In this document: positions 1 through 64,000 of the stretch, piece by piece | Numbering within the stretch: the stretch's first letter is position 1 | Layout of the letters: every line of letters starts with the position of its first letter | Assembly: GCA_016213825.1 (NCBI GenBank) | Contig: JACQZP010000019.1 | Span: 124,001-188,000 of the forward strand | DNA: 64,000 bases | Reading direction: 5' to 3' | Source: Acetobacterium woodii | GTDB taxonomy: Bacteria > Bacillota > Clostridia > Eubacteriales > Eubacteriaceae | Translations under genes and position numbers: made by a program | The notes under the pieces: model-generated | Database searches by the model: none | The model's input: the letters and a program-made list of their open reading frames with translations, nothing else | What the model was told of the DNA's origin: nothing

Positions 1-699
1 AAAGAAAGTATGTCAATTCCTGAGATACTCCAAGAACTGCTTCATAATCCGCCGTTAATCGGTTTGCTTTTAATTGATCTCGGTCGATATGTTGGCAAGT
101 TCGTTGTTCTTGGATTAGCATTTTACTATTTTAAATATGTTCTCAATGATCTTCCAGGAATGGCGATTTTCATGACAGGGCTGACAGTGGTAATGCTGGT
201 TTCAGCAACATTGGCAACAACCGTTTCAAAGATTTTTGGGCCGCGTAAAGCTTATGTAGGAGCACTATGTATCTTTATTGCCGGGCTCCTGATTACCTGG
301 CTGGTTCCAATGTCAGCAACAGCATTCAAGATCGTGATGCTGTTATCATTTATTGGATATGGTCTGCCAGATGCCTTAGTTGTCGCCATGTATGCTACCT
401 GTGTCGATTACGGTGAATGGCGAACTGGCAAAAACGTTCGTGGTTTCATCATGGCTCTTTTGACGACACCTATTAAAGTAGGAAATTTCATCAAAAGCGT
501 CATCATCACAACGGCTTTGGCATCTGCCAGCTATGTTGCTGATATGACACCCACACCGGAACTGATTCAGGGCATTAAAAATGGTTTTTGTTTATACCCG
601 GCACTGGTTATGATATTTGGATTGATTGCGTTTATCATCTTATCAAGAAAATTAAAAGACATGGAAAATGATAAAGCCGCTAAACAAATAAAAGCTTAA
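1..699 (+). CDS. GPH-family sugar:cation symporter, C-terminal part
   Basis: The reading frame is open from the first base, so the N-terminal half lies outside the window; the ATG at 10 is internal. About 230 residues with six or so hydrophobic segments are visible, including the GYGLPDALVVAMYATCVDYGEWRTGKNVRG stretch, whose DYGEW.TG part is typical of the glycoside-pentoside-hexuronide (MelB/XylP-like) branch of the major facilitator superfamily. Family knowledge: these carry sugars or glycosides across the cytoplasmic membrane with Na+ or H+. The substrate cannot be read here. A strong terminator follows at 727-780. Confidence 0.8.
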   Translation, partial: KESMSIPEILQELLHNPPLIGLLLIDLGRYVGKFVVLGLAFYYFKYVLNDLPGMAIFMTGLTVVMLVSATLATTVSKIFGPRKAYVGALCIFIAGLLITWLVPMSATAFKIVMLLSFIGYGLPDALVVAMYATCVDYGEWRTGKNVRGFIMALLTTPIKVGNFIKSVIITTALASASYVADMTPTPELIQGIKNGFCLYPALVMIFGLIAFIILSRKLKDMENDKAAKQIKA

Positions 700-726
700 A
701 ACAGTGCTAGAATTAAAGACTGATAG

Positions 727-780
727 AAAAAAGAGGCTGTTCGAAGCCGGTTGAAATCCGGTTTTGAACAGCCTCTTTTT
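727..780. terminator. Bidirectional intrinsic terminator
   Basis: A long near-perfect hairpin (arms AAGAGGCTGTTC and GAACAGCCTCTT, with an inner GCCGG/CCGG stem) flanked by an A-run and a T-run. It ends the symporter on the + strand and the TetR gene on the - strand, the two genes being convergent. Confidence 0.9.
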
Positions 781-794
781 GTGTTGCTACAAAA

Positions 795-1445
795 TTATTC
801 GCAAAGAAAATGAATATTATCGCAGTCTATGGTTTTGGCAATTTGAAGACCTTTATAAATAAGTGTGGTAACAGCATGTTGATCAATACCAAGCATTCGT
901 GGCAGAATACCATTGAGTAAAAACACCAGTTCATCCACCGAATCATTGAGGGGTTTTTCAAAATAATTAAGGAAGTACTCCCGGCGCCCGCCAAAATCGA
1001 TGTAAAGCATGTTATCAAATTCTCTTTCACTGATCACAAGATTATAATCTTCAATGTATTGACAGTATGTGTTGCGGATAAAATCACCAGCAATTCGATA
1101 GTTTGAAGCTTTTTTTAGAATCTCATAGTAAAAGCGTCGATTGTTTTCATTATTGAGGATCTGGCTAAAATAAATCCAGCTTAACGTTGCGTGACGAAGG
1201 ATCGAGTTTTCAAGTCCATCGATGGTTAATCCCGTAATACAATTGTCGATCTGTTGATAATAATCAGAATATATTTCGTGTACGACATTATCTTTTGTTT
1301 TAAAGTAATAGGTGAAAAGTCCAATTGGTGTATCAGCAACAGTTACAATATCTTTGATCTTGGTATTTTCATAACCATGATCATAAAAGAGTTTTTTTGA
1401 AATTTGATAGAGATGATTTCTTGTTTGGATACCTTTTTCGTACAT
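795..1445 (-). CDS. TetR-family transcriptional regulator
   Basis: 216 residues, a normal TetR length. The N-terminal ~55 residues carry the TetR helix-turn-helix (…YENTKIKDIVTVADTPIGLF followed by TYYFKTKDNVV); the rest is the variable ligand-binding domain. It is convergent with the symporter and divergent from the flavoprotein pair at 1726, which is the most natural target. The ligand is unknown. The start ATG at 1445 has an AAAGGAG ribosome site. Confidence 0.85.
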   Translation of the reverse strand: MYEKGIQTRNHLYQISKKLFYDHGYENTKIKDIVTVADTPIGLFTYYFKTKDNVVHEIYSDYYQQIDNCITGLTIDGLENSILRHATLSWIYFSQILNNENNRRFYYEILKKASNYRIAGDFIRNTYCQYIEDYNLVISEREFDNMLYIDFGGRREYFLNYFEKPLNDSVDELVFLLNGILPRMLGIDQHAVTTLIYKGLQIAKTIDCDNIHFLCE

Positions 1446-1631
1446 TGCAATCTCCTTTTACCTTTGTACTAATCTAATAGTATCCTATCATACTTCGGAG
1501 GGGATTAAAACTGAAAATTATAAAAACTGATCTATTTATGATTTTATAAGAAAAAAATTCAAACTCTAAAAATACTTGAGAAAATTTATTAAAGCGGGCC
1601 AGCGTTTTGTTGCGAATTGATAAAGTAAGTA

Positions 1632-1660
1632 TTGACACAAATAAAGATATGTAATATATT
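1632..1660 (+). promoter_or_regulatory. Promoter of the flavoprotein pair
   Basis: TTGACA (1632-1637), 17-bp spacer, TATATT (1655-1660), about 65 bp before the first flavoprotein gene. The intergenic region 1446-1725 holds nothing else I can name. Confidence 0.7.
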
Positions 1661-1725
1661 ACCTTTTAAAGAATCGATTATATTATTTGTGCAGACATTA
1701 TAAAAAATCATGAAAAGAGGAAAAA

Positions 1726-2256
1726 ATGATTACGATATTATCAGATCATACCAAACAAAAAGTTGGGGAAACACTGTATGAAAGCTTGAAAAATAAAGAT
1801 ATCTTGACTGAGTTTATTTCTGTTGAAGAAATAAATGTAGGTCCTTGTTACAGTTGTGGTGGATGTACTGACAAAACTTATGGAAAATGCATCAATCGGG
1901 ATGATGCGGATATGATTTTCCCAAAATTGATTCATACTGATGTAATGGTAATGATCACCCCAGTTAAATGGGGGAGCTATTCTTTCAAAACAAAACGTGT
2001 TTTTGATAAGTGTGCAGTCATTGGTGATCGACACTATTACAAAAAAAATGGTGAGCTGGTAAAAGGAAAAATTGGAAATATTAATACCTTTGTGGCGGTG
2101 GGCGTTAAAGCTAATTGGTTAGATGGTGAAAAAGAAGTTTTTCAAAATCTAGTTGCAGAGAATATCAAAATTATGAATATAAAAGGAAGCGCTTATGTAG
2201 TTGATGATAAAAACTGGGAAGTTTGTCTTGAAGCGATTATTGAGGAGTTGAGCTAA
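1726..2256 (+). CDS. Flavodoxin-like NAD(P)H:FMN reductase-type protein with cysteine cluster
   Basis: 176 residues resembling the NADPH-dependent FMN reductase / iron-sulfur flavoprotein group. A cluster at residues ~41-55 (GPCYSCGGCTDKTYGKC) looks like the CxxCxxC…C segment of iron-sulfur flavoproteins or the disulfide of multimeric flavodoxins. The region MITPVKWGSYS at ~85 matches the flavin-contacting strand. Translation is coupled to the next gene (TAATG overlap at 2254-2258). Role inferred: small electron-transfer or quinone/aromatic reduction; the substrate is not visible. Confidence 0.65.
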   Translation: MITILSDHTKQKVGETLYESLKNKDILTEFISVEEINVGPCYSCGGCTDKTYGKCINRDDADMIFPKLIHTDVMVMITPVKWGSYSFKTKRVFDKCAVIGDRHYYKKNGELVKGKIGNINTFVAVGVKANWLDGEKEVFQNLVAENIKIMNIKGSAYVVDDKNWEVCLEAIIEELS

Positions 2257-2924
2257 TGAAAAAGGCAGTTATTATTAACCTTAGTCCCCGAAAAAAAGGA
2301 ACCAGTAGGATGCTGGCCAACCGTTGCCAAAATTATTTGATTGAGCAAAATTATTTGGTGGAAATTTTCCATTTATACCCGAATATAAAAGATCTGAAAC
2401 CATTATTTGAGGTCATCAACGAATCGCAGACAATCTTGATGGTGGGTCCTTGTTATATTGACACCTATCCGGCAGATACCGTTTATCTGTTAGAGGAACT
2501 CCAAAAGAATAATGAAGTTCTCCATGGTCAAAACCTATACGGTATCATCCAAGGAGGAATGCCATATGTTCATACCCATGAATCGGGTCTTAAAATGCTG
2601 GAACTCTTTGCCCAGGAAAATAACCTCAGTTACAAAGGAGGATTTGTCATTGGAATGGGAGCCATGTTAAACGGCCAACCGCTGGATAAACTCATCAATG
2701 GGAAAAAAGTTGAGAAATATTTTAGCCTTTTTATGGAGCATTTAGCAAAGGAAGAAAGCTCTCCAGCATCGTTGTATAATGAAGCCCAGCTAAAAATGCC
2801 CGGAATGGTTTACTGGCTGATGGCAAAAGCCATGAATCGAAAAATCGACAAATTCCGACAAGAAAAAGGAATTGAGGATCACCAGAAAAACCCTTATGAG
2901 GAGTTAGACCTCAGTCAAAGTTAA
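2256..2924 (+). CDS. Flavodoxin-fold NAD(P)H oxidoreductase-like protein
   Basis: 222 residues. It starts MKKAVIINLSPRKKGTS, the phosphate-binding loop of flavodoxin-fold proteins, with MVGPCYIDTYPAD in the second flavin loop. The C-terminal ~60 residues are helical and charged. It overlaps the stop of the preceding flavoprotein by one base, so the two are an operon and may act as a pair. Specific function unknown. Confidence 0.6.
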   Translation: MKKAVIINLSPRKKGTSRMLANRCQNYLIEQNYLVEIFHLYPNIKDLKPLFEVINESQTILMVGPCYIDTYPADTVYLLEELQKNNEVLHGQNLYGIIQGGMPYVHTHESGLKMLELFAQENNLSYKGGFVIGMGAMLNGQPLDKLINGKKVEKYFSLFMEHLAKEESSPASLYNEAQLKMPGMVYWLMAKAMNRKIDKFRQEKGIEDHQKNPYEELDLSQS

Positions 2925-3125
2925 CTTGAAAATCTGAATCAAATGGATAAAATGCCGCTATTTTGGTGTGTCCCCCTGAATGCGAAACAGATCCTGAAAG
3001 CTTAAAAACTATCACTAATAAAAAATAATGGACAATGCATTTTTGCCATTGAAAAGGGTAAAAGTCATATGGAAAGCTAAATATGTTGATAAGAAAATTC
3101 GAATTTTCCATAAGGAGGTGAAGCA

Positions 3126-4139
3126 ATGAATTATCAAAATCCAAATCACGAACCAAATTCCAACCAAAATGAATCTGAGAATTTCGATCAGAAAGGGGGA
3201 AAGTTATTCGCGATTAGAAGCAAACGGCATTGGAGTCTGGTTATCATCCTCGCATGTCTGATCCTGATAACGGTCAGTGGATGTTTGGCAGGGGCTAATT
3301 CAGATAACAACAAAAGCGTTGCCACTGAATCGGTGACTTCTGATCAGTCTGGAAGTGAAACTGCCAGCGCTGTCCCGGTGCCGAAGGAAACGGCTAATGC
3401 AAACGCGCCCTTTGATGCATCAAAGATTATCTATGCCGGAAGTATTAGTCTATCTACCGAAAATTATCAAACTACCTTTGATAAAATAAGCAGCTACGCA
3501 GTGGAACTGGGCGGATTTGTTCAAGACTCTGGCTCAAGCTACGTTTCTGAATCGGCAGATGTAAAGGAAAACTCTGGATACCTAACCATTCGGGTGCCAT
3601 CGGGAAAATTCATAGAAGCGATGACACAAATCCAGACATTTGGTAACCCCATCAGCTCCAATGTCAGCAGCACTAATATTTCCCAGCAGTATCAGGATAT
3701 TCAAACCCAGATCAATAATCTGAAAATTGAAGAAGCACGACTGCTGGAATATTTAAAACAGGCGACGAATATAACCGATATGCTGGCTATTGAAACAGAA
3801 CTCAATCGCGTTAGGACTGAAATTGACAGTTTGACATCAACCATTAAAAACTGGGACACTGAAATGGCTTATTCTTCAATTTATGTTTCACTATATCAGA
3901 AGCAGTTATCCTCGACCATAGTAAATTCGCCATTTTCAGAGATCTTTACAAAAATCGGGGAGGGTTTTATTACCTCCATCAATTTAATTCTCACAATCCT
4001 GGCATTTCTGGTCGTTCTGATTTTTAGACTGATTCCATTTGTGATCATAGCTGGACTGGTGTTCCTGATATTTATAAAAATACGAAAAAAAATTAAAGAA
4101 AAAAAGAATAAAGTGACAAAAATAGAAAAGCGTGAATAA
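3126..4139 (+). CDS. DUF4349-family membrane-anchored lipoprotein
   Basis: 337 residues. After a polar 35-residue N-terminus there is a hydrophobic segment ending in a lipobox-like ILITVSGC (Cys ~53). The extracytoplasmic part begins KIIYAGSISLSTENYQTTFDKI and contains a predicted coiled coil (~165-230), the pattern of DUF4349 proteins. Two hydrophobic stretches near residues 285-320 and a lysine-rich tail end the protein. The AAGGAGGTG site just upstream sets the ATG at 3126. DUF4349 proteins are cell-envelope proteins of unknown function. Confidence 0.7.
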   Translation: MNYQNPNHEPNSNQNESENFDQKGGKLFAIRSKRHWSLVIILACLILITVSGCLAGANSDNNKSVATESVTSDQSGSETASAVPVPKETANANAPFDASKIIYAGSISLSTENYQTTFDKISSYAVELGGFVQDSGSSYVSESADVKENSGYLTIRVPSGKFIEAMTQIQTFGNPISSNVSSTNISQQYQDIQTQINNLKIEEARLLEYLKQATNITDMLAIETELNRVRTEIDSLTSTIKNWDTEMAYSSIYVSLYQKQLSSTIVNSPFSEIFTKIGEGFITSINLILTILAFLVVLIFRLIPFVIIAGLVFLIFIKIRKKIKEKKNKVTKIEKRE

Positions 4140-4140
4140 G

Positions 4141-4172
4141 AAAAAAGATGCCATTAACTGGCATCTTTTTTT
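4141..4172. terminator. Bidirectional intrinsic terminator
   Basis: AAAAAAGATGCC / GGCATCTTTTTT with a 7-nt loop, placed between the convergent DUF4349 and ChW-repeat genes. Confidence 0.9.
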
Positions 4173-4191
4173 GGTTTGAGAATTATTGGCA

Positions 4192-6219
4192 TTAAACGGA
4201 CGTTTGGGTTGGCGGTGTCGGTGGGGTTGTTCCGGGGTCTGGTCTTGTTCCACCAGGACCACCGGTGCCGCCGCCTGTATTGCCATTGCTGGTGACAATG
4301 GCGGTTTGCTCAATTTCAAAGGACTGACTACCAGCAGTTAAGGTGTAGGTTGAACCGATACTCATCTCAGGTGTGCTGATTATTACTGATTGATAAGCTT
4401 TTTCGGTCGTATAGGCGACCAGAACCTTGCCATCGGCATCTTTTAAACTGACCTCAGTCCCTACTTCTAATTTGGAAGTGAGATTATAGAGAATGGAAGC
4501 CTGAGTTGACGTATTCGAAAAGCTCTGAGCCATGCCTGAACTTCCGACAATCACAATCGTTCCGCCACTGACATCAGCGGTGCCATCGTAATCCATAGCG
4601 CCATCACCGTCACTGGTGGGACCATCGACATAAAGGGTTCCCCCTGAAACATAGAGATTTCCGTTGGAGTCGATTCCGTCGCCAGCTGCATTGAGGCTGA
4701 TGGTACCGTCGGCAATCGAGATATACGCATTGGTATCAGCGGCTATCATTCCACCTCCACCATTGGGCATCTGAGCTGTCTCAGTCGTTTCACTATCTGT
4801 AGTTGTCTCGCTGGCAGCATTCAAGCCGTCATCGGTGGCTGTGACATCAATATTGCCGCCTTCAATGACGATGGCAGTACCTTCAATGCCTTCGGTACAA
4901 TTGGCAATGTTAAAGGTACCGCCAGCAATATAGACATAACCTTTGGTGGTATCACTGTCATTTTTTGATGTGATACCCTTCCCGTCTGTGGAACTGATAT
5001 AAAAGATACCGTCTTTTATTTTAATCGCATCTTTACCACTCAAGCCAGCCTTCACCGAGGTGATGTTAAAGGTTCCATCAGTAATGACCAGATCATCCTT
5101 GGAGACAATGCCATGTTTATAGTTGGCCGTAATGTTTAGTGTGCCAGATCCGTTAATCGCCAAGTCGGCTTTGCTGAAGATGACGCCATCAACTGTGTTA
5201 TCATCGGTCTGGATATATTCGGTTCCATCAGTCAGGGTGTTAATGGTACCATTGGCCAGGGTGATAAATACCTTGTCGGCACTTTTCAGATAGATGGCAG
5301 CACTGCTGCTGTTGTGGATGGTTACACCGTTTAAGACGAGCTGTACTTTTTCACTATCAGTAGTTTCCACCCGAATCTGGCCTTCTGAGAGGTTGCCAGT
5401 TAACACATAGGTTCCTTCGGTGGTGATGGTCAGGATCCCATTTTCGGCAGTAGCTCCGGTTCCGGTTACCTGGATAGTGGTTCCGTCAAAAACCGCATGG
5501 GTAGCGGTACTGTCGTCGTAACTGGCATCTAACTCGCGGTTTGAAAACTCCTTATCTACTGCAATGGTTGAAGTTGGAGAGGCAATGGCTGGCGAGGCAG
5601 TAGAAGTTTTATCGCCATCGTTATCTGCGTTATTCTCATCATCGGCGTCGGTAGCGTCTGAATTGGTTTCCAGAATTTGAACCTCCAGCGCTTCCAGTCG
5701 TTGGCTTAAACCAGTTGATCCCAATTCAGCCCCATCGACAACCCAATCGGTATCGCCTTGGTTCTGAATATGCCCCCGATATTGTACGGAATAACCCTCT
5801 AAAGCATTTCCAGCATCGTCGACGAGGCGAATTTTGATCGCTTCAATTCGTTGGTTTTCACCCTTGGTTCCGGCAAAGCCACCATCGGTGACCCAATCCA
5901 TCCAACCTTCATTTTCGACATGAACCTGATACTGAATATGTGCTCCCTCCGGTATGGTGCCAGTTAATTCAATCCAGAAACCTTCCAGCCGTAAACTCTG
6001 GCCTTCGGTTCCCAATTCTTCAGGCCCCTGAACCCAGCTGTCATCCAGTGGGTAATCACCGGTATTCTGAATATGCCCCCGATATTGAACCCCCATGGTG
6101 TCGGATACAACAGCGATTGTATCAGTTGTGGTTTGATTTGAAGCAGCAAAAACATTGGTGGAAAAAGCCATGGACATGACGGTAATTGCTGATAAAATGC
6201 TGACGGTTGTTTTTTTCAT
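4192..6219 (-). CDS. Secreted ChW-repeat protein with carbohydrate-binding (Cthe_2159-like) beta-helix domain
   Basis: 675 residues with a signal peptide (cleavage likely after VFA, ~residue 25). Three clostridial hydrophobic ChW repeats follow (~48-185), each with the YRGHIQN…G…DW…G.EGT…QRLEA pattern. From ~230 the sequence is made of short DGT/ADGTI-type turns typical of the parallel beta-helix carbohydrate-binding domain seen in Cthe_2159-like proteins. The tail is rich in Gly, Pro and Thr. Family knowledge: such proteins bind polysaccharide at the cell surface; an enzymatic role is not apparent. Probably monocistronic, between a terminator and a ~500-bp intergenic region. Confidence 0.75.
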   Translation of the reverse strand: MKKTTVSILSAITVMSMAFSTNVFAASNQTTTDTIAVVSDTMGVQYRGHIQNTGDYPLDDSWVQGPEELGTEGQSLRLEGFWIELTGTIPEGAHIQYQVHVENEGWMDWVTDGGFAGTKGENQRIEAIKIRLVDDAGNALEGYSVQYRGHIQNQGDTDWVVDGAELGSTGLSQRLEALEVQILETNSDATDADDENNADNDGDKTSTASPAIASPTSTIAVDKEFSNRELDASYDDSTATHAVFDGTTIQVTGTGATAENGILTITTEGTYVLTGNLSEGQIRVETTDSEKVQLVLNGVTIHNSSSAAIYLKSADKVFITLANGTINTLTDGTEYIQTDDNTVDGVIFSKADLAINGSGTLNITANYKHGIVSKDDLVITDGTFNITSVKAGLSGKDAIKIKDGIFYISSTDGKGITSKNDSDTTKGYVYIAGGTFNIANCTEGIEGTAIVIEGGNIDVTATDDGLNAASETTTDSETTETAQMPNGGGGMIAADTNAYISIADGTISLNAAGDGIDSNGNLYVSGGTLYVDGPTSDGDGAMDYDGTADVSGGTIVIVGSSGMAQSFSNTSTQASILYNLTSKLEVGTEVSLKDADGKVLVAYTTEKAYQSVIISTPEMSIGSTYTLTAGSQSFEIEQTAIVTSNGNTGGGTGGPGGTRPDPGTTPPTPPTQTSV

Positions 6220-6467
6220 TAGATTCCTCCTATCTATTAATTTGCAGATCCGGTCAGAAAGTGGATCTTATTTGCTTAATAAAGAATAATCTTTCAAGGT
6301 GTTGTTTACGTGAACAAACCGTGAGAAACGGATGAAAACTCCGCAAATTAGGGATATTAAATTAATTTATGATCGTAAAGAAAGTAATTTTGATTAAAGC
6401 ACACGGTTAATTAAATAGAAATTCTGCAATTAAATAGGTAATTAACGAAAAATTACTAAAAAAGTTA

Positions 6468-6496
6468 TTGACATTAGCTCTGTATACGTGTACAAT
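6468..6496 (+). promoter_or_regulatory. Promoter of the first corrinoid methyltransferase pair
   Basis: TTGACA (6468-6473), 17-bp spacer, TACAAT (6491-6496), with a GTATACGTGTAC dyad over the spacer and -10 that could be an operator. The gap 6220-6735 holds no gene I can support; the predicted 5' leader is long (~230 nt) but I see neither a cobalamin-riboswitch core nor a terminator in it. Confidence 0.65.
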
Positions 6497-6735
6497 AAAA
6501 TTGTAAATAGTAAGTAATTTATAATATTTATAAATAGTTTTAGTTAAATTAGCTTAGGAGAATCTAACAATTAATTTATGGCATTTAAATGTGTTTATAG
6601 TATAAGGTGACATAAGTTTAATGGTGTAGATACCGGTATCACAAATTGTAATTAGCATTAAGTTTATAAATTCTGCAGCGAGTGTACACAAACAGTTGCC
6701 ATAGAATACTAAAAATAAAAAATAGGAGAAAAAAG

Positions 6736-7362
6736 ATGTCAAAAATTCAAGAAGTTAAAGAAAAAGTAGAAATTGGTAAAACTAAACTGGTTCCCGGATT
6801 GGTTCAAGAAGCACTAGACGAAGGTAATGCACCTGGTGAAATCCTGCAAGCAATGGTTGAATCCATGAGCGTAGTCGGCGAAAAATTCTCCTCTGGAGAA
6901 ATCTTTGTTCCCGAAATGCTGATTGCTGCTAAAGCAATGTCAAAAGGCGTCGATGTTTTACGTCCGCTGATGGCTGGCGACACTTCCGCATCTTTAGGAA
7001 CCTGCATTATTGGAACGGTTGCCGGCGATTTACATGATATCGGTAAAAACCTGGTCTCAATGATGATCGAAAGTGCCGGATTCACCATGGTTGATCTGGG
7101 TGTGGATGTCCCAGCTGAAAAATTTGTCGAAGCCGTTAAAGAAAACGAAAACGTCACCTTAGTTGCCTGTTCAGGTCTGTTAACGACCACCATGCCCGCC
7201 CTTAAAGAAGCCGTACAAACCATTAAAGCCAGCGGACTGGATGTTAAAGTTATCGTTGGTGGTGCCCCGGTAACCCCAGAATATGCAACTGAAATCGGCG
7301 CTGATGGATTTGCTCCAGATGCTGGCAGTGCAGCTGTTAAAGCCAAAGAACTTGTAGCTTAA
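6736..7362 (+). CDS. Methyltransferase cognate corrinoid protein (MtaC/MtvC-like)
   Basis: 208 residues: a four-helix N-terminal cap (~10-85) followed by a cobalamin-binding domain with the DLHDIGKN motif; His ~100 is the lower-axial cobalt ligand (DxHxxG). The start at 6736 is preferred to an upstream in-frame ATG because AGGAG lies 8 bp before it. Role by family: it accepts a methyl group from a substrate-specific methyltransferase on Co(I) and passes it on toward tetrahydrofolate in acetogens. The partner is the UroD-type protein 36 bp downstream. Confidence 0.9.
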   Translation: MSKIQEVKEKVEIGKTKLVPGLVQEALDEGNAPGEILQAMVESMSVVGEKFSSGEIFVPEMLIAAKAMSKGVDVLRPLMAGDTSASLGTCIIGTVAGDLHDIGKNLVSMMIESAGFTMVDLGVDVPAEKFVEAVKENENVTLVACSGLLTTTMPALKEAVQTIKASGLDVKVIVGGAPVTPEYATEIGADGFAPDAGSAAVKAKELVA

Positions 7363-7398
7363 GCTGTAATAAATAAGAAAATTAGAAGGAGACCAAAA

Positions 7399-8379
7399 AT
7401 GTTAACAAAAAGACAAAATTTGATGGAAACCATCAAGGGCGGAAATCCGGATCGGTTTGTAAAACAATATGAAGCTTTTGCGATGATGATGAAAACACCA
7501 ATCACCCGAGCAAAGCCACCAATTGGCGGTGAGATTGTCAACGAATGGGGTGTCACAACCCGATGGCCAGAAGGTCAATTAGGTGCGTTTCCGGTGCATG
7601 ATGACGAACATATTGTCGTTAAAGATATTACCAAATGGAAAGATACTGTCAAAGCTCCGAATGTTGAACATCCGGAAGAAGATTGGGCGACAGCCATCGC
7701 TGAAGCCAATGCGGTTGATCGAACTGAACAGTATGTGACTGCTTTTGTGGCACCCGGTATTTTTGAAAATGTGCATTATCTGATGAGCATGGAAGAAGCG
7801 CTGATGGCTTTTTATGAAGAACCCGAATCCATGCACGAACTCATCGATTACCTGGTGGAATATGAATTAAAACTTGCCAAGGAATTTATCGATCATATTC
7901 ATCCAGATGCGATTTTCCACCATGATGATTGGGGCAGTCAGATCAATTCCTTCATGTCTCCGGATATGTTTGAAGAATTCTTTGTTCCGGCCTATAAAAA
8001 AATATACGGATATTATAAAGAAAATGGGGTTGAGCTGGTTATTCATCATAGTGATAGTTATGGGGCAAACCTTGTTCCAGCGATGATTGAAATGGGCATT
8101 GATATCTGGCAAGGTGTTATGACAACCAACAACGTTCCTGAGCTGATCAAAAAGTACGGTGGACAAATAACGTTCATGGGTGATATTGATAGCGGCGTCA
8201 TTGATTTTCCGGAATGGACTCAGGAAAATATTGCTGAGAAAGTTGAAACAGCCTGTCGTCGATGTGGTAAATTATACTTCATTCCCGGTGCCAGCCAGGG
8301 CTTGAATATCAGTTCATTCCCTGGAGTTTACGAAGCAACGGATGCAGAAATTGACAAGATGACACAGGAAATGTTTTAA
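7399..8379 (+). CDS. UroD-family corrinoid methyltransferase
   Basis: 326 residues of the uroporphyrinogen-decarboxylase superfamily, the fold of MtaA/MtbA and of substrate methyltransferases such as OdmB/MtvB. DAIFHHDDWGSQ (~172) and LVIHHSDSYG (~213) are the expected barrel strands; the zinc-binding His/Cys set is less clear than in the other two copies in this window. It is cotranscribed with the corrinoid protein, so it is probably the substrate-side methyltransferase for an O- or N-methyl compound. No sulfur-regulon operator precedes this operon, unlike the one at 31791. Confidence 0.8.
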   Translation: MLTKRQNLMETIKGGNPDRFVKQYEAFAMMMKTPITRAKPPIGGEIVNEWGVTTRWPEGQLGAFPVHDDEHIVVKDITKWKDTVKAPNVEHPEEDWATAIAEANAVDRTEQYVTAFVAPGIFENVHYLMSMEEALMAFYEEPESMHELIDYLVEYELKLAKEFIDHIHPDAIFHHDDWGSQINSFMSPDMFEEFFVPAYKKIYGYYKENGVELVIHHSDSYGANLVPAMIEMGIDIWQGVMTTNNVPELIKKYGGQITFMGDIDSGVIDFPEWTQENIAEKVETACRRCGKLYFIPGASQGLNISSFPGVYEATDAEIDKMTQEMF

Positions 8380-8431
8380 TACTTGGCAAAATTGTCTGAG
8401 ATAGAATTTTTATTATTTTTAAAACTCAAAT

Positions 8432-8468
8432 GGATTGTTTCCGAAATAAATGGAAGCAATCCTTTTTT
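8432..8468 (+). terminator. Intrinsic terminator
   Basis: GGATTGTTTCC / GGAAGCAATCC stem followed by six T, 50 bp after the methyltransferase stop. Confidence 0.9.
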
Positions 8469-8650
8469 ATTAAAAGTGTGGCAAGCGGCTTTTGCAAGAA
8501 AGCTCGCTTTCGCAGACAAAGACATTTGCTGCACAATCATACGAACGTAGTGAAACGAGCGAGTTCTGATTGTGATAAGAGCAATTTTCCAGTTCCAATA
8601 CGGCTATTTAGAATGGTGATTTTAATGTTGTTCCAAAATTAAAAGTAGTG
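8469..8650. other. Intergenic stretch without a supported gene
   Basis: About 180 bp with no ribosome site and no convincing coding pattern. It contains runs such as GTAGTGAAACGAGCGAG that look like intergenic repeat remnants; I cannot assign them. Confidence 0.4.
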
Positions 8651-8658
8651 AATGGCTA

Positions 8659-8699
8659 TTGACAGTTTATTGACAAACATGTTAACATAACGCTGTTAT
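8659..8699 (+). promoter_or_regulatory. TetR-gene promoter with autoregulatory operator
   Basis: Two overlapping -35-like TTGACA boxes (8659-8664 and 8670-8675) with TGTTAT as a possible -10. The palindrome ATAAC-GCT-GTTAT (8687-8699) overlaps the -10. The same 13-bp palindrome recurs before the ABC exporter at 9431, which points to the adjacent TetR protein as the binder. Confidence 0.65.
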
Positions 8700-8726
8700 C
8701 TAAAATAGTTAAACAAAAGGTGAAAA

Positions 8727-9347
8727 ATGGGTAATGAAACAGAAACACGGGAACGATTATTAGAAGTTGCGAAACAGGAGTTTCTGGAATTGGGCTACGA
8801 AAAAGCTTCGATGCGAAAGATTTGCAAAAAAGCAGGAGTTACAACCGGAGCCTTATATTTCTTTTTTAAAGATAAGAATGATCTGTTTGCGGCGTTAGTT
8901 AAAGAAGTTGCTGATGAAATAAAAATGATTATTGTTCATCATACCCAAAAAGAGCAAACTATTTATGAAGATGCAAAAACAACGCCCCAGGCAATAATTG
9001 CCGATGGGATAGAGCAGGGACGAGATTTTGTAACCTATATGTATGCCAATAAAGATGCGTTTATGTTACTGCTCACCAAAGCCAACGGATCATCATATGA
9101 GAATTTTTATGATGAACTGGTCGACTTGATGGAAAAAAATACGCTTCAATTTCTGGATCACATAACTTTAGAATATGGCAAAGAAAATGAAATCAAGCCC
9201 TACACCATGCATTGGTTGGCCCATCTGGAAACTTCATCCTTCGCTCAATTATTGACCCATGGTTTAACGTTGGAAGAAGCCTTGATTCAAGCCGAGGTCA
9301 TTGCCAAATATCTAACCGGTGGCTGGCTGGAGATACTAAAAAAGTAA
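8727..9347 (+). CDS. TetR-family regulator of the downstream ABC exporter
   Basis: 206 residues with a clear N-terminal helix-turn-helix (EKASMRKICKKAGVTTGALYFFFKDKNDLF, residues ~24-55). The C-terminal domain is diverged, as is usual for the ligand-binding half. It is read in the same direction as the ABC transporter operon and shares the ATAAC-N3-GTTAT operator with it, so it likely represses both itself and the transporter until a ligand binds. Confidence 0.85.
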   Translation: MGNETETRERLLEVAKQEFLELGYEKASMRKICKKAGVTTGALYFFFKDKNDLFAALVKEVADEIKMIIVHHTQKEQTIYEDAKTTPQAIIADGIEQGRDFVTYMYANKDAFMLLLTKANGSSYENFYDELVDLMEKNTLQFLDHITLEYGKENEIKPYTMHWLAHLETSSFAQLLTHGLTLEEALIQAEVIAKYLTGGWLEILKK

Positions 9348-9377
9348 GATGCAATTATTAATTTAGAAAATAAAATA

Positions 9378-9421
9378 TAGAAAATAAAATTGAATTCAAA
9401 TTTGAGTTCAATTTTATTTTT
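9378..9421 (+). terminator. Intrinsic terminator after the TetR gene
   Basis: AAAATAAAATTGAATTC / GAGTTCAATTTTATTTT hairpin; AT-rich, with a T-rich 3' flank, 30 bp after the stop. Confidence 0.75.
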
Positions 9422-9430
9422 AAATTCAAC

Positions 9431-9443
9431 ATAACACTGTTAT
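9431..9443. promoter_or_regulatory. TetR operator before the ABC exporter
   Basis: ATAAC-ACT-GTTAT, the same palindrome as at 8687-8699 with one base changed in the central triplet. Confidence 0.6.
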
Positions 9444-9531
9444 GCGGCGCAAACATCAAATAATTTTAACTAATCGGCAAAAATAGGGCTCAGATTAAGT
9501 TATTACTATTCAAGAGTTGAAAGGGGCAAAA

Positions 9532-10230
9532 ATGTTCATCGAAGTGAATGATATTAAAAAAAGTTATGGCGAAGGTGGGAGCTACGTTCAGGTACTTAAA
9601 GGTGTAACTACTGGCATTGAAAAGGGTCAAATCTGTGCGATACTGGGGCCAAGCGGATCGGGAAAATCCACGCTGCTTAATACCATCGGCGGGTTGGATA
9701 CCATCGATAGTGGCAGTATAAAAATAAGTAACATCGAAATTACCAAGCTGAATGCAAAACAATTATCGCTATATCGACGAAATTATCTGGGATTTATTTT
9801 TCAATTCTATAATCTGGTGCCAAATCTGACGGTTAAAGAAAATATCCAGGTTTGTGAATATCTGACAAAATCACCGCTGGATATTAATGAACTGCTGGAA
9901 ATATTGGGATTAACCGAGCATCAGAAAAAATTTCCCTCCCAATTATCCGGCGGGCAGCAACAACGGTGTGCCATTGCCAGAGCTCTGATAAAAAATCCTG
10001 AGCTGTTATTATGCGACGAACCAACCGGAGCATTGGATTATCAGGCCTCTCGGGAGATACTCATGCTGATCGAGAAAATCAATCAGAAATATGGCACAAC
10101 CATGCTCATTGTTACCCATAACACAGCCATTAAAGAGATGGTTCATCGGGTAATAAAAATCAAAGACGGTCAAATTAGTGAAGACTACGCCAACAGCGTA
10201 TTAAAACTGGCCAGTCAACTGGAATGGTAG
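9532..10230 (+). CDS. ABC transporter ATP-binding protein (MacB/LolD type)
   Basis: 232 residues with Walker [10 protein letters not shown] (~38-46), Q-loop FQFYNL, signature LSGGQQQR (~140) and Walker [13 protein letters not shown] (~158). The start at 9532 is preferred to a TTG 15 bp upstream because AAAGGGG lies 7 bp before it. It sits 9 bp before its permease. Family role: energises a MacB-like mechanotransmission exporter, often for peptides, antibiotics or lipoproteins. Confidence 0.9.
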
Positions 10231-10239
10231 GGTGTTCCA

Positions 10240-13146
10240 ATGATTTTAAATAAGCGAATCATCCGGGAACTCAAAGAAAACTGGGTACGATATGGCGCAT
10301 TGGCATTTTTAATCATCTTTTCACTGGGGTTGGTCGTCAGCATGGCTGGCTCTACTGACGTGGTCAATTATACCATTGATACAAATAATGAAAAGAATCA
10401 ATTGGAAGATGGCGAATTTTCGGTTTATGTTCCGCTAACCAAAAATCAGCAGATGGAACTTGAAAAGATGGGCGCAAAAACTGAAGCAGCTTTCTATGTC
10501 GATTTGCCTGGAGCAGAAAAATCCGTCCTGCGGGTTTTCAAAAATCGCAATAATATCAATACCATTGCGCTTGAAGAAGGAAGCTTGGCTGATCAAATCG
10601 GTGAAATCGCCCTGGAGAAACACTATGCCGAAAAACATGGCATTAGGGTGGGTCAGTCCATTGAAGTGGGTCAGAAAAACTATCAGGTGACTGGGACAGG
10701 AACTGTGCCGGATTATTCCAATGTCGTTCAAAATGTTTCCGATGTGTTGGCGGATTTAAAACAATTCAGCATTGGGTTTGTAGCCGAAGCTGAATTTAAT
10801 CAACTGTTAGCAGGAGATAGCAACATCGAATATAATTACAGTTACAAGTTGGATGGCAACCTGACTGCCACTGAACTTAAAGAAAAATTGGTTGATCTGG
10901 ATTTTGATAAAACAAAGGTCGCCAATAAATATATGCAAGAAATCATCAATACCATTGAAAAAGGAAAGAATGATTTATCCGGTGGCGTTAAAGATTTAGC
11001 AGACGGGACGCAAAAACTGGCAAATGGAACAAGCGCACTCCAACAAGGAAGCAATGAATTGGCGGATGGGGCAGGCAGCCTGGCAAATGGCACCGATCAA
11101 TTAAGCTCAGGTTTAGGCGAATTGACAAATTCCAATGCCACTTTAAATAAAGCTGCCGACGATGTTTTTCAGGGGATGATTGCGCAGGTAAACAGTGAAT
11201 TTGAAAATATCGGGATGACAGTCACGGTTACCGGCGATAATTACAGCAGCGTAATTGACAGCTTAATCAAAACCATTGACGGCTCAGATGCGAATACTGT
11301 GGAAGTGTTAAATACGTTGAATACGTTGAATACCATGAAAGCGCAACTGGATAGTTACAAAGCCTTTAAAGAGGGATTAAGAGCTTATACCAATGGTGTT
11401 GAATCAGCCTATTCCGGTTCGGCGGAATTGTCAGCAGGCGCAGATAGCCTGTATCAAGGCAGCGTGACCTTAGCAAATGGAGCCAATACCTTGAGCAATG
11501 GCTCGGCCAGCTTAAATAGCGGAATGGGAGAATTTAAAAGCCAGGTTACCAATTTTATCAATGAAAATATGGATTATCAATACGTCAATCTGATCACCTT
11601 TTTAGAAGCTGGTGATAATCAACGGATAACAAGCTGCAAAAGTGATGCCGCCATCAATAAAAACTCAGCGTTAATTGCGGGCGCTATTATTATCACCTTA
11701 ATTGCCTATATGATTTCAGTATTTGTCATTCATACCATCGATAAGGAAAGTGCCGTCATCGGGGCGCTGTATTCAATGGGTTATGTAAAAAAAGAACTGC
11801 TGAGACATTTTATGATCCTGCCGATGCTGATTGTCGCAGCATCGGCAATACTGGGAACCGGCTTGGGGTTTGTGCTAATTGGAGAAAATATTAAAGAAAA
11901 TGTTGCCTATTATTCTTATCCCGGCTACGCTATGGTATTTCCACCTTATCTTTTGATTTATGGTGTTTTGCTACCGGTAATGATTGCTGTACTTGTCAAT
12001 TATCTGGTCATCAACAGCAAATTATCGATGGAACCGCTCAAATTGCTCAGACGGGAAAAGAAACAGCATCAGCTGGCAAACATCGACCTCAAGGAAATGG
12101 GTTTTATTAATCGCTATCGGATTCGCCAGTTGCTGCGGGAAATCCGGGGAAATATCACGATGTTTTGGGGATTATTTATTGCCATTCTACTGATGGTTTT
12201 TGGATTCAGTATCTATGGGAGTGTTAGTGCTTATGTTAATAATGTGGCCTCCGACGTCGAGTACAATTATCTTTATTTGTTAAAATATCCCATGGAAACT
12301 GCCCCCAACGATGCCACTAAAGCTTATACTGAGTCGTTAACCGCTGACCTTTATTTAACCGGAGGGGAGATGGACGTGACAGTTCAGGGTATTGATGATA
12401 AAAACCCCTATTTTGATTTCCCTTTGGATGGCGAAAAAAATGATGTGATCATTTCAGATTCAGTTGCCAACAAGTTCGGTTATAAGGTGGGAGATGAAAT
12501 TACTCTCTCTGATAATCTTGAAGATCGAAATTACAACTTTAGGATTAAAGAAGTGGTCAATTTTGCCAGCGGCCTTTATGTATTTATGGACATTAAAGAG
12601 ATGCGCGAGCTGTTTGGACAGGAAGATGACTACTATAATACCCTGATGTCTGATCATGAACTGGATATTGAAGCGGGAAGAATTGCCACGGTCATAACAG
12701 TAGATAAAATGGTAGCTGCGGCCAGACAAATGTTCACGATGATGTATGGTTTGGTGATTACTATTCTGGGAGCATCGGTACTGCTCTTTGCGATTGTTAT
12801 GTATTTATTAGTAAAAATGATGATTGATAAATCAACCTTTAGCATTTCATTAATCAAGGTGTTTGGCTATAATGAGCGGGAGATAAAAAAGTTATACCTG
12901 GGCACCACCTTCTATACGGTTGCGCTCTCTACCCTGATTGCGATTCCGGTTAGCAAAATGATTATTAATAAGATTTACCCGTATATGGTGTCCAATGTTT
13001 CGGCAGGGATGAATGCTACCATGGCACCCCAATCTTATCTGATTATGGTAGCGATTATTTTAAGTACTTATGTCATCGTTAATTTTATGATCGGTCGGCA
13101 CTTGAAAAAGATTTCCCTGGTTGAAATTTTAAAAGAACGCGAGTAG
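10240..13146 (+). CDS. FtsX/MacB-like ABC permease with long coiled extracytoplasmic domain
   Basis: 968 residues. One N-terminal membrane segment (~20-40), a large outer domain, three or more central segments (~480-600), a second outer domain, and three C-terminal segments ending in the FtsX module. Residues ~245-300 and ~395-430 are runs of short repeats (LADGTQKLANGTSALQ and similar), the pattern seen in YhgE/Pip-like outer domains. Probably exports an amphipathic compound or peptide under TetR control. Confidence 0.85.
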   Translation: MILNKRIIRELKENWVRYGALAFLIIFSLGLVVSMAGSTDVVNYTIDTNNEKNQLEDGEFSVYVPLTKNQQMELEKMGAKTEAAFYVDLPGAEKSVLRVFKNRNNINTIALEEGSLADQIGEIALEKHYAEKHGIRVGQSIEVGQKNYQVTGTGTVPDYSNVVQNVSDVLADLKQFSIGFVAEAEFNQLLAGDSNIEYNYSYKLDGNLTATELKEKLVDLDFDKTKVANKYMQEIINTIEKGKNDLSGGVKDLADGTQKLANGTSALQQGSNELADGAGSLANGTDQLSSGLGELTNSNATLNKAADDVFQGMIAQVNSEFENIGMTVTVTGDNYSSVIDSLIKTIDGSDANTVEVLNTLNTLNTMKAQLDSYKAFKEGLRAYTNGVESAYSGSAELSAGADSLYQGSVTLANGANTLSNGSASLNSGMGEFKSQVTNFINENMDYQYVNLITFLEAGDNQRITSCKSDAAINKNSALIAGAIIITLIAYMISVFVIHTIDKESAVIGALYSMGYVKKELLRHFMILPMLIVAASAILGTGLGFVLIGENIKENVAYYSYPGYAMVFPPYLLIYGVLLPVMIAVLVNYLVINSKLSMEPLKLLRREKKQHQLANIDLKEMGFINRYRIRQLLREIRGNITMFWGLFIAILLMVFGFSIYGSVSAYVNNVASDVEYNYLYLLKYPMETAPNDATKAYTESLTADLYLTGGEMDVTVQGIDDKNPYFDFPLDGEKNDVIISDSVANKFGYKVGDEITLSDNLEDRNYNFRIKEVVNFASGLYVFMDIKEMRELFGQEDDYYNTLMSDHELDIEAGRIATVITVDKMVAAARQMFTMMYGLVITILGASVLLFAIVMYLLVKMMIDKSTFSISLIKVFGYNEREIKKLYLGTTFYTVALSTLIAIPVSKMIINKIYPYMVSNVSAGMNATMAPQSYLIMVAIILSTYVIVNFMIGRHLKKISLVEILKERE

Positions 13147-13184
13147 CAGGGCGCAAGGGCTTATGTAAACCAACCTAGTTTGGT

Positions 13185-13625
13185 TTAATTATCCTGATCA
13201 AAAGCCGCCAGAATGACGTCAAGGGCATGAAGGACATTCATTTTTTCGTCATTGGGAATGTTCGTAAAAATGCCCGCAAAAAAAGCATTGTTATTGCTTT
13301 CAATCGTTTCAAAGATAATGATACCAGATTCTGTTAGGGATATGTTAACACTGCGCCGGTCTTCAAGGGAAGGGATGCGTTGGACATATCCCTTTTTGAC
13401 GAGTCCGTCCACGGTTCGACTGGTGGTACTCATATCGATAGCCAGGATAACAGATAAGTCTTTTAAAGAAATGGTTTCGACACGGCCGATTTCTACTAAC
13501 GCATGGCATTGAGCCAGGGTCAGAACTTCGGCGCAGCAGCTGCCATTATTTTTTTTCAGAAGCCCCAATTTTCGTTCAAGGATTCGGATTTGTTCTCTAA
13601 ATTGTTTTGGTTGTGCTCGATTCAT
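13185..13625 (-). CDS. MarR-family transcriptional regulator
   Basis: 146 residues with the MarR winged helix (LKDLSVILAIDMSTTSRTVDGLVKKGYVQRIPSLEDRRSVNISLT, ~58-105). It is divergent from the class III aminotransferase gene, 140 bp away, and probably controls both. Two ACTTGCAAT direct repeats lie in the gap. Ligand unknown. Confidence 0.85.
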   Translation of the reverse strand: MNRAQPKQFREQIRILERKLGLLKKNNGSCCAEVLTLAQCHALVEIGRVETISLKDLSVILAIDMSTTSRTVDGLVKKGYVQRIPSLEDRRSVNISLTESGIIIFETIESNNNAFFAGIFTNIPNDEKMNVLHALDVILAAFDQDN

Positions 13626-13671
13626 AACAGCGGCCTCCTATAGTGAAAATATTGTATCATAAATTATTTGC

Positions 13672-13734
13672 ACTTGCAATATTTGAAAAAAACAATAGTT
13701 GTTACTTGCAATTAAAATGGTGCTGTGTTACAAT
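13672..13734. promoter_or_regulatory. Divergent MarR/aminotransferase control region
   Basis: Two direct ACTTGCAAT repeats (13672-13680 and 13704-13712), 32 bp apart, about three helical turns. The second overlaps the -35 of a good promoter for the aminotransferase: TTGCAA (13706-13711), 17-bp spacer, TACAAT (13729-13734). Confidence 0.55.
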
Positions 13735-13765
13735 TACAAACAAATTTGAAAGGACGTGTTAAAAT

Positions 13766-14968
13766 ATGAATCAGACCATTAGTAAAGCTGAAAACTATTT
13801 CCTGAACACCTATAACCGTTATCCGATTGTGTTGAAATCCGGCGAAGGGGTTTATCTATATGACGATGCGGGAAAAAAATATCTTGATTTTGCCGCAGGC
13901 ATTGGCGTGTTTGCCTTGGGTTATCAAAATAAAATATACAATGAAGCACTGAAAACGCAGATCGATCAATTAATTCATACCTCCAATTTGTTTTATAACA
14001 AGCCATCTGCAGATGCAGCCGAGAAGTTTGCCAGGGTATCAGGAATGGAGAAGGTATTTTTCACCAATTCTGGGACAGAAGCCATTGAAGGGGCGATCAA
14101 AATTGCCCGTAAATATTATTTTAATAAAACCGGAAGTCCCGAAGGAGAAATCATTGCTATGATGCATTCCTTTCATGGACGCAGTATGGGGGCTTTGGCA
14201 GTTACTGGTCAGCCCAAATATCAGGAAGCTTTTGGGCCAATGATGCCAAATATCAAGTTTGCCCAGTTTAATAATCTGGCCAGTGTAAAAGAACAGATCA
14301 ATGAAAAAACCTGTGCGATTCTAATGGAGACGATTCAGGGGGAAGGTGGATTATACCCAGCCACGGCCGACTTTTTAATCGGCGTAAAAAAGCTTTGCGA
14401 AGAACATGATCTCTTACTGATGTTGGATGAGATTCAATGCGGCATGGGACGTGCGGGAGAAATGTTTGCCTATCAGACTTACGGCGTCATTCCCGATGTG
14501 ATTACCGCGGCAAAAGCTCTCGGATGCGGAATTCCGGTGGGTGCTTTTGCTGCAAAGGGCAAAGCGGCAGACGTTTTAGAACCGGGTGATCACGGTACCA
14601 CCTATGGTTATAATCCCCTGGCCGGAGCCGCAGTTGATGTGGTGCTGGATATCTATGAGCAAACTGAGTTATTGGCTCATGTCAAAAAGGTGAGTTACTA
14701 TTTAGAAGACGAATTAAATGAGTTGGTAAGTGATTATTCGTGTGTAAAAGAGCGAAGAGGAAAAGGTTTAATGCAAGCCTTAGAGTTGGATCGTCCAGTA
14801 AAAGACATCATTGCCAAAACCCAGGAATTGGGACTGATCATTATCACGGCCGGATCCAATGTATTGCGATTTTTACCGCCGTTAGTTATTGAGAAAAAAC
14901 AGATTGATGAAATGATCAGCATCTTAAAAAGTAGTTTGGATTTCGTTTATAATAAAGATCGCAATTGA
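13766..14968 (+). CDS. Class III aminotransferase (acetylornithine/ornithine/GABA type)
   Basis: 400 residues, the ArgD length. The PLP lysine lies in TAAKALGCGIPVGAF (~250), with the cofactor-binding NSGTEAIEGAIKIARKY (~92-108) and LMLDEIQCGMGR (~215-226). Family reaction: omega-amino group transfer to 2-oxoglutarate. Standing alone beside a MarR regulator rather than in an arg operon, its substrate could be an amine or diamine; I cannot decide. Confidence 0.8.
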   Translation: MNQTISKAENYFLNTYNRYPIVLKSGEGVYLYDDAGKKYLDFAAGIGVFALGYQNKIYNEALKTQIDQLIHTSNLFYNKPSADAAEKFARVSGMEKVFFTNSGTEAIEGAIKIARKYYFNKTGSPEGEIIAMMHSFHGRSMGALAVTGQPKYQEAFGPMMPNIKFAQFNNLASVKEQINEKTCAILMETIQGEGGLYPATADFLIGVKKLCEEHDLLLMLDEIQCGMGRAGEMFAYQTYGVIPDVITAAKALGCGIPVGAFAAKGKAADVLEPGDHGTTYGYNPLAGAAVDVVLDIYEQTELLAHVKKVSYYLEDELNELVSDYSCVKERRGKGLMQALELDRPVKDIIAKTQELGLIIITAGSNVLRFLPPLVIEKKQIDEMISILKSSLDFVYNKDRN

Positions 14969-15124
14969 CATTAATTTTAGACACTAAACAGGCTTGTTTG
15001 CTAAATATTTACTTATTTCATCCATTACACTATGTCACAAGCAAATTCTATTATAAATTCTTAATTCTCGTTTCATCCATATTCATCCGGGTATTAAATT
15101 AACTAAGTAAGGAGTGTGAAAAAA

Positions 15125-15802
15125 ATGAAAAAAGTAATGCTTGTCTTCATTTTATCGTTGTTAACAATCTTGACGCTCTCCAGTATTTCATTTGCTGATG
15201 AAATGGTTCTTAAAAGTCCCGATGTTATCCTATCAGAAATTATGGTAGAGCAAGGAATTAAGGATGCAACACAGATTGATCCAAGTAAGGTAAGCCAGGA
15301 GACACTTGAAGCATTGGGTGATTCAGTAATGGAAAAAATGATTGGTAATACAACCATGCATGACCAAATGGACATCAGACTTGGTGGCGACGGATCAGAA
15401 TCCCTGAAAGCCTTTCATATCAATCTTGCCATCAACTATCTCACAGATTACCCAAATGGGATGATGAATCTCATGAGTGGAGGGATGATGTCAAACAGTT
15501 ATTCATCAACTAATTCAGGATGGTTCGGAAACGGAATGATGAATAATAATAATTCATCTGCCAATTCCGGATGGAACGGATATGGAATGATGAATTCATT
15601 TGCATCTGCAATGGTTGCTATTGGTATTATTGTCATAGTACTGATTTTAATGATTGGCGTCATAATTTTTGCAGTGGTAAGATCAAAAAAGATACCGGTG
15701 GCTCAGGAAAAATCCCTGGAAATATTAGGAATTAGGTATGCTCAGGGCGAAATCGATGAAGAAGAGTACAATCGAAAAAAAACGGAGTTGCGAAAGTTAT
15801 AG
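15125..15802 (+). CDS. Secreted/membrane SHOCT-domain protein rich in Met, Asn and Gly
   Basis: 225 residues: signal peptide (to ~25), then an extracytoplasmic region with Met/Asn/Gly/Ser repeats (NGMMN, GGMMSN, ~115-160), a membrane segment (~165-190), and a C-terminal SHOCT motif (LEILGIRYAQGEIDEEEYNRKK). ATG 15125 is chosen over an in-frame GTG because AAGGAG lies 10 bp before it. The methionine-rich stretch and the neighbouring copper genes suggest Cu(I) binding at the surface; this is inference. Confidence 0.65.
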   Translation: MKKVMLVFILSLLTILTLSSISFADEMVLKSPDVILSEIMVEQGIKDATQIDPSKVSQETLEALGDSVMEKMIGNTTMHDQMDIRLGGDGSESLKAFHINLAINYLTDYPNGMMNLMSGGMMSNSYSSTNSGWFGNGMMNNNNSSANSGWNGYGMMNSFASAMVAIGIIVIVLILMIGVIIFAVVRSKKIPVAQEKSLEILGIRYAQGEIDEEEYNRKKTELRKL

Positions 15803-15816
15803 CTAAGACAGGATTG

Positions 15817-15849
15817 AAAAGGACAGTGCTTTCCGGTACTGTTCTTTTT
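15817..15849 (+). terminator. Intrinsic terminator
   Basis: AAAAGGACAGT / ACTGTTCTTTT hairpin with T-run, 15 bp after the SHOCT-protein stop. Confidence 0.85.
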
Positions 15850-15940
15850 AGTTTTTGAAATAATAGTTAAATAAGCCACAAGATCAAAACTATTGTATAG
15901 ATGCTATTTTAGTCGAGTATAAAGAAAGGTTGCGAACAGG

Positions 15941-18142
15941 ATGGATAAAATTAATTCAACGAAAGATCATACTTTGTCTGATGGAGAATCCCTGCTTGAT
16001 GATTACGAAAATCATCAAGCGCATAAAGACCATACACATCATGACAATAAGGAGATTGCTCAAAAAAATGATGAACATTCGCACAACCAAGCTTATGGGG
16101 AAATGAATCATCAGCATGATCCTGGCCAAGAGATTTCCCAGACAGAAAAGGACCATTTTCATCATCATACGTCATCGAATGAGGAACATGCCGAGCACGA
16201 TCACCACGCAATGATGGTGGCGGATTTTAGAAAACGGTTTTTTGTTTCTTTAATTATTACCGTACCGATTCTATTCTTATCGCCAATGATCCAGATGTTC
16301 ATGGGAGTAGATTGGCGTTTCATTGGCGATTCCTATTTACTGTTTGGTCTTTCTACCATTCTCTTTTTTTATGGCGGAAAGCCCTTCCTTGTTGGTGCCA
16401 GGGATGAGCTTAAGAAAAAATCGCCGGCAATGATGACACTCATTGCGCTCTCCATAACAGTTGCCTATAGCTATAGTACGCTAACCGTATTTTTTATAAA
16501 AGGTGATGACTTTTTTTGGGAGCTGGCTACATTAATTGTTATCATGCTTTTAGGTCATTGGATCGAAATGAAATCTGTGATGGGAGCGTCACGGGCACTG
16601 GATGAACTGGTAAAACTGATGCCTGAAGAAGCACATCAGATAACGGACAATGAGGAAATCGAGGATATTCCTGTAAAATATTTAAAAGCCGGCGACTCAG
16701 TTCTTGTAAAGCCGGGTGAGAAGATTCCGATTGATGGTTTGGTTTATGACGGGCGATCAGCCGTTAATGAATCTATGATTACCGGAGAATCTGCACCTGT
16801 TGAAAAAGAAAAAGACGATGAAATAGTCGGAGGCTCCATCAATGGTGAGGGAATTTTAAAATTTAATGTATCTCGAATTGGGGAAGATACCTTCCTTTCA
16901 CAAGTGTTAAAACTTGTTCGTGAAGCCCAGGATTCAAAATCCAATACTCAACGATTAGCAGATAAAGCAGCCAAGTGGTTATTTTATATCGCTGTAATAG
17001 CTGGAACATTGACTTTTATGGCGTGGATGATTATCTCGCAGGATCTAAATTTTGCTGTTACCCGGGCAGTCACCGTTATCGTTATTTCCTGTCCACACGC
17101 ATTAGGCCTGGCAGTTCCGCTGGTAACGGCTGTTTCGACCAGCATTGGTGCCCAGAAAGGTCTTTTAATCAGAGATCGGGCGGCCTTCGAAAACGCGCGA
17201 AAACTGAATGCCGTGGTTTTCGACAAAACGGGTACCTTAACCGAAGGCGCATTTGGAATAACTGATATCGAAGCAATTGGAGTATCCCGGGAGGAGCTGC
17301 TTTTACTTGCTTATTCTGTCGAATCAAACTCGGAACATCCCATTGCATTGGGAATTGTCAATGAAGGAAAAAAATTAAATATGAAGTTGAAGGAAGTTAA
17401 AGATTATCAGAACTTACCGGGTAAAGGCTTAAAAGCCAACGTGGATGGTCGGGACATTATGGTTGTGAGTCCTGGGTATTTGCGATCAGAAAAGATAGCC
17501 TTTGACGTAGATCATTACGAACAACTGGCCCAGATGGGCAAAACGGTTATTTTCGTATTAGATGGCAACACTCTCCTTGGCTATCTGGCCTTATCAGACA
17601 TTGTCAGAGAAACTGCGAGGGAAGCCATTGATATCCTAAAGTCCATGGCTATTGAAACCATCCTATTAACCGGGGATAATCAGAGAGTTGCTGACTATGT
17701 TGGCAAGCAACTGAAGATTGATACAATCATTGCTGAGGTATTGCCTCAGGAAAAAGCATCCCGAATCGATGGGCTTATTAAAGAAGGAAAGATCGTAGCT
17801 ATGACCGGTGATGGCGTTAATGATGCACCGTCACTGGCAAAAGCCGATTTAGGTATCGCCATCGGAGCTGGAACAGATGTTGCCATTGAAACAGCCGATG
17901 TTATTCTGGTTCGAAGCAACCCTTTGGATGTGGTAACGATTTTGAAGCTCTCAAGAGCAACTTATCAGAAAATGATCCAAAACCTGATCTGGGCAACAGG
18001 TTATAATATGATCGCGATACCTTTAGCAGCAGGTGTCCTGTATAATCAAGGGATTCTTATAAATCCGGCTGTCGGTGCAGCGCTGATGTCATTAAGCACA
18101 ATTATTGTCGCAATCAATGCAAAACTACTTAAAATTGGTTGA
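15941..18142 (+). CDS. copB: P1B-type copper ATPase, CopB type
   Basis: 733 residues. A long His-rich, HMA-free N-terminus (~1-90) and the CPH motif (ISCPHALGLAVP, ~384) mark the CopB (P1B-3) group, which exports copper ions; CopA-type pumps have CPC. Also present: TGES (~280), the phosphorylated DKTGT (~428), the SEHP nucleotide-binding motif (~465), TGDGVNDAP (~625). Acts in the cytoplasmic membrane. It opens a copper-handling cluster that runs to about 24.4 kb. Confidence 0.9.
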   Translation: MDKINSTKDHTLSDGESLLDDYENHQAHKDHTHHDNKEIAQKNDEHSHNQAYGEMNHQHDPGQEISQTEKDHFHHHTSSNEEHAEHDHHAMMVADFRKRFFVSLIITVPILFLSPMIQMFMGVDWRFIGDSYLLFGLSTILFFYGGKPFLVGARDELKKKSPAMMTLIALSITVAYSYSTLTVFFIKGDDFFWELATLIVIMLLGHWIEMKSVMGASRALDELVKLMPEEAHQITDNEEIEDIPVKYLKAGDSVLVKPGEKIPIDGLVYDGRSAVNESMITGESAPVEKEKDDEIVGGSINGEGILKFNVSRIGEDTFLSQVLKLVREAQDSKSNTQRLADKAAKWLFYIAVIAGTLTFMAWMIISQDLNFAVTRAVTVIVISCPHALGLAVPLVTAVSTSIGAQKGLLIRDRAAFENARKLNAVVFDKTGTLTEGAFGITDIEAIGVSREELLLLAYSVESNSEHPIALGIVNEGKKLNMKLKEVKDYQNLPGKGLKANVDGRDIMVVSPGYLRSEKIAFDVDHYEQLAQMGKTVIFVLDGNTLLGYLALSDIVRETAREAIDILKSMAIETILLTGDNQRVADYVGKQLKIDTIIAEVLPQEKASRIDGLIKEGKIVAMTGDGVNDAPSLAKADLGIAIGAGTDVAIETADVILVRSNPLDVVTILKLSRATYQKMIQNLIWATGYNMIAIPLAAGVLYNQGILINPAVGAALMSLSTIIVAINAKLLKIG

Positions 18143-18227
18143 CATATTTATGAAAATTGAAAGTATCATCAAAAATACTAATAAATAATTAGGTGTCCTC
18201 AGAAATAACTATTATTTGAAATAAAGT

Positions 18228-18267
18228 CAATACATTAGAATAATTAATGTATTGCTTTATTTTTTTT
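18228..18267 (+). terminator. Intrinsic terminator after copB
   Basis: CAATACATTA / TAATGTATTG hairpin followed by a T-rich run. Confidence 0.75.
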
Positions 18268-18358
18268 GAAATTATTCAAAAAAAATTTAATCTCCATAAG
18301 TTCTACAAAAGTTATTGTTATTATTCCTATAGACAAGAAGTGACAAGGAGAAGGACCA

Positions 18359-19723
18359 ATGGAAGAAAAACAAATAACAAAGAAATTTTCGGTTAACGGG
18401 ATGACCTGTGTTAATTGTGAAAATAGAATTGAGAATAAACTTAAGAATCTTGATGGGGTAACCAATGTCACTGCAAGTTATCCGCGTTCACAGGTCAGTT
18501 TTACATACGACCCGGATCGCGTAGAGCTGTCAACTATTGTACAGACCATTGAAAGCATGGATTATCATGTAAAACGCGCAGGTGAAAAACAAAAAAACAG
18601 AACCGCTGAAAAGAAGAATAAAATTAATGAAGTTTTAGGAATCGGCATCATCATTATTGCTGCATTTGTGATTATTAATTATTTCGGTGGTTTTAACATT
18701 TTCAACTCATTTCCAGAGGCAAAACTAGGGGTAGGATATGGTGCACTATTATTAATCGGTTTACTCACATCCATTCACTGCGTTGCCATGTGTGGGGGCA
18801 TCAACCTGTCTCAATGTGTTCCCAATATAAGTATTAAAAGCGAAAAGAAAACGGCAAATCTCAGGCCAGGCATTTTATACAATACCGGGCGGGTGATCTC
18901 TTACACCATTGTTGGCGGGATCGTCGGCGCATTGGGATCAGTCGTCAGCTTTTCGGGTACAGCAAAAGGAATCGTCGCTGTTATGGCAGGGGTTTTTATG
19001 GTGATTATGGGCTTAAATATGCTGAATCTTTTTCCCTGGCTACGTAAGCTTAATCCCAGAATGCCCAAGATTTTCGCCAGAAAGATCAATGACCAGAAAA
19101 AAAGCAATAGTCCTCTTTATGTTGGCCTTTTAAATGGCTTAATGCCCTGCGGACCACTCCAGGCCATGCAGCTCTATGCGCTATCTACCGGTGATCCGGT
19201 ACAGGGTGCCTTATCAATGCTGGCATTCAGCTTGGGAACTGTGCCGCTGATGTTTGGACTGGGAGCGATTAGCTCATTTCTCAGCAAGAAATTTACCAGT
19301 AAAATGATGACGGCCAGTGCCGTATTAGTCCTGATACTGGGCGTATTTATGTTTAGTAACGGCATGAGTTTATCTGGTATTGCGATTCCTTCCCTAACCG
19401 GTGGTGTTACAGCGGCTAATGAAGCGCCGCAAAGCAATACGGCAACTGTCGACCAGGGGGGTCAAACAATTACTACGAAGCTTTCAGCGAATAGTTATGA
19501 ACCCATCACTGTCCATGTCGGAGTACCCGTCAAATGGACCATCCTGGCAGATGAGAGTGACATTAACGGGTGTAACAATCAAGTATTGATTCCAAAATTC
19601 AATGTCGAAAAGAAATTAGTGGCAGGTGACAATATCATCGAATTCACCCCAACTGAAACAGGAACGATACCCTACAGCTGTTGGATGGGGATGATTAAGA
19701 GCAATATAACAATTGTTGATTAA
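18359..19723 (+). CDS. Fusion: HMA domain, UreH/SafE-like membrane domain and cupredoxin-like domain
   Basis: 454 residues in three parts. Residues 1-70 are a heavy-metal-associated domain with GMTCVNC. Residues ~120-345 are a six-helix UreH/TauE-SafE-like membrane domain with the TSIHCVAMCGGI signature (~138) and a second conserved NGLMPCGPLQAMQLYAL (~260). Residues ~370-454 are a cupredoxin-like domain with GCNNQ and a C-terminal SCWMGM, likely a copper site. Family inference: moves or relays Cu(I) across the membrane. The cupredoxin part is paralogous to the next gene. Confidence 0.75.
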   Translation: MEEKQITKKFSVNGMTCVNCENRIENKLKNLDGVTNVTASYPRSQVSFTYDPDRVELSTIVQTIESMDYHVKRAGEKQKNRTAEKKNKINEVLGIGIIIIAAFVIINYFGGFNIFNSFPEAKLGVGYGALLLIGLLTSIHCVAMCGGINLSQCVPNISIKSEKKTANLRPGILYNTGRVISYTIVGGIVGALGSVVSFSGTAKGIVAVMAGVFMVIMGLNMLNLFPWLRKLNPRMPKIFARKINDQKKSNSPLYVGLLNGLMPCGPLQAMQLYALSTGDPVQGALSMLAFSLGTVPLMFGLGAISSFLSKKFTSKMMTASAVLVLILGVFMFSNGMSLSGIAIPSLTGGVTAANEAPQSNTATVDQGGQTITTKLSANSYEPITVHVGVPVKWTILADESDINGCNNQVLIPKFNVEKKLVAGDNIIEFTPTETGTIPYSCWMGMIKSNITIVD

Positions 19724-19762
19724 TCGATAATAAAGGGTAATATTAAAAGGAGGATTTAAAAA

Positions 19763-20266
19763 ATGAAAAAATCATTTTATTTATTAGGAAGCGCGTTAGC
19801 AATCGCATTGATTGGGATCGTTTTATTTACTGGGTGTACCAGAAGTTCGGGAAACGCAGGAGGAACGTCTGTTTCAAAATCGGCACAAACCCAAACCAGC
19901 AGTGATACTCAAAATACGACATCGCAACAGAGTACCAGCAGTTCCGCTGCCAAGTCAAATAGCGGGACCAAAGCCACAGTGAGTGATGGGGTTCAAATGG
20001 TAGCAACAACCCTGGATCAAGGTATTTATAAACCGATTGTTGTGCAAACAGGTGTCCCGGTGAAATGGACCATTACGGCAAAAGATGGGGATCTGAACAG
20101 CTGTAATAATAAAATGGTCATCAGAAGTTATGGTGTCGAAAAGCAATTAGCAGTTGGTGAAAATGTAGTTGAATTTACCCCGACTAAGGCAGGCACCATC
20201 AATTATTCTTGCTGGATGGGAATGGTGGGAAGTACCATAACCATTGTTGACGATATTAACCAATAA
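19763..20266 (+). CDS. Cupredoxin-domain lipoprotein
   Basis: 167 residues: lipoprotein signal (IVLFTGC, Cys ~25), a Ser/Thr/Gln linker, then a cupredoxin-like domain closely similar to the C-terminal domain of the preceding fusion ([20 protein letters not shown]). Probably an outer-face copper-binding protein working with the membrane fusion. It is 39 bp downstream of it with its own AGGAGG site. Confidence 0.7.
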
Positions 20267-20310
20267 AGAATAAAACCAAAGAAAATGAAAAGTTGAGGGA
20301 GGGGAATTTA

Positions 20311-22770
20311 ATGAAAAAAGAAACAGTCAAAATAACCGGAATGACCTGTGCGGCCTGTGCGGCCAGGGTGGAAAAAGTAGTCAATAAAATGCAAGGGATA
20401 AAAAGTGCATCGGTGAATTTCGCTACCGAAAACCTGTCAGTTGAATATGATGAGACGGAAACATCCCGACAAAAAATCAATGAAGCCATTGAAAAAGCCG
20501 GATACGGAACCGTGGAAATTTCCACCCAAAGTGAAGTCACTATCCCAATTGGGGGGATGACTTGTGCATCTTGTTCAGCCCGAGTTGAAAAAGTCCTGGG
20601 AAAACTCGAAGGGGTAACCAGTGCATCGGTTAATCTGGCCACTGAAAAAGCCACAGTTCACTACGACACCCAGCAGGTAAAGCTTTCAGCTATCCGGCAG
20701 GCTATTGAAAAAGCCGGGTATCAAGCTCTTGAAATAGAGAAAAAAAGTGCGATTGATGAAGATAAACTCCGAAAAGAAAAAGAAATACGAACACTTAAGA
20801 CTAAGTTAATTGTATCCGCGACCTTTGCTGTTCCACTGCTTTATCTTGCCATGGGGGCCATGATCTGGTGGCTGCGGCTGCCGATCCCCAGTTTTCTGGA
20901 ACCGATGCAATACCCACTGAGTTATGCTCTGGCCGAAATAATCCTGGTTATCCCAATTATTATTGCTGGAAATCGCTTCTATTCTGTAGGGTTTAAAGCC
21001 ATTATTCAACGGAGTCCAAATATGGATTCGCTAATTGCCATGGGAACATCTGCTGCGATTCTGTACAGCCTTTATTCTGTTTTTCAGATCCTCATTGGTA
21101 ATTTTAAGGCAGTACAGGATTTGTATTTTGAAACCGCTGGGGTCATTATTACGCTGATTCTCTTAGGAAAATATCTGGAAGCGGTATCGAAAGGTAAAAC
21201 ATCAGAAGCCATTAAAAAGCTGATGGGTCTTGCCCCTAAAACTGCCATCGTTATTCGGGATAGTGTTGAAATTGAAACCCCTATTGATGAGGTGGAAATT
21301 GATGATGTAATTTTGGTAAAACCTGGCGGAAAAATTCCGGTTGATGGGATTGTCATCGATGGAAATACTGCCATTGATGAATCCATGCTCACCGGGGAAA
21401 GCATGCCTGTTGATAAAAAATCAGGGGATGCAGTATATGCTGCCAGTATCAATAAAAATGGAGTGATAAAATTCAGAGCCACCAAAATTGGTGGAGATAC
21501 TGCCCTCGCTCAAATCATCAAACTGGTGGAAGATGCTCAGGGCTCAAAAGCACCCATCGCCCAGATGGCTGATATTGTTTCAAGTTATTTTGTCCCGATT
21601 GTCTTTTTGATTGCCGTTCTGGCTTTCTCTGGTTGGTATTTCACGGGTCATTCATTAGTATTTTCGATGACCATTTTCATTTCGGTTCTGGTAATTGCCT
21701 GCCCATGCGCCCTTGGTTTAGCGACACCAACAGCAATTATGGTTGGAACCGGAAAGGGTGCGGAGTATGGTATTTTAATTAAGGGCGGCGAAGCGCTAGA
21801 AACCACCCATCAGATTAATACCATCGTTTTTGATAAAACCGGCACCATCACCGAAGGCAAGCCTGAAGTAACCGACATTGCCACAGCTTCCGGGATTGAA
21901 CGAAATTGGCTGCTTCAAATCGCCGCTTCGGCCGAAAAAGGTTCTGAACATCCTTTGGGAGAAGCGATTGTCAGAGGTGCAGAAAAGGAAAACCTGGAAA
22001 TTCTTAAAATTGATGCGTTTAAAGCAATCCCCGGGTATGGGATTGAAGCGGAAGTTGACGGTGCCCGGCTGCTGCTGGGGAACCGTAAAATGATGGATGA
22101 GAACAGTATCGCCCTGATCACTCTGGAAGAAGAATCAGACAGACTTGCTGAAGAAGGTAAAACGCCCATGTACATTGCCATGGATGGCAAACTGTCCGGC
22201 ATTATTGCTGTTGCCGATGTTGTCAAAGCAAGCAGTAAAGCTGCCATTGCTAAGCTTCATGAAATGGGCATCGAAGTGGCCATGATTACTGGCGATAATA
22301 AAAAAACGGCCGAAGCCATTGCCAAACAGGTTGGTATCGATCGAGTCCTGGCCGAAGTATTGCCTCAGGATAAATCAAACGAGGTAAAAAAACTCCAGGC
22401 TGAAGGCCGGAAAGTGGCCATGGTTGGAGATGGCATCAACGATGCACCGGCATTGGCACAGGCGGATATTGGTATCGCCATTGGTTCTGGTACCGATGTC
22501 GCCATGGAATCTGCTGACATCGTATTGATGCGAAGTGATCTGATGGATGTACCAACTGCTATCAAACTCAGCAAAAGCACCATTCGCAACATCAAGCAAA
22601 ATTTGGTTTGGGCATTTGGTTATAACGTTGCCGGAATACCCATAGCCGCCGGACTTCTATATCTGTTTGGTGGTCCATTGCTGAATCCCATTTTTGCAGC
22701 CGCGGCCATGTCACTGAGTTCGGTTTCGGTACTCACCAATGCACTCCGATTAAAAGGGTTCAAACCATAA
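20311..22770 (+). CDS. copA: Cu(I)-exporting P1B-type ATPase CopA with two HMA domains
   Basis: 819 residues. Two N-terminal HMA domains with GMTCAAC (~10) and GMTCASC (~83); transport motif [11 protein letters not shown] (CPC at ~463-465); DKTGT (~508); [12 protein letters not shown] (~708). Start at ATG 20311 behind GGAGGGG; an in-frame TTG at 20293 is less likely. Pumps Cu(I) out of the cytoplasm at the expense of ATP. It is cotranscribed with the cupredoxin lipoprotein. Confidence 0.93.
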
Positions 22771-22821
22771 AGCGTAATAAGTAAAATTAAAAATGAATTT
22801 AAATAAAAAGGAGAAAAGAGT

Positions 22822-23496
22822 ATGAAAAAGAAAATTATTTTAGCAGGGGCAGCCGCATTATTACTAATTGTCCTATCTGGTTGCCAGCAGACAGATGTCG
22901 TTGGCAAGACCTCCATCACGTCATTTGATGCGGTTCTTCAGGCAATTCCCAACCAAATTACCGCAGATGAAATGAATGGCGGATGGGCGTTAACCGCACC
23001 AGATGGTACCGCTCGTTTTATCTGGAGTAAAGATTACAGCAGTGGCAGCCCTCATGATGTCATGATTGAGACAGATGTGAAACCATTCATCGATGCTGGT
23101 CTAGATGTCACCAAACTGCCCGCCGGAATGGTTGTCGGCGATAAGATTATGGTCGGGACCATGTTAGGGGATGAAAAATTAACCTATAAGGGTGAAGTTA
23201 CACCGCTGGCCTCCTATGAACAGATTGTAAATCTCAAACGCGATCATATTAAATATCACGCAGCTCTTGACCATTACGGCGTAGATCTTGGCGATGGCAA
23301 TGCATTTGAATGGGCTAAAGATATGAGTACCAATGATAAAGACATTGTTTTTGCACTTAATCCGCAAATGTTTATTGATGCCGGCGTTGATCCCACAAAA
23401 GTCGAAGGTTGGGTTTTTGCCAAGGTAAAAACTGAAGATAAAGATAAACAACCAATAGAAGTTGATAAATTCTTAAAACCGTTTAGTATCAAATAA
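22822..23496 (+). CDS. Lipoprotein of unknown function in copper cluster
   Basis: 224 residues with lipoprotein signal (IVLSGC, Cys ~20). Two similar segments, IETDVKPFIDAGLDVTKLPAGMV (~78) and ALNPQMFIDAGVDPTKVEGWV (~180), suggest an internal duplication around a FIDAG(L/V)D motif. I do not recognise the family. It lies between copA and copZ, so a role in copper handling outside the membrane is likely but unproved. Confidence 0.6.
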   Translation: MKKKIILAGAAALLLIVLSGCQQTDVVGKTSITSFDAVLQAIPNQITADEMNGGWALTAPDGTARFIWSKDYSSGSPHDVMIETDVKPFIDAGLDVTKLPAGMVVGDKIMVGTMLGDEKLTYKGEVTPLASYEQIVNLKRDHIKYHAALDHYGVDLGDGNAFEWAKDMSTNDKDIVFALNPQMFIDAGVDPTKVEGWVFAKVKTEDKDKQPIEVDKFLKPFSIK

Positions 23497-23552
23497 ATTG
23501 TCTAAAAAATACTCGAAAAAATAACCAAATAAAATTCAAAGAGGTGTAAGAA

Positions 23553-23768
23553 ATGGAAAAAATGATTTTAAATGTCGAAGGAATGTCCTGTGCTCACTGT
23601 GAGAGAGCGGTAAAAAATGCAGTCGGGGAACTCGATGGTGTTGAAAGTGTCAATGTCGATCTTAACGGAAAAACTGTCGAAATCGAATATGATCCTGGTA
23701 AATTAGGCTTTGAGAGTTTTAAAGCGGCCATCGAAGAAGAAGACTTCAATGTAGTAGGACAAATCTAA
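23553..23768 (+). CDS. copZ: Copper chaperone CopZ
   Basis: 71 residues, a single HMA domain with GMSCAHC at ~9-15, the Cu(I)-binding CxxC. Carries cytosolic Cu(I) to CopA-type ATPases. It has its own AGAGGTG ribosome site and ends the copper operon. A hairpin (AGCGTCTTT / AAAGACGCT, about 23864-23891) follows without a good T-run. Confidence 0.9.
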   Translation: MEKMILNVEGMSCAHCERAVKNAVGELDGVESVNVDLNGKTVEIEYDPGKLGFESFKAAIEEEDFNVVGQI

Positions 23769-23984
23769 ACGAATTAAACCAAATAACCGTAATAGTATAA
23801 AATCAATATCCTTGAAAATTTTCAAAGATGTCACATGCTGATACGGTTAAAAAGTTGTTTAATAGCGTCTTTGTTTTAAAATAAAGACGCTTTGAAGCAA
23901 CGGATAATATGGCTCAATACAGATACAAATGAAAATCGATTCATCAATCAGAACGGATTAAAATTTTAAAAGGTGGGAATGAAA

Positions 23985-24401
23985 ATGAAACAGCAAGAAA
24001 TTGGAGTTGTTATTGAAGTAAAAGGAAATGTGGCAAAAGTTAAAGCCGCCAGACATGGCGATTGTGATAACTGTGGAGCATGCCCTGGGGATAGTGCCAT
24101 TGTCATGGATGTTCGTAATGCCGTTTCGGCTAAACCGGGACAAAAAGTAAGCTTTGAGATGCATAGTGTAAGTATGGTACTTGCAGCGTTTGTGGTGTAT
24201 GCTGTTCCTTTATTTGCGGCCGCCGCTGGAGCCGTTATTGGTTGGTCGATTGCAAATCTGCTTGGTCAATCTTTGGTAGCGTTTCAAGTAGGTGGTGGCA
24301 TAATCGGATTTGGTTTATCACTGGTCGTTATAAAATTATATGATAAAGCTCTAAAAAACAATGTAAAAACTTTGCCTGTGATTACGAAAGTGTTAAATTG
24401 A
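23985..24401 (+). CDS. RseC/MucC-family protein
   Basis: 138 residues. An N-terminal soluble part with four cysteines or fewer in CDNCGAC (~27-33) and two membrane helices (~58-80 and ~88-110), the SoxR-reducing-system RseC / MucC layout. ATG 23985 is taken because the AAAGGTGGG site lies 8 bp before it; an in-frame GTG and ATG exist just upstream. Family members take part in redox control of Fe-S or electron-transport complexes (Rnf-linked). Here it sits between copper and two-component genes. Confidence 0.7.
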   Translation: MKQQEIGVVIEVKGNVAKVKAARHGDCDNCGACPGDSAIVMDVRNAVSAKPGQKVSFEMHSVSMVLAAFVVYAVPLFAAAAGAVIGWSIANLLGQSLVAFQVGGGIIGFGLSLVVIKLYDKALKNNVKTLPVITKVLN

Positions 24402-24427
24402 AGTTGGCATTGCTGAAAGTATGATTG

Positions 24428-24455
24428 TTGATCTGGTGGGAAAAACTGCTATAAT
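24428..24455 (+). promoter_or_regulatory. Promoter of the two-component system
   Basis: TTGATC (24428-24433), 16-bp spacer, TATAAT (24450-24455). Confidence 0.55.
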
Positions 24456-24564
24456 AGAGGATAACCCTTAAAAGTGTCGTTTGAAGATTTTAAAAAAGTA
24501 ATTGGAGAAGTCGCTTGGACATTCGATAACCTGAATGCCTGAGAAATATGGAGGTTTAGTGAGA

Positions 24565-25278
24565 ATGAACAATCATTTTAAAAAAGTGCTTGTTGTGGAT
24601 GATGAGTTAAAAATAATTGAGGTGGTAAAGTCTTTTCTGGAAAGCAAAGGCTTTATCGTTTTTGCGGCAGAAAACGGCAAACAAGCCCTTGAATTATTTG
24701 AGCAGGAGAACATTGCTCTCATTGTACTAGACCTGATGCTTCCAGACATGACCGGCGAAGAAATTTGCATTCAGATTAGAAAAAAATCCCGGGTGCCGAT
24801 TATTATGCTCACTGCAAAAATTGAAGAATCGGACATGCTTAAAGGGTTGAATATCGGAGCAGATGATTATATTACAAAACCATTCAGTTTAAAAGCCCTT
24901 TATGCCAGAATTGAAGCAGTGCTTCGCAGGTCAAGTGATGATCTGGTACCGCTTTATAATAAAGCTTCTTTCAATGACGGCGATTTGGAAATTGATTTCG
25001 AAAGTCATCGTATCAAAAAAAATCAGGTGGAAATTAGTCTTACTCCAAATGAATATAAATTACTGGCGGCTTTAATAAAGTATCCCAGCCGGGTTTTTAC
25101 CCGGGAGGACTTAATCAGGGTAGCATTAGGCGATGAATTTGAAGGGTATGATCGTGCCGTGGATAGCCATATTAAAAACCTGCGGCAAAAAATAGAAAAT
25201 GATCCCAAGAATCCGGTTTACGTTCTGACTGTGTATGGGATTGGTTATAAGTTTGGCGGTGAAAACCATGAAGCATAG
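24565..25278 (+). CDS. OmpR/PhoB-type response regulator
   Basis: 237 residues. Receiver domain with the acidic pocket VVDDE, phospho-acceptor Asp in LIVLDLMLPDMTG (~52) and Lys in ITKPF; C-terminal winged helix (~140-237) of the OmpR/PhoB type. The kinase gene overlaps its end by 11 bp. The target is not shown by the sequence; the copper cluster just upstream is the obvious candidate. Confidence 0.9.
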   Translation: MNNHFKKVLVVDDELKIIEVVKSFLESKGFIVFAAENGKQALELFEQENIALIVLDLMLPDMTGEEICIQIRKKSRVPIIMLTAKIEESDMLKGLNIGADDYITKPFSLKALYARIEAVLRRSSDDLVPLYNKASFNDGDLEIDFESHRIKKNQVEISLTPNEYKLLAALIKYPSRVFTREDLIRVALGDEFEGYDRAVDSHIKNLRQKIENDPKNPVYVLTVYGIGYKFGGENHEA

Positions 25279-26656
25279 GCTGCGGACGAAATTTTCGCTT
25301 ACGATCGCATTAGCAATGCTACTGACAATTGGCCTGGTCAGTCTGTTATCAAATTTTTTAATTGAAAAACAGTTTACTAATTATTTGGGAATTCAACAGG
25401 AAAAAAGAATTCTGGAAATCGCTGATAATCTGAGTCAGCAGTATAACTCGACGACAAAAACCTGGGACTCCGATTTTGTTCATACGATTGGGATGTACGC
25501 ACTAAATGACGGCTACATTATTTCGGTGACTGATGCAGCAGGTCAAGTAATCTGGGATGCTGAAACCTGTGATATGACCATGTGCAACCAGGTTACAAAT
25601 AATATCACAAATTCAATGGCGATGCAGCACCCTCAGTCACAGGGAGAATTTACATCTAAATCGATCAGTCTGACAAAAGATAATGACGTAACCGGAACGG
25701 TCAATGTAAAATATTACGGACCTTATTTTTTAAACGAAGACGATTTTCAGTTTTTGAAATCACTTAACCTGATTTTAATTGGAATTGCTTTTATCTCGTT
25801 GATTTTCTCAATCGTGTTGGGAACGATTTTAGCTAGACGTTTGAGTAAGCCGATCTTAAAAACGGTTGATGCAACGAAGCAAATCTCTCAAGGTGATTAT
25901 TCAGTCAGAATTGAGGAAAACACAAACACCACCGAATTGGATGAACTGATTGATGCGATTAATCACCTGGCAGATTCGCTGGGAAAACAGGAAGCGTTGA
26001 GAAAACAGCTCACCGCCGATGTTGCCCACGAACTGCGGACACCGCTTACCTCGGTGGGCACTCATATTGAAGCAATGATTGAAGGCGTGTGGGAACCTAC
26101 CGAGCAGCGACTGCAAAGCTGTTATGATGAAATTTTAAGAATCGGCAAAATCATTCAGGATTTGGAAAATTTGGCCAGGGTTGAAAGTGAAAATTTGAAA
26201 CTGGATAAAAAACAGCTCAATCTGACTGAGGTGGCAGAAAAGGTTTTAGGAAACCTGGAAGCAGAGATAAGCAGAAAAAAACTGATGGTATCCATAGAAG
26301 GAACCCGTTCCGACTTTATTGGCGATCCCGACCGGATCAGTCAGGTACTGATGAATCTTATTTCCAATGCCATTAAATACACGCCGGATGGCGGGCAGAT
26401 TCAAATTCTTATTACTGAATCAGATCAAGTGGTTGAGATCCGCGTCAAAGACAATGGCTTAGGAATCCCGGAAGATGAACAGCCATATATCTTTGAGCGT
26501 TTTTATCGCGCTGATAAATCCAGAAACCGACTAACTGGGGGTACTGGTATCGGGCTGGCCATCGTTAAATCCATTGTGACTGCGCATGGCGGAACCGTGG
26601 CGGTTGAAAGTCGTCCAAATGAAGGCAGCTGCTTTACCGTAATATTGCCAAAATAA
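25268..26656 (+). CDS. Membrane sensor histidine kinase with HAMP domain
   Basis: 462 residues: membrane helices at ~12-32 and ~170-192 around an outer sensor domain of ~135 residues containing a CDMTMC pair (~102), a possible metal or redox site; HAMP (~192-245); dimerisation helix with phospho-His in VAHELRTP; ATPase domain with N, G1 (DNGLGIPE) and G2 (GGTGIGLAI) boxes. The in-frame start upstream is rejected because ATG 25268 overlaps the regulator gene in the usual coupled way. Confidence 0.9.
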   Translation: MKHRLRTKFSLTIALAMLLTIGLVSLLSNFLIEKQFTNYLGIQQEKRILEIADNLSQQYNSTTKTWDSDFVHTIGMYALNDGYIISVTDAAGQVIWDAETCDMTMCNQVTNNITNSMAMQHPQSQGEFTSKSISLTKDNDVTGTVNVKYYGPYFLNEDDFQFLKSLNLILIGIAFISLIFSIVLGTILARRLSKPILKTVDATKQISQGDYSVRIEENTNTTELDELIDAINHLADSLGKQEALRKQLTADVAHELRTPLTSVGTHIEAMIEGVWEPTEQRLQSCYDEILRIGKIIQDLENLARVESENLKLDKKQLNLTEVAEKVLGNLEAEISRKKLMVSIEGTRSDFIGDPDRISQVLMNLISNAIKYTPDGGQIQILITESDQVVEIRVKDNGLGIPEDEQPYIFERFYRADKSRNRLTGGTGIGLAIVKSIVTAHGGTVAVESRPNEGSCFTVILPK

Positions 26657-26702
26657 GAATACCCCGACTTGCTTAAACGATAAGTAAGTCGGGGTATTCT
26701 TT
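26654..26702. terminator. Bidirectional intrinsic terminator
   Basis: AAGAATACCCCGACTT / AAGTCGGGGTATTCTT, a 16-bp perfect stem, between the convergent kinase and tcdA genes. Confidence 0.9.
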
Positions 26703-26726
26703 GTTTGAAAAAAATAATTTTAAAAA

Positions 26727-27485
26727 TTAGTTTGAAAATGAGAGATCTTTAATAACTTCGCCCGCTAAAATCAGACCCGCTACTGATGGTACAAAAGAAA
26801 TGCTTCCGGGAATTGATCGTCGGTCGGTGCATTTCCGCTCAGTGCCAGGGGGACAAATACAGTTGGTCTTGCATGAATTCGAGCAATCTTCAATCTGTTT
26901 TATCGGTTCTTCGGTGGAAAAAACAACTTTTAAATGCTTGATCTTTCGCTTCTTAAGCTCTTTTCGCATAATTTTGGCCACCGGACACATGCTTGTTTTG
27001 AAAATATCAGCAACCTTAAAAAGGGTGGGATCCAATTTATTGCCGGCTCCCATACAACTGATGATGGGGGTGTTTGAGTTTTCGGTTTGGAGAACCAACT
27101 CTATTTTTGCAGAAATCGTATCAATGGCATCAACCACGTAAGAATAGGTTGAGAAGTCAAATTGATGCGAATTTTCAGGTAAAAAGAAACATTGATGAAT
27201 ATTGACCTGCGCATTGGGATTGATCTCCAGAATCCGTTGTTTCATCACTTCCACCTTGTATTGGCCGACGGTTTTACGGGTCGCAATCAGCTGACGGTTG
27301 ATATTCGTCAAGCAGACTTTGTCGTCATCAATCAGATCAAATTGTCCGACACCACTCCGGGCAAGGGCCTCTGCGGTATAACTGCCCACCCCGCCGATGC
27401 CAAAGATGGCCACCCGTGATTGTTCCAGTTTTTTCATGGCGTCTCCGCCAAGTAATAATTCAGTTCTTGAAAATTGGTTTAACAT
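26727..27485 (-). CDS. tcdA: tRNA threonylcarbamoyladenosine dehydratase (TcdA/YgdL-like)
   Basis: 252 residues, E1/ThiF fold with nucleotide-binding GIGGVGS (~29-35), DDDKVCLTNINRQ (~57) and a C-terminal Cys-rich segment (CSNSCKTNCICPPG, ~200). Family reaction: ATP-dependent cyclisation of t6A to ct6A in tRNA, often with a sulfur-carrier desulfurase partner. It ends a - strand operon with a TtcA-like protein and a cysteine desulfurase, in keeping with that link. Confidence 0.8.
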   Translation of the reverse strand: MLNQFSRTELLLGGDAMKKLEQSRVAIFGIGGVGSYTAEALARSGVGQFDLIDDDKVCLTNINRQLIATRKTVGQYKVEVMKQRILEINPNAQVNIHQCFFLPENSHQFDFSTYSYVVDAIDTISAKIELVLQTENSNTPIISCMGAGNKLDPTLFKVADIFKTSMCPVAKIMRKELKKRKIKHLKVVFSTEEPIKQIEDCSNSCKTNCICPPGTERKCTDRRSIPGSISFVPSVAGLILAGEVIKDLSFSN

Positions 27486-27560
27486 TAAAATTCTCCGTTC
27501 AGATATTAAATGGTTCAGATGGTTTATAGTTTTAGCAGATTGTTCATTATTATCAACGAG

Positions 27561-28394
27561 TTAATTATCATAATCATCTAAAAAATGATGTTTAACGCCA
27601 TCTTGCTTATAGGCAATAATGGTATTGAGATTAACGTTCTCCACACTTTTGAAAATGTTACTCTCGATGTAAGGACTGGTTTGGCGGAATTTTTTCAGTA
27701 AGGTTTTCATTTCCTGACGCTTAGAAGCGCCCCCCTCATTGTCAGAAATCATGCAATTTTCCGTAAATCGGCAGGCACATTGAATGAATTGAAGATCGTT
27801 ATGTAACTTCCAATTAATAATCGCTTCTTCACGGATTAAATACATCGGCCGAATCAGCTCCATGTTTTCGAAGTTGCTGCTCTTGAGCTTGGGCATCATC
27901 GTTTGTATTTGTCCGCCGTAAAGCATACCCATCAAGATAGTCTCAATAACATCATCATAATGATGCCCCAAAGCGATTTTATTACAACCCAATTCCTGAG
28001 CTTTGCTGTATAAATACCCCCGCCGCATTCGGGCACACAGATAACAGGGTGACTTGTCAATTTCTGCCACCGAATCAAAGATCTGAGATTCGAAAATAGT
28101 GGCTTCAATATTCAGAAGCTTCAAATTCTTTATTATCATCTCACGATTTAAAGGATTATAACCCGGGTCCATCACCATAAAAACCAATTCAAACGGGAAT
28201 TTATTGTGTTTCTTCAGTTCCTGAAATAACTTTGCCATGAGCATAGAGTCTTTGCCTCCAGATATACACACCGCAATTTTATCACCTTCATTCACTAGCT
28301 GATATTCATTGATGCCGCTGGTAAATCGGCACCAGATATTGCTGCGAAATTTCTTTTTTAAACTCTTTTCGATTGCTTCATGACGTTGTTCCAT
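27561..28394 (-). CDS. TtcA-family PP-loop tRNA thiolation protein
   Basis: 277 residues. The PP-loop SGGKDSM (~45-51) activates the tRNA base with ATP. CYLCARMRRGY (~127) and CRFTENC (~205) carry cysteines likely to hold the Fe-S cluster used by TtcA-like enzymes. Probably makes a 2-thio-base in tRNA with sulfur from the desulfurase encoded 9 bp upstream. Confidence 0.8.
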   Translation of the reverse strand: MEQRHEAIEKSLKKKFRSNIWCRFTSGINEYQLVNEGDKIAVCISGGKDSMLMAKLFQELKKHNKFPFELVFMVMDPGYNPLNREMIIKNLKLLNIEATIFESQIFDSVAEIDKSPCYLCARMRRGYLYSKAQELGCNKIALGHHYDDVIETILMGMLYGGQIQTMMPKLKSSNFENMELIRPMYLIREEAIINWKLHNDLQFIQCACRFTENCMISDNEGGASKRQEMKTLLKKFRQTSPYIESNIFKSVENVNLNTIIAYKQDGVKHHFLDDYDN

Positions 28395-28403
28395 TCAATA
28401 CTC

Positions 28404-29528
28404 CTATTTTTGGGTAAGATTCGTATAACATTGATCGAATATATTTATAAATTCCTGAATTTCTTTTTCTTCAGTTAAATGACAAAGACTGATTCGCCAG
28501 GAACATCTGGCCAGCTCCCGGTTGCCTGTTATAGAGAGGACAGAACGGGAAGGGGTGTTGTCCGTTGAGCAGGCAGATTTTGTTGATACATAGACATTAC
28601 AATCATTTAATGCTGTTTGAAATATCTGGGCCTTGACCCCTTTTACACTGAGGTTGAGGATGTGTGGCAACGAATGATCGGTACTATTAATATATACCAG
28701 GGGGTACGTATTTAATTGGCTTTTCAGCCGTTCATTTTGTTCTCTGACTAGATTTAATTTATTGTCAATCTCCTCGTGGCAGAGTTTCAAAGCTAAGGCA
28801 GTGGCGGCAGCACCAGCCGTGAAAGGGGTGCCGCTCCGATAGCTGCTGGTACTCATCCCACCATGAATTAATGGTTCCAACAAGAGTTTTTCATTCCTGA
28901 GCAGAACTCCCATTCCATTGAGGCCAAAAAATTTGTGGGGAGAAAAGGTTGCCAAATCTACTGCAGCTAAAGAAATTGGGATCTTGCCAATCGCTTGGGT
29001 CGCATCGACATGAAAAAAGCAGTTGGGATAAGCGTCGATGATTTCGCCGATTTTTTCCACCGGTTGACGCACGCCCAATTCACTATCCACGTAGCCGATG
29101 GATACCAGGATGGTATCCTTTCGCAGCAATTCTTTTAAATGATCCAGATCGACAGTCCCATCTTTCTTGATGGCAACCAGATCGATTTCATACCCAAGAG
29201 ATTGTAAATGTTTTAAGGTACCGCTAACCGAAGCATGCTCAAGACAGGTTGAAATAATGTGCTTGCCATTTTCCCGGTAGGCTCTGGCGATACCTTTGAT
29301 GGCAAGATTATTTGCCTCGCTGGCGCCGGATGTATAGATTACTTCCATGCCCGGGCAGTTTAAAATTTCTCTGATTTCCATTGTCGATTTTTCAATTATT
29401 AATTTGGCGCTTTCTCCAGCATGATGTTTTGCATTGGCATTACCAAAAAAGTTTCTACTGATCTCATAAAAGGAATCCAGAACGTGATGATTAACAGGGG
29501 TATCCGCTGCATAATCCAGATAAATCAT
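28404..29528 (-). CDS. Cysteine desulfurase (NifS/IscS type)
   Basis: 374 residues. PLP lysine in SPHKFFGLNGMG (Lys ~199), His in the HVDATQ segment, and catalytic Cys ~320 in STKSACSTDN on the flexible loop. Converts cysteine to alanine and protein-bound persulfide. First gene of the - strand operon with the TtcA-like and TcdA proteins. Its long leader holds a terminator and a folded segment (29564-29672), which suggests attenuation. Confidence 0.88.
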   Translation of the reverse strand: MIYLDYAADTPVNHHVLDSFYEISRNFFGNANAKHHAGESAKLIIEKSTMEIREILNCPGMEVIYTSGASEANNLAIKGIARAYRENGKHIISTCLEHASVSGTLKHLQSLGYEIDLVAIKKDGTVDLDHLKELLRKDTILVSIGYVDSELGVRQPVEKIGEIIDAYPNCFFHVDATQAIGKIPISLAAVDLATFSPHKFFGLNGMGVLLRNEKLLLEPLIHGGMSTSSYRSGTPFTAGAAATALALKLCHEEIDNKLNLVREQNERLKSQLNTYPLVYINSTDHSLPHILNLSVKGVKAQIFQTALNDCNVYVSTKSACSTDNTPSRSVLSITGNRELARCSWRISLCHLTEEKEIQEFINIFDQCYTNLTQK

Positions 29529-29563
29529 TTATCTAACTCCATATCTTTATCTTTTTTTGTTTA

Positions 29564-29672
29564 TGTAGCTGTCAATGACTGCAAAACTATTAATTAGTCA
29601 AAGAATACTAATTTTATAAAATGCAGAGCTACAAAAAAATACCCGTGAGATTTAAAATGAAATCCCAAGGTA
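29564..29672 (-). promoter_or_regulatory. Structured leader with terminator before the cysteine desulfurase operon
   Basis: Read on the - strand. First a terminator (29672 to 29633): stem TACC-GGGATTT / AAATCTC-GGTA and seven T. Then a long imperfect hairpin closed by TGTAGCT / AGCTACA, with inner CTGCA/TGCAG and AATTAGT/ACTAATT stems (29632 to 29564). TATAAT (29686-29681) is the probable -10. The gap 29529-29873 holds this leader and the divergent cysK promoter. No leader peptide was seen. Confidence 0.5.
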
Positions 29673-29796
29673 ATACCATAATTATACTATAGAATTACTA
29701 TAATACAATCGAAGATTTAGCATTTTAAGAATTTATATTACAAATAATCGGTATTATTTAGTACACAAAAAATTTCAATAAAATCAAAAAAACTAG

Positions 29797-29848
29797 TTGA
29801 CAAAAAAAAGATCAGGAAATATAATAATTCATATAGAATTAATATGAA
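29797..29848 (+). promoter_or_regulatory. Promoter and CATAT-N7-ATATG operator of cysK-rrf2
   Basis: TTGACA (29797-29802), 17-bp spacer, TATAAT (29820-29825). Directly downstream, over the expected start point, lies TTCATAT-N7-ATATGAA (29828-29848), a perfect dyad. It is the archetype of the operator shared by the sulfur genes in this window. Confidence 0.8.
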
Positions 29849-29873
29849 ATAAAAATAGAAATGAGGAAATGTG

Positions 29874-30803
29874 ATGTTAAAAATTGCAAAAAATCTAACT
29901 GACTTAATCGGAAATACACCCTTATTAGAACTGGTAAATTATGAAAAAAGCCAAGGCGTAGAGGCCAAAATTGTGGCCAAACTGGAGTACTTTAATCCCT
30001 TATCTTCAGTAAAGGATCGGATCGGCCTGGCAATGATCGAAGCCGGAGAAAAAGCAGGATTGATCAAAGAAGACACAGTCATTATTGAACCGACAAGTGG
30101 AAATACCGGAGTTGGGTTAGCATTTGTTGCTGCTGCCAAAGGTTATCGTCTGATTTTAACGATGCCAGAAACCATGAGTGTTGAACGTCGTAATCTCGTT
30201 TCGGCTTTAGGGGCTGAGTTAGTCTTAACACCGGGATCTTTAGGAATGAAAGGGGCAATTGCTAAAGCGCAAGAATTAGCAGAAACTATTCCCAGTGCCT
30301 ACATCCCCCAACAATTCAATAATCCGGCAAATCCAGAAATTCATCGTAAAACAACCGCAGTCGAAATCTGGAATGATACCGATGGGGAAGTGGATATTTT
30401 CGTAGCCGGAATCGGAACTGGCGGTACCATTACAGGTGTTGGCGAAGTTTTAAAAGAAAAGAAACCCGGCGTTCAAGTGGTAGCAGTGGAACCGGAAGCG
30501 TCGCCAGTATTGTCAGGCGGAAATCCCGGACCTCACAAAATCCAGGGGATTGGGGCAGGTTTTGTACCAAGTGTTCTTAATACACAAGTATATGACGAAA
30601 TTATTAAAGTCAGCAATGATCATGCCTTCCAGACTTCCAAAGAAATTGGACGCAAAGAAGGTTTATTAGTGGGTATTTCTTCTGGGGCAGCGATTTATGC
30701 AGCGACTGAATTGGCAAAAAGACCAGAAAACAAAGGTAAAACCATCGTAGTCTTATTACCGGATACCGGCGAACGTTATTTATCCACGGGATTGTTTCAA
30801 TAA
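29874..30803 (+). CDS. cysK: Cysteine synthase (O-acetylserine sulfhydrylase)
   Basis: 309 residues. PLP Lys ~47 in [17 protein letters not shown] (~71), and the phosphate-binding GTGGT (~179). Makes cysteine from O-acetylserine and sulfide. ATG 29874 follows GAGG by 7 bp; an in-frame GTG lies 3 bp upstream. The stop overlaps the start of the Rrf2 gene, echoing the CysK-CymR partnership of Bacillus subtilis, in which CysK is the co-repressor that senses O-acetylserine. Confidence 0.92.
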
Positions 30804-31237
30804 TGAAAATTTCCACAAAGGGCAGGTATGCCTTACGTTTAATGCTGGACCTGGCGATTAATAACACCGGGGAATATATTCCTATTAAACGGATTGCTGA
30901 GCGCCAGGAGATTTCTGAAAAATATTTGGAGCAGATCATTACCCAGATTTCAAGGGCTGGATTTGTTCGCAGTGTCCGCGGATCCCAGGGGGGCTACCAG
31001 CTGGCAAGTCCACCAGAAGAATATACGGTTGGGATGATTGTCCGACTGTTGGAAGGTGAATTATCACCAGTAGTTTTAACCGATGAACCAGGAAATTATG
31101 AACAGGCAGACAGATCTGTGACAGCAGATGTTTGGCAGGAGATTAAAGATGCCATTGATGATGTAGTAGATAATATTACATTGGCAGAGTTAGTCAGACG
31201 CTATCATGAAAAAGGTAATTGCGAATATTATATTTAG
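30803..31237 (+). CDS. Rrf2-family regulator, CymR-like
   Basis: 144 residues with the Rrf2 start [15 protein letters not shown] and winged helix to ~80 (SQGGYQLA wing). The three clustered cysteines of Fe-S Rrf2 proteins (IscR, NsrR) are absent: the only Cys is near the C-terminus. This fits CymR, the cysteine-metabolism repressor. Coupled to cysK by a one-base overlap. It is the prime candidate binder of the CATAT-N7-ATATG dyads; that assignment is inference. Confidence 0.85.
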   Translation: MKISTKGRYALRLMLDLAINNTGEYIPIKRIAERQEISEKYLEQIITQISRAGFVRSVRGSQGGYQLASPPEEYTVGMIVRLLEGELSPVVLTDEPGNYEQADRSVTADVWQEIKDAIDDVVDNITLAELVRRYHEKGNCEYYI

Positions 31238-31325
31238 TTGAAAAATTTGGCTTGCTTTTACAGGGGAATTTTAACGGTTCGCCTGTGAAAGCAGCCAGAT
31301 TACTAAGTGATTGCAAGCGATTTGT

Positions 31326-31349
31326 AAACACCGATTGGTGTTTTTTTTT
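31326..31349 (+). terminator. Terminator of cysK-rrf2
   Basis: AAACACC / GGTGTTT with a GATT loop and nine T. A second hairpin without a T-run (GCTTTTACAGG / CCTGTGAAAGC, 31256-31294) precedes it. Confidence 0.8.
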
Positions 31350-31472
31350 GAAATAAATTTAGTGAATTTCGCAAAAAGCAGCTGATTTTTACGGTTGGAA
31401 AGCAAAAAAATACTCATTTAAAATATGGAAAATTGAATTTTAAAATTGTTTAAAAAACCGCCGTAAAAGTTA

Positions 31473-31532
31473 TTGACAAATGAAAAAGCATCTAATATAA
31501 TAATCCTACCAAACATATAGGAGATATATGTT
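31473..31532 (+). promoter_or_regulatory. Promoter and operator of the sulfur-linked methyltransferase operon
   Basis: TTGACA (31473-31478), 17-bp spacer, TATAAT (31496-31501), then AACATAT-N7-ATATGTT (31512-31532), a perfect dyad with the shared CATAT/ATATG core. The 31238-31790 gap contains in order: the cysK-rrf2 terminator, this promoter, a cysteine leader ORF and weak hairpins (31622-31654, 31667-31690). Confidence 0.75.
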
Positions 31533-31559
31533 ATAATTCAAAAAAGGAGAATTTTGAAA

Positions 31560-31631
31560 GTGAAAATGAGTGTTGTCTGCTGTTGTAGTGTTGGGATTGG
31601 ATCTGAAGAACAGATGATGAAAAAACAATAA
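31560..31631 (+). CDS. Cysteine-rich leader peptide (three adjacent Cys codons)
   Basis: 23 codons from GTG 31560 with GGAG 10 bp before it; an internal ATG is at 31566. The peptide contains VVCCCSVG: codons TGC TGT TGT at 31578-31586. It ends 160 bp before the corrinoid protein gene. An AT-rich hairpin (AAAACAAT / ATTGTTTT, 31622-31654) overlaps its stop. Inferred role: ribosome stalling when Cys-tRNA is scarce changes expression of the operon. No protein function expected. Confidence 0.65.
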   Translation: MKMSVVCCCSVGIGSEEQMMKKQ

Positions 31632-31790
31632 CACAATTTGTTGATCATTGTTTTGTAGATTTAATAGTGGTTTGAAGTTCACAATTCAGACCGACTGATT
31701 AATTTAAAAAGGCATTATACCAAATTTATTACACACACATAAAAAATAAATTATTTACATTCAATAAATTAAAAAAAGCGAGGATTTAAA

Positions 31791-32456
31791 ATGTCTATTA
31801 ACAAACAGGAATTATTCGAAAAACTGGCTGACTCTATTGTAGATATGGATGAAGACCTGACGATCGAACTTAGTAATCAGGTTATAGCAGAAGGTGTAGA
31901 CGCCTATGAAGCGATTGTCAATGGATTGACTGTTGGTATGAATCAGGCTGGAAAACTTTTTGATGAAGAAGAGTATTTTGTACCAGAACTGTTAATGTGT
32001 TCAGACGCAATGTACGCCGGTTTAAATATTTTAAAGCCATACATTAAAGTCAATGAACATGAAACAAAAAGAAAAGCGGTTATTGGCGTTATCGAAGGGG
32101 ATACCCATGATATTGGAAAAAACCTGGTAAAAATTATGCTTGAAACCGGCGGTTATGACATCGTGGATTTAGGAAGAGACATTTCTCCTACTACTTTTGT
32201 GGAAAGAGCAAAAGAAGAAAAAGCTGAATTCATTTTCATTTCAACATTAATGACAACCACCATGGAAGGCATGAATGAAGTCATTGAAATTCTGGTTGAA
32301 GAAAAAATAAGAGAAGACTATAAAGTGTTAATCGGCGGCGGTCCTGTTTCTCAGTCTTATGCTGATAAAATTGGTGCTGATGGTTACGCAGAAAATGCTG
32401 CCGAAGCAGTAAAACTGGCAAATAATATTGTCGCTGCATATGGAAATGAAATCTAA
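31791..32456 (+). CDS. Corrinoid protein of the sulfur-linked methyltransferase operon
   Basis: 221 residues: helical cap (1-90) and B12-binding domain with EGDTHDIGKNLV, His ~106 being the cobalt ligand. Equivalent to MtaC/MtbC-type proteins. It heads an operon with two UroD-type methyltransferases, a G3E GTPase, a DUF1638 protein and a RACo-type activator. Placement behind a cysteine leader and the shared operator suggests that the methyl donor is a sulfur compound. Confidence 0.9.
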   Translation: MSINKQELFEKLADSIVDMDEDLTIELSNQVIAEGVDAYEAIVNGLTVGMNQAGKLFDEEEYFVPELLMCSDAMYAGLNILKPYIKVNEHETKRKAVIGVIEGDTHDIGKNLVKIMLETGGYDIVDLGRDISPTTFVERAKEEKAEFIFISTLMTTTMEGMNEVIEILVEEKIREDYKVLIGGGPVSQSYADKIGADGYAENAAEAVKLANNIVAAYGNEI

Positions 32457-32506
32457 AACAGAAAAATACTAAAAAGTTTAAGACTATTAATTGGAGGAAA
32501 TTATCT

Positions 32507-33583
32507 ATGTCATTGATACAAAGAAATGAAGAACTAAAATCCCTGGAACGTGTTGTTCTGACGCTGCAACGAAAAGAAGTTGATCGCATCCCTGCGATTC
32601 CACTGGTTTGTGGTGCTTCCTATCGAATTTTGGGTTCACGCTATGATAAATGGTCTCAAGATGCTGAAATTGCCACTCAGAGTTTACTGGCTGCCCAGGA
32701 ATTGATTGGCCAGGATGCCTTTTTACTATTGGTAGACCTTTCTGTTGAAGCTGCTGACTTTGGCCAAGAAATTATTTATCCGAAATTCAGCACTGCGTAT
32801 CCAGATTTTAATAACCAGTTTATTAAAACCGCTGGCGAATATGACAAAATCAAAAAGATCAATCCACGAGAAACAAAACGGATGAAACAAGTCATTGATA
32901 TGGTCAAAGGCTTATCCGAGGCAAAAGGCAACGAAGTTGCCATCTTCGGATTCCTTTATGGTCCTTTAGGGGTTCTGTCTCAAATCAGAGGACATAAAGA
33001 ATTGTTTGTGGATTTAATCAAGCATCCGGAAGAAGTGCTGGCTGCCGTTGATGTGATTACGGATGTACTGATTGAATATGCCATTGCTCAGATTGAAGCT
33101 GGCGCTCATTCCATCGTTATCGATCCACTTTATTCTTCAGGAACTGTTTTAAGAAACACCACCTGGGAAAAATTCGAAGGCCCATATTTAAAGCGGCTTG
33201 CTGATGCGATTCGGGCAGCCGGTTCGGCTGTTGCCATTCATAATTGCGGTGGCGGTGTTTACTTTGAAGAAGTCATTAAATGGTCTGATCCCGTTGCTAT
33301 TTCCATTGCCCATCCTGCCCATGGCGCCAAAGACTGGGAAGAACATGCAAAAACATGGGGCGATAAGATTATCACGATTGGATACTCTGATCCAGCTGAA
33401 ACAGGCTTAGTGTTTACTAGCGACGAAGTGTTGGAAGATTGTACAAAACAATTGGATATCTTTAAAAAGCACCATGCGGGTTTCATCCTTTCCTCTGGCT
33501 GTGAATTCCCTCCTAATGGAAATTTATTAAATGCTGCCGCAATGGTCGAAGCGTCTCGAAGATATGGCCGCTGGTCAATATAG
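32507..33583 (+). CDS. UroD-family methyltransferase (first of the operon)
   Basis: 358 residues, UroD superfamily. SIVIDPLYSSGTVL (~205), AVAIHNCGGGVYFEE (~245, His and Cys of the zinc site) and the C-terminal GFILSSGCEFPPN (~327, third ligand Cys) match MtaA/MtbA-like and related zinc methyltransferases. Probably moves the methyl group between substrate and the corrinoid protein. Which of the two UroD proteins faces the substrate cannot be decided from sequence. Confidence 0.85.
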   Translation: MSLIQRNEELKSLERVVLTLQRKEVDRIPAIPLVCGASYRILGSRYDKWSQDAEIATQSLLAAQELIGQDAFLLLVDLSVEAADFGQEIIYPKFSTAYPDFNNQFIKTAGEYDKIKKINPRETKRMKQVIDMVKGLSEAKGNEVAIFGFLYGPLGVLSQIRGHKELFVDLIKHPEEVLAAVDVITDVLIEYAIAQIEAGAHSIVIDPLYSSGTVLRNTTWEKFEGPYLKRLADAIRAAGSAVAIHNCGGGVYFEEVIKWSDPVAISIAHPAHGAKDWEEHAKTWGDKIITIGYSDPAETGLVFTSDEVLEDCTKQLDIFKKHHAGFILSSGCEFPPNGNLLNAAAMVEASRRYGRWSI

Positions 33584-33652
33584 TCTTTTAGATATTTCGA
33601 GTGATTTAAATAGTGATAAAAATATATATTAAATAAACTAACTCAAGCTGAT

Positions 33653-33689
33653 CAATGACAACTATCAATAAACGTGATAGTTGTCATTG
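33653..33689 (+). repeat. Perfect intercistronic hairpin
   Basis: CAATGACAACTATC / GATAGTTGTCATTG, 14 bp without mismatch and a 9-nt loop, between the first methyltransferase and the GTPase gene. No T-run follows, so it is more likely an mRNA processing or stability element than a terminator. Confidence 0.6.
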
Positions 33690-33726
33690 GTTAAAATTGA
33701 ATTTATGACAAATAGGAAGTGAAAGT

Positions 33727-34683
33727 ATGACAATACAAATTGATATTTTTTCTGGTTTTTTTGGTGCCGGTAAAACCACTTTAATCAAAAAGCTGATTGA
33801 CGAAAAAGTGTATTCAAAAAAGGTAACTTTAATCGAAAATGAGTTTGGTGAAATCCCGATTGATGGGGCATTTTTAAAAAAATATAATATCGAAATAAAA
33901 GAAATCAAAGCAGGCTGCATTTGCTGTTCAACCGTTGGTGATTTTACTAATACGCTAAAAGAGATCATTGAATCGAAAGAAACAGAAAGAATTATCATCG
34001 AACCGTCCGGGGTTGGAAAGCTGTCAGAAATCGTTAAGATTGTCAGAAAACTGGAAGGGGTTTATGACATCAATCTCAATTTGGTAATTGCGGCAGTTGA
34101 TGTGACTATGTATGAAGAGTTTGTGGAATTATTCAGTGAATTTTATGAAGACCAGGTTGTTCATGCCAGTACAATTATTTTGAGTCGAACCCAAAACGTC
34201 GATGAAGATGAATTGCAAAAGGTCGTTGCCAGAATCAAAACGATTAACGAGAGGGCTTCCATTGTGACTACTCCCTGGGATGACTTAAGTGGGGTTGAAC
34301 TCATCGGTCTTTCAGAGGAAGATGGCGAACAGATATTAGTCGAAGACGAAGATGACCATGACCACCTGCACGACCACGACCATGACCATGATCACGATGA
34401 TGATGATCATAACCACGATATCTTTTCAAGCTGGGGAATTGAGACTCCCAAAATATTCTCCATTGATCTTTTGAAAAGTATTTTTGAAGGACTCAAAGAT
34501 GAAAGCAGCTTTGGAAAGGTGGTCCGGTCAAAAGGTAAGGTTCAGGTTGACGATGTGAACTGGGTGGAATTTGACTTTGTCCCCAATGCCTTTGAAATCA
34601 GACAATCTGACCCGGATGAGATCGGACGAATTACCGTCATTGGCCATGAACTCAATAAAGAAAAGCTAGTCACCGTATTTTAA
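33727..34683 (+). CDS. G3E-family GTPase (CobW-like) with His/Asp-rich insert
   Basis: 318 residues. P-loop GFFGAGKTT (~10-18), metal-binding GCICC (~63-67), IEPSGVG switch region, and a tract of about 28 His/Asp residues (~214-241) before the CobW C-terminal domain. Family role: metallochaperone that delivers a metal, or cobalamin cofactor assembly. In this operon it could load zinc into the UroD methyltransferases or act on the corrinoid protein; both are inference. Confidence 0.85.
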   Translation: MTIQIDIFSGFFGAGKTTLIKKLIDEKVYSKKVTLIENEFGEIPIDGAFLKKYNIEIKEIKAGCICCSTVGDFTNTLKEIIESKETERIIIEPSGVGKLSEIVKIVRKLEGVYDINLNLVIAAVDVTMYEEFVELFSEFYEDQVVHASTIILSRTQNVDEDELQKVVARIKTINERASIVTTPWDDLSGVELIGLSEEDGEQILVEDEDDHDHLHDHDHDHDHDDDDHNHDIFSSWGIETPKIFSIDLLKSIFEGLKDESSFGKVVRSKGKVQVDDVNWVEFDFVPNAFEIRQSDPDEIGRITVIGHELNKEKLVTVF

Positions 34684-34684
34684 T

Positions 34685-35353
34685 ATGAAGATCAAAGTAA
34701 TCGCATGCGAAGTGATGCAGGAAGAAATTCAGCGGTTAGAGCCTGTAGATAATCGGGACTATGAATTTGTTTCCATGGATTTTCATCTTTATCCCCAAAA
34801 ATTAAAAGTTGAATTACAGCGAATTATCGATGCTTCCCAGGATTATCAGCAAATAATCCTGGCCTTCGGTTTATGCGGAGGGGCGGCCAGCGGTTTAACA
34901 TCAAAAACCAGTGAGTTGATTATTCCCAGAGTTCATGATTGCATTTCAATTTTTTTAAGCTCCGATAAATGCAGTGCCTGTGATTTTAAAAAAGAATTGG
35001 GGACATTTTACCTCAGCAATGGTTGGATGATTACCGAAAAGACGATCATTTCAGATTATCAACGGATCTTGAATCGCCTGGGCGAAAAAAAAGCCAAGCG
35101 GATGTTGGAGAGAATGTACGATGGGTATCAAAAGGTTTTGTTCATTGAGACGACAGCCGAGTGTCAAGAAGATGTTATCGAGCAATCAAAAGAAATTGCC
35201 ACCTTATTTGGCGCTGAATATTTAACCGTCAAAGGTGAGACTACTTTTATTAAAAAAATAATTACCGGACCCTGGGATGATTTGAATTTTATAAAAGTTC
35301 CTCCCTTGGGAGAGATCACCGAAGAAGACTTTGGAATTAATAAAAAAAATTAA
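34685..35353 (+). CDS. DUF1638 protein
   Basis: 222 residues, 1 bp after the GTPase gene. MKIKVIACEVMQEEI, AFGLCGGAASGL (~59) and RVHDCISIFL (~81) are the conserved Cys/His/Gly elements of DUF1638, a family found beside corrinoid methyltransferases of anaerobes. A further CSACDF (~97) is present. The conserved cysteines and the neighbours suggest metal or methyl handling; no reaction is known to me. Confidence 0.75.
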   Translation: MKIKVIACEVMQEEIQRLEPVDNRDYEFVSMDFHLYPQKLKVELQRIIDASQDYQQIILAFGLCGGAASGLTSKTSELIIPRVHDCISIFLSSDKCSACDFKKELGTFYLSNGWMITEKTIISDYQRILNRLGEKKAKRMLERMYDGYQKVLFIETTAECQEDVIEQSKEIATLFGAEYLTVKGETTFIKKIITGPWDDLNFIKVPPLGEITEEDFGINKKN

Positions 35354-35412
35354 TTTATTACAATTAAGTAATTACAATTATAGAATGCTATCTTAAGAAA
35401 GAGGAATGAACA

Positions 35413-36435
35413 ATGAATGATTTAACACCAAAGGAACGAATACTCCGTTCATTAAATAAGGAATCCGTTGATCGGGCACCGGTTATCTGTCCGGGCGGGA
35501 TGATGAATTCAGCCATCGTTGATGTAATGAATAAAACCGGTCATACCTTACCTGACGGGCATCATGACAGCCAATTAATGGCAGACATTGCCAATGATGT
35601 CCATGAAAATACTGGTTTTGAGAATTTCGGGATCCCTTTTTGTATGACGGTAGAAGCCGAAGTATTGGGAAGTGAAATCAATTATGGAACCCTGGCCTGT
35701 GAGCCAAAAATACAAAAAGAAGTTTTTCCTTCGGTTAAAGAGGTTATTTATCAAGACTTAGGCGCAATGGCAAAAAACAAACGGGTCAACACGATCATTG
35801 AAGCGACCTATAGCTTATCAAAAAAATATCCGGAAGTGCCGGTATTTGGCAGTATCACCGGTCCATTAAGTACCGCCGCGTCACTGGTTGATCCCATTCC
35901 TTTTTTAAAGGAATTGAGAAAAAATCCCAGTGAAGCTCATCGGGTCGTTGATTATGCTTCAAACCACATTATCGAGCTGGCGAAGCTGATGATTGATAGT
36001 GGGGCCAGCGTCATTACGATTGCCGATCCGACAGCAACCGGAGAAATATTGGGACCAGCCATGTTTGATGAATATGCAGTCCAGTATTTGAATAAAATTA
36101 TTGATGCCATCCATGAAACCAATACCCCGGTTATTGTTCATATTTGCGGGAAAATGAATGCGGTCAGAAAATTTGTTCCGCAAATTAAGTCTGATGCCAT
36201 CAGCACCGATTCTTCCATTAGCTTGAGAAAACTTAAAGAAGATTATCCCGAATTAACCACCATGGGCAATTTGAGCACTTATCTGTTAGAATTTGGCGAA
36301 GCCGAAAAAGTTTCTAAGCAAACGGAAAAACTAAAATTAGATGGAATAAATATTATTGCACCAGCCTGTGGTCTGAGTACATCCACACCACTGGCAAACA
36401 TCACCGCGATGACCAATCGCGTCAAGGGAGCTTAA
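35413..36435 (+). CDS. UroD-family methyltransferase (MtaA/MtbA-like)
   Basis: 340 residues. Starts MNDLTPKERILRSLNKE…RAPVICPGGMMN as MtaA-like proteins do; VIVHICGKMN (~235) and APACGLSTSTP (~317) carry the zinc-binding His-x-Cys and distal Cys. In methanogens such proteins transfer methyl from the corrinoid to coenzyme M; an acetogen would use another acceptor or the substrate. Ends 2 bp before the activator gene. Confidence 0.85.
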   Translation: MNDLTPKERILRSLNKESVDRAPVICPGGMMNSAIVDVMNKTGHTLPDGHHDSQLMADIANDVHENTGFENFGIPFCMTVEAEVLGSEINYGTLACEPKIQKEVFPSVKEVIYQDLGAMAKNKRVNTIIEATYSLSKKYPEVPVFGSITGPLSTAASLVDPIPFLKELRKNPSEAHRVVDYASNHIIELAKLMIDSGASVITIADPTATGEILGPAMFDEYAVQYLNKIIDAIHETNTPVIVHICGKMNAVRKFVPQIKSDAISTDSSISLRKLKEDYPELTTMGNLSTYLLEFGEAEKVSKQTEKLKLDGINIIAPACGLSTSTPLANITAMTNRVKGA

Positions 36436-36437
36436 TC

Positions 36438-38129
36438 ATGGTAAATGTAAATTTCATTGAAGAAAATAAGGCAATTATCGTTGACAAAGGCACAACTATT
36501 TTAGAAGCAGCCCAAAAATTGGGAATTGTCATCGAATCGCCTTGTAATTCAGAAGGGGTCTGTGGCAAATGTAAGGTTCAGCTTGCTGCTGGAAGTCTCA
36601 AAAATGTCGAAGAATATGGCAAACATCAGCTACCTGAAGAAGAAAAAAAACAGGGCTTTGTGCTGTCCTGTCAAACCAAGGTGACTGGCAACGTCGAAGT
36701 CAAAGCTGTCGCTAAAAATCTCAATAAAACCCTGCAAATACTCAATCATGGCCAAAGCTTTGATATTGATGTCAACAGTTTTATAAAAAAAGCCTACAAT
36801 GGAGATGGTAGGACTATAATAACTGCCGGCGAAGTGATTTTAGGAGAAGAAGTTGGTGACACCTCAGCCCAAAATTACGGCGTGGTCGTTGACATTGGAA
36901 CGACTACCTTAGTTGCTACCCTGGTTAATATCAATACTGGGGAAGAGTTGCACTCCGTTTCTGCGTTAAATCCACAAAGTCAGCATGCGCAGGATGTGCT
37001 ATCCCGAATTAAATATGCTTCTGATGAAAAAGGTTTGGATGCCATGTATTCAATGATTACCAAAGAATTGAATAAACTCATCGAAAAGGCCACAAAAAAT
37101 ACTGGCATTGATCATCAGCATATCTATGAAGTGATTTATAGTGGAAACACCTGTATGATCCATCTGGCCGCTAATGTTAACCCTTATTCACTGGGCAAAT
37201 ATCCCTATACACCGTTGTTAAGAGGCGGCAGCAGTTTGAATTTTGATGAACATCTGTTGAACATCTCGAAATTTGGTTCAATTTATCTGCCACCGATTAT
37301 CTCATCATTTGTTGGGCCAGATATTACCTCCGGGGTGTTAGCCACCCGGCTTCAAGACAAAAAACAAGTTACACTTTTTGTCGATATCGGCACCAATGGC
37401 GAAATGGTTTTATCAGATCACGGCACTCTCACTGCAACATCTACCGCGGCAGGCCCAGCTTTTGAAGGGATGAACATCTCTTACGGGATGCGAGCTGAAA
37501 AAGGTGCCATTGAATATTTCGAAATTAACGAAGATGGCAGTATTGACATCAAAACCATCGAAGATGGCGAACCGATTGGTATTTGCGGCAGCGGACTGCT
37601 AGACATCGTCGGTGAGCTGGTGGTCCACAAAGTCATCGATAAGCGGGGGCGGTTAGCATCTCCGGAAAGCAGCGAACTAAAACAGAATTTAAAAGACAAA
37701 CTGGTCAAAATCGACGGAAAAATCGCTTTTGAAGTTGCCAACGGTGTCTATCTGACGCAAAAGGATATCCGACAGGTGCAACTGGCAAAGGGCGCCGTTA
37801 GGGCTGGGATTGAGTTTTTAATGGACGCCAAAAATCTCAAGGCTCAGGAAGTTGACGAAGTACAGATTGCTGGATCTTTTGGTTTTCATTTGCGAGCAAA
37901 AAGTCTGATCAACATTGGTTTGCTGCCAAAAGAATTTGAAGGCAAAATTGATTTTGTCGGCAACACGTCAAAGTCAGGCGGCCTGGCATTTTTATTGAAT
38001 CAGAAGTATCGGGATGAAATGGAAGTCCTGGTTACAAAAATTGATGTAATTGAATTGTCCAACGGTGAGAATTTTGATCGCATCTTTGTAAACTGTCTAT
38101 CGTTTGACAAGCAGAAGAAAAGTGCCTAA
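36438..38129 (+). CDS. RACo-type reductive activator of corrinoid proteins
   Basis: 563 residues. N-terminal plant-type [2Fe-2S] ferredoxin domain with Cys 36, 42, 45 and 78; a linker domain (~100-150); then the ASKHA ATPase-like domain (VVVDIGTTTLVATLV ~154, FVDIGTNGEMVL ~315, AGSFGFHLRAK ~480). Uses ATP to drive an electron uphill and return Co(II) corrinoid to Co(I). Last gene of the methyltransferase operon, followed by a terminator. Confidence 0.92.
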   Translation: MVNVNFIEENKAIIVDKGTTILEAAQKLGIVIESPCNSEGVCGKCKVQLAAGSLKNVEEYGKHQLPEEEKKQGFVLSCQTKVTGNVEVKAVAKNLNKTLQILNHGQSFDIDVNSFIKKAYNGDGRTIITAGEVILGEEVGDTSAQNYGVVVDIGTTTLVATLVNINTGEELHSVSALNPQSQHAQDVLSRIKYASDEKGLDAMYSMITKELNKLIEKATKNTGIDHQHIYEVIYSGNTCMIHLAANVNPYSLGKYPYTPLLRGGSSLNFDEHLLNISKFGSIYLPPIISSFVGPDITSGVLATRLQDKKQVTLFVDIGTNGEMVLSDHGTLTATSTAAGPAFEGMNISYGMRAEKGAIEYFEINEDGSIDIKTIEDGEPIGICGSGLLDIVGELVVHKVIDKRGRLASPESSELKQNLKDKLVKIDGKIAFEVANGVYLTQKDIRQVQLAKGAVRAGIEFLMDAKNLKAQEVDEVQIAGSFGFHLRAKSLINIGLLPKEFEGKIDFVGNTSKSGGLAFLLNQKYRDEMEVLVTKIDVIELSNGENFDRIFVNCLSFDKQKKSA

Positions 38130-38138
38130 TCACGAATC

Positions 38139-38182
38139 AAAGAACTCATTTTATCATAAACTGGATAAAATGAGTTCTTTTT
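38139..38182. terminator. Bidirectional intrinsic terminator
   Basis: AAAGAACTCATTTTATC / GATAAAATGAGTTCTTT, 17-bp perfect stem with T-run, between the convergent activator and kinase genes. Confidence 0.92.
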
Positions 38183-38222
38183 AAGTCGTTATAATTTTGT
38201 TGGCCAAAAAGTAAGGATGGAA

Positions 38223-38942
38223 TTAAATCTTGAACAACCGAACAAAATCAGTTTCGATGTCATCAATAGTCTCATAGGTTTCTTCAAGTCTAAGTAACCG
38301 TTTCAAAAATAGTTTTTGCTCAGGCGCTAAATTTAGTTCGTCAAACCAAGGTGATTGCTTGTGTTTTTTAGTCGTCTCATAGGACGAATAGAATAAATAC
38401 AGTAAAAAATCGCCAAGATAAGAAAAATCCAAATCAAACGGGTATTGATTTGGATCAGTCCATCTTGCCAAACCAAAATCCACAAGATAAACGGTTTCCT
38501 GATCAATCAGAACGTTGGGTATGCGGATATCACGATGAACGATACTATTTTTATGAAGGTATTTTATAATGCTGATGAGTTGACAACCAATATTGAAAAT
38601 TTCTTCATTGGAAAATTTATAATTCTGTTTAAAAAGCATGTCTTTCACCGTGTTCCCAGGTTTATACTCCAGAACAAATCCATAAAAGTTCTTTTCGTTA
38701 ATAATCCCCAATAACTCAGGAACCCTGATGTCATTTAGCTGCGAAAGCATGACAGCTTCAAAGGCATTATTTCTCGAATTCTGCTTAAACATCTGAGGCT
38801 TGAATTTTTTCAAGATAACCGTTTGGCCCGTATTTGAACCTGCAAGAAAGCAGATACCATATCGCCCATGGCCAATTAGGGTTAATATGGTATATCCGCC
38901 AACTTGTTTTCCAATAAGGTTTAACTTATTATTGAAAAGCAT
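38223..38942 (-). CDS. Small Hanks-type Ser/Thr protein kinase
   Basis: 239 residues, kinase domain only. Glycine loop IGHGRYGICFLA (~24-35), VAIK-like lysine in VILKKFK (~46), catalytic loop HRDIRIPNVL (~137) in which the usual Lys is replaced by Arg, and DFGLARW (~155). No membrane or PASTA segment. It is 4 bp from a zinc-ribbon gene that precedes it in transcription, so they are an operon. Substrate unknown. Confidence 0.75.
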   Translation of the reverse strand: MLFNNKLNLIGKQVGGYTILTLIGHGRYGICFLAGSNTGQTVILKKFKPQMFKQNSRNNAFEAVMLSQLNDIRVPELLGIINEKNFYGFVLEYKPGNTVKDMLFKQNYKFSNEEIFNIGCQLISIIKYLHKNSIVHRDIRIPNVLIDQETVYLVDFGLARWTDPNQYPFDLDFSYLGDFLLYLFYSSYETTKKHKQSPWFDELNLAPEQKLFLKRLLRLEETYETIDDIETDFVRLFKI

Positions 38943-38946
38943 CCGT

Positions 38947-39318
38947 TTACTGATTTACTTTTTGACCACAGCTGAGACAGAATTTTGAACCAGGTGGAAG
39001 TTTTTCACCACAGTTTAAACAGAATGCGGCAGTATTTACTTTTTGACCGCATTGCAGACAAAATTTTGAACCCGCTGGAATTGTGGCGTTGCAACTTCCG
39101 CAAACCGTTGTGTTTTGACTATTGGTCGGTTGGTGACTGGTCTGAGTAGTTTGAGAGGGATGCCCCATGTTGTTATGTTGGGTACGTCTTCCGCTGCCAG
39201 AACCAGAACCCAAGATATCAAACATATTTCCGAATAGTCCTTTCTTTTTATAGTGACTGCTGCCCTGATTTCCGCTTTTATAATGTTTGCCCTTTGATGA
39301 CCTTGATGAATAACTCAT
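38947..39318 (-). CDS. Double zinc-ribbon protein
   Basis: 123 residues. The N-terminus is basic and Gly/Ser-rich; the C-terminal half has CGSC…CLQCG and CLNCG…CLSCG, two zinc ribbons of four cysteines each. Such proteins often accompany bacterial kinases or sit at membranes as adaptors. Located between the kinase and the nifH-like gene, but separated from the latter by a terminator. Confidence 0.7.
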   Translation of the reverse strand: MSYSSRSSKGKHYKSGNQGSSHYKKKGLFGNMFDILGSGSGSGRRTQHNNMGHPSQTTQTSHQPTNSQNTTVCGSCNATIPAGSKFCLQCGQKVNTAAFCLNCGEKLPPGSKFCLSCGQKVNQ

Positions 39319-39443
39319 TTTTTACACCTCTTTTTTATATATGATTTTAGATAGTTTTAATTTATAGTATCAACCCTGTTTTCGTCAAGTGAATTAAACA
39401 AAATTAAGGTTTGATGCAATTCAAAGAATTGCATTGTACCAGG

Positions 39444-39494
39444 AAAAAGAAGCGCTATTCAAATAGAGAACTAGATCTTTATTTGAATAGCGCT
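39444..39494 (-). terminator. Terminator of the nifH-like gene
   Basis: AGCGCTATTCAAATA / TATTTGAATAGCGCT, 15-bp perfect stem, with a T-rich 3' flank on the - strand. Confidence 0.85.
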
Positions 39495-39528
39495 AGATAT
39501 CAAAAATACTTATAAAAAGTTAGCTGGC

Positions 39529-40425
<897 letters not shown>

Positions 40426-40492
40426 TTATTTTCATATAAGATATAAATTAAAACCCATGATACGATCAGAATTTTATTGCAGCTACGCAAAT

Positions 40493-40568
40493 AAAAAAGA
40501 ACACAATCTAAAGAACTATTACAAATAGTTGCAAAAGATGTGTCCTCTGGTTTTCCAGTCAGAAACAT
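40493..40568 (-). promoter_or_regulatory. RNA element with terminator, copy A (nifH-like leader)
   Basis: On the - strand: outer stem TGTTTC/GACACA (one mismatch), TGA, inner stem CTGG-AAAA-CCAG, AG (40568 to 40539). The 3' outer strand is also the 5' arm of a terminator (GGACACATCT … AGATTGTGTTC, then six T at 40498-40493) with an inner AACTATT/AATAGTT hairpin. The inner stem differs from the other copies by a compensatory pair change (A-T to G-C). Confidence 0.75.
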
Positions 40569-40598
40569 AAGTTTAGGTGAAAATCATATTTTACAAAT

Positions 40599-40649
40599 CA
40601 GATATGAATGATATGCTATAAATTTAAGCTACTTCCGACTATTTGTCAA
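40599..40649 (-). promoter_or_regulatory. Promoter and operator of the nifH-like gene
   Basis: Read on the - strand: TTGACA (40649-40644), 17-bp spacer, TAAATT (40626-40621), then CATAT-N7-ATCTG (40615-40599), a one-mismatch version of the shared dyad. Confidence 0.7.
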
Positions 40650-40738
40650 CAGTTATTTTTAGCAAAGGATATATTTTAGCTGAAGATAAATTTGAAAACG
40701 TTATAGAAAATAAAAGAAATCAAAAATCAAAAAAAGTA

Positions 40739-40785
40739 TTGACTTATTATTAAGGACATATTAAAATCATATAATACATATATGA
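40739..40785 (+). promoter_or_regulatory. Promoter and operator of the yezD-nifX-nifB operon
   Basis: TTGACT (40739-40744), 17-bp spacer, TAAAAT (40762-40767), followed by TCATAT-N7-ATATGA (40767-40785), a perfect dyad. Divergent from the nifH-like promoter about 90 bp away. The ATG at 40782 is inside the operator and is therefore not the start of the first gene. Confidence 0.75.
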
Positions 40786-40832
40786 ATACAAAGTATTTGA
40801 TAATTACAGCGAAATACTATTTGGAGGTAATG

Positions 40833-40994
40833 ATGGAGAGTCCTAATGAGAAAAAAAGAATTGAAATTGACACAAGTGTTCAGGATAAAATCCAAGAAGT
40901 ACTTTGTCAAATTAACAATGGATCTGTTACCATTATCAAACAGAATAATGCCGTGGTTCAAATAAATTTAGTTGAAAAACTAAAGCTTGTATAA
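40833..40994 (+). CDS. YezD-family (DUF2292) small protein 1
   Basis: 53 residues from ATG 40833 (ATG 40830 equally possible), 5 bp after GGAGG. The segment VQDKIQEVLCQINNGSVTIIKQNNAVVQINLVEKLKL matches DUF2292/YezD, a family of ~55-residue proteins commonly placed beside sulfur-assimilation genes. Function unknown. Together with the next gene it forms a divergent tandem pair at the head of the nif-like operon. Confidence 0.75.
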   Translation: MESPNEKKRIEIDTSVQDKIQEVLCQINNGSVTIIKQNNAVVQINLVEKLKLV

Positions 40995-41022
40995 TTTGGC
41001 CAACAAATCTTGAGAAAAGGAA

Positions 41023-41196
41023 ATGATCATGATATTAAAGAATAGAGAAAACCAGAGAGTAACTCAAATATCAGAAAGTGATTTAAAAAAGCTGATTGAT
41101 TATATTGAAAGCATTCAATATGGATCTGTTACCTTGATCATACAGGACTGCAAGATTGTTCAAATTGAAAAGAGTGAAAAGATCCGGTTAAAATAA
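41023..41196 (+). CDS. YezD-family (DUF2292) small protein 2
   Basis: 57 residues, too short for most gene callers. SDLKKLIDYIESIQYGSVTLIIQ and DCKIVQIEKSEKIRLK are the canonical YezD pattern, closer to the family than copy 1. AAAAGG lies before ATG 41023. It is followed by 250 bp holding RNA element copy B and a terminator, then the NifX-like genes. Confidence 0.8.
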   Translation: MIMILKNRENQRVTQISESDLKKLIDYIESIQYGSVTLIIQDCKIVQIEKSEKIRLK

Positions 41197-41264
41197 TCTG
41201 TTTATCTAAAACAGGTAATTCAAAACTGAATTTTAGCATAAAATATTGCAAAATAATAATCAAG

Positions 41265-41327
41265 TGAAACTGACTAGAAAACTAGAGGTTTCAGAAAAAG
41301 CAAGAACTTTTTCTGATGCCTTTTTTT
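41265..41327 (+). promoter_or_regulatory. RNA element with terminator, copy B (before nifX-nifX-nifB)
   Basis: Outer stem TGAAAC/GTTTCA (6 bp, perfect), TGA, inner stem CTAG-AAAA-CTAG, AG (41265-41293). The strand AGGTTTCAG then pairs onward into a terminator with CTTTTTCTGATGCCT (41307-41321) and T-run to 41327. Transcripts from the yezD promoter must pass it to reach the nif-like genes. The rest of 41197-41449 has no gene; ATG 41381 opens a 7-codon ORF with one Cys but no ribosome site. Confidence 0.8.
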
Positions 41328-41449
41328 ATTTGTTTATTTTTGAAGAGCATTTTGTTGATTGGGCAAGTAGAGTGCGATTAATGGACAGGTGCAAAATTAA
41401 TTAAGCTAAAATTTGCGAGTTTGGTTAGTTAAAGAAAGGAAATGTAGGA

Positions 41450-41827
41450 ATGGCATATCGAGTAGCGATAACATCATCTGACGGCAATCAAATTGATCAG
41501 CATTTTGGCAAGTCAAAAAGCTTTTATATTCTCGAGATTGAAGAAACCGGGGAGTGGGAAACCATAGAGTTGCGAGAAGTCGAAGCAAGCAAAGTTGAAG
41601 AGCTAGCAAAGAAACTGGGAGTAAAGTGCGAATGCGCCGGTCATAATGATGTATATCTGAATTATGTGAGTTCATTATTAGGCGATTGCACCTACCTATT
41701 GACTTCTCAAATTGGGGCGAAACCATATAATGCTTTACAAGAGAATAATATCAATAGTCTTGAAGCGCCCAGAGATTTAGCTGTGGCAATTGAGAAAGTG
41801 AACAGCTTCCATTTAAAAACAAAATAA
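41450..41827 (+). CDS. NifX/NafY-like cofactor-binding protein 1
   Basis: 125 residues of the dinitrogenase iron-molybdenum cofactor biosynthesis family: MAYRVAITSSDGNQIDQHFGKSKSFYILEIEE is the signature start, CECAGHND (~66) and SQIGAKPYNAL (~96) follow. Family members bind NifB-co or FeMo-co and carry it between assembly proteins. GAAAGGAAA ribosome site before ATG 41450. With the next two genes it forms the cofactor branch of the nitrogenase-like system. Confidence 0.85.
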   Translation: MAYRVAITSSDGNQIDQHFGKSKSFYILEIEETGEWETIELREVEASKVEELAKKLGVKCECAGHNDVYLNYVSSLLGDCTYLLTSQIGAKPYNALQENNINSLEAPRDLAVAIEKVNSFHLKTK

Positions 41828-41876
41828 AAGATAAAAAGGTAATGTATCTATTGAAGCAGTAGATAAGGTGATAAAC

Positions 41877-42212
41877 ATGAGAATAGCGGCCGCAAGTTCC
41901 GATGGAAAATTAATCAATCAGCATTTTGGACATGCAAAAGATTTTTATATTTTTGAAAAAGATGCAGACCGGTTCCGGTATCTGGAATTGCGGACTGGAA
42001 AACCATTCTGCAATGGCGGAGAACATGACGATGATGAACTCGAAGATGCGATTAACCTCATTGAAGATTGTTCCTATGTTTTAGTAACCCAGATTGGGAA
42101 TGGCGCTGAACTTGAATTAAATAAGCGCGGAATCATCGCAAAAATAGCCAGAGGCTTTTTTAATGATTGTTTAATAGAATTTCATAACGAATTAGCAGAA
42201 GGGAATCAATAA
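41877..42212 (+). CDS. NifX/NafY-like cofactor-binding protein 2
   Basis: 111 residues, same fold as its neighbour (MRIAAASSDGKLINQHFGHAKDFYIFEKD). Similar to the C-terminal domain often fused to NifB; here it is a free protein next to a NifB lacking that domain. ATG 41877 is chosen 8 bp after AAGG; GTG 41868 is an alternative. Stop is adjacent to the nifB start. Confidence 0.85.
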   Translation: MRIAAASSDGKLINQHFGHAKDFYIFEKDADRFRYLELRTGKPFCNGGEHDDDELEDAINLIEDCSYVLVTQIGNGAELELNKRGIIAKIARGFFNDCLIEFHNELAEGNQ

Positions 42213-43079
42213 ATGAGTCAGTTAAATAAGGTAAAAGAACAGCATCCATGCTTTGGTGCTAAAAAAAACAAGGGCAGAATTCATTTGCCGGTGTGTCCGG
42301 CGTGCAATATCGAGTGTAAATTTTGCGATCGGAAAATAAACGACCATGAAAATAGACCGGGAGTGGCTTCGACCATTCTTAAACCAGAAGAAGCAGCAAA
42401 ATCAATTGGTAGAGCGTTGGAACTTTGCCCAGATATTACGGTTGCCGGAATTGCTGGTCCGGGAGATACCCTTGCGACTGATGGTGCGATTCAGACATTT
42501 CGGCTGATAAAAGATCAATATCCGGAATTACTAAAATGTATGAGTACCAATGGACTACTCTTAAATGAACGGGCCGAAGAATTAATCGAATTGGGAATTG
42601 ATACCTTAACAGTTACGGTTAATGCAGTAGATCCTAAAATTCAGGCGCAGATCATTTCTGGGATTCGCTATCATGGAAAACGGTATGAAGGCGAAGAAGC
42701 GGCAGAAATACTCATTCATAATCAGTTGGAAGGCATCCGAAAGATGACCGCGGCGGGGGTTGTGGTCAAAGTCAATACGGTATTAATCGTCGAAATTAAT
42801 CGAAATCACATCCAGGAAATTGCAAAAGCAGTCAGCGAAGTCGGGGCAAGCATGTATAATATTATCCCGTTAATTCCCCAGCATGAATTGGTCAATTGTA
42901 TTGAACCGGAATGTGGCGATATTGATGGTGCAAGACAGGAAGCTGAAGCGTATATTGATGTATTCAGACATTGTCAGAGATGCCGTGCTGATGCAGTCGG
43001 TATTCCAGGCGGACACGATTATGGGGATCAGATCTATCTCAAACGATTAGAAGTTAAAGACACATTTTCCCACGGTTGA
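42213..43079 (+). CDS. nifB: NifB radical SAM cofactor maturase, single-domain form
   Basis: 288 residues. HPCF (~11-14), radical SAM CNIECKFC (Cys 31, 35, 38), NRPGV (~47), AGPGDTLA (~85) and CQRCRADAVG (~254) are all NifB hallmarks. Builds the [8Fe-9S-C] NifB-co by fusing two [4Fe-4S] clusters with a SAM-derived carbide. The NifX-like domain is separate. No nifE or nifN is in view, so NifB-co or a close derivative may be the final cofactor, as proposed for Mar. Confidence 0.92.
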   Translation: MSQLNKVKEQHPCFGAKKNKGRIHLPVCPACNIECKFCDRKINDHENRPGVASTILKPEEAAKSIGRALELCPDITVAGIAGPGDTLATDGAIQTFRLIKDQYPELLKCMSTNGLLLNERAEELIELGIDTLTVTVNAVDPKIQAQIISGIRYHGKRYEGEEAAEILIHNQLEGIRKMTAAGVVVKVNTVLIVEINRNHIQEIAKAVSEVGASMYNIIPLIPQHELVNCIEPECGDIDGARQEAEAYIDVFRHCQRCRADAVGIPGGHDYGDQIYLKRLEVKDTFSHG

Positions 43080-43115
43080 TAGCAATCAAAAAAATCTTTG
43101 TAAATTAAATTTCGA

Positions 43116-43162
43116 TAACTCATTCATTTTCTTCGGTCAAATGACAGGAAGTTAATGAGTTA
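43116..43162 (+). repeat. Two-tier hairpin between nifB and the leader of the sulfhydrylase
   Basis: TAACTCATT (43116-43124) pairs with AATGAGTTA (43154-43162); inside, CATTT/AAATG encloses a 9-nt loop. No T-run. Perhaps a processing or stability site after nifB. Confidence 0.5.
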
Positions 43163-43227
43163 ATATAAAAAGCACTTATTTAGGGCTAATATTTTATTTT
43201 AGATCAGTTAAAGAAAGGAAGACGACG

Positions 43228-43329
43228 ATGAAAGCACGGAAATTAGAAAAATTAAATTTATCGATGTGTTGTTGCATGCCAGTGGGGATGTTTAATTGTT
43301 GTACCATCAATATTAAAAAGATTCTATGA
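43228..43329 (+). CDS. Cysteine-rich leader peptide before O-acetylhomoserine sulfhydrylase
   Basis: 33 codons from ATG 43228 with AAAGGAAG upstream. Contains SMCCCMPVG (Cys 14-16, TGT TGT TGC at 43267-43275) and FNCCT (Cys 24-25, 43297-43302): five cysteines in 33 residues, in two runs. A terminator starts 23 bp after its stop. This is the layout of a transcription-attenuation leader sensing charged Cys-tRNA. No independent protein function is expected. Confidence 0.75.
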   Translation: MKARKLEKLNLSMCCCMPVGMFNCCTINIKKIL

Positions 43330-43352
43330 TGCGATATCAAGCTGCAAATAAG

Positions 43353-43383
43353 CAGGTTTCTCATTATAGAGACCTGTTTTTTT
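43353..43383 (+). terminator. Attenuator terminator before the sulfhydrylase gene
   Basis: CAGGT-CTC / GAGACCTG stem with a two-base bulge, ATTATA loop and seven T, lying between the cysteine leader and ATG 43435. Its position upstream of the gene makes it an attenuator. Confidence 0.75.
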
Positions 43384-43434
43384 ATTTTCGATTACTAATA
43401 AAAATTTTATTTAACAAGCGAAGGAGAAACGATT

Positions 43435-44745
43435 ATGGCGAATGAAAACTACAAATTTGATACCTTAAAAGTAAGAGGGGGTTACAAGCCCGAAGATCAC
43501 AATTATTCGGTTGCGGTTCCCATTTATCAGACGGCGGCATATGATCTGGGAAGTCCGGATCGTGCTGATAATCTTTTTTTAGGTAATGAAGAAGGTTTCT
43601 TATATACCCGGGTCAATAATCCCACGGTGGATGTGCTGGAAAAAAGAGTGGCTGCTTTAGATGGCGCTGTAGCTGGTATTGCATTAGCGGCAGGAATGGC
43701 TGCGATTGCTTATACCATTTTAAACATCGCAGAAGGTGGAGGACGGATATTATCCAGTGCATACATTTATGGCGCTGCTTCAGACAGTTTTAAAAAAATA
43801 TATCCTAAATTTGGGATATATTTTGATCTTTCCAGAAATTTTGAAAACCTGATTGAGCTGGAAAAAGAAATCAAACCAGATACCAAAGCAATCTATGTCG
43901 AATCAATCAGTAACCCCAACGGTGCCCTTGTTGATATTGAAGCGTTAGCAGAGTTAGCGCATAAGCATGGCATCCCGTTGGTCGTGGATAATACCTTTGC
44001 AACCCCCTATTTGTTTAATCCCATCAAACATGGTGCGGATATTGTTGTTTATTCCGCAACCAAAGCCTTAAATGGTCATGGAAACGTGATTGCTGGACTG
44101 GTTTTGGAAAGTGGCAATTTTAATTGGGATTCAGAAAAATTCCCGCAGTTCCAGGAAAAACACTATACCTTAAGAGATGAACAGGATAAACCCCGAAGTT
44201 TTGCCGAAAAATTCCCGGATTTCCCTTTTACCACACGGATCAGACTGAATTATCTCAACTATCTGGGGGCATCCATCAGCCCGTTTGATGCCTATTTAAT
44301 ACTGCTTGGGATTGAAACCCTGTCAGAGCGCATCCAGAAACAGGTTTCCAACACAATAAAAGTGATTGAGTATCTGGAGAAAAATGAACATGTGGAATGG
44401 ATTAAATATCCATCATTAAAAACAAGCCCCTATTATGAATTGTCTGAAAAGTATTTTCCCCGGGGGACTGGTTCGGTTCTGTCATTCGGATTTTTGGGAA
44501 GTCTTGAAAAAATCAAGGAGTTTATCGAAACGGTTAATATCTTCAGTTATCATGCAAATGTAGGTGATGCACGATCATTAATAATCAATTCGCCAAGAAC
44601 CACTCACAGTGAATTAACGCCTGATGAGCAAAACTATGCCAAAATTGAACCAAATTTGATTCGATTGTCAATTGGACTGGAAGATCCGGATGATTTAATA
44701 GCAGATTTAGATCAGGCATTTAAGCAGGTATTTAAGGAAGCATAA
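43435..44745 (+). CDS. metY: O-acetylhomoserine sulfhydrylase (MetY type)
   Basis: 436 residues, the long MetY form of the Cys/Met metabolism PLP family. PLP Lys ~210 in SATKALNGHG, YTRVNNPT (~57), VDNTFATPYL (~184). Condenses O-acetylhomoserine with sulfide or methanethiol to homocysteine or methionine. Next to a methylthio-alkane-reductase-like pair, capture of released methanethiol as methionine is the attractive reading. GAAGGAGA ribosome site. Followed by a large inverted repeat. Confidence 0.92.
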   Translation: MANENYKFDTLKVRGGYKPEDHNYSVAVPIYQTAAYDLGSPDRADNLFLGNEEGFLYTRVNNPTVDVLEKRVAALDGAVAGIALAAGMAAIAYTILNIAEGGGRILSSAYIYGAASDSFKKIYPKFGIYFDLSRNFENLIELEKEIKPDTKAIYVESISNPNGALVDIEALAELAHKHGIPLVVDNTFATPYLFNPIKHGADIVVYSATKALNGHGNVIAGLVLESGNFNWDSEKFPQFQEKHYTLRDEQDKPRSFAEKFPDFPFTTRIRLNYLNYLGASISPFDAYLILLGIETLSERIQKQVSNTIKVIEYLEKNEHVEWIKYPSLKTSPYYELSEKYFPRGTGSVLSFGFLGSLEKIKEFIETVNIFSYHANVGDARSLIINSPRTTHSELTPDEQNYAKIEPNLIRLSIGLEDPDDLIADLDQAFKQVFKEA

Positions 44746-44761
44746 AAAGAAGCAACATTAA

Positions 44762-44848
44762 TTTTAGGTAATTGTGTGGACGCTATTTCTTTGGCATTTT
44801 AAGATCAAACTTTATGATCGTGCCGATAAATCTCACAATTACCTAAAA
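44762..44848 (+). repeat. 15-bp perfect inverted repeat enclosing 57 nt, before nifD-like 1
   Basis: TTTTAGGTAATTGTG (44762-44776) and CACAATTACCTAAAA (44834-44848). The loop holds a smaller GGCA…TGCC / GATC…GATC hairpin. No T-run, so not a terminator. Sits in the 135-bp gap between metY and the first nifD-like gene, just before its ribosome site. Confidence 0.65.
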
Positions 44849-44879
44849 CTAAAATCAGGAAAAAGGTCAGGTGTTTTGA

Positions 44880-46367
44880 TTGAGTAAAGTTAATTTAGAA
44901 AGATCTGAAGTTGAGGTAAGAGAGCGCCGTCTTGGTTCTATTACCGGCTTTGAAGGAAGTGCCAAAGAGCTGATCGATTCGGCCAGATGTGGCAGTTTGA
45001 AAGATAAAAGCCGCTCGTTTAGCCAGTGTCTGGGCTGCTCGACTTCCAATGCGGCGTGTACGGTTATTCTTATTCAGGATGCAGCTGTCATCAGTCATGG
45101 TCCGGTTGGCTGCGGCGGTTGCCTGCATGAATTTGCATTTACCTATCGGGTGAATGGTGTCCACAGAGGCGTAGATAATCCAACGCAACGACGCATCTTC
45201 AGTACGAACATGAAAGAGGAAGATACGATTTACGGCGGCAGTGAAAAGTTGTTTAAAACTATTTATGAAGTTGAACGACGGGTGAAACCCAAGGCCATCT
45301 TTATTGTCACGACCTGTGCATCGGGAATTATTGGTGATGACGTGGAAAGCATTGCCGAGGAAGCCGAAGACGAAATCGGGATACCTGTAGTGGCAATTTT
45401 TTGTGAAGGGTTCCGCTCAAAAATCTGGACCTCCGGATTTGATGCGGGTTACCATGGCATTGCCAGAAAATTGATAAAAAAAGCCACTAAAAAACAAACG
45501 GATCTCGTCAATATTATCAATTTCTGGGGCACCGATATTTTTGCCGACTGGTTTGGCAGATTGGGATTACGGGCAAATTATTTAACGCCTTACGCAACCA
45601 TTGATCAAATTGCCCACTCGTCAGAAGCAATTGCCACCATCCAGATCTGTTCAACCTTGGGATCGTATCTGGGGGCAGCATTAGAACAGGAATATGATGT
45701 GCCGGAGATACGGGTTTCACCGCCTTATGGCATTGCTCAGACCGATCGATGGTTTCGGGAACTGGGAAAAATAGCGAACAGAGAAAAAGAAGTGGAAATA
45801 TTTCTGGCAGAGGAACGGGAACGCTGGCTGCCCCAAATTGAAGAACTGCGTAAACAACTGGCAGGAAAAACAGCCTATGTTACCGCCGGGGCATCACATG
45901 GACATTCACTGCTGGCACTGTTGAAAGAATTAGGCATGAACCCGCAGGGGGCAGCGATTTTTCATCATGATCCCATCTATGATAATGGTGCCGTTGAGTC
46001 CGATTCGCTGCAGAATGTGGTCAATGATTATGGTGATATCCCCAACTACAATGTTTGCAACAAGCAGGAGTATGAGTTAGTCAATGTCTTAAATCGGATT
46101 CGTCCAGATGTACTGCTGGCTCGTCACGGTGGGATGACCCTTTGGGGAGCCAAGTTTGGGATACCCTCATTACTGATTGGAGATGAGCATTTTGGAATGG
46201 GGTATCAGGGGATTGTTCAGTATGGCGAACGGATTCTTGAAACCATCGAAAATGATGAATTTGTAAAAAATCTGGAAAAACATGCCATCAACCCTTACAC
46301 AAAATGGTGGCTTGATCAGGATCCTTATGCTTTTCTGGGAGGTGACACCAATGTCAGGACTTATTGA
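44880..46367 (+). CDS. NifD-like catalytic subunit, pair 1
   Basis: 495 residues from a TTG start (AGGTG 7 bp upstream). P-cluster-type cysteines: Cys 50/53 in SQCLGC, Cys 78 in HGPVGCGGC, Cys 146 in TTCASGIIGDD. Positions matching the FeMo-co ligands Cys275 and His442 of NifD are Cys 257 (QICSTLGSY) and His 437 (GDEHFGMGYQG), so an active-site metallocluster is likely. Overlaps its NifK-like partner by 17 bp. Closest known function: methylthio-alkane reductase MarD; substrate unproved. Confidence 0.82.
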   Translation: MSKVNLERSEVEVRERRLGSITGFEGSAKELIDSARCGSLKDKSRSFSQCLGCSTSNAACTVILIQDAAVISHGPVGCGGCLHEFAFTYRVNGVHRGVDNPTQRRIFSTNMKEEDTIYGGSEKLFKTIYEVERRVKPKAIFIVTTCASGIIGDDVESIAEEAEDEIGIPVVAIFCEGFRSKIWTSGFDAGYHGIARKLIKKATKKQTDLVNIINFWGTDIFADWFGRLGLRANYLTPYATIDQIAHSSEAIATIQICSTLGSYLGAALEQEYDVPEIRVSPPYGIAQTDRWFRELGKIANREKEVEIFLAEERERWLPQIEELRKQLAGKTAYVTAGASHGHSLLALLKELGMNPQGAAIFHHDPIYDNGAVESDSLQNVVNDYGDIPNYNVCNKQEYELVNVLNRIRPDVLLARHGGMTLWGAKFGIPSLLIGDEHFGMGYQGIVQYGERILETIENDEFVKNLEKHAINPYTKWWLDQDPYAFLGGDTNVRTY

Positions 46368-47685
46368 GCAGCAACGTTTTATGTGTGCCATCGGTGGCAT
46401 GCAGACAGTTGTGGCGATTCCCCGGGCGGTTCCGATTCTTCATTCCGGCCCGGGATGCGGAACCATGGTGTCGGGCTTTTTTGAAAGAGCCACCGGTTAT
46501 TCAGGCGGCAGCACGGCGCCGTGCACCAATTTTAGTGAGTCGGAGGTTGTTTTCGGGGGAGCGGAAAAACTGCAGCGACTAATTGAAAATACTTATAAGG
46601 TGCTGGATACGGATCTTCAGGTTGTTTTAACCGGCTGCACATCGGCCATTGTTGGGGATGATGTCGGGAGCGTCGTCAGTACCTTTGCCGATGAAGGAAA
46701 ACCGATCGTTTATGTTGAAACAGCCGGGTTTAAATCAACCAATTATGAAGCCCACAGTACAATTGTTAATGCGATTATTGATCAATATGTTGATAAGTTT
46801 ATTGACGCTGCTGATGAGAAAGACCCCAAACTGGTCAATCTATTTGCCTCAATTCCCTATCAGGATCCGTTCTGGAAAGGAAATCTTGAAGAGTATAAGC
46901 GACTGCTTGAAGGGATCGGGCTTAAAGTAAATATTCTGTTTGGGCCTTATTCCGGTGGCGTCGATGAGTGGAGAAGTATCCCAAAAGCCGGATTCAATAT
47001 CCTTATCTCACCCTGGTATGGCACAGAAATTGTCACACATCTGGAAGCGAAATATAACCAGCCATTTTTTCAGTTTCCATATATTCCCATTGGCGGAAAT
47101 GAAACGACCCGTTTTTTGGAAGATTTGATCATCTTTGCAAATGATCATGGTGCTGAGCTTTCAATGGAGCAGGCAAAGCACTTTATCAAAACTGAAGAAT
47201 TGGCATTTTATGAAGAAATTGATAATCTGGCCACGTTTCTGTTGGAATTTCGCTATGGTTTACCCAGCTTTGTGCACATCCTCCATGATGCCGGCTATGT
47301 GCTGGGAATTTCGAAATTTTTGCTTCATGAAGTGGGGATCATACCGAAAGAATTATTTATTACCGATGATACCCCGGAAGAATATCAGGAATTAATCACC
47401 TCTCTGGGATTAAAAATATCAGAGAAGCGGGCGATTCCCATCTTATTTAAAGCAGATGCCGGCGAGGCTCAGGAAATTATAAAAAAAACTGACCATCGGG
47501 GCCGTGGACTGATTATTGGCAGTGGTTGGGATAAAGAATTGGCCAAAGATAAAAATTATGATTTCTTATCGGCGGCACTGCCTTCACCCTATCGAATGAT
47601 CTTAACCTCGGGTTATGCCGGCTACAAAGGTGGTTTGCGCTTAATTGAGGATATTTATAATAAAGCACTTGATACCTACCGCTAG
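46351..47685 (+). CDS. NifK-like subunit, pair 1
   Basis: 444 residues from ATG 46351 behind GGAGGTG; an upstream in-frame ATG within nifD is rejected. Cys 12 (RFMCAIGG), Cys 36 (HSGPGCG) and Cys 96 (LTGCTSAIVGDD) match the NifK P-cluster ligands. Short like MarK-type and other group IV proteins, lacking the NifK N-terminal extension. Forms the heterotetramer with the NifD-like protein. A terminator follows at 47735. Confidence 0.82.
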   Translation: MSGLIEQQRFMCAIGGMQTVVAIPRAVPILHSGPGCGTMVSGFFERATGYSGGSTAPCTNFSESEVVFGGAEKLQRLIENTYKVLDTDLQVVLTGCTSAIVGDDVGSVVSTFADEGKPIVYVETAGFKSTNYEAHSTIVNAIIDQYVDKFIDAADEKDPKLVNLFASIPYQDPFWKGNLEEYKRLLEGIGLKVNILFGPYSGGVDEWRSIPKAGFNILISPWYGTEIVTHLEAKYNQPFFQFPYIPIGGNETTRFLEDLIIFANDHGAELSMEQAKHFIKTEELAFYEEIDNLATFLLEFRYGLPSFVHILHDAGYVLGISKFLLHEVGIIPKELFITDDTPEEYQELITSLGLKISEKRAIPILFKADAGEAQEIIKKTDHRGRGLIIGSGWDKELAKDKNYDFLSAALPSPYRMILTSGYAGYKGGLRLIEDIYNKALDTYR

Positions 47686-47734
47686 AAAGCGGTAAGACGA
47701 CAGATTAGTTTTTTAAAATAATCGAAGAATCTAT

Positions 47735-47775
47735 AAAAAGGGTAGGTGCTCAAAAGCGAGTGACTGCCCTTTTTT
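47735..47775 (+). terminator. Terminator of the metY-nifDK operon
   Basis: AAAAAGGG…GCTC / GAG…CCCTTTTT hairpin with T-run, 50 bp after nifK-like 1. Confidence 0.8.
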
Positions 47776-47820
47776 ATGCAGTACAAAAATATACACAAGC
47801 GTTTTGCTTAGGAGGTAAAA

Positions 47821-49584
47821 ATGAGTAAACAATTGCTGGCAGTTGCCGGAGGAAAAGACACGGCAGATATTGTTGTGAAAAACGGAAAAATCGTCAATGT
47901 CTATTCGGGAGAAATTTATGACGGTGGGGTTGCCATCAGCGGAGACACGATAGCCGCTGTTGGAGATGTTGATTATACTATTGGCGAAAATACAAAAATT
48001 ATTGATGCCGAAGGACATTTTATTACCCCGGGTTTTATTGATGGGCACATTCATCCGGAAAGTACTAGCCTGTCAATCCGTTCCTTTGCGGAAATTGCCT
48101 TAAAACATGGAACTACGGCCATCCTTACAGATTTACACGAGGTGGGCGTAGTAGGCGGGTTGGAAGCCATTGAGGCGGTACTTGAAGAAGCGGAAGCGAC
48201 TGATTTAAAGCTGTATTTTGTTGTCCCATCCCATGTGCCATTTTCCCCGAATCTGGAAACCAGTGGTGGCAGCTTTAATGCTGAAATTATCAAAAAGGCA
48301 TTGGATCGCCAGGATGCGGTAGGGTTATCAGAGGTCGTTGGGCCCTATGTTCTGGCAGGATTCCCTGATTTGCTGGAATCAATCGATGAAACTCTGGCCA
48401 GAGGAAAAACCGTGCATGGGCATCTGGCAGATATCGAAGGGTCTGCCCTTAATCTCTGCACCGCGGCAGGGATCAGTACCGATCATGAATCACTGTCTGG
48501 TGAGGACGTTGTTGCCAGGTTACGGAATGGTATCCATGTGCAAATTCGTGAGGGATCGGCTGCCCGAAGCTTGAAGGACGGGTTAAAGCCCATAATCGAA
48601 AACAGTCTGGATACATCGCGAGTCAGCATTGTCACAGACGATCTTCATACCATCGATGCTGTCAAAAGAGGGCATCTTGATGACGCAGTTCGAACAGCTT
48701 TGGAAGCGGGAATCGATTTTGTAACGGCCATTCAATTGGTCAGTTTAAATCCAGCGCGAGCCTTTAAGCTTGATCATGAAATTGGCGGTTTGGCCCCAGG
48801 CAAAAGAGCGGATATTAATCTAACCAGCGGTGCCGAAGACTTCAAAGTTATCTCGGTTATCGCCGGCGGAAAACCCATCCTGGATCATGGTAATTTGTTG
48901 ATCGCCTATCCCAAAGCTGATCATCAGCCGATCTTATTAAATACGATCAAATTAGCAAAGCCTGTCGTTGCCGAGGACTTTAAGGTTTATGTATCAGAAA
49001 AAGCCAAACAAGTGAAGGTGCGGGCAATGGAAACCTTACCCTGGATTCCGATTACAAATGAGAGAATTGTTGATCTTAAAGTGAAGGATGGGGTCGTACA
49101 AGCAGATATTGAACAGGATGTTTTATATATTGCCCAGGTAGAACGCTATGGGAAAAACGGAAATATCGGCAAGGCCTTTATGGGTGGATTTAATCTGAAA
49201 GCGGGAGCAATTGCTTCATCCGTTGGTCATGATAACCATAATATTATCGTCCTGGGAACAAATCATGAGGACATTGCTATTGCTGTGAACCGTGTAGCTG
49301 AAATTCAGGGCGGGCAGGTTGTGGTTAACAATGGCGAAGTGTTAAACGAAGTAGCCTATCCTATTTTAGGGTTGTTATCCGATTTGTCAGCGGAAGAATT
49401 GGCGGAAAAGAAAGAAGAACTAAACCAGTCCATTCGCGAATTGGGTTCGGGCATTGCGATACCATTTATGTTCTTATCATTTATTTGTCTGGCTGCTATT
49501 CCATCCTATGCAGTGACAGACCATGGGTTTATTGATGTTATCAAACAGGAAATAATTGATCCTATTCTGGAAATAGTTGAATAA
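47821..49584 (+). CDS. ade: Adenine deaminase
   Basis: 587 residues, the AdeC length. Amidohydrolase motif PGFIDGHIHPEST (~67-79), HGTTAILTDLHEVG (~97), HGHLADIEG (~196), STDHESLSG (~219), TDDLHT (~283). Deaminates adenine to hypoxanthine. AGGAGGT ribosome site. No purine riboswitch precedes it. In a sulfur context it could use adenine released from methylthioadenosine, but ordinary purine salvage is as likely. Confidence 0.9.
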   Translation: MSKQLLAVAGGKDTADIVVKNGKIVNVYSGEIYDGGVAISGDTIAAVGDVDYTIGENTKIIDAEGHFITPGFIDGHIHPESTSLSIRSFAEIALKHGTTAILTDLHEVGVVGGLEAIEAVLEEAEATDLKLYFVVPSHVPFSPNLETSGGSFNAEIIKKALDRQDAVGLSEVVGPYVLAGFPDLLESIDETLARGKTVHGHLADIEGSALNLCTAAGISTDHESLSGEDVVARLRNGIHVQIREGSAARSLKDGLKPIIENSLDTSRVSIVTDDLHTIDAVKRGHLDDAVRTALEAGIDFVTAIQLVSLNPARAFKLDHEIGGLAPGKRADINLTSGAEDFKVISVIAGGKPILDHGNLLIAYPKADHQPILLNTIKLAKPVVAEDFKVYVSEKAKQVKVRAMETLPWIPITNERIVDLKVKDGVVQADIEQDVLYIAQVERYGKNGNIGKAFMGGFNLKAGAIASSVGHDNHNIIVLGTNHEDIAIAVNRVAEIQGGQVVVNNGEVLNEVAYPILGLLSDLSAEELAEKKEELNQSIRELGSGIAIPFMFLSFICLAAIPSYAVTDHGFIDVIKQEIIDPILEIVE

Positions 49585-49600
49585 GCATTGAGGAGAAACG

Positions 49601-49654
49601 ATGGGATTTGATCAGAAATTAATAAATGTAGCATTAGAAAAACTATATTTTTAA
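49601..49654 (+). CDS. Possible 17-codon small ORF after ade
   Basis: AGGAG lies 5 bp before ATG 49601; the peptide has the form MGFDQKLINVALEKLYF and ends 10 bp before a terminator. I recognise nothing in it. It could be a small protein, or the remnant of a decayed gene in the ade operon. Confidence 0.3.
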   Translation: MGFDQKLINVALEKLYF

Positions 49655-49664
49655 GAAGATCGTT

Positions 49665-49710
49665 AAAAAATCACCGCGATAATTTATTTAATTATCACGG
49701 TGATTTTTTT
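49665..49710. terminator. Bidirectional intrinsic terminator
   Basis: AAAAAATCACCGCGATAAT / ATTATCACGGTGATTTTTTT hairpin between convergent ade and amidohydrolase genes. Confidence 0.9.
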
Positions 49711-51073
49711 AAAATGTTTTTGTGGGAAAGCGATTGGGTAGCGTAATGCCTGCTCGTTTACAGATTGAAGCGGCTCTGGCCTTTGCTTCTTTGAGGATAT
49801 CTTTTTCATCTAAGGTTTGAATGGCCCGTTCTTTCATCAGCCACTTGCCATCGCACAAGGTGCTTTCGACGTTTGAGGAGTGCATCGAGGTAACCAGGTT
49901 GGCGATGGGATCATGAAGAGGCAGCATCGAAGCAGAGTTGGGGTTGATAATAATGAGGTCTGCTTTTTTGCCGACTTCGAGACTTCCGTAGAGATCTTCA
50001 TCAAGTAAGGCTTTGGCACCATTTTTAGTGGCCATTTGCAGTATTTCTTCAGCCTTCATAACGGTCGGATCCAAGCGCCAGCCTTTATGGATTAAAGAGG
50101 TCAGCCAGAGTTCGTCTACCATATCCATGCGATTACTGGAAGGGGCTCCGTCGGTACCGATCGTGACACAAATACCTTCTTTGAGCATTTTGGGAACCTT
50201 AGCAAAACCTAGTACTCTCATCGCCGCAGCGGGATTATGAGATACTTTAACTTGTTTGTCCCGGAATAAGGCAACCTCTTCATCAGTCAGCCACACCGTA
50301 TGGACAGCAAGAAAATTTTTGTCCAATACGCCAAGTCGGTTAAGGTGGGTTACGGTGGGTTCACCATAAACTTCCATGGTGTAGTCAATTTCGTCTTTAA
50401 CTTCGGCAACATGCATGTGAAGCCCCACATTATACTTATCAGCCAGCTCTTTAGATTTGATAATCAAATCATCGGAATTATTGAAAATAGTACGCAGTCC
50501 AAACCAAATTTGAACACGACCATCAGCGGTATTATGATACTTTTTTAAATCTTCTTCCTGCTGATCCAATTCATCCTGAGTGCTGCGCTGCCAGATCTTA
50601 GGTAAGCCTTCACCGCAATCCATGACAGATTTGGCCAGCTTTGCCCGGAGTCCAGCTTCGGTCACCCCTCTAACCATACCACTGACAAATTGTCCGCCAG
50701 GCTCAGCAAAAGAAGTCACGCCGGCCCGGATCTGCTCAAGACTGCAAAGCAGGGTCGAGATATAAGAATCCTCTTCGGTCAGGTTACTTTCATATGGCCA
50801 GATACGTTCATGAAGCCAGGTTAATAAATTGACATCGTCGCCAAGTCCCCGGCCCAGTTGTTGTGATGTATGCACATGGGTGTTGACAAATCCCGGGAGT
50901 ACATATTTGCCCTTTGCATTAATTTTTTCGGCCTTTTTTTTGACGAGTTTGTTATCCACCTTACCAACCGCAATTATTTTATCGTTCTCAATCAAGATAC
51001 TTCCATTTGTATAGACTTGATTTTTAGCGTTCATTGTAACAATGTAAGCGTTCTTAATTAAAATTTGTCCCAT
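49709..51073 (-). CDS. Amidohydrolase of the MTA/SAH deaminase-like (AtzA/TrzN) group
   Basis: 454 residues. Metal site HVHTSQ (~66), substrate/metal segment HMHVAEVKDE (~222), HTVW (~258), SHNPAAAMR (~277) and GTDGAPSSN (~302). Family includes 5-methylthioadenosine / S-adenosylhomocysteine deaminases, guanine deaminase and triazine hydrolases. Its promoter holds a perfect copy of the sulfur-regulon operator, which favours a sulfur nucleoside such as MTA or SAH. That specificity is inference. Confidence 0.75.
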   Translation of the reverse strand: MGQILIKNAYIVTMNAKNQVYTNGSILIENDKIIAVGKVDNKLVKKKAEKINAKGKYVLPGFVNTHVHTSQQLGRGLGDDVNLLTWLHERIWPYESNLTEEDSYISTLLCSLEQIRAGVTSFAEPGGQFVSGMVRGVTEAGLRAKLAKSVMDCGEGLPKIWQRSTQDELDQQEEDLKKYHNTADGRVQIWFGLRTIFNNSDDLIIKSKELADKYNVGLHMHVAEVKDEIDYTMEVYGEPTVTHLNRLGVLDKNFLAVHTVWLTDEEVALFRDKQVKVSHNPAAAMRVLGFAKVPKMLKEGICVTIGTDGAPSSNRMDMVDELWLTSLIHKGWRLDPTVMKAEEILQMATKNGAKALLDEDLYGSLEVGKKADLIIINPNSASMLPLHDPIANLVTSMHSSNVESTLCDGKWLMKERAIQTLDEKDILKEAKARAASICKRAGITLPNRFPTKTF

Positions 51074-51100
51074 TGATGCCTCCTTATTTAAAACGTGATA

Positions 51101-51158
51101 TTCATATCGTAAAAATATGAATTAAAATACATTATACTCTTTAAAGTGAAATTGTCAA
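51101..51158 (-). promoter_or_regulatory. Promoter and operator of the MTA/SAH deaminase-like gene
   Basis: On the - strand: TTGACA (51158-51153), 16-bp spacer, TATAAT (51136-51131), then TTCATAT-N7-ATATGAA (51121-51101), a perfect dyad identical in both arms to the cysK one. Confidence 0.75.
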
Positions 51159-51213
51159 TATGATGATGGGTATAATAGCAACTTATCCACTTGGCATAAA
51201 ATCAAAAACATCC

Positions 51214-51272
51214 TTGACAAATTTTATTCTATGCGATATTATTTCATATAAATCATATATGCTTTATATGAA
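51214..51272 (+). promoter_or_regulatory. Promoter with two overlapping operators before the M20 deacylase
   Basis: TTGACA (51214-51219), 17-bp spacer, TATTAT (51237-51242). Two overlapping CATAT-N7-ATATG dyads offset by 9 bp (cores 51245-51261 and 51254-51270). Their outer arms also form a larger TTTCATATAAA / TTTATATGAAA palindrome. Confidence 0.75.
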
Positions 51273-51292
51273 ATAAAGTGAAGCGGGTTAAT

Positions 51293-52513
51293 ATGAATAT
51301 TCAAGCTAATATAGAAAAAGAGAAAGACTATCTGGTGTCGGTTAGGCGACATTTACATAAAAACCCTGAGTTGAGTTTAAAAGAATATGAAACAGCCACT
51401 TATATCGAAGAACAGCTGGATTCTTTTGGGATTACTCACCGCAGAGTGGGGGAAACTGGCGTTTTAGGAATTATTACTGGCAAGCAGGGAAGTGGCAACA
51501 AAATTTTATTGAGAGCCGACATCGATGCCCTGCCCATTCAAGAAAATACATCAGCCACTTATCGCTCAAAAAAACCAAATGTCATGCATGCCTGTGGGCA
51601 TGATGTCCATACCGCGGCACTTCTTGGGGCGGCTAAAATTCTCCAGGCACAAAGCGAACTATTTGCAGGTGAAGTATTACTGGTGTTTCAAGCGGCGGAA
51701 GAATTCGGTCGGGGATCACAATATTTTCTGGCAGAGAAGATAACAAAGGATGTCGATCGTTCATTCGGCATTCATGTCGCTCCTGATTTCCCGGTCGGTA
51801 CCATCGCAATGACCAAAGGTGCTGATGCAGCAAGCTGTGATTATTTTAAAATTGCGGTAAAAGGAAAGGGTGCCCACATTTCAAAAGTACATCAGGGCAT
51901 TGATGCCTTACATATTGCGAGTTTGATTGTCACGGAACTTCAGACTTTGGTAAAACGAATTGTTGATCCCTGTGAAGTTGCATTAATTGGCGTAGGCAAA
52001 ATTTCATCAGGTACTTCTTATAATATTATTGCTGAAGATGCGTTTTTAGAAGGGACGACTCGCGCCTTTACCAATGAGACTCAAGGTCTGCTGCAATCAG
52101 CAATACCAGAATTAGCCGATCAGATTGCTCAGAAACACGGTGGCAAGGCAACAACTAAATTTGAATCATTTGCAGCAGCTCTTATTAATGACGATATCGC
52201 TTTTGATGAAGTATATAAGATAGCCAGTTTAATCATCGGCGAAGAAAATATTGTCACTGAACAAGAGCTCATTGTAGGGCTGGGATCAGATGACTTTTCA
52301 GAATACCTACAAGATACAAAGGGCGTTTATGTGCATATTGGCACAGCCAATGAACACAACCCGGATACAAAGTACTCTTTGCATAACAATAAATTTGATG
52401 TGGATGAACAGGCGTTGCTGATAGCAGCAAGTCTGCATATTGAATATGCTCTTTCCATTTTAAAAGGCGAGACGGATATCCATTTATGGGACAGCTATGC
52501 TTATAGCATCTAA
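51293..52513 (+). CDS. M20-family amidohydrolase/deacylase
   Basis: 406 residues from ATG 51293 (weak AAGCGGG site); GTG 51278 abuts the operator and is less likely. LRADIDALPIQE (~71), HACGHDVHTAALLG (~96-109), AAEEFGRG (~130) and the lid domain are those of the hippurate hydrolase / N-acyl-amino-acid deacylase group. In B. subtilis a CymR-controlled member deacetylates N-acetyl-S-substituted cysteines; a like role is inferred here from the operators. Confidence 0.8.
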   Translation: MNIQANIEKEKDYLVSVRRHLHKNPELSLKEYETATYIEEQLDSFGITHRRVGETGVLGIITGKQGSGNKILLRADIDALPIQENTSATYRSKKPNVMHACGHDVHTAALLGAAKILQAQSELFAGEVLLVFQAAEEFGRGSQYFLAEKITKDVDRSFGIHVAPDFPVGTIAMTKGADAASCDYFKIAVKGKGAHISKVHQGIDALHIASLIVTELQTLVKRIVDPCEVALIGVGKISSGTSYNIIAEDAFLEGTTRAFTNETQGLLQSAIPELADQIAQKHGGKATTKFESFAAALINDDIAFDEVYKIASLIIGEENIVTEQELIVGLGSDDFSEYLQDTKGVYVHIGTANEHNPDTKYSLHNNKFDVDEQALLIAASLHIEYALSILKGETDIHLWDSYAYSI

Positions 52514-52587
52514 AATAATCCAGGTCAATTTAAAATAATATGAGAACCCGTTTTGAAAAAATCTCGTGTAAAAACCAAGGAGGAGCT

Positions 52588-53973
52588 ATGGACGAAAACA
52601 TTGTTTTAAAGAAACTGTATGAAAAATATATCAGTCCGACAAAAAAGAAGCGTGAAAAATATATGGGTGTTGAAATTGAAATACCGATTGTCAATCTAAA
52701 TGGCGAACCGGTCGAGTTTTCCATCGTTCATCAACTGACGGATGCATTTGCGGCAGAGTTTAAAATGGTACCTATCAGCGTTGACGATGATGGCCACATC
52801 TGCTCACTTCAAAATTATCAAAACGGTGATAATTTTTCTTATGACTGCTCCTATAATAATTTGGAACTTTCAATGGGTAAGGAACAAAACCTGAATATTT
52901 TATCAGAAAGATTCAAAACGTATTATTCATTTATTAATGGTTTTTTAAACCTGTTTAATCATACTCTTACCGGTATGGGGATTAATCCTTATCGAAAAAC
53001 GAATCGAAATGTACCCATAAAGAATGAGCGCTATCGCATGTTATATCATTACCTGGGGTCATATAAAAATTATTCACATCCGGAATTTTTCCATAATTAT
53101 TCAGATTATGGGATGTTCTCCAGTGCGTCTCAGGTGCAGATTGATGTGGACTATGCTGATTTGTTGGATACGATCAATGTTTTTTCAAAGTTGGAACCCA
53201 TTAAAGCCTTGTTATTTTCCAATGCAGTGATGCCAGAAGATGAACATGGTACGCTTTGCGTTCGGGATATGTTATGGAACAACAGTATGCACGGAGTCAA
53301 TTCTAAAAATGTTGGACTGTTTGAATGCGAATTAAAAAGTGAAGATGATTTACTTGCGTATATCGCTAAAACAAGTTTATATTGTACCATGCGAGACGGA
53401 AGGTACATTAATTTTGAGCCGACTCCCGTGTTGGAATACTTCAAAAAAGATACGATCAATGGAGAATTCTGGAATGGAACTGCGTACGAAAAGATAACCT
53501 TTCAGCCTCAAATTGAAGATATTGAATATCACAGAACCTTTAAGTTTGAAGACCTGACTTTTCGTGGAACCATTGAATTTCGCAGTTGCTGTTGTCAGCC
53601 AATTTCTGATGCGATGACCGTGGCGGCTTTTCACATTGGTTTGATTACGGTTTTGGATCAAGTGAAACTATTTCTGGACGATGATGACGTTCTATTTAAA
53701 AAAGGTTTAAAAATAGCAAGCTTGCGGGAAGCATTCTGTCGCGGTGAGGTGCCGGAATATATTGATGAAGATGAGCTCCAGTCACTTGTTTTGTCAATAT
53801 TAAATCTCGCCTGTACCGGACTAGAAAAACGCGGCTTTGACGAAGCGCACTTTTTGGATCCGCTTTATGAACGGGCAAAGAAAAAAACCAATCCAGCCAA
53901 AGAGTATTTGACGGCCATTACACAAAATGTACCAATAAAAGAGCTGATTTTGCAATATGCAGCGCTTGATTAA
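52588..53973 (+). CDS. Glutamate-cysteine ligase-like protein
   Basis: 461 residues from ATG 52588 behind AAGGAGG; an ATG 48 bp upstream lacks a site. KYMGVEIEIPIVNLNGEPVEF (~28-48), SYDCSYNNLELSMGKEQNL (~83) and TFRGTIEFRSCCCQPISDA (~325) fit the glutamate-cysteine ligase fold. Family reaction: ATP-dependent gamma-glutamyl bond to the amino group of cysteine. It is 74 bp after the M20 gene in the same operon. It could act on a cysteine analogue; no glutathione synthetase is nearby. Confidence 0.65.
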   Translation: MDENIVLKKLYEKYISPTKKKREKYMGVEIEIPIVNLNGEPVEFSIVHQLTDAFAAEFKMVPISVDDDGHICSLQNYQNGDNFSYDCSYNNLELSMGKEQNLNILSERFKTYYSFINGFLNLFNHTLTGMGINPYRKTNRNVPIKNERYRMLYHYLGSYKNYSHPEFFHNYSDYGMFSSASQVQIDVDYADLLDTINVFSKLEPIKALLFSNAVMPEDEHGTLCVRDMLWNNSMHGVNSKNVGLFECELKSEDDLLAYIAKTSLYCTMRDGRYINFEPTPVLEYFKKDTINGEFWNGTAYEKITFQPQIEDIEYHRTFKFEDLTFRGTIEFRSCCCQPISDAMTVAAFHIGLITVLDQVKLFLDDDDVLFKKGLKIASLREAFCRGEVPEYIDEDELQSLVLSILNLACTGLEKRGFDEAHFLDPLYERAKKKTNPAKEYLTAITQNVPIKELILQYAALD

Positions 53974-54015
53974 GTTCTAAATGAAAATAAAAAGAAGATA
54001 AGTAAAAAATAATTG

Positions 54016-54069
54016 TTGACAAATATCGACAACTGATTTAAAATACATTAAACATATAGGAATTATATA
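54016..54069 (+). promoter_or_regulatory. Promoter and operator of the permease operon
   Basis: TTGACA (54016-54021), 17-bp spacer, TAAAAT (54039-54044), then CATAT-N7-ATATA (54053-54069), a one-mismatch copy of the dyad. The gap 53974-54375 contains this promoter, RNA element copy C, its terminator and a cysteine leader ORF. Confidence 0.7.
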
Positions 54070-54089
54070 ATTTGAATATGAGCTTGTTT

Positions 54090-54151
54090 TACTGCTGACT
54101 AGAAAACTAGAGGCTGTATACCTTAACCAGGAATACAGCCTCTAGTTTTTT
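54090..54151 (+). promoter_or_regulatory. RNA element with terminator, copy C (permease leader)
   Basis: Outer stem TACTGC/GCTGTA (one mismatch), TGA, inner stem CTAG-AAAA-CTAG, AG (54090-54118). The alternative fold is a 13-bp perfect terminator, CTAGAGGCTGTAT (54107-54119) with ATACAGCCTCTAG (54133-54145) and six T. Its 5' arm uses the inner-stem 3' strand, the AG and the outer-stem 3' strand, so the two folds exclude each other. Confidence 0.85.
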
Positions 54152-54305
54152 GTCAAAAGCGCTAGAACGTTTAGCTGGAAGCTCTATTTTATATGAGGTC
54201 GTAGTAATATTAAACAATAGGTTTGTAGGCAGTACGGGCAAATGGACTTCATAAAATTTTAAGATTTCTATTGATTTAATTAATTGATTAAGGGAGTGAA
54301 AAGTC

Positions 54306-54332
54306 ATGAAACGATGTTGTATTAGCGTATAA
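54306..54332 (+). CDS. Minimal cysteine leader peptide before the permease
   Basis: Eight codons, MKRCCISV, from ATG 54306 with GGGAG 9 bp upstream; two adjacent Cys codons (TGT TGT, 54315-54320). It ends 44 bp before the permease start and downstream of element C. No terminator follows, so any effect would be on translation or Rho access rather than intrinsic attenuation. Confidence 0.55.
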   Translation: MKRCCISV

Positions 54333-54375
54333 ATGTTGATTAATGAAAAAGTATTCAAATAAGGAGGTTATCCAA

Positions 54376-55827
54376 ATGAGTAAAAATAATAAAAGTGAAC
54401 AAATCAGCAAATCGGGTTTAAGATCCGAATACTTAACACCCCTTGAGGTATTGGGGCAGTCAATAGCTAACATTGCACCCAGTGCAACACCGGCGCTGGT
54501 AATTCCACTAGTTTTTGCAACGGCCGGAAATGGAACCTGGTTGGCATATTTATTTGCAACGATTGCAATCGCATTTGTGGCAGCAAATCTAAATCAATTT
54601 ACCAGAAGATCGGCATCGCCGGGTTCTTTATATGCTTATGTCGCCAAAGGACTTGGTTCAAATGTTGGTGTTATTGCTGGTTGGGCCCTGGTTTTGGCCT
54701 ATATTTTAACAGGCGGTGCGGTACTTACCGGATTTGTTAACTATGCAAACGTACTGTTTGAATATGGTGGAATTACGATTCCGCCAGTGTTGATCGCCAT
54801 TGTCGGTGCAGTCGGAGCGTGGTTTTTAGCGTTTAAAGATATAAAACTTTCCACCAAAATTATGCTGGTCCTTGAAGTCATCTCGTTATTATTGATTATT
54901 ATCCTTGCTCTGGTGGTTATTATAAGTAATGGATTTACATTTGACTTTGGACAATTATCGTTAGAAGGTGTATCCATAACCAGTATTGGAACCGGATTGG
55001 TGCTGGCATTTTTTAGTTTTACCGGTTTTGAAAGTGCATCGTCTTTAGGTGATGAAGCAAAAAATCCCTTGAAATCAATTCCCCGAGCAGTTATTCGCAG
55101 TGCCTTATTTGTTGGGATATTCTTTGTTGTGTTGTCTTATTCAGAAGTTTTAGGATTTATTGGCAGCAGTACTACTCTTGACAGTGCCGCAGCTCCATTA
55201 TCTGATATTGCAACGACATATGGAATTGGATTCTTTGGTCCACTTATTTCGATTGGGGCTTTAATCAGTTTTTGGGCGTGCTTTCTGGCTTGCACCAATT
55301 CAGGCGCAAGAATACTGTTTACCATGAGTCAACACGGTATTTTTCATTCATTGATTGGCGATGCCCATGCAGATAACAAAACTCCCCACATTGCCATCAC
55401 AATTACAGCTTTACTGGCAACGATTGTTCCGGTAATTTTGATTGGATCAGGAGCCGGTTTGTTTGATATTTACGGTTGGATAGGTACCATTGCAACCTAT
55501 GGGTTTATTACCCTTTATACGCTCATATCGATTGCAGCACCGGTTTATCTTTATCATGAAAAAGAGCTAAAACCAAAGAATGTTATTATTTCGGTAGCTT
55601 CTGTCCTGGTGTTGCTGATCCCAATTATTGGCAGCATTTACTCGAATGCCCAGGCGGCACCATATAGCTGGTTTATATTTATTTATCTTGGATGGTTGGT
55701 GCTGGGTGCTATTTGGTTGGCATTTAGAAAGGTTCAAACACCGGATGTTTCTAGTGAAGTGAGCACTCGGATTGAAACGGTGCATCAACATTATCGCGAA
55801 GCAAGAGCAAACGGTGATGGAATTTAA
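54376..55827 (+). CDS. APC-superfamily amino acid permease
   Basis: 483 residues, about twelve membrane helices. The first helix region LGQSIANIAPSATPAL and GLVLAFFSFTGFESASSLGDEAKNP (~215) are typical of APC amino-acid/amine permeases. ATG 54376 has AAGGAGGT at 54361-54368; an in-frame ATG at 54343 lies before that site. Operator, RNA element and cysteine leader all mark it as a sulfur-regulated importer, perhaps of cystine, methionine or an S-substituted cysteine. Confidence 0.85.
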   Translation: MSKNNKSEQISKSGLRSEYLTPLEVLGQSIANIAPSATPALVIPLVFATAGNGTWLAYLFATIAIAFVAANLNQFTRRSASPGSLYAYVAKGLGSNVGVIAGWALVLAYILTGGAVLTGFVNYANVLFEYGGITIPPVLIAIVGAVGAWFLAFKDIKLSTKIMLVLEVISLLLIIILALVVIISNGFTFDFGQLSLEGVSITSIGTGLVLAFFSFTGFESASSLGDEAKNPLKSIPRAVIRSALFVGIFFVVLSYSEVLGFIGSSTTLDSAAAPLSDIATTYGIGFFGPLISIGALISFWACFLACTNSGARILFTMSQHGIFHSLIGDAHADNKTPHIAITITALLATIVPVILIGSGAGLFDIYGWIGTIATYGFITLYTLISIAAPVYLYHEKELKPKNVIISVASVLVLLIPIIGSIYSNAQAAPYSWFIFIYLGWLVLGAIWLAFRKVQTPDVSSEVSTRIETVHQHYREARANGDGI

Positions 55828-55846
55828 TTTACAATGAGGTGAAAAT

Positions 55847-57133
55847 TTGGGTCTAATTGAAATAGAGAAATTTATAAATGAAAATAATATTCATACCGTC
55901 GAATTGGGTTTTGCCGATATTAATGGCGTTTTAAGGGGGAAAACCCTTCCCGCCAGACACTTTCTGAAGATTGCCGAGCATGGTTCAGGGCTTGCCAAAG
56001 CCCCTTTTGCCTGGGATATTCAGTGCGATGTTTATGATGATGTCGAATTTGCCAATTTTGATAACGGTTTTCCCGAAATGGTAGCAAAACCGATTCTCTC
56101 GTCTTTAAAAATACTACCTTGGCGGGAAGGAACGGCTTTTGCTTTTGCAGACATTGTCGATGAGGAAGGTCATGCCATCCAAGAAAACCCCAGAGAAGTT
56201 CTGAAGAATGTATTAAAACGCTATCGTGACTTGGGGTTAAGGCCGATTGTTGGTTCTGAACTGGAATTCTATCTTCTGGATTCAGATAAAAAACCAGTAT
56301 TTGATGGCATCCAATGCTACTCGTTATACCGGGGTTCCGAACTTGAGTACGTGATCGCCGAGATGAGAAACAGCCTGGAAGCTTTAGGTATTGAGTTGGA
56401 AGCCTTCCATATTGAGTACGGTCCCGGACAGATTGAGGTCATTCCAGAATGCGATGATGCGTTGGAAATGGCTGATAAAACAGTGTTGATTAAAAATACC
56501 ATTAAAGAAATAGCCCGTAAACACGGTTTATATGCCACATTTATGGCAAAACCCTGGGCAGCAGAATCTGGAAGCGGTTTTCATGTTCATCAAAGCCTGT
56601 GGGATCTGGAATTAAAAAACAATATCTTTGATTCCGACCCGAACATTGCGGGCAACTATCTGGCCGGATTGTTAAAGCATGCCAGAGATTTTATGGTATA
56701 CGGATCGCCAACCATCAATGATTATAAGCGCTTTCAACCAAATTCCTTTGCGCCCACCCGGGTCACCTGGGAACACGACAATCGCACCGTGGCCACCCGT
56801 TCATTGTTGGGATTGGGAAAAAATAGTCGTTTTGAGCAGCGGAATGGCTCCGCTGCGGCAAACCCTTATTTAATTATTGCGGCAAGTTTGGCTTCAGGAA
56901 TCGATGGGATTGAAAATAAATTGATTCCGCCTAAAAATCTGGATGAAAACAGTCTTGAATTTCCCAGAACTTTGGATGGCGCCTTGAATTATTTTGAAAC
57001 CAGTGACGCAGCAAAAAAATACTTTGGCGAAAAATTTGTTAAATTATTTATTACTTTAGGTCGACACGAAGTAGAAATTTATCAGTCGGTAGTAACGGAC
57101 TGGGAATGGCAGAGATATCTTGAAATCATATAA
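55847..57133 (+). CDS. Glutamine-synthetase-family gamma-glutamyl ligase
   Basis: 428 residues from a TTG start (GAGGTG upstream). NGVLRGKTLP (~25), metal site GSELEFYLLD (~139), HIEYGPGQIEV (~187), GSGFHVHQSL (~242), PNSFAPTRVTWEHDNRT (~300). Somewhat short for GlnA and lacking the adenylylation region, like gamma-glutamylpolyamine and other amine gamma-glutamyl ligases. Cotranscribed with the permease, so it may gamma-glutamylate the imported amine, for example a thioether amine. A hairpin (57178-57204) follows. Confidence 0.75.
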   Translation: MGLIEIEKFINENNIHTVELGFADINGVLRGKTLPARHFLKIAEHGSGLAKAPFAWDIQCDVYDDVEFANFDNGFPEMVAKPILSSLKILPWREGTAFAFADIVDEEGHAIQENPREVLKNVLKRYRDLGLRPIVGSELEFYLLDSDKKPVFDGIQCYSLYRGSELEYVIAEMRNSLEALGIELEAFHIEYGPGQIEVIPECDDALEMADKTVLIKNTIKEIARKHGLYATFMAKPWAAESGSGFHVHQSLWDLELKNNIFDSDPNIAGNYLAGLLKHARDFMVYGSPTINDYKRFQPNSFAPTRVTWEHDNRTVATRSLLGLGKNSRFEQRNGSAAANPYLIIAASLASGIDGIENKLIPPKNLDENSLEFPRTLDGALNYFETSDAAKKYFGEKFVKLFITLGRHEVEIYQSVVTDWEWQRYLEII

Positions 57134-57177
57134 CTGAATTTTTTTGGAACCGTTTTATACAAATTTACAATGATATT

Positions 57178-57204
57178 GCAAAATGCTCCCCCCTAGCATT
57201 TTGC
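57178..57204 (+). repeat. Hairpin after the ligase gene
   Basis: GCAAAATGCT / AGCATTTTGC with a 7-nt C-rich loop and no T-run. A second hairpin with a T-run follows at 57263-57301. Confidence 0.6.
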
Positions 57205-57262
57205 GCAAATTGCTTGTAATAGAACAAAAATTCGTTATGATTAGAGTTATAAAAATTCATCT

Positions 57263-57301
57263 AAAAAAGTTTGCTGTGAATAAAACATGGCAAGCTTTTT
57301 T
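57263..57301 (+). terminator. Terminator of the permease operon
   Basis: AAAAAAGTTTGC / GCAAGCTTTTTT (one G-T pair), ending in six T. Confidence 0.7.
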
Positions 57302-57379
57302 ATTTTCTAGGATGAAACTTGATTTCTTCATGCTAGAATGTTCTTTTTTAGAAACAATTGAATGGTTGCAAAAAAAGGA

Positions 57380-57431
57380 TTGACAGACTAAGAACGTTAT
57401 ATTAAAATACAATTCATACAAAACATATATT
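57380..57431 (+). promoter_or_regulatory. Promoter and weak operator of the ABC-cysK-nifDK operon
   Basis: TTGACA (57380-57385), 17-bp spacer, TAAAAT (57403-57408), then CATAC-N7-ATATT (57415-57431), a two-mismatch version of the dyad. The 57134-57763 gap also contains the terminator above, RNA element D and a second terminator. Confidence 0.65.
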
Positions 57432-57479
57432 AATACAGTAGTATTTATTGTTGCGAGCTAATTTAATAAATTGTTCATT

Positions 57480-57540
57480 TGAAACTGACTAGAAAACTAG
57501 AGGTTTCAGGAAAGCTTTCTTTCCTGAGATCTCTTTTTTT
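57480..57540 (+). promoter_or_regulatory. RNA element with terminator, copy D (ABC transporter leader)
   Basis: Outer stem TGAAAC/GTTTCA, TGA, CTAG-AAAA-CTAG, AG (57480-57508). The strand AGGTTTCAGGAAAG (57501-57514) pairs fully with CTTTCCTGAGATCT (57519-57532, two G-T pairs), followed by a T-run, so the terminator and the outer stem exclude each other. Confidence 0.85.
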
Positions 57541-57609
57541 ATTAAAAGACCTAGCATTTTTAAAGAATGAAACTCTCAAATTAAGCAAGGTAATATCAAA
57601 AATTTGATC

Positions 57610-57662
57610 GTGAATAAGTTCTGTATAACAACAAGTATCTTATCAAAGAGAACTTGTTTTTT
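57610..57662 (+). promoter_or_regulatory. Second terminator with alternative pairing in the same leader
   Basis: ACAAGT (57631-57636) / ACTTGT (57652-57657) with six T forms a short terminator. AAGTTC (57616-57621) can instead pair with GAACTT (57650-57655). A GTG-started 18-codon ORF (57610) with a Cys codon at 57622 overlaps, but its ribosome site is poor. Confidence 0.4.
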
Positions 57663-57763
57663 ATAACCAAATAAGAGAGGAGTAGCAATCTGAGGAAAAA
57701 AAAGGTTAACAAATTTTTTAAGCGTAAAAAATCTATCAGAGGAATTATTGAGAGGAAGAAGTT

Positions 57764-58834
57764 ATGAAAAAAATGAGTCGTTTGAAAAAGGGGATAAGTC
57801 TTTTATTGGTAGTTGCGGTTTTGGTGACAACTGCGGGTTGTGCCGGAACTACCACTAAGGCTAAAGAATTAGTTGATTTTAATATTGGATATTTACCATC
57901 CACTGGTCATTTGCTGTATTTTGTGGCAAAAGAAAAAGGTTACTTCGAAGAAGAAGGATTAAACGCAAATTTGGTATTGTTTTCTGAAAATAATAGTATG
58001 TTAACTGCCATGGAAAATAAAAAATTGCAGGCTGGAGCATTGGGATCGACAAACTCGATTTTATATGAAAGCCAGGGTCATGCAGTAACAATTTTTGGTG
58101 GTGCAATGACAGAGGGCCACGCACTAGTGGTAAAACAATCGGTTGTTGAAGGACTTGGCGACAATCCTGGTCTGGCAGCATTAAAAGGCAAGCGAATCGC
58201 TGATACATTTGGCGGAACGGCCGATGTAGTATTTAGACAGGGTCTCATCAATGCCGGGCTTGATCCCGAAAAAGATGTTACTCTCGTATCAGCAGAAAGT
58301 GGTTCAGCAGCCTTTGCAGCTTTAAAAAATGATGAAATTGATGGTGCAATCCTATTTACACCGTTCAGAAAATTAGCTGAAAATGAGGGCTACAAAATTC
58401 TCTCATACAGTGGTCAAGTTGCCGGCTTCGAAAATCATCCTTGCTGCCGACAAGTAGCTTTGACGGAGGAACTTAAAAATAACCCGGATACCTATGTTGG
58501 TTTTCTGAGAGCTTTAATAAAAGCTTACAAATTCTATCAGGAAAATCCAGATGAAACAGTAGATATTATTGCCAAGTATGTGGATATTGATAAAGAAATT
58601 CTGAAACAGGAAACGTATGGACCCTATATCAGTTCTAATCCTGATCCCGATAAAGGTACAACGCTTGCCTTCTATGATGCAATGGTAAATCTTAAATATG
58701 TCCAGCCGTTTGATCTTGCTTCAGGAATTAATACTGAACTTTATGACGAAGCACTGAATTCAATTGTAAAAGAATATCCAAATGATAAAACATATCAAAG
58801 TCTGGTTGAATATCATAACAACGCAGGGGATTGA
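57764..58834 (+). CDS. ABC transporter substrate-binding lipoprotein (SsuA/TauA/NMT1-like)
   Basis: 356 residues. Lipoprotein signal (TTAGC, Cys ~26), then a two-lobed NMT1/SsuA-like domain starting DFNIGYLPSTGHLLYFVAKEKGYFEEEGLN; HPCCRQVAL (~226) is a cysteine pair not usual in the family. Such proteins bind sulfonates, taurine, nitrate or thiamine precursors. Here the operon context points to an organosulfur compound feeding the NifDK-like enzyme of pair 2. Confidence 0.85.
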   Translation: MKKMSRLKKGISLLLVVAVLVTTAGCAGTTTKAKELVDFNIGYLPSTGHLLYFVAKEKGYFEEEGLNANLVLFSENNSMLTAMENKKLQAGALGSTNSILYESQGHAVTIFGGAMTEGHALVVKQSVVEGLGDNPGLAALKGKRIADTFGGTADVVFRQGLINAGLDPEKDVTLVSAESGSAAFAALKNDEIDGAILFTPFRKLAENEGYKILSYSGQVAGFENHPCCRQVALTEELKNNPDTYVGFLRALIKAYKFYQENPDETVDIIAKYVDIDKEILKQETYGPYISSNPDPDKGTTLAFYDAMVNLKYVQPFDLASGINTELYDEALNSIVKEYPNDKTYQSLVEYHNNAGD

Positions 58835-58861
58835 TAGTTAAGTCAACGAAAAGGTGATTAA

Positions 58862-59668
58862 ATGAGTAAGATTGAACTACAAAATGTAACACTTAATTAT
58901 GCCGAAAGAAACAATGTTTTTACAGCATTGGAAGACATTTCTTTTTCAGTAAAAGAGGGAGAATTTGTCAGTATCATCGGCGCCAGTGGTTGCGGGAAAA
59001 GTTCGCTGTTGAGTTTGTTGGAAGGTTTAAACTTTCCAACAGCTGGCAGGGTGACCATCAATGGCGATGATATAAAAGGAACCGGGGATGACAGAGCCGT
59101 TGTATTTCAGCATTATTCTCTCTTTCCCTGGATGACAACCCGTGCCAATGTTGTTTACGGCATTAAACAAGTCAATAAAAAGTTGCCCAAAAAAGATCTG
59201 GGTCAAATCGCTGACGACTACCTTTCAAAGGTCGGATTAAGCGGTTTTGAAAACAAATATCCATTACAGCTATCAGGCGGCATGCAGCAGCGTGCCGCCA
59301 TAGCGAGGGCATTGGCAATGAGTCCATCAATCTTATTAATGGATGAGCCTTTTGGAGCAGTGGATGCCAAGAACCGGAAAATTTTGCAGGAACTGTTATT
59401 GGAGCTGTGGGAAAATAGCGAAGATAAAAAAACGGTTATCTTTGTTACCCATGACATTGATGAAGCTATTCTGCTTTCGGACCGGATCATTATGATGTCA
59501 GCCAATCCTGGGCGCATTAAAAAAGAGATCAGTATTCCCTTTCCCAGACCGAGAAATGGGAGCAAACTTTTGGAATCAAGAGAGTATTTGAATTTCAGAA
59601 AAGAAATCATTACATCATTTTTCAACGATATATCGGAGCGAATTGGTGGAGAGGAAGTGGCTTTGTAA
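58862..59668 (+). CDS. ABC transporter ATP-binding protein (SsuB/TauB-like)
   Basis: 268 residues. Walker A GASGCGKSS (~40-48), Q-loop FQHYSLFPWM, signature LSGGMQQR (~140), Walker B ILLMDEPFGAVD (~157), and the switch His in VTHDIDEA. The PWMT element after the Q-loop is typical of the nitrate/sulfonate/taurine subfamily. Its stop abuts the permease start. Confidence 0.92.
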   Translation: MSKIELQNVTLNYAERNNVFTALEDISFSVKEGEFVSIIGASGCGKSSLLSLLEGLNFPTAGRVTINGDDIKGTGDDRAVVFQHYSLFPWMTTRANVVYGIKQVNKKLPKKDLGQIADDYLSKVGLSGFENKYPLQLSGGMQQRAAIARALAMSPSILLMDEPFGAVDAKNRKILQELLLELWENSEDKKTVIFVTHDIDEAILLSDRIIMMSANPGRIKKEISIPFPRPRNGSKLLESREYLNFRKEIITSFFNDISERIGGEEVAL

Positions 59669-60592
59669 ATGACAGAAAAGATAAAAAAACAGCTGAATAT
59701 CACAAATGCTCTCTTTCTGGTGTTCCTGCTTATACAGCTTTTACCTGAAAGATACAGTAAAGAGACCTATGAAATAAACATCATCATTTTTGTAGTAACC
59801 ATCCAAGTGATTTATTTAATTTTTTCTTTTATTACTAAAAAAGAAAAAAAGTTAGAAACAATCCGGGATATTCTGGGAATCACTTATTTTATCATCATTG
59901 CCTGGCAGTTGATGACATCAAAGTCAGGTTTTCTTAATGAACTGCTGTTTCCAGCACCGGGAATTGTGATTCAACAATTCATCCACGATTTGCCGCGAAT
60001 AATCGAGGGCATCCAGAGTTCCTTATTAATTATCTTAGAGGGCTATGTCCTGGCAATTATAACAGCAATCCCGTTAGGATTGGCAGCAGGATGGCATATC
60101 CGGTTTGGAAACTCATTTCAGTACGTTTCCAAGTTTTTTGGTTCGATTCCGCCCATCGTCTATATTCCATATGCTATTGCTCTGCTGCCGGCTTTTAGAG
60201 ATGCATCCGTTTTTGTTATTTTTGCAGCATCATTTTGGCCGATCCTGGGGGCAACCATGGCAGGAGTTTTTAATATCGAAAAGAAAATACTGGATTCAGC
60301 AAAAACATTAAATGTGGGCAGACTCTCAATGCTTTTTCATGTCATGCTGCCGGCGGCACTGCCTGAAATTTTAATGGGCTGTAGTCAGGGATTGGGAATA
60401 TCCTTTATCTTATTAACGTCAGCAGAAATGATTGGTGGAAAAACAGGGATGGGTTATTACATCAAATATTACTCAGACTTTGGTGATTTCACGAGAATCG
60501 TTGTTGGCATTATTGTGTTAGGGATTGTTGTTAGTGTAATTACCTTGTTTTTTAATAAATTGCAACGTTATTTACTTCGCTGGCGACAATAA
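59669..60592 (+). CDS. ABC transporter permease (SsuC/TauC-like) with N-terminal extension
   Basis: 307 residues. The last ~210 form a usual SsuC/TauC permease (FPAPGIVIQQF, EGYVLAIITAIPLGLAAGW, EAA-like loop LDSAKTLNVGRLSMLFHVMLPAALPEI ~210). The first ~80 residues add two hydrophobic segments (~10-28, ~35-52) not common in the family. Completes the importer. Confidence 0.85.
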   Translation: MTEKIKKQLNITNALFLVFLLIQLLPERYSKETYEINIIIFVVTIQVIYLIFSFITKKEKKLETIRDILGITYFIIIAWQLMTSKSGFLNELLFPAPGIVIQQFIHDLPRIIEGIQSSLLIILEGYVLAIITAIPLGLAAGWHIRFGNSFQYVSKFFGSIPPIVYIPYAIALLPAFRDASVFVIFAASFWPILGATMAGVFNIEKKILDSAKTLNVGRLSMLFHVMLPAALPEILMGCSQGLGISFILLTSAEMIGGKTGMGYYIKYYSDFGDFTRIVVGIIVLGIVVSVITLFFNKLQRYLLRWRQ

Positions 60593-60613
60593 TCATGTAA
60601 TTAGGAGGGTGAA

Positions 60614-61546
60614 ATGTCAAATATCAAAGCAGGAATAATCGAAATTATTGGAAATACACCGTTAGTTCAATTACGGGCAGTCGAAAAAGAATATAAATCA
60701 AAAGCGGCAATTATTGGAAAACTTGAATATTTAAACCCAGCGGGAAGCATTAAGGACCGGATTGCAAAATCGATGGTGGAAGATGCCGAAGAAAAAGGAA
60801 TCTTGCAAAGTGGTACGACAATTATTGAACCGACCAGTGGCAATACCGGGATTGGTCTTGCCTCAGTGGCAGCTGCTAAGGGCTATCGAATCATCCTGAC
60901 GATGCCGGAAACCATGAGCATTGAAAGACAAAATCTGCTAAAGGCCTATGGCGCTGAAGTTGTGCTGACGGAGGGTGCTCAGGGCATGAGAGGCGCAATT
61001 TTAAAAGCGAATGAATTAAATATCAGTATTGAGAACTCAGTTATTCTTGGTCAATTCGTTAACCCGGCAAATCCGGAAGCCCATCGAGATCATACCGGTC
61101 CCGAAATATGGGATGATACCGATGGAAATATTGATATCTTTATTGCCGGGGTTGGTACCGGTGGAACCATTTCAGGAGCTGGTGGGTTTCTAAAATCAAA
61201 AAAAAATGACATTCAAATCATCGCTGTCGAACCGGAAGGTTCGCCGGTATTATCCACCGGGAAAAGCGGAACCCATCAGATTCAGGGACTCGGAGCCGGA
61301 TTCATTCCCGATACGTTAAATACTGGTATCTATAATGAAGTTATCTCGGTTACTAATGAGAATGCCTTTGCGACCAGTAACAAACTGGCAAAGCTGGAAG
61401 GCATACTCGTTGGGATATCTTCGGGAGCTGCATTATGGGCAGCTTTAGAGGTTGCGAAACGGCATGAAAACATTGGTAAAAATATTGTGGTAGTTCTTCC
61501 GGATAGTGGGGAGCGATATCTTTCAACCCTACTGTTTAAGGAATAG
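60614..61546 (+). CDS. Second cysteine synthase-type PLP enzyme
   Basis: 310 residues, clearly paralogous to the CysK at 29874: PLP Lys ~47 in [17 protein letters not shown] (~72), GTGGT (~180). Its place between the importer and nifDK pair 2 suggests that it captures the sulfide or thiol released by the pair, giving cysteine or an S-alkyl-cysteine. AGGAGGGTG ribosome site. Function as cysteine synthase is family inference. Confidence 0.85.
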
Positions 61547-61579
61547 AATAAATAGTGATACAAAGTAAAGGAGACGTTA

Positions 61580-63241
61580 ATGGCTAAAAGAGAAATAGAT
61601 CTTAACATAGTAGATGTTGAAAACCGAGAGATGCGATTGGGTTCAATTATTTCGTGGGATGGCAGCGCTGAAGAGTTGGTGCAAAATTCAAGATATGAAA
61701 TTAGAAGTCGGGATAAACGAAAAAGTGTGGATGGCTGTGCTGGAAAAAAAGAAAAAGGCTGTCGGCTGTGCGAATTAAACATGCCGTTTAATCAGCAGAC
61801 AATGTGTTCTCATTCGATTGTTGGCTGTCAGGTTGGTAATATTCCAGACTGTATTTTAATTGAGCACTCCCCAATTGGCTGCTCGGCGATTCATGCCCGG
61901 TTTAACCTTGGTTATAAAATGGGTCTGGCCAGAAGAGGCAAAAAAATTGAAAACCTGCAGATTTTCAGCACCAATTTGCAGGAAAATGATATGGTTTTCG
62001 GAGCCAGCGATAAGCTGCGACAAACCATCCTGGATGTTCAGGAACGGTTTAATCCTAAAGCGATTTTTATTTCGATGTCTTGCTCCACCGCTATCATTGG
62101 AGAAGATATCGAAAGTATAGCTGATGAAATGGAAGATGAACTGGGAATTCCGGTGATACCATTGTTTTGTGAAGGGTTTAGAAGTAAGCATTGGAGCACC
62201 GGCTTTGATATTTCCCAGCATGGGATTATGCGCCAGATTGTGAATAAAAATCCGATCAAACAAGAAGATCTGATTAACATCATTGCATTATGGGGAACCG
62301 ACTATTTTACGGAGATTCTAAAACCGCTGGGACTCCGGGTTAACTATATGATTGATATGGCCAGTTTTGATGAATTAGCGCAGGCTTCTGAAGCGGCACT
62401 GACAGCGACATTCTGCCATACGCTGGGATCATACATGGCCACCGCTTTGGAAAATGAATATGGGGTACCACAAGTTGATGCCGGTCAACCATATGGGCTT
62501 AAAGGAACTGATGATTGGCTGCGCTCAATTGCTAAGCTAATGGGCAAGGAAGACATTATCGAGGATTATATAAAAAGTGAACATGAGCGCGTTTTACCAA
62601 AAATTGAAGAATTGCGGAAGAAATTAAGTGGGGTAAAAGGTTTTGTCGCCACTGGTTCTTCTTATGCCCATGGCATGATCTCTGTTATTCGGGAGCTGGG
62701 AATACTGGTTGACGGTTCCATTGTTTTCCATCACGATCCGGTGTACGACAGTGGGAAAGCAGAGCAGGATACACTAAAAGATCTGATCGATACCTATGGT
62801 AATATTGATCATTTCACTGTCAGTAAAACACAGCAATTCCAATTTTATGGGCTGTTAAAACGGGTCGATCCAGACTTTATTATTATCAGACATAATGGCT
62901 TGGCACCACTGGCTGCTAAAATTGGAATTCCAGCGTTTGCCATGGGTGATGAGCATTTCCCTGTCGGATATGATGGCATCATTCGGGTAGGCGAAGCCTT
63001 AATTGAAATACTGGCGCGGAAGAAATTTGGTCAGGTATTGCAAAGACATGTAAAACTTCCCTACTCAGATTGGTGGCTGAGCCAGGAAGATCCATTTATT
63101 CTGGCTAAACATCCAGAAATTTTGGATGAGATCGTCTCAGAAGACAGCACAGTAGCAGAAATAGGAGTAGAAACCGTAATAAAACCGGAAAAAAAGGTCT
63201 CAAAATCAAAAAAAGCAACTGCTAAAAGCAAAAGTGCATAG
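61580..63241 (+). CDS. NifD-like catalytic subunit, pair 2
   Basis: 553 residues, ~58 longer than pair 1. Cys 101 (HSPIGCSA) and Cys 168 (MSCSTAIIGED) match P-cluster ligands; Cys 279 (TFCHTLGSY) and His 459 (GDEHFPVGYDG) match the cofactor ligands. It adds a Cys-rich segment before the first P-cluster motif (CAGKKEKGCRLC at 53-64, then Cys 76, 83, 91) and a Lys/Ser-rich tail of ~25 residues. Its operon suggests a different substrate from pair 1. Confidence 0.82.
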   Translation: MAKREIDLNIVDVENREMRLGSIISWDGSAEELVQNSRYEIRSRDKRKSVDGCAGKKEKGCRLCELNMPFNQQTMCSHSIVGCQVGNIPDCILIEHSPIGCSAIHARFNLGYKMGLARRGKKIENLQIFSTNLQENDMVFGASDKLRQTILDVQERFNPKAIFISMSCSTAIIGEDIESIADEMEDELGIPVIPLFCEGFRSKHWSTGFDISQHGIMRQIVNKNPIKQEDLINIIALWGTDYFTEILKPLGLRVNYMIDMASFDELAQASEAALTATFCHTLGSYMATALENEYGVPQVDAGQPYGLKGTDDWLRSIAKLMGKEDIIEDYIKSEHERVLPKIEELRKKLSGVKGFVATGSSYAHGMISVIRELGILVDGSIVFHHDPVYDSGKAEQDTLKDLIDTYGNIDHFTVSKTQQFQFYGLLKRVDPDFIIIRHNGLAPLAAKIGIPAFAMGDEHFPVGYDGIIRVGEALIEILARKKFGQVLQRHVKLPYSDWWLSQEDPFILAKHPEILDEIVSEDSTVAEIGVETVIKPEKKVSKSKKATAKSKSA

Positions 63242-63280
63242 ATGAAAATGTGATAAAGAAAAATTTTGAAAGGAAAAAAA

Positions 63281-64000
63281 ATGACAGAAATCAATCAATC
63301 AATACAATCCAATACAATTGTGCATCCACGCTATGGATGCGCAATTGGTGCCGTTAACACCGTTGCAGCAATTCCCAGAGGAATACCAATTGCAAATTGT
63401 GGACCAGGTTGTGCCGATAAGCAGTACTTTATGCTTTCATTTTCAAATGGTTTTCAAGGAGCTGGCTATAGCGGCGGCGGGGCAGTGCCCAGTTCAAATG
63501 TCGGTGAAAATGAAATTGTCTTCGGGGGACATAAAAAGCTGGATGAGTTAATCAAAGCCTCGCTTAAAATCATGGATGGCGATATCTTTGTCGTCCTCAC
63601 CGGCTGCGCCGTTGAATTAATCGGAGATGATGTTGGTGCTATCGTAAAAGAGTACCAACAAAAAGGTTACCCTGTTGTTCATGCTGAAGCAGCCGGATTT
63701 AAAGGCAATAATTTAGTCGGCCACGAAACCGTTGTTAAAGCAATCGTCGATCAATATGTAGGAGAGTATAAAGGCCGCAAGAAAAAAGGTCTGATTAATC
63801 TCTGGTTTGATGTTCCCTACTATCACGCCAACTGGCGGGGTAATAATATTGAACTTAAACGGGTTTTAGAAGGTGCCGGATTTAAGGTAAATATTTTATT
63901 TGGTTCAGAATCAGCCGGTACCAGTGAATGGAAAGAGATTCCCAAAGCTCAATTTAATCTGGTTGTTTCTCCCTGGGTTGGATTGGACATTGCCCAGCAT
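63281..64000 (+). CDS. NifK-like subunit, pair 2 (cut by window end)
   Basis: ATG 63281 with GAAAGG upstream; 240 codons visible, open at the right edge. Cys 20 (RYGCAIGA), Cys 44 (NCGPGCAD, with an extra Cys 40) and Cys 109 (LTGCAVELIGDD) match the P-cluster ligands. Similar in layout to the NifK-like protein of pair 1 (GYSGGGAVPSSNV corresponds to GYSGGSTAPCTNF). Confidence 0.82.
   Translation, partial: MTEINQSIQSNTIVHPRYGCAIGAVNTVAAIPRGIPIANCGPGCADKQYFMLSFSNGFQGAGYSGGGAVPSSNVGENEIVFGGHKKLDELIKASLKIMDGDIFVVLTGCAVELIGDDVGAIVKEYQQKGYPVVHAEAAGFKGNNLVGHETVVKAIVDQYVGEYKGRKKKGLINLWFDVPYYHANWRGNNIELKRVLEGAGFKVNILFGSESAGTSEWKEIPKAQFNLVVSPWVGLDIAQH

Follow-up and report, generated by a model that had tools for sequence, protein, structure and literature searches.

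A covarying hairpin over intrinsic terminators of sulfur-scavenging operons and its candidate protein partner, DUF2292

In the 64,000-nt stretch of Acetobacterium woodii DNA analysed here (the window), four leaders share a short repeated element, described in an earlier note as an RNA switch. The question raised by this locus is what kind of switch the element may be, and what would operate it.

The element and the genes around it

The four copies were recovered where they had been placed before. With up to three mismatches allowed, the window holds exactly four matches, in comparison to a mean of 0.43 and a maximum of 3 in shuffled windows, none of which (0/100) reached four. In the 3.94-Mb genome the exact core occurs only in these four copies (reversed-pattern control, 0), and the same four alone were matched by two models. 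R1 (at E<=0.01) was built from the four window copies only, and R2 (at E<=0.1) from 89 sequences; these were left of 98 picked automatically once nine chance-like rows had been taken out by eye, which biases R2 towards the structure. The element is a 29-nt hairpin comprising a lower stem (YU/GG and two covarying pairs), a GA/A internal loop and a covarying 4-bp upper stem under an A-rich loop of 4 or 5 nt. The copies (sequence and fold), promoter-like motifs (consensus matches only) and genes are listed below.

40537..40569 (-): element copy 1, CUGG/CCAG upper stem, nifH-like leader; core 40545-40561 (-)
41263..41295 (+): element copy 2, CUAG/CUAG, between the DUF2292 genes and nifX-nifX-nifB; core 41271-41287 (+)
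54088..54120 (+): element copy 3, CUAG/CUAG; core 54096-54112 (+)
57478..57510 (+): element copy 4, CUAG/CUAG; core 57486-57502 (+)
40644..40649 (-): -35-like TTGACA, copy 1 leader, 80 nt ahead of the element
40739..40767 (+): promoter-like TTGACT-17-TAAAAT, DUF2292 operon
54016..54044 (+): promoter-like TTGACA-17-TAAAAT, copy 3 leader
57380..57408 (+): promoter-like TTGACA-17-TAAAAT, copy 4 leader
39529..40386 (-): nifH-like gene, 3' of copy 1 (Pfam Fer4_NifH; NCBIfam TIGR01287 above cut-off)
40830..40994 (+): DUF2292 (YezD/OscA family) small protein 1 (PF10055, E=9.8e-8)
41029..41196 (+): DUF2292 (YezD/OscA family) small protein 2, candidate RNA-binding antiterminator (PF10055, E=3.1e-17; NCBIfam OscA, E=1.4e-5, below cut-off)
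41450..43079 (+): nifX-nifX-nifB, 3' of copy 2 (profiles; nifB below the NCBIfam cut-off)
54343..57133 (+): amino-acid permease and glutamine-synthetase-like ligase operon, 3' of copy 3 (profiles)
57764..63241 (+): SsuA-like binding protein, ABC ATPase, permease, cysK-like PALP enzyme and nitrogenase-like component, 3' of copy 4

Domain and profile matches agreed with the names given to the downstream genes in the earlier note. The two DUF2292 ORFs just upstream of copy 2 were absent from it. Their products score 62.3 and 31.9 bits against PF10055, passing the Pfam gathering score of 22, and 25.0 and 19.7 bits against OscA (NF033785), under the NCBIfam cut-off of 85. At E<=0.001 no other Pfam family was matched, and the CAT RNA-binding domain of BglG/LicT is absent. 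The protein sequence gave no match to solved structures at E<=1, and comparison of the predicted fold gave none that was convincing (Foldseek best E 4.7; VIA-align best Z 2.3); such weak matches do not establish novelty of the modelled fold.

Covariation and distribution of the hairpin

It had been proposed that the outer stem varies in sequence while still pairing. This holds for copies 2 and 4, which pair fully and share one sequence, and fails at one position each in copies 1 (U.C) and 3 (U.U), so that the four window copies by themselves contain little covariation. The covariation does, however, extend well beyond the window. In 98 distinct core-selected copies among the matches listed, the inner four outer-stem pairs form in 98, 93, 89 and 63 sequences, the first pair and the C of the second being preset by the search pattern, and the lower three pairs are close to the shuffled expectation. 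The same 98 sequences contain 171 double-changed outer-stem cells against 91 after shuffling (0/500). The upper stem was assessed in candidates picked by the outer stem and GA/AG only, of which 112 DUF2292 loci gave 57 downstream; 34 of the 57 pair at all four positions (shuffled cores, 0.6%). Where the core is 12 nt long (34 candidates), paired cells make up 75.7% of the total (53.5% after shuffling), and double changes number 31 as opposed to 10.8 (0/500). The rows of both covariation alignments, A2 and A7, were not picked by the stem under test; in A2 the search pattern leaves little of the upper stem free and also presets the U.G and the next C above, and the shuffled-core and shuffled-flank controls preserve base content only. 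A DNA operator was also considered and rejected, since there is covariation in each stem as well as overlap with a terminator. RNAs bound by ANTAR proteins consist of two consecutive hairpins with hexanucleotide loops; the single hairpin found here, with its 4- or 5-nt loop, does not match that arrangement.

An exact-core search of contigs from other genomes gave at least 116 stretches, mostly from Bacillota, with about 30 chance matches estimated in the collection. Further copies thus do lie ahead of sulfur and nif-like genes elsewhere: the core matches listed precede cysH, nifB-type, sulfonate-type transporter, cysK and nitrogenase-like genes. Among the matches listed, 108 downstream proteins (of 109, one duplicate being removed; nine core matches lacked a suitable ORF further on) include 15 cysH, 14 nifB, 8 sulfonate-type permease, 6 cystine-binding, 5 cysK and 5 uroporphyrinogen-III methyltransferase models. 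One genome carries 15 copies, and cultured strains of Fictibacillus and Clostridium beijerinckii are among the carriers. Several copies in phages and satellite phages come after DUF2292/XtrA-like ORFs. DUF2292 is matched by these small ORFs, with two of four passing its cut-off, and XtrA (PF17356) is matched below its cut-off; no sulfur gene was recognised at the phage and satellite loci with a DUF2292-like ORF and the element.

The element had been said to belong to no riboswitch class known to its describer, and the comparison with Rfam agrees: at gathering score there was no match in the window, and seven in 18 other loci, none over an element. At E<=5, copy 3 drew only miRNA and sRNA models, all under their gathering scores, which were taken as chance. 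The hairpin adds an RNA family not reported by Rfam release 15 at any scanned element. The sulfur-centred regulon, the overlapped terminator and the lack of an Rfam class at gathering score would all suit a riboswitch in which a sulfur metabolite binds the hairpin and stabilises it over the terminator, DUF2292 being a mere member of the regulon; aptamers as small as about 33 nt (preQ1) exist. Outside the stems, however, conservation is confined to the GA/A internal loop and the 4-5 nt loop, DUF2292-like ORFs precede the element at the phage and satellite loci where no sulfur gene was recognised, and the co-occurrence with DUF2292 in trans (below) is strong. Such a riboswitch is therefore considered improbable.

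Overlap with intrinsic terminators

Folding bore out the proposal that an intrinsic terminator overlaps the 3' side of each window copy.

40491..40546 (-): intrinsic terminator over the 3' arm of copy 1 (fold, sequence)
41284..41326 (+): intrinsic terminator over the 3' half of copy 2 (fold)
54106..54151 (+): strong intrinsic terminator of copy 3, its 5' arm beginning in the upper stem of the element (leader fold, -37.1 kcal/mol)
57499..57541 (+): intrinsic terminator over the 3' half of copy 4 (fold)

Folded alone, the window copies form the hairpin at -8.7 to -11.5 kcal/mol, and the longer leaders prefer the terminator built with the 3' side of the element (-19.9 to -37.1 kcal/mol). Among the matches listed, 95 of 114 core-selected leaders have the 3' arm paired with downstream sequence in the minimum-free-energy fold, compared with 17% for shuffled flanks, at a median of -29.9 kcal/mol for the leader against -7.8 for the element (114 of 118 leaders were used, short or duplicate ones being excluded). 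The first description, of a cis-regulatory RNA with a structure that overlaps a terminator, is upheld at the level of sequence.

Four gammaproteobacterial loci have no hairpin with a U-run straight after the element: L336 and L338 contain no run of four U within 170 nt, L335 has U6 at 107 nt downstream, and L334 has U4 at 25 nt downstream. The regulatory output in these loci may differ for this reason. They would be compatible with a DUF2292 protein that binds the RNA and represses, favouring termination or affecting translation or RNA decay, as would the L338 element, which lies directly ahead of the region in which the next ORF starts; the co-occurrence evidence fits this scheme equally. Repression is nevertheless judged unlikely, because a downstream fold takes up the 3' arm in the 95 leaders above, so that binding of the element should disfavour a terminator that is already the stable default, and because oscA has reportedly been connected with resistance to chromate and with the response to sulphur starvation (Viti 2009, as cited in a passage of PMC2996968).

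DUF2292 as the candidate antiterminator

Among the matches listed, 45 DUF2292-like ORFs end 0-245 nt ahead of a core in the stretches examined, 37 of them within 21 nt, and in 12 of the 45 pairs the UGA of the element is the DUF2292 stop codon. This spacing could indicate attenuation coupled to translation, a ribosome at the DUF2292 stop codon governing the folding of the element. That scheme is very improbable, since three of the four window copies have no preceding DUF2292 gene, one genome holds the 15 copies, and in 41 genomes (matches listed) elements have no DUF2292 ahead in the examined stretch (three of these stretches show less than 500 nt upstream). In 36 of those 41 genomes PF10055 is encoded elsewhere.

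The co-occurrence also holds for whole genomes. In the class of the window, PF10055 is present in 13 of 25 R1-positive genomes against 22 of 291 overall (p=1.4e-10); it is found in four of five element-positive genomes among 61 relatives, and in 28 of 36 R2-positive genomes among 299 of the phylum. R2 was partly trained on genomes tested, and removal of these left 4/12 (p=0.0085). None of the seven genomes of chance-like hits has PF10055; these hits were chosen by taxon and context, five lacking the second outer pair (L091 and L121 have it) and an eighth, L029, being left out. In the reverse direction, compensated versions of the element are frequent downstream of DUF2292 loci found by protein alone: a structural match lies no more than 400 nt away in 26 of 74, about 0.23 being expected from shuffles, under a rule widened after inspection of the same loci (15 of 74 under the narrower first rule). 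R2 matches occurred in the examined stretch of 16 of 30 further DUF2292 loci, three being sequence-identical to training rows and 11 falling 0-400 nt after the DUF2292 match. Against the pairing, R2 finds no match at E<=1e-3 in 18 of the 46 genomes with PF10055 (12 at E<=0.1), eight of the 36 strong-match genomes have no PF10055, and in G665 and G667, which have the element, no DUF2292 or similar ORF was found.

A 29-nt hairpin with a 3-nt internal loop, whose presence tracks DUF2292, does not support the metabolite-riboswitch sense of "RNA switch" and points to a protein-dependent antiterminator. From the sequence comparisons it is probable that DUF2292 binds the hairpin as an antiterminator and switches on sulfur-scavenging operons. 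By default the leader would fold into the terminator, whose 5' arm is the 3' side of the element, and transcription would stop. DUF2292, when present, would contact the hairpin directly, the GA/A internal loop and the A-rich loop being the probable sites, and by holding the 3' arm inside the element would let transcription into the sulfur-scavenging genes. In the window, expression of the protein would start from the promoter ahead of copy 2; its own operon (nifX-nifX-nifB) would be one target of the read-through, and copies 1, 3 and 4 would be reached in trans. Sulfur starvation, the presumed signal, may work through DUF2292 expression rather than the RNA.

The nearest parallel is BglG/LicT/SacY. 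There a protein stabilises the RAT, a hairpin of some 29 nt that shares its 3' arm with an intrinsic terminator, and several operons respond in trans, often including one that carries the protein gene. The element shares the terminator overlap (window copies and the 95 of 114 leaders listed). The differences are a protein of about 55 aa with DUF2292 only, lacking the BglG RNA-binding domain, a GA/A internal loop with an A-rich loop, and sulfur instead of sugar genes.

B. subtilis, among the control genomes, matches PF10055; the gene is presumably yezD. In the part of PMC6385201 concerned with deep starvation, YezD is listed as unknown and up-regulated; against a role for DUF2292, yezD deletion caused no viability loss there, and that part does not mention sulfur. 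OscA (NF033785) belongs to the same Pfam family. Passages of PMC2996968 and PMC3596284 describe Pseudomonas oscA as co-transcribed with sbp and linked to sulphur starvation and chromate, and its product as a small protein to which no function is assigned, with no RNA target given in them. One gammaproteobacterial neighbour of the element is an OscA (124.8 bits, above the cut-off of 85), followed by the element (weak, 16.3 bits) and a sulfate-binding protein gene; no hairpin with a U-run directly follows the element. A search of titles and abstract openings found no RNA target described for DUF2292. Naville and Gautheret (2010) noted a premature-terminator element common to a sulfonate ABC operon and an unknown gene, the passage giving no structure or factor (PMC2965389).

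The closest known counterparts of the phage small ORFs are PBSX XtrA (PF17356) and PHROGs 1551 and 4556, to which PHROGs assigns no function. It is plausible, and on balance favoured, that DUF2292/YezD/OscA and XtrA-like relatives (about 45-60 aa) form with one hairpin a general, portable antitermination module, serving sulfur starvation in Bacillota and Gammaproteobacteria and operons of phages and satellites, which are suggested to employ the same pair. If so, gene control by protein and RNA would gain a new family, and several families of unknown function would receive a function at once. The proposal offers a testable function for DUF2292/YezD/OscA, with regulons predictable directly from sequence, and would tie together sulfur scavenging by nitrogenase-like enzymes under one switch. 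The protein-hairpin pair is small enough for structural studies; for small protein 2 (41029..41196) a helix plus beta-hairpin is predicted.

The hairpin, its covariation and its terminator

All four positions at which the earlier note had placed copies of an RNA hairpin (the element) in the window were correct:

40537-40569, minus strand: copy 1, before a nifH-like gene
41263-41295: copy 2, before nifX-nifX-nifB
54088-54120: copy 3, before a permease-ligase operon
57478-57510: copy 4, before ABC-cysK-nitrogenase-like genes

Allowing up to three mismatches, the window contains exactly four copies of the core TGACTRGAAAACYAGAG, a number that 0/100 shuffles reached (mean 0.43), and the exact core occurs four times in the 3.94-Mb genome, its reversed control not at all. 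RNA folding presents each copy as a hairpin. Its outer stem ends in C-G and U.G; a GA/A internal loop separates this from an upper stem of 4 bp, which is capped by an AAAA loop. In the longer leaders of the four copies a terminator built with the 3' side of the element folds instead.

The stems had also been put forward as evidence of covariation. The four copies alone are insufficient for that claim, since copies 2 and 4 share an identical outer stem and copies 1 and 3 carry one mismatch each; sequences from other genomes were therefore needed, and these bore it out. For the outer stem 118 sequences (98 distinct) were picked by the core alone. Among the distinct ones 80.8 % of cells pair in comparison to 72.3 % after shuffling, and 171 cells are double-changed against 91, with 0/500 shuffles as high. 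Counted from the inside, the first outer pair was fixed by the search pattern, the third forms in 89 and the fourth in 63 of the 98, and the lower three are weak. Upper stems were tested on candidates behind genes of DUF2292 (PF10055; YezD/OscA family), chosen by outer stem and GA/AG only: all four positions pair in 34 of 57, against 0.6 % with shuffled cores; where the core measures 12 nt (34 candidates), the score was 0.513 versus 0.198 shuffled (0/500). Examples are CTAG/CTAG, CTGG/CCAG, CTAA/TTAG, CTGA/TCAG, CCAG/CTGG, CCGG/CCGG, CCAA/TTGG, TCAG/CTGA, GCAG/CTGC and CTTG/CAAG; one genome (G387) holds fifteen copies with several different upper stems. The reality of the RNA element is near certain.

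In 95 of 114 core-selected leaders the minimum-energy fold engages five or more of the seven 3' outer-arm bases in downstream pairs, compared with 17 % when the flanks are shuffled; in eight the predicted fold keeps the arm inside the element. A run of four U is present in 100. The median energy was -29.9 kcal/mol for the leader versus -7.8 for the element alone. Element and terminator are mutually exclusive, the terminator being the stabler of the two.

Distribution and downstream genes

The exact 18-base core, preceding C included, was found in at least 116 stretches of one-genome-per-species contigs, where about 30 chance matches are estimated. Carriers among the listed matches include Lachnospiraceae, Clostridium, Fictibacillus, other bacilli, Schwartzia, Propionispira, streptococci, Geobacteraceae and Treponema. 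Seven matches (Bacteroidales, Balneolales, Verrucomicrobia, Planctomycetaceae, Flavobacteriaceae, Marinomonas and one further bacterium) were treated as chance; five of them lack the second outer pair.

Copies before sulfur or nif-like genes, which the note proposed to look for in other genomes, are present: the 108 downstream proteins among the listed matches include cysH (15), nifB (14), cysK (5), uroporphyrinogen-III methyltransferase (5), sulfonate-type permeases (8, also matching taurine and nitrate models), family-3 binding proteins (7, six matching the cystine model, among others), NMT1 (4) and nitrogenase-like components (3). The genes behind the element constitute a sulfur-acquisition regulon. 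PMC11423573 describes a nitrogenase-like enzyme serving sulfonate assimilation in Rhodobacter. Tandem or second copies were seen at L076:7649-7677 (with no obvious terminator), L128:7787-7819 and L201:333-466.

DUF2292 and the element

Proteins of the DUF2292 family, of about 55 aa, are encoded before copy 2:

40830-40994: DUF2292 ORF
41029-41196: DUF2292 ORF

An iterated profile detected DUF2292-like ORFs in 51 of the 116 listed stretches, for which the RNA pattern had been the sole criterion; 45 ORFs (44 elements) terminate 0-245 nt ahead of a core. For 37 of these the gap is 21 nt or less, and 12 of the 45 use the UGA of the element as their stop codon. The association extends to elements without an adjacent DUF2292 gene: PF10055 was present somewhere in 36 of 41 genomes whose fetched stretch has the element without DUF2292 (three stretches have less than 500 nt upstream, so a near gene could escape) and in none of the seven chance-like ones (p=1e-5). 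Among the five exceptions, the element-bearing contig of Anaerovirgula (L095) also encodes a diverged DUF2292-like ORF, and L061 and L073 have a small ORF of like make-up before the element, judged by eye and not significant against the profile (E 2.7 and 0.11). Genomes G665 and G667 have the element, and no DUF2292 or like ORF was found in them.

A model of the four window copies alone (R1) was run on 291 genomes from the class: 25 gave a match (E<=0.01), 22 had PF10055 and 13 both, versus 1.9 expected (p=1.4e-10). Among 61 relatives the counts were 5, 6 and 4; three of 19 genomes of the genus have both, and a fourth, G009, has only a marginal RNA match (E=0.0077). A model of 89 automatically picked sequences (R2), trained partly on the genomes tested, matched 36 of 299 genomes of the phylum (E<=1e-3), with PF10055 in 46 and both in 28 (5.5 expected); minus training genomes 4/12 had both (p=0.0085). 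All of these co-occurrence tests leave kinship uncorrected. At the 74 DUF2292 loci fetched by protein, a structural match lay up to 400 nt downstream in 26 (shuffles about 0.23) and upstream in one, by a rule widened after the loci were viewed; an earlier, narrower rule gave 15/74, 25 times the rate in the rest of the loci. Further DUF2292 loci had an R2 match in 16 of 30 (three identical to a training sequence), 11 of these 0-400 nt past the gene. Coupling of the element to DUF2292 is very likely.

Two stretches (L041 3960-4528, L077 3409-3942) have the order cobalamin riboswitch, DUF2292-like ORF, element, i.e. two switches in series. Single open frames of about 115-157 aa with two DUF2292 matches occur in L017, G425, G508, G631 and G638, and in a relative (G004:C99:36033-36140, L341) a DUF2292 match has an in-frame TAG despite an adjoining element.

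PF10055 is rare in Gammaproteobacteria, the Marinomonas class (5/185 genomes). R2 matched three of six gammaproteobacterial loci (26.7, 22.5 and 16.3 bits) and a fourth element (L334) was seen by eye; none of the four has a hairpin with U-run directly after the element. L335 encodes a true OscA (124.8 bits, cut-off 85), behind which lie the element and a gene for a sulfate-binding protein. As cited in passages of PMC2996968 and PMC3596284, Viti et al. (2009) linked oscA, which shares a transcript with sbp and codes for a small protein described as of unknown function, to sulphur starvation and chromate resistance.

The core also occurs in ten IMG/VR viral stretches (L302-L311), always with a terminator-like hairpin behind it. 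Ahead of it lies a DUF2292-like ORF in five by profile (E<=2.3e-6) and in three more by eye only; L310 has none before the core and L304 starts without upstream sequence. Two streptococcal satellite phages (L312, L313), found by protein, carry a variant element immediately behind the ORF, again with a terminator-like hairpin. Phage and satellite elements often lie behind small DUF2292/XtrA-like ORFs.

Proposed mechanism and promoters

DUF2292 is predicted to form a helix and beta-hairpin (pLDDT 83.5), and G32, Q45, E50 and K51 are invariant in 32 aligned relatives. The protein, probably oligomeric, would bind the GA/A and apical loops and so stabilise the hairpin against the terminator; antitermination through such direct binding is likely, if unproven. 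The amount of DUF2292 may be the sulfur signal itself.

Transcription would start from promoters in these regions:

40739-40815: TTGACW-17-TAAAAT, DUF2292 operon
54016-54070: the same, copy 3 leader
57380-57440: the same, copy 4 leader
40649-40600, minus strand: weaker TTGAC(A/T)-type promoter, copy 1 leader

The 17-nt spacer and TAAAAT are found in three of the four regions. Just downstream of the promoters comes a stretch resembling ATACATATATGAAT, which departs from it at 2-3 of 14 positions and may be an operator. CymR belongs to the Rrf2 family, and CymR-like control of the element leaders and the DUF2292 operon is our guess. Other neighbours in the window are:

29871-31237: cysK-like PALP gene, then directly an Rrf2-family regulator
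31791-38129: corrinoid cluster (B12-binding protein, two URO-D type proteins, CobW, DUF1638, RACo)
38223-39318, minus strand: short protein-kinase-like ORF and zinc-ribbon ORF, adjoining the nifH-like gene

In G387 URO-D and CobW genes likewise lie behind elements.
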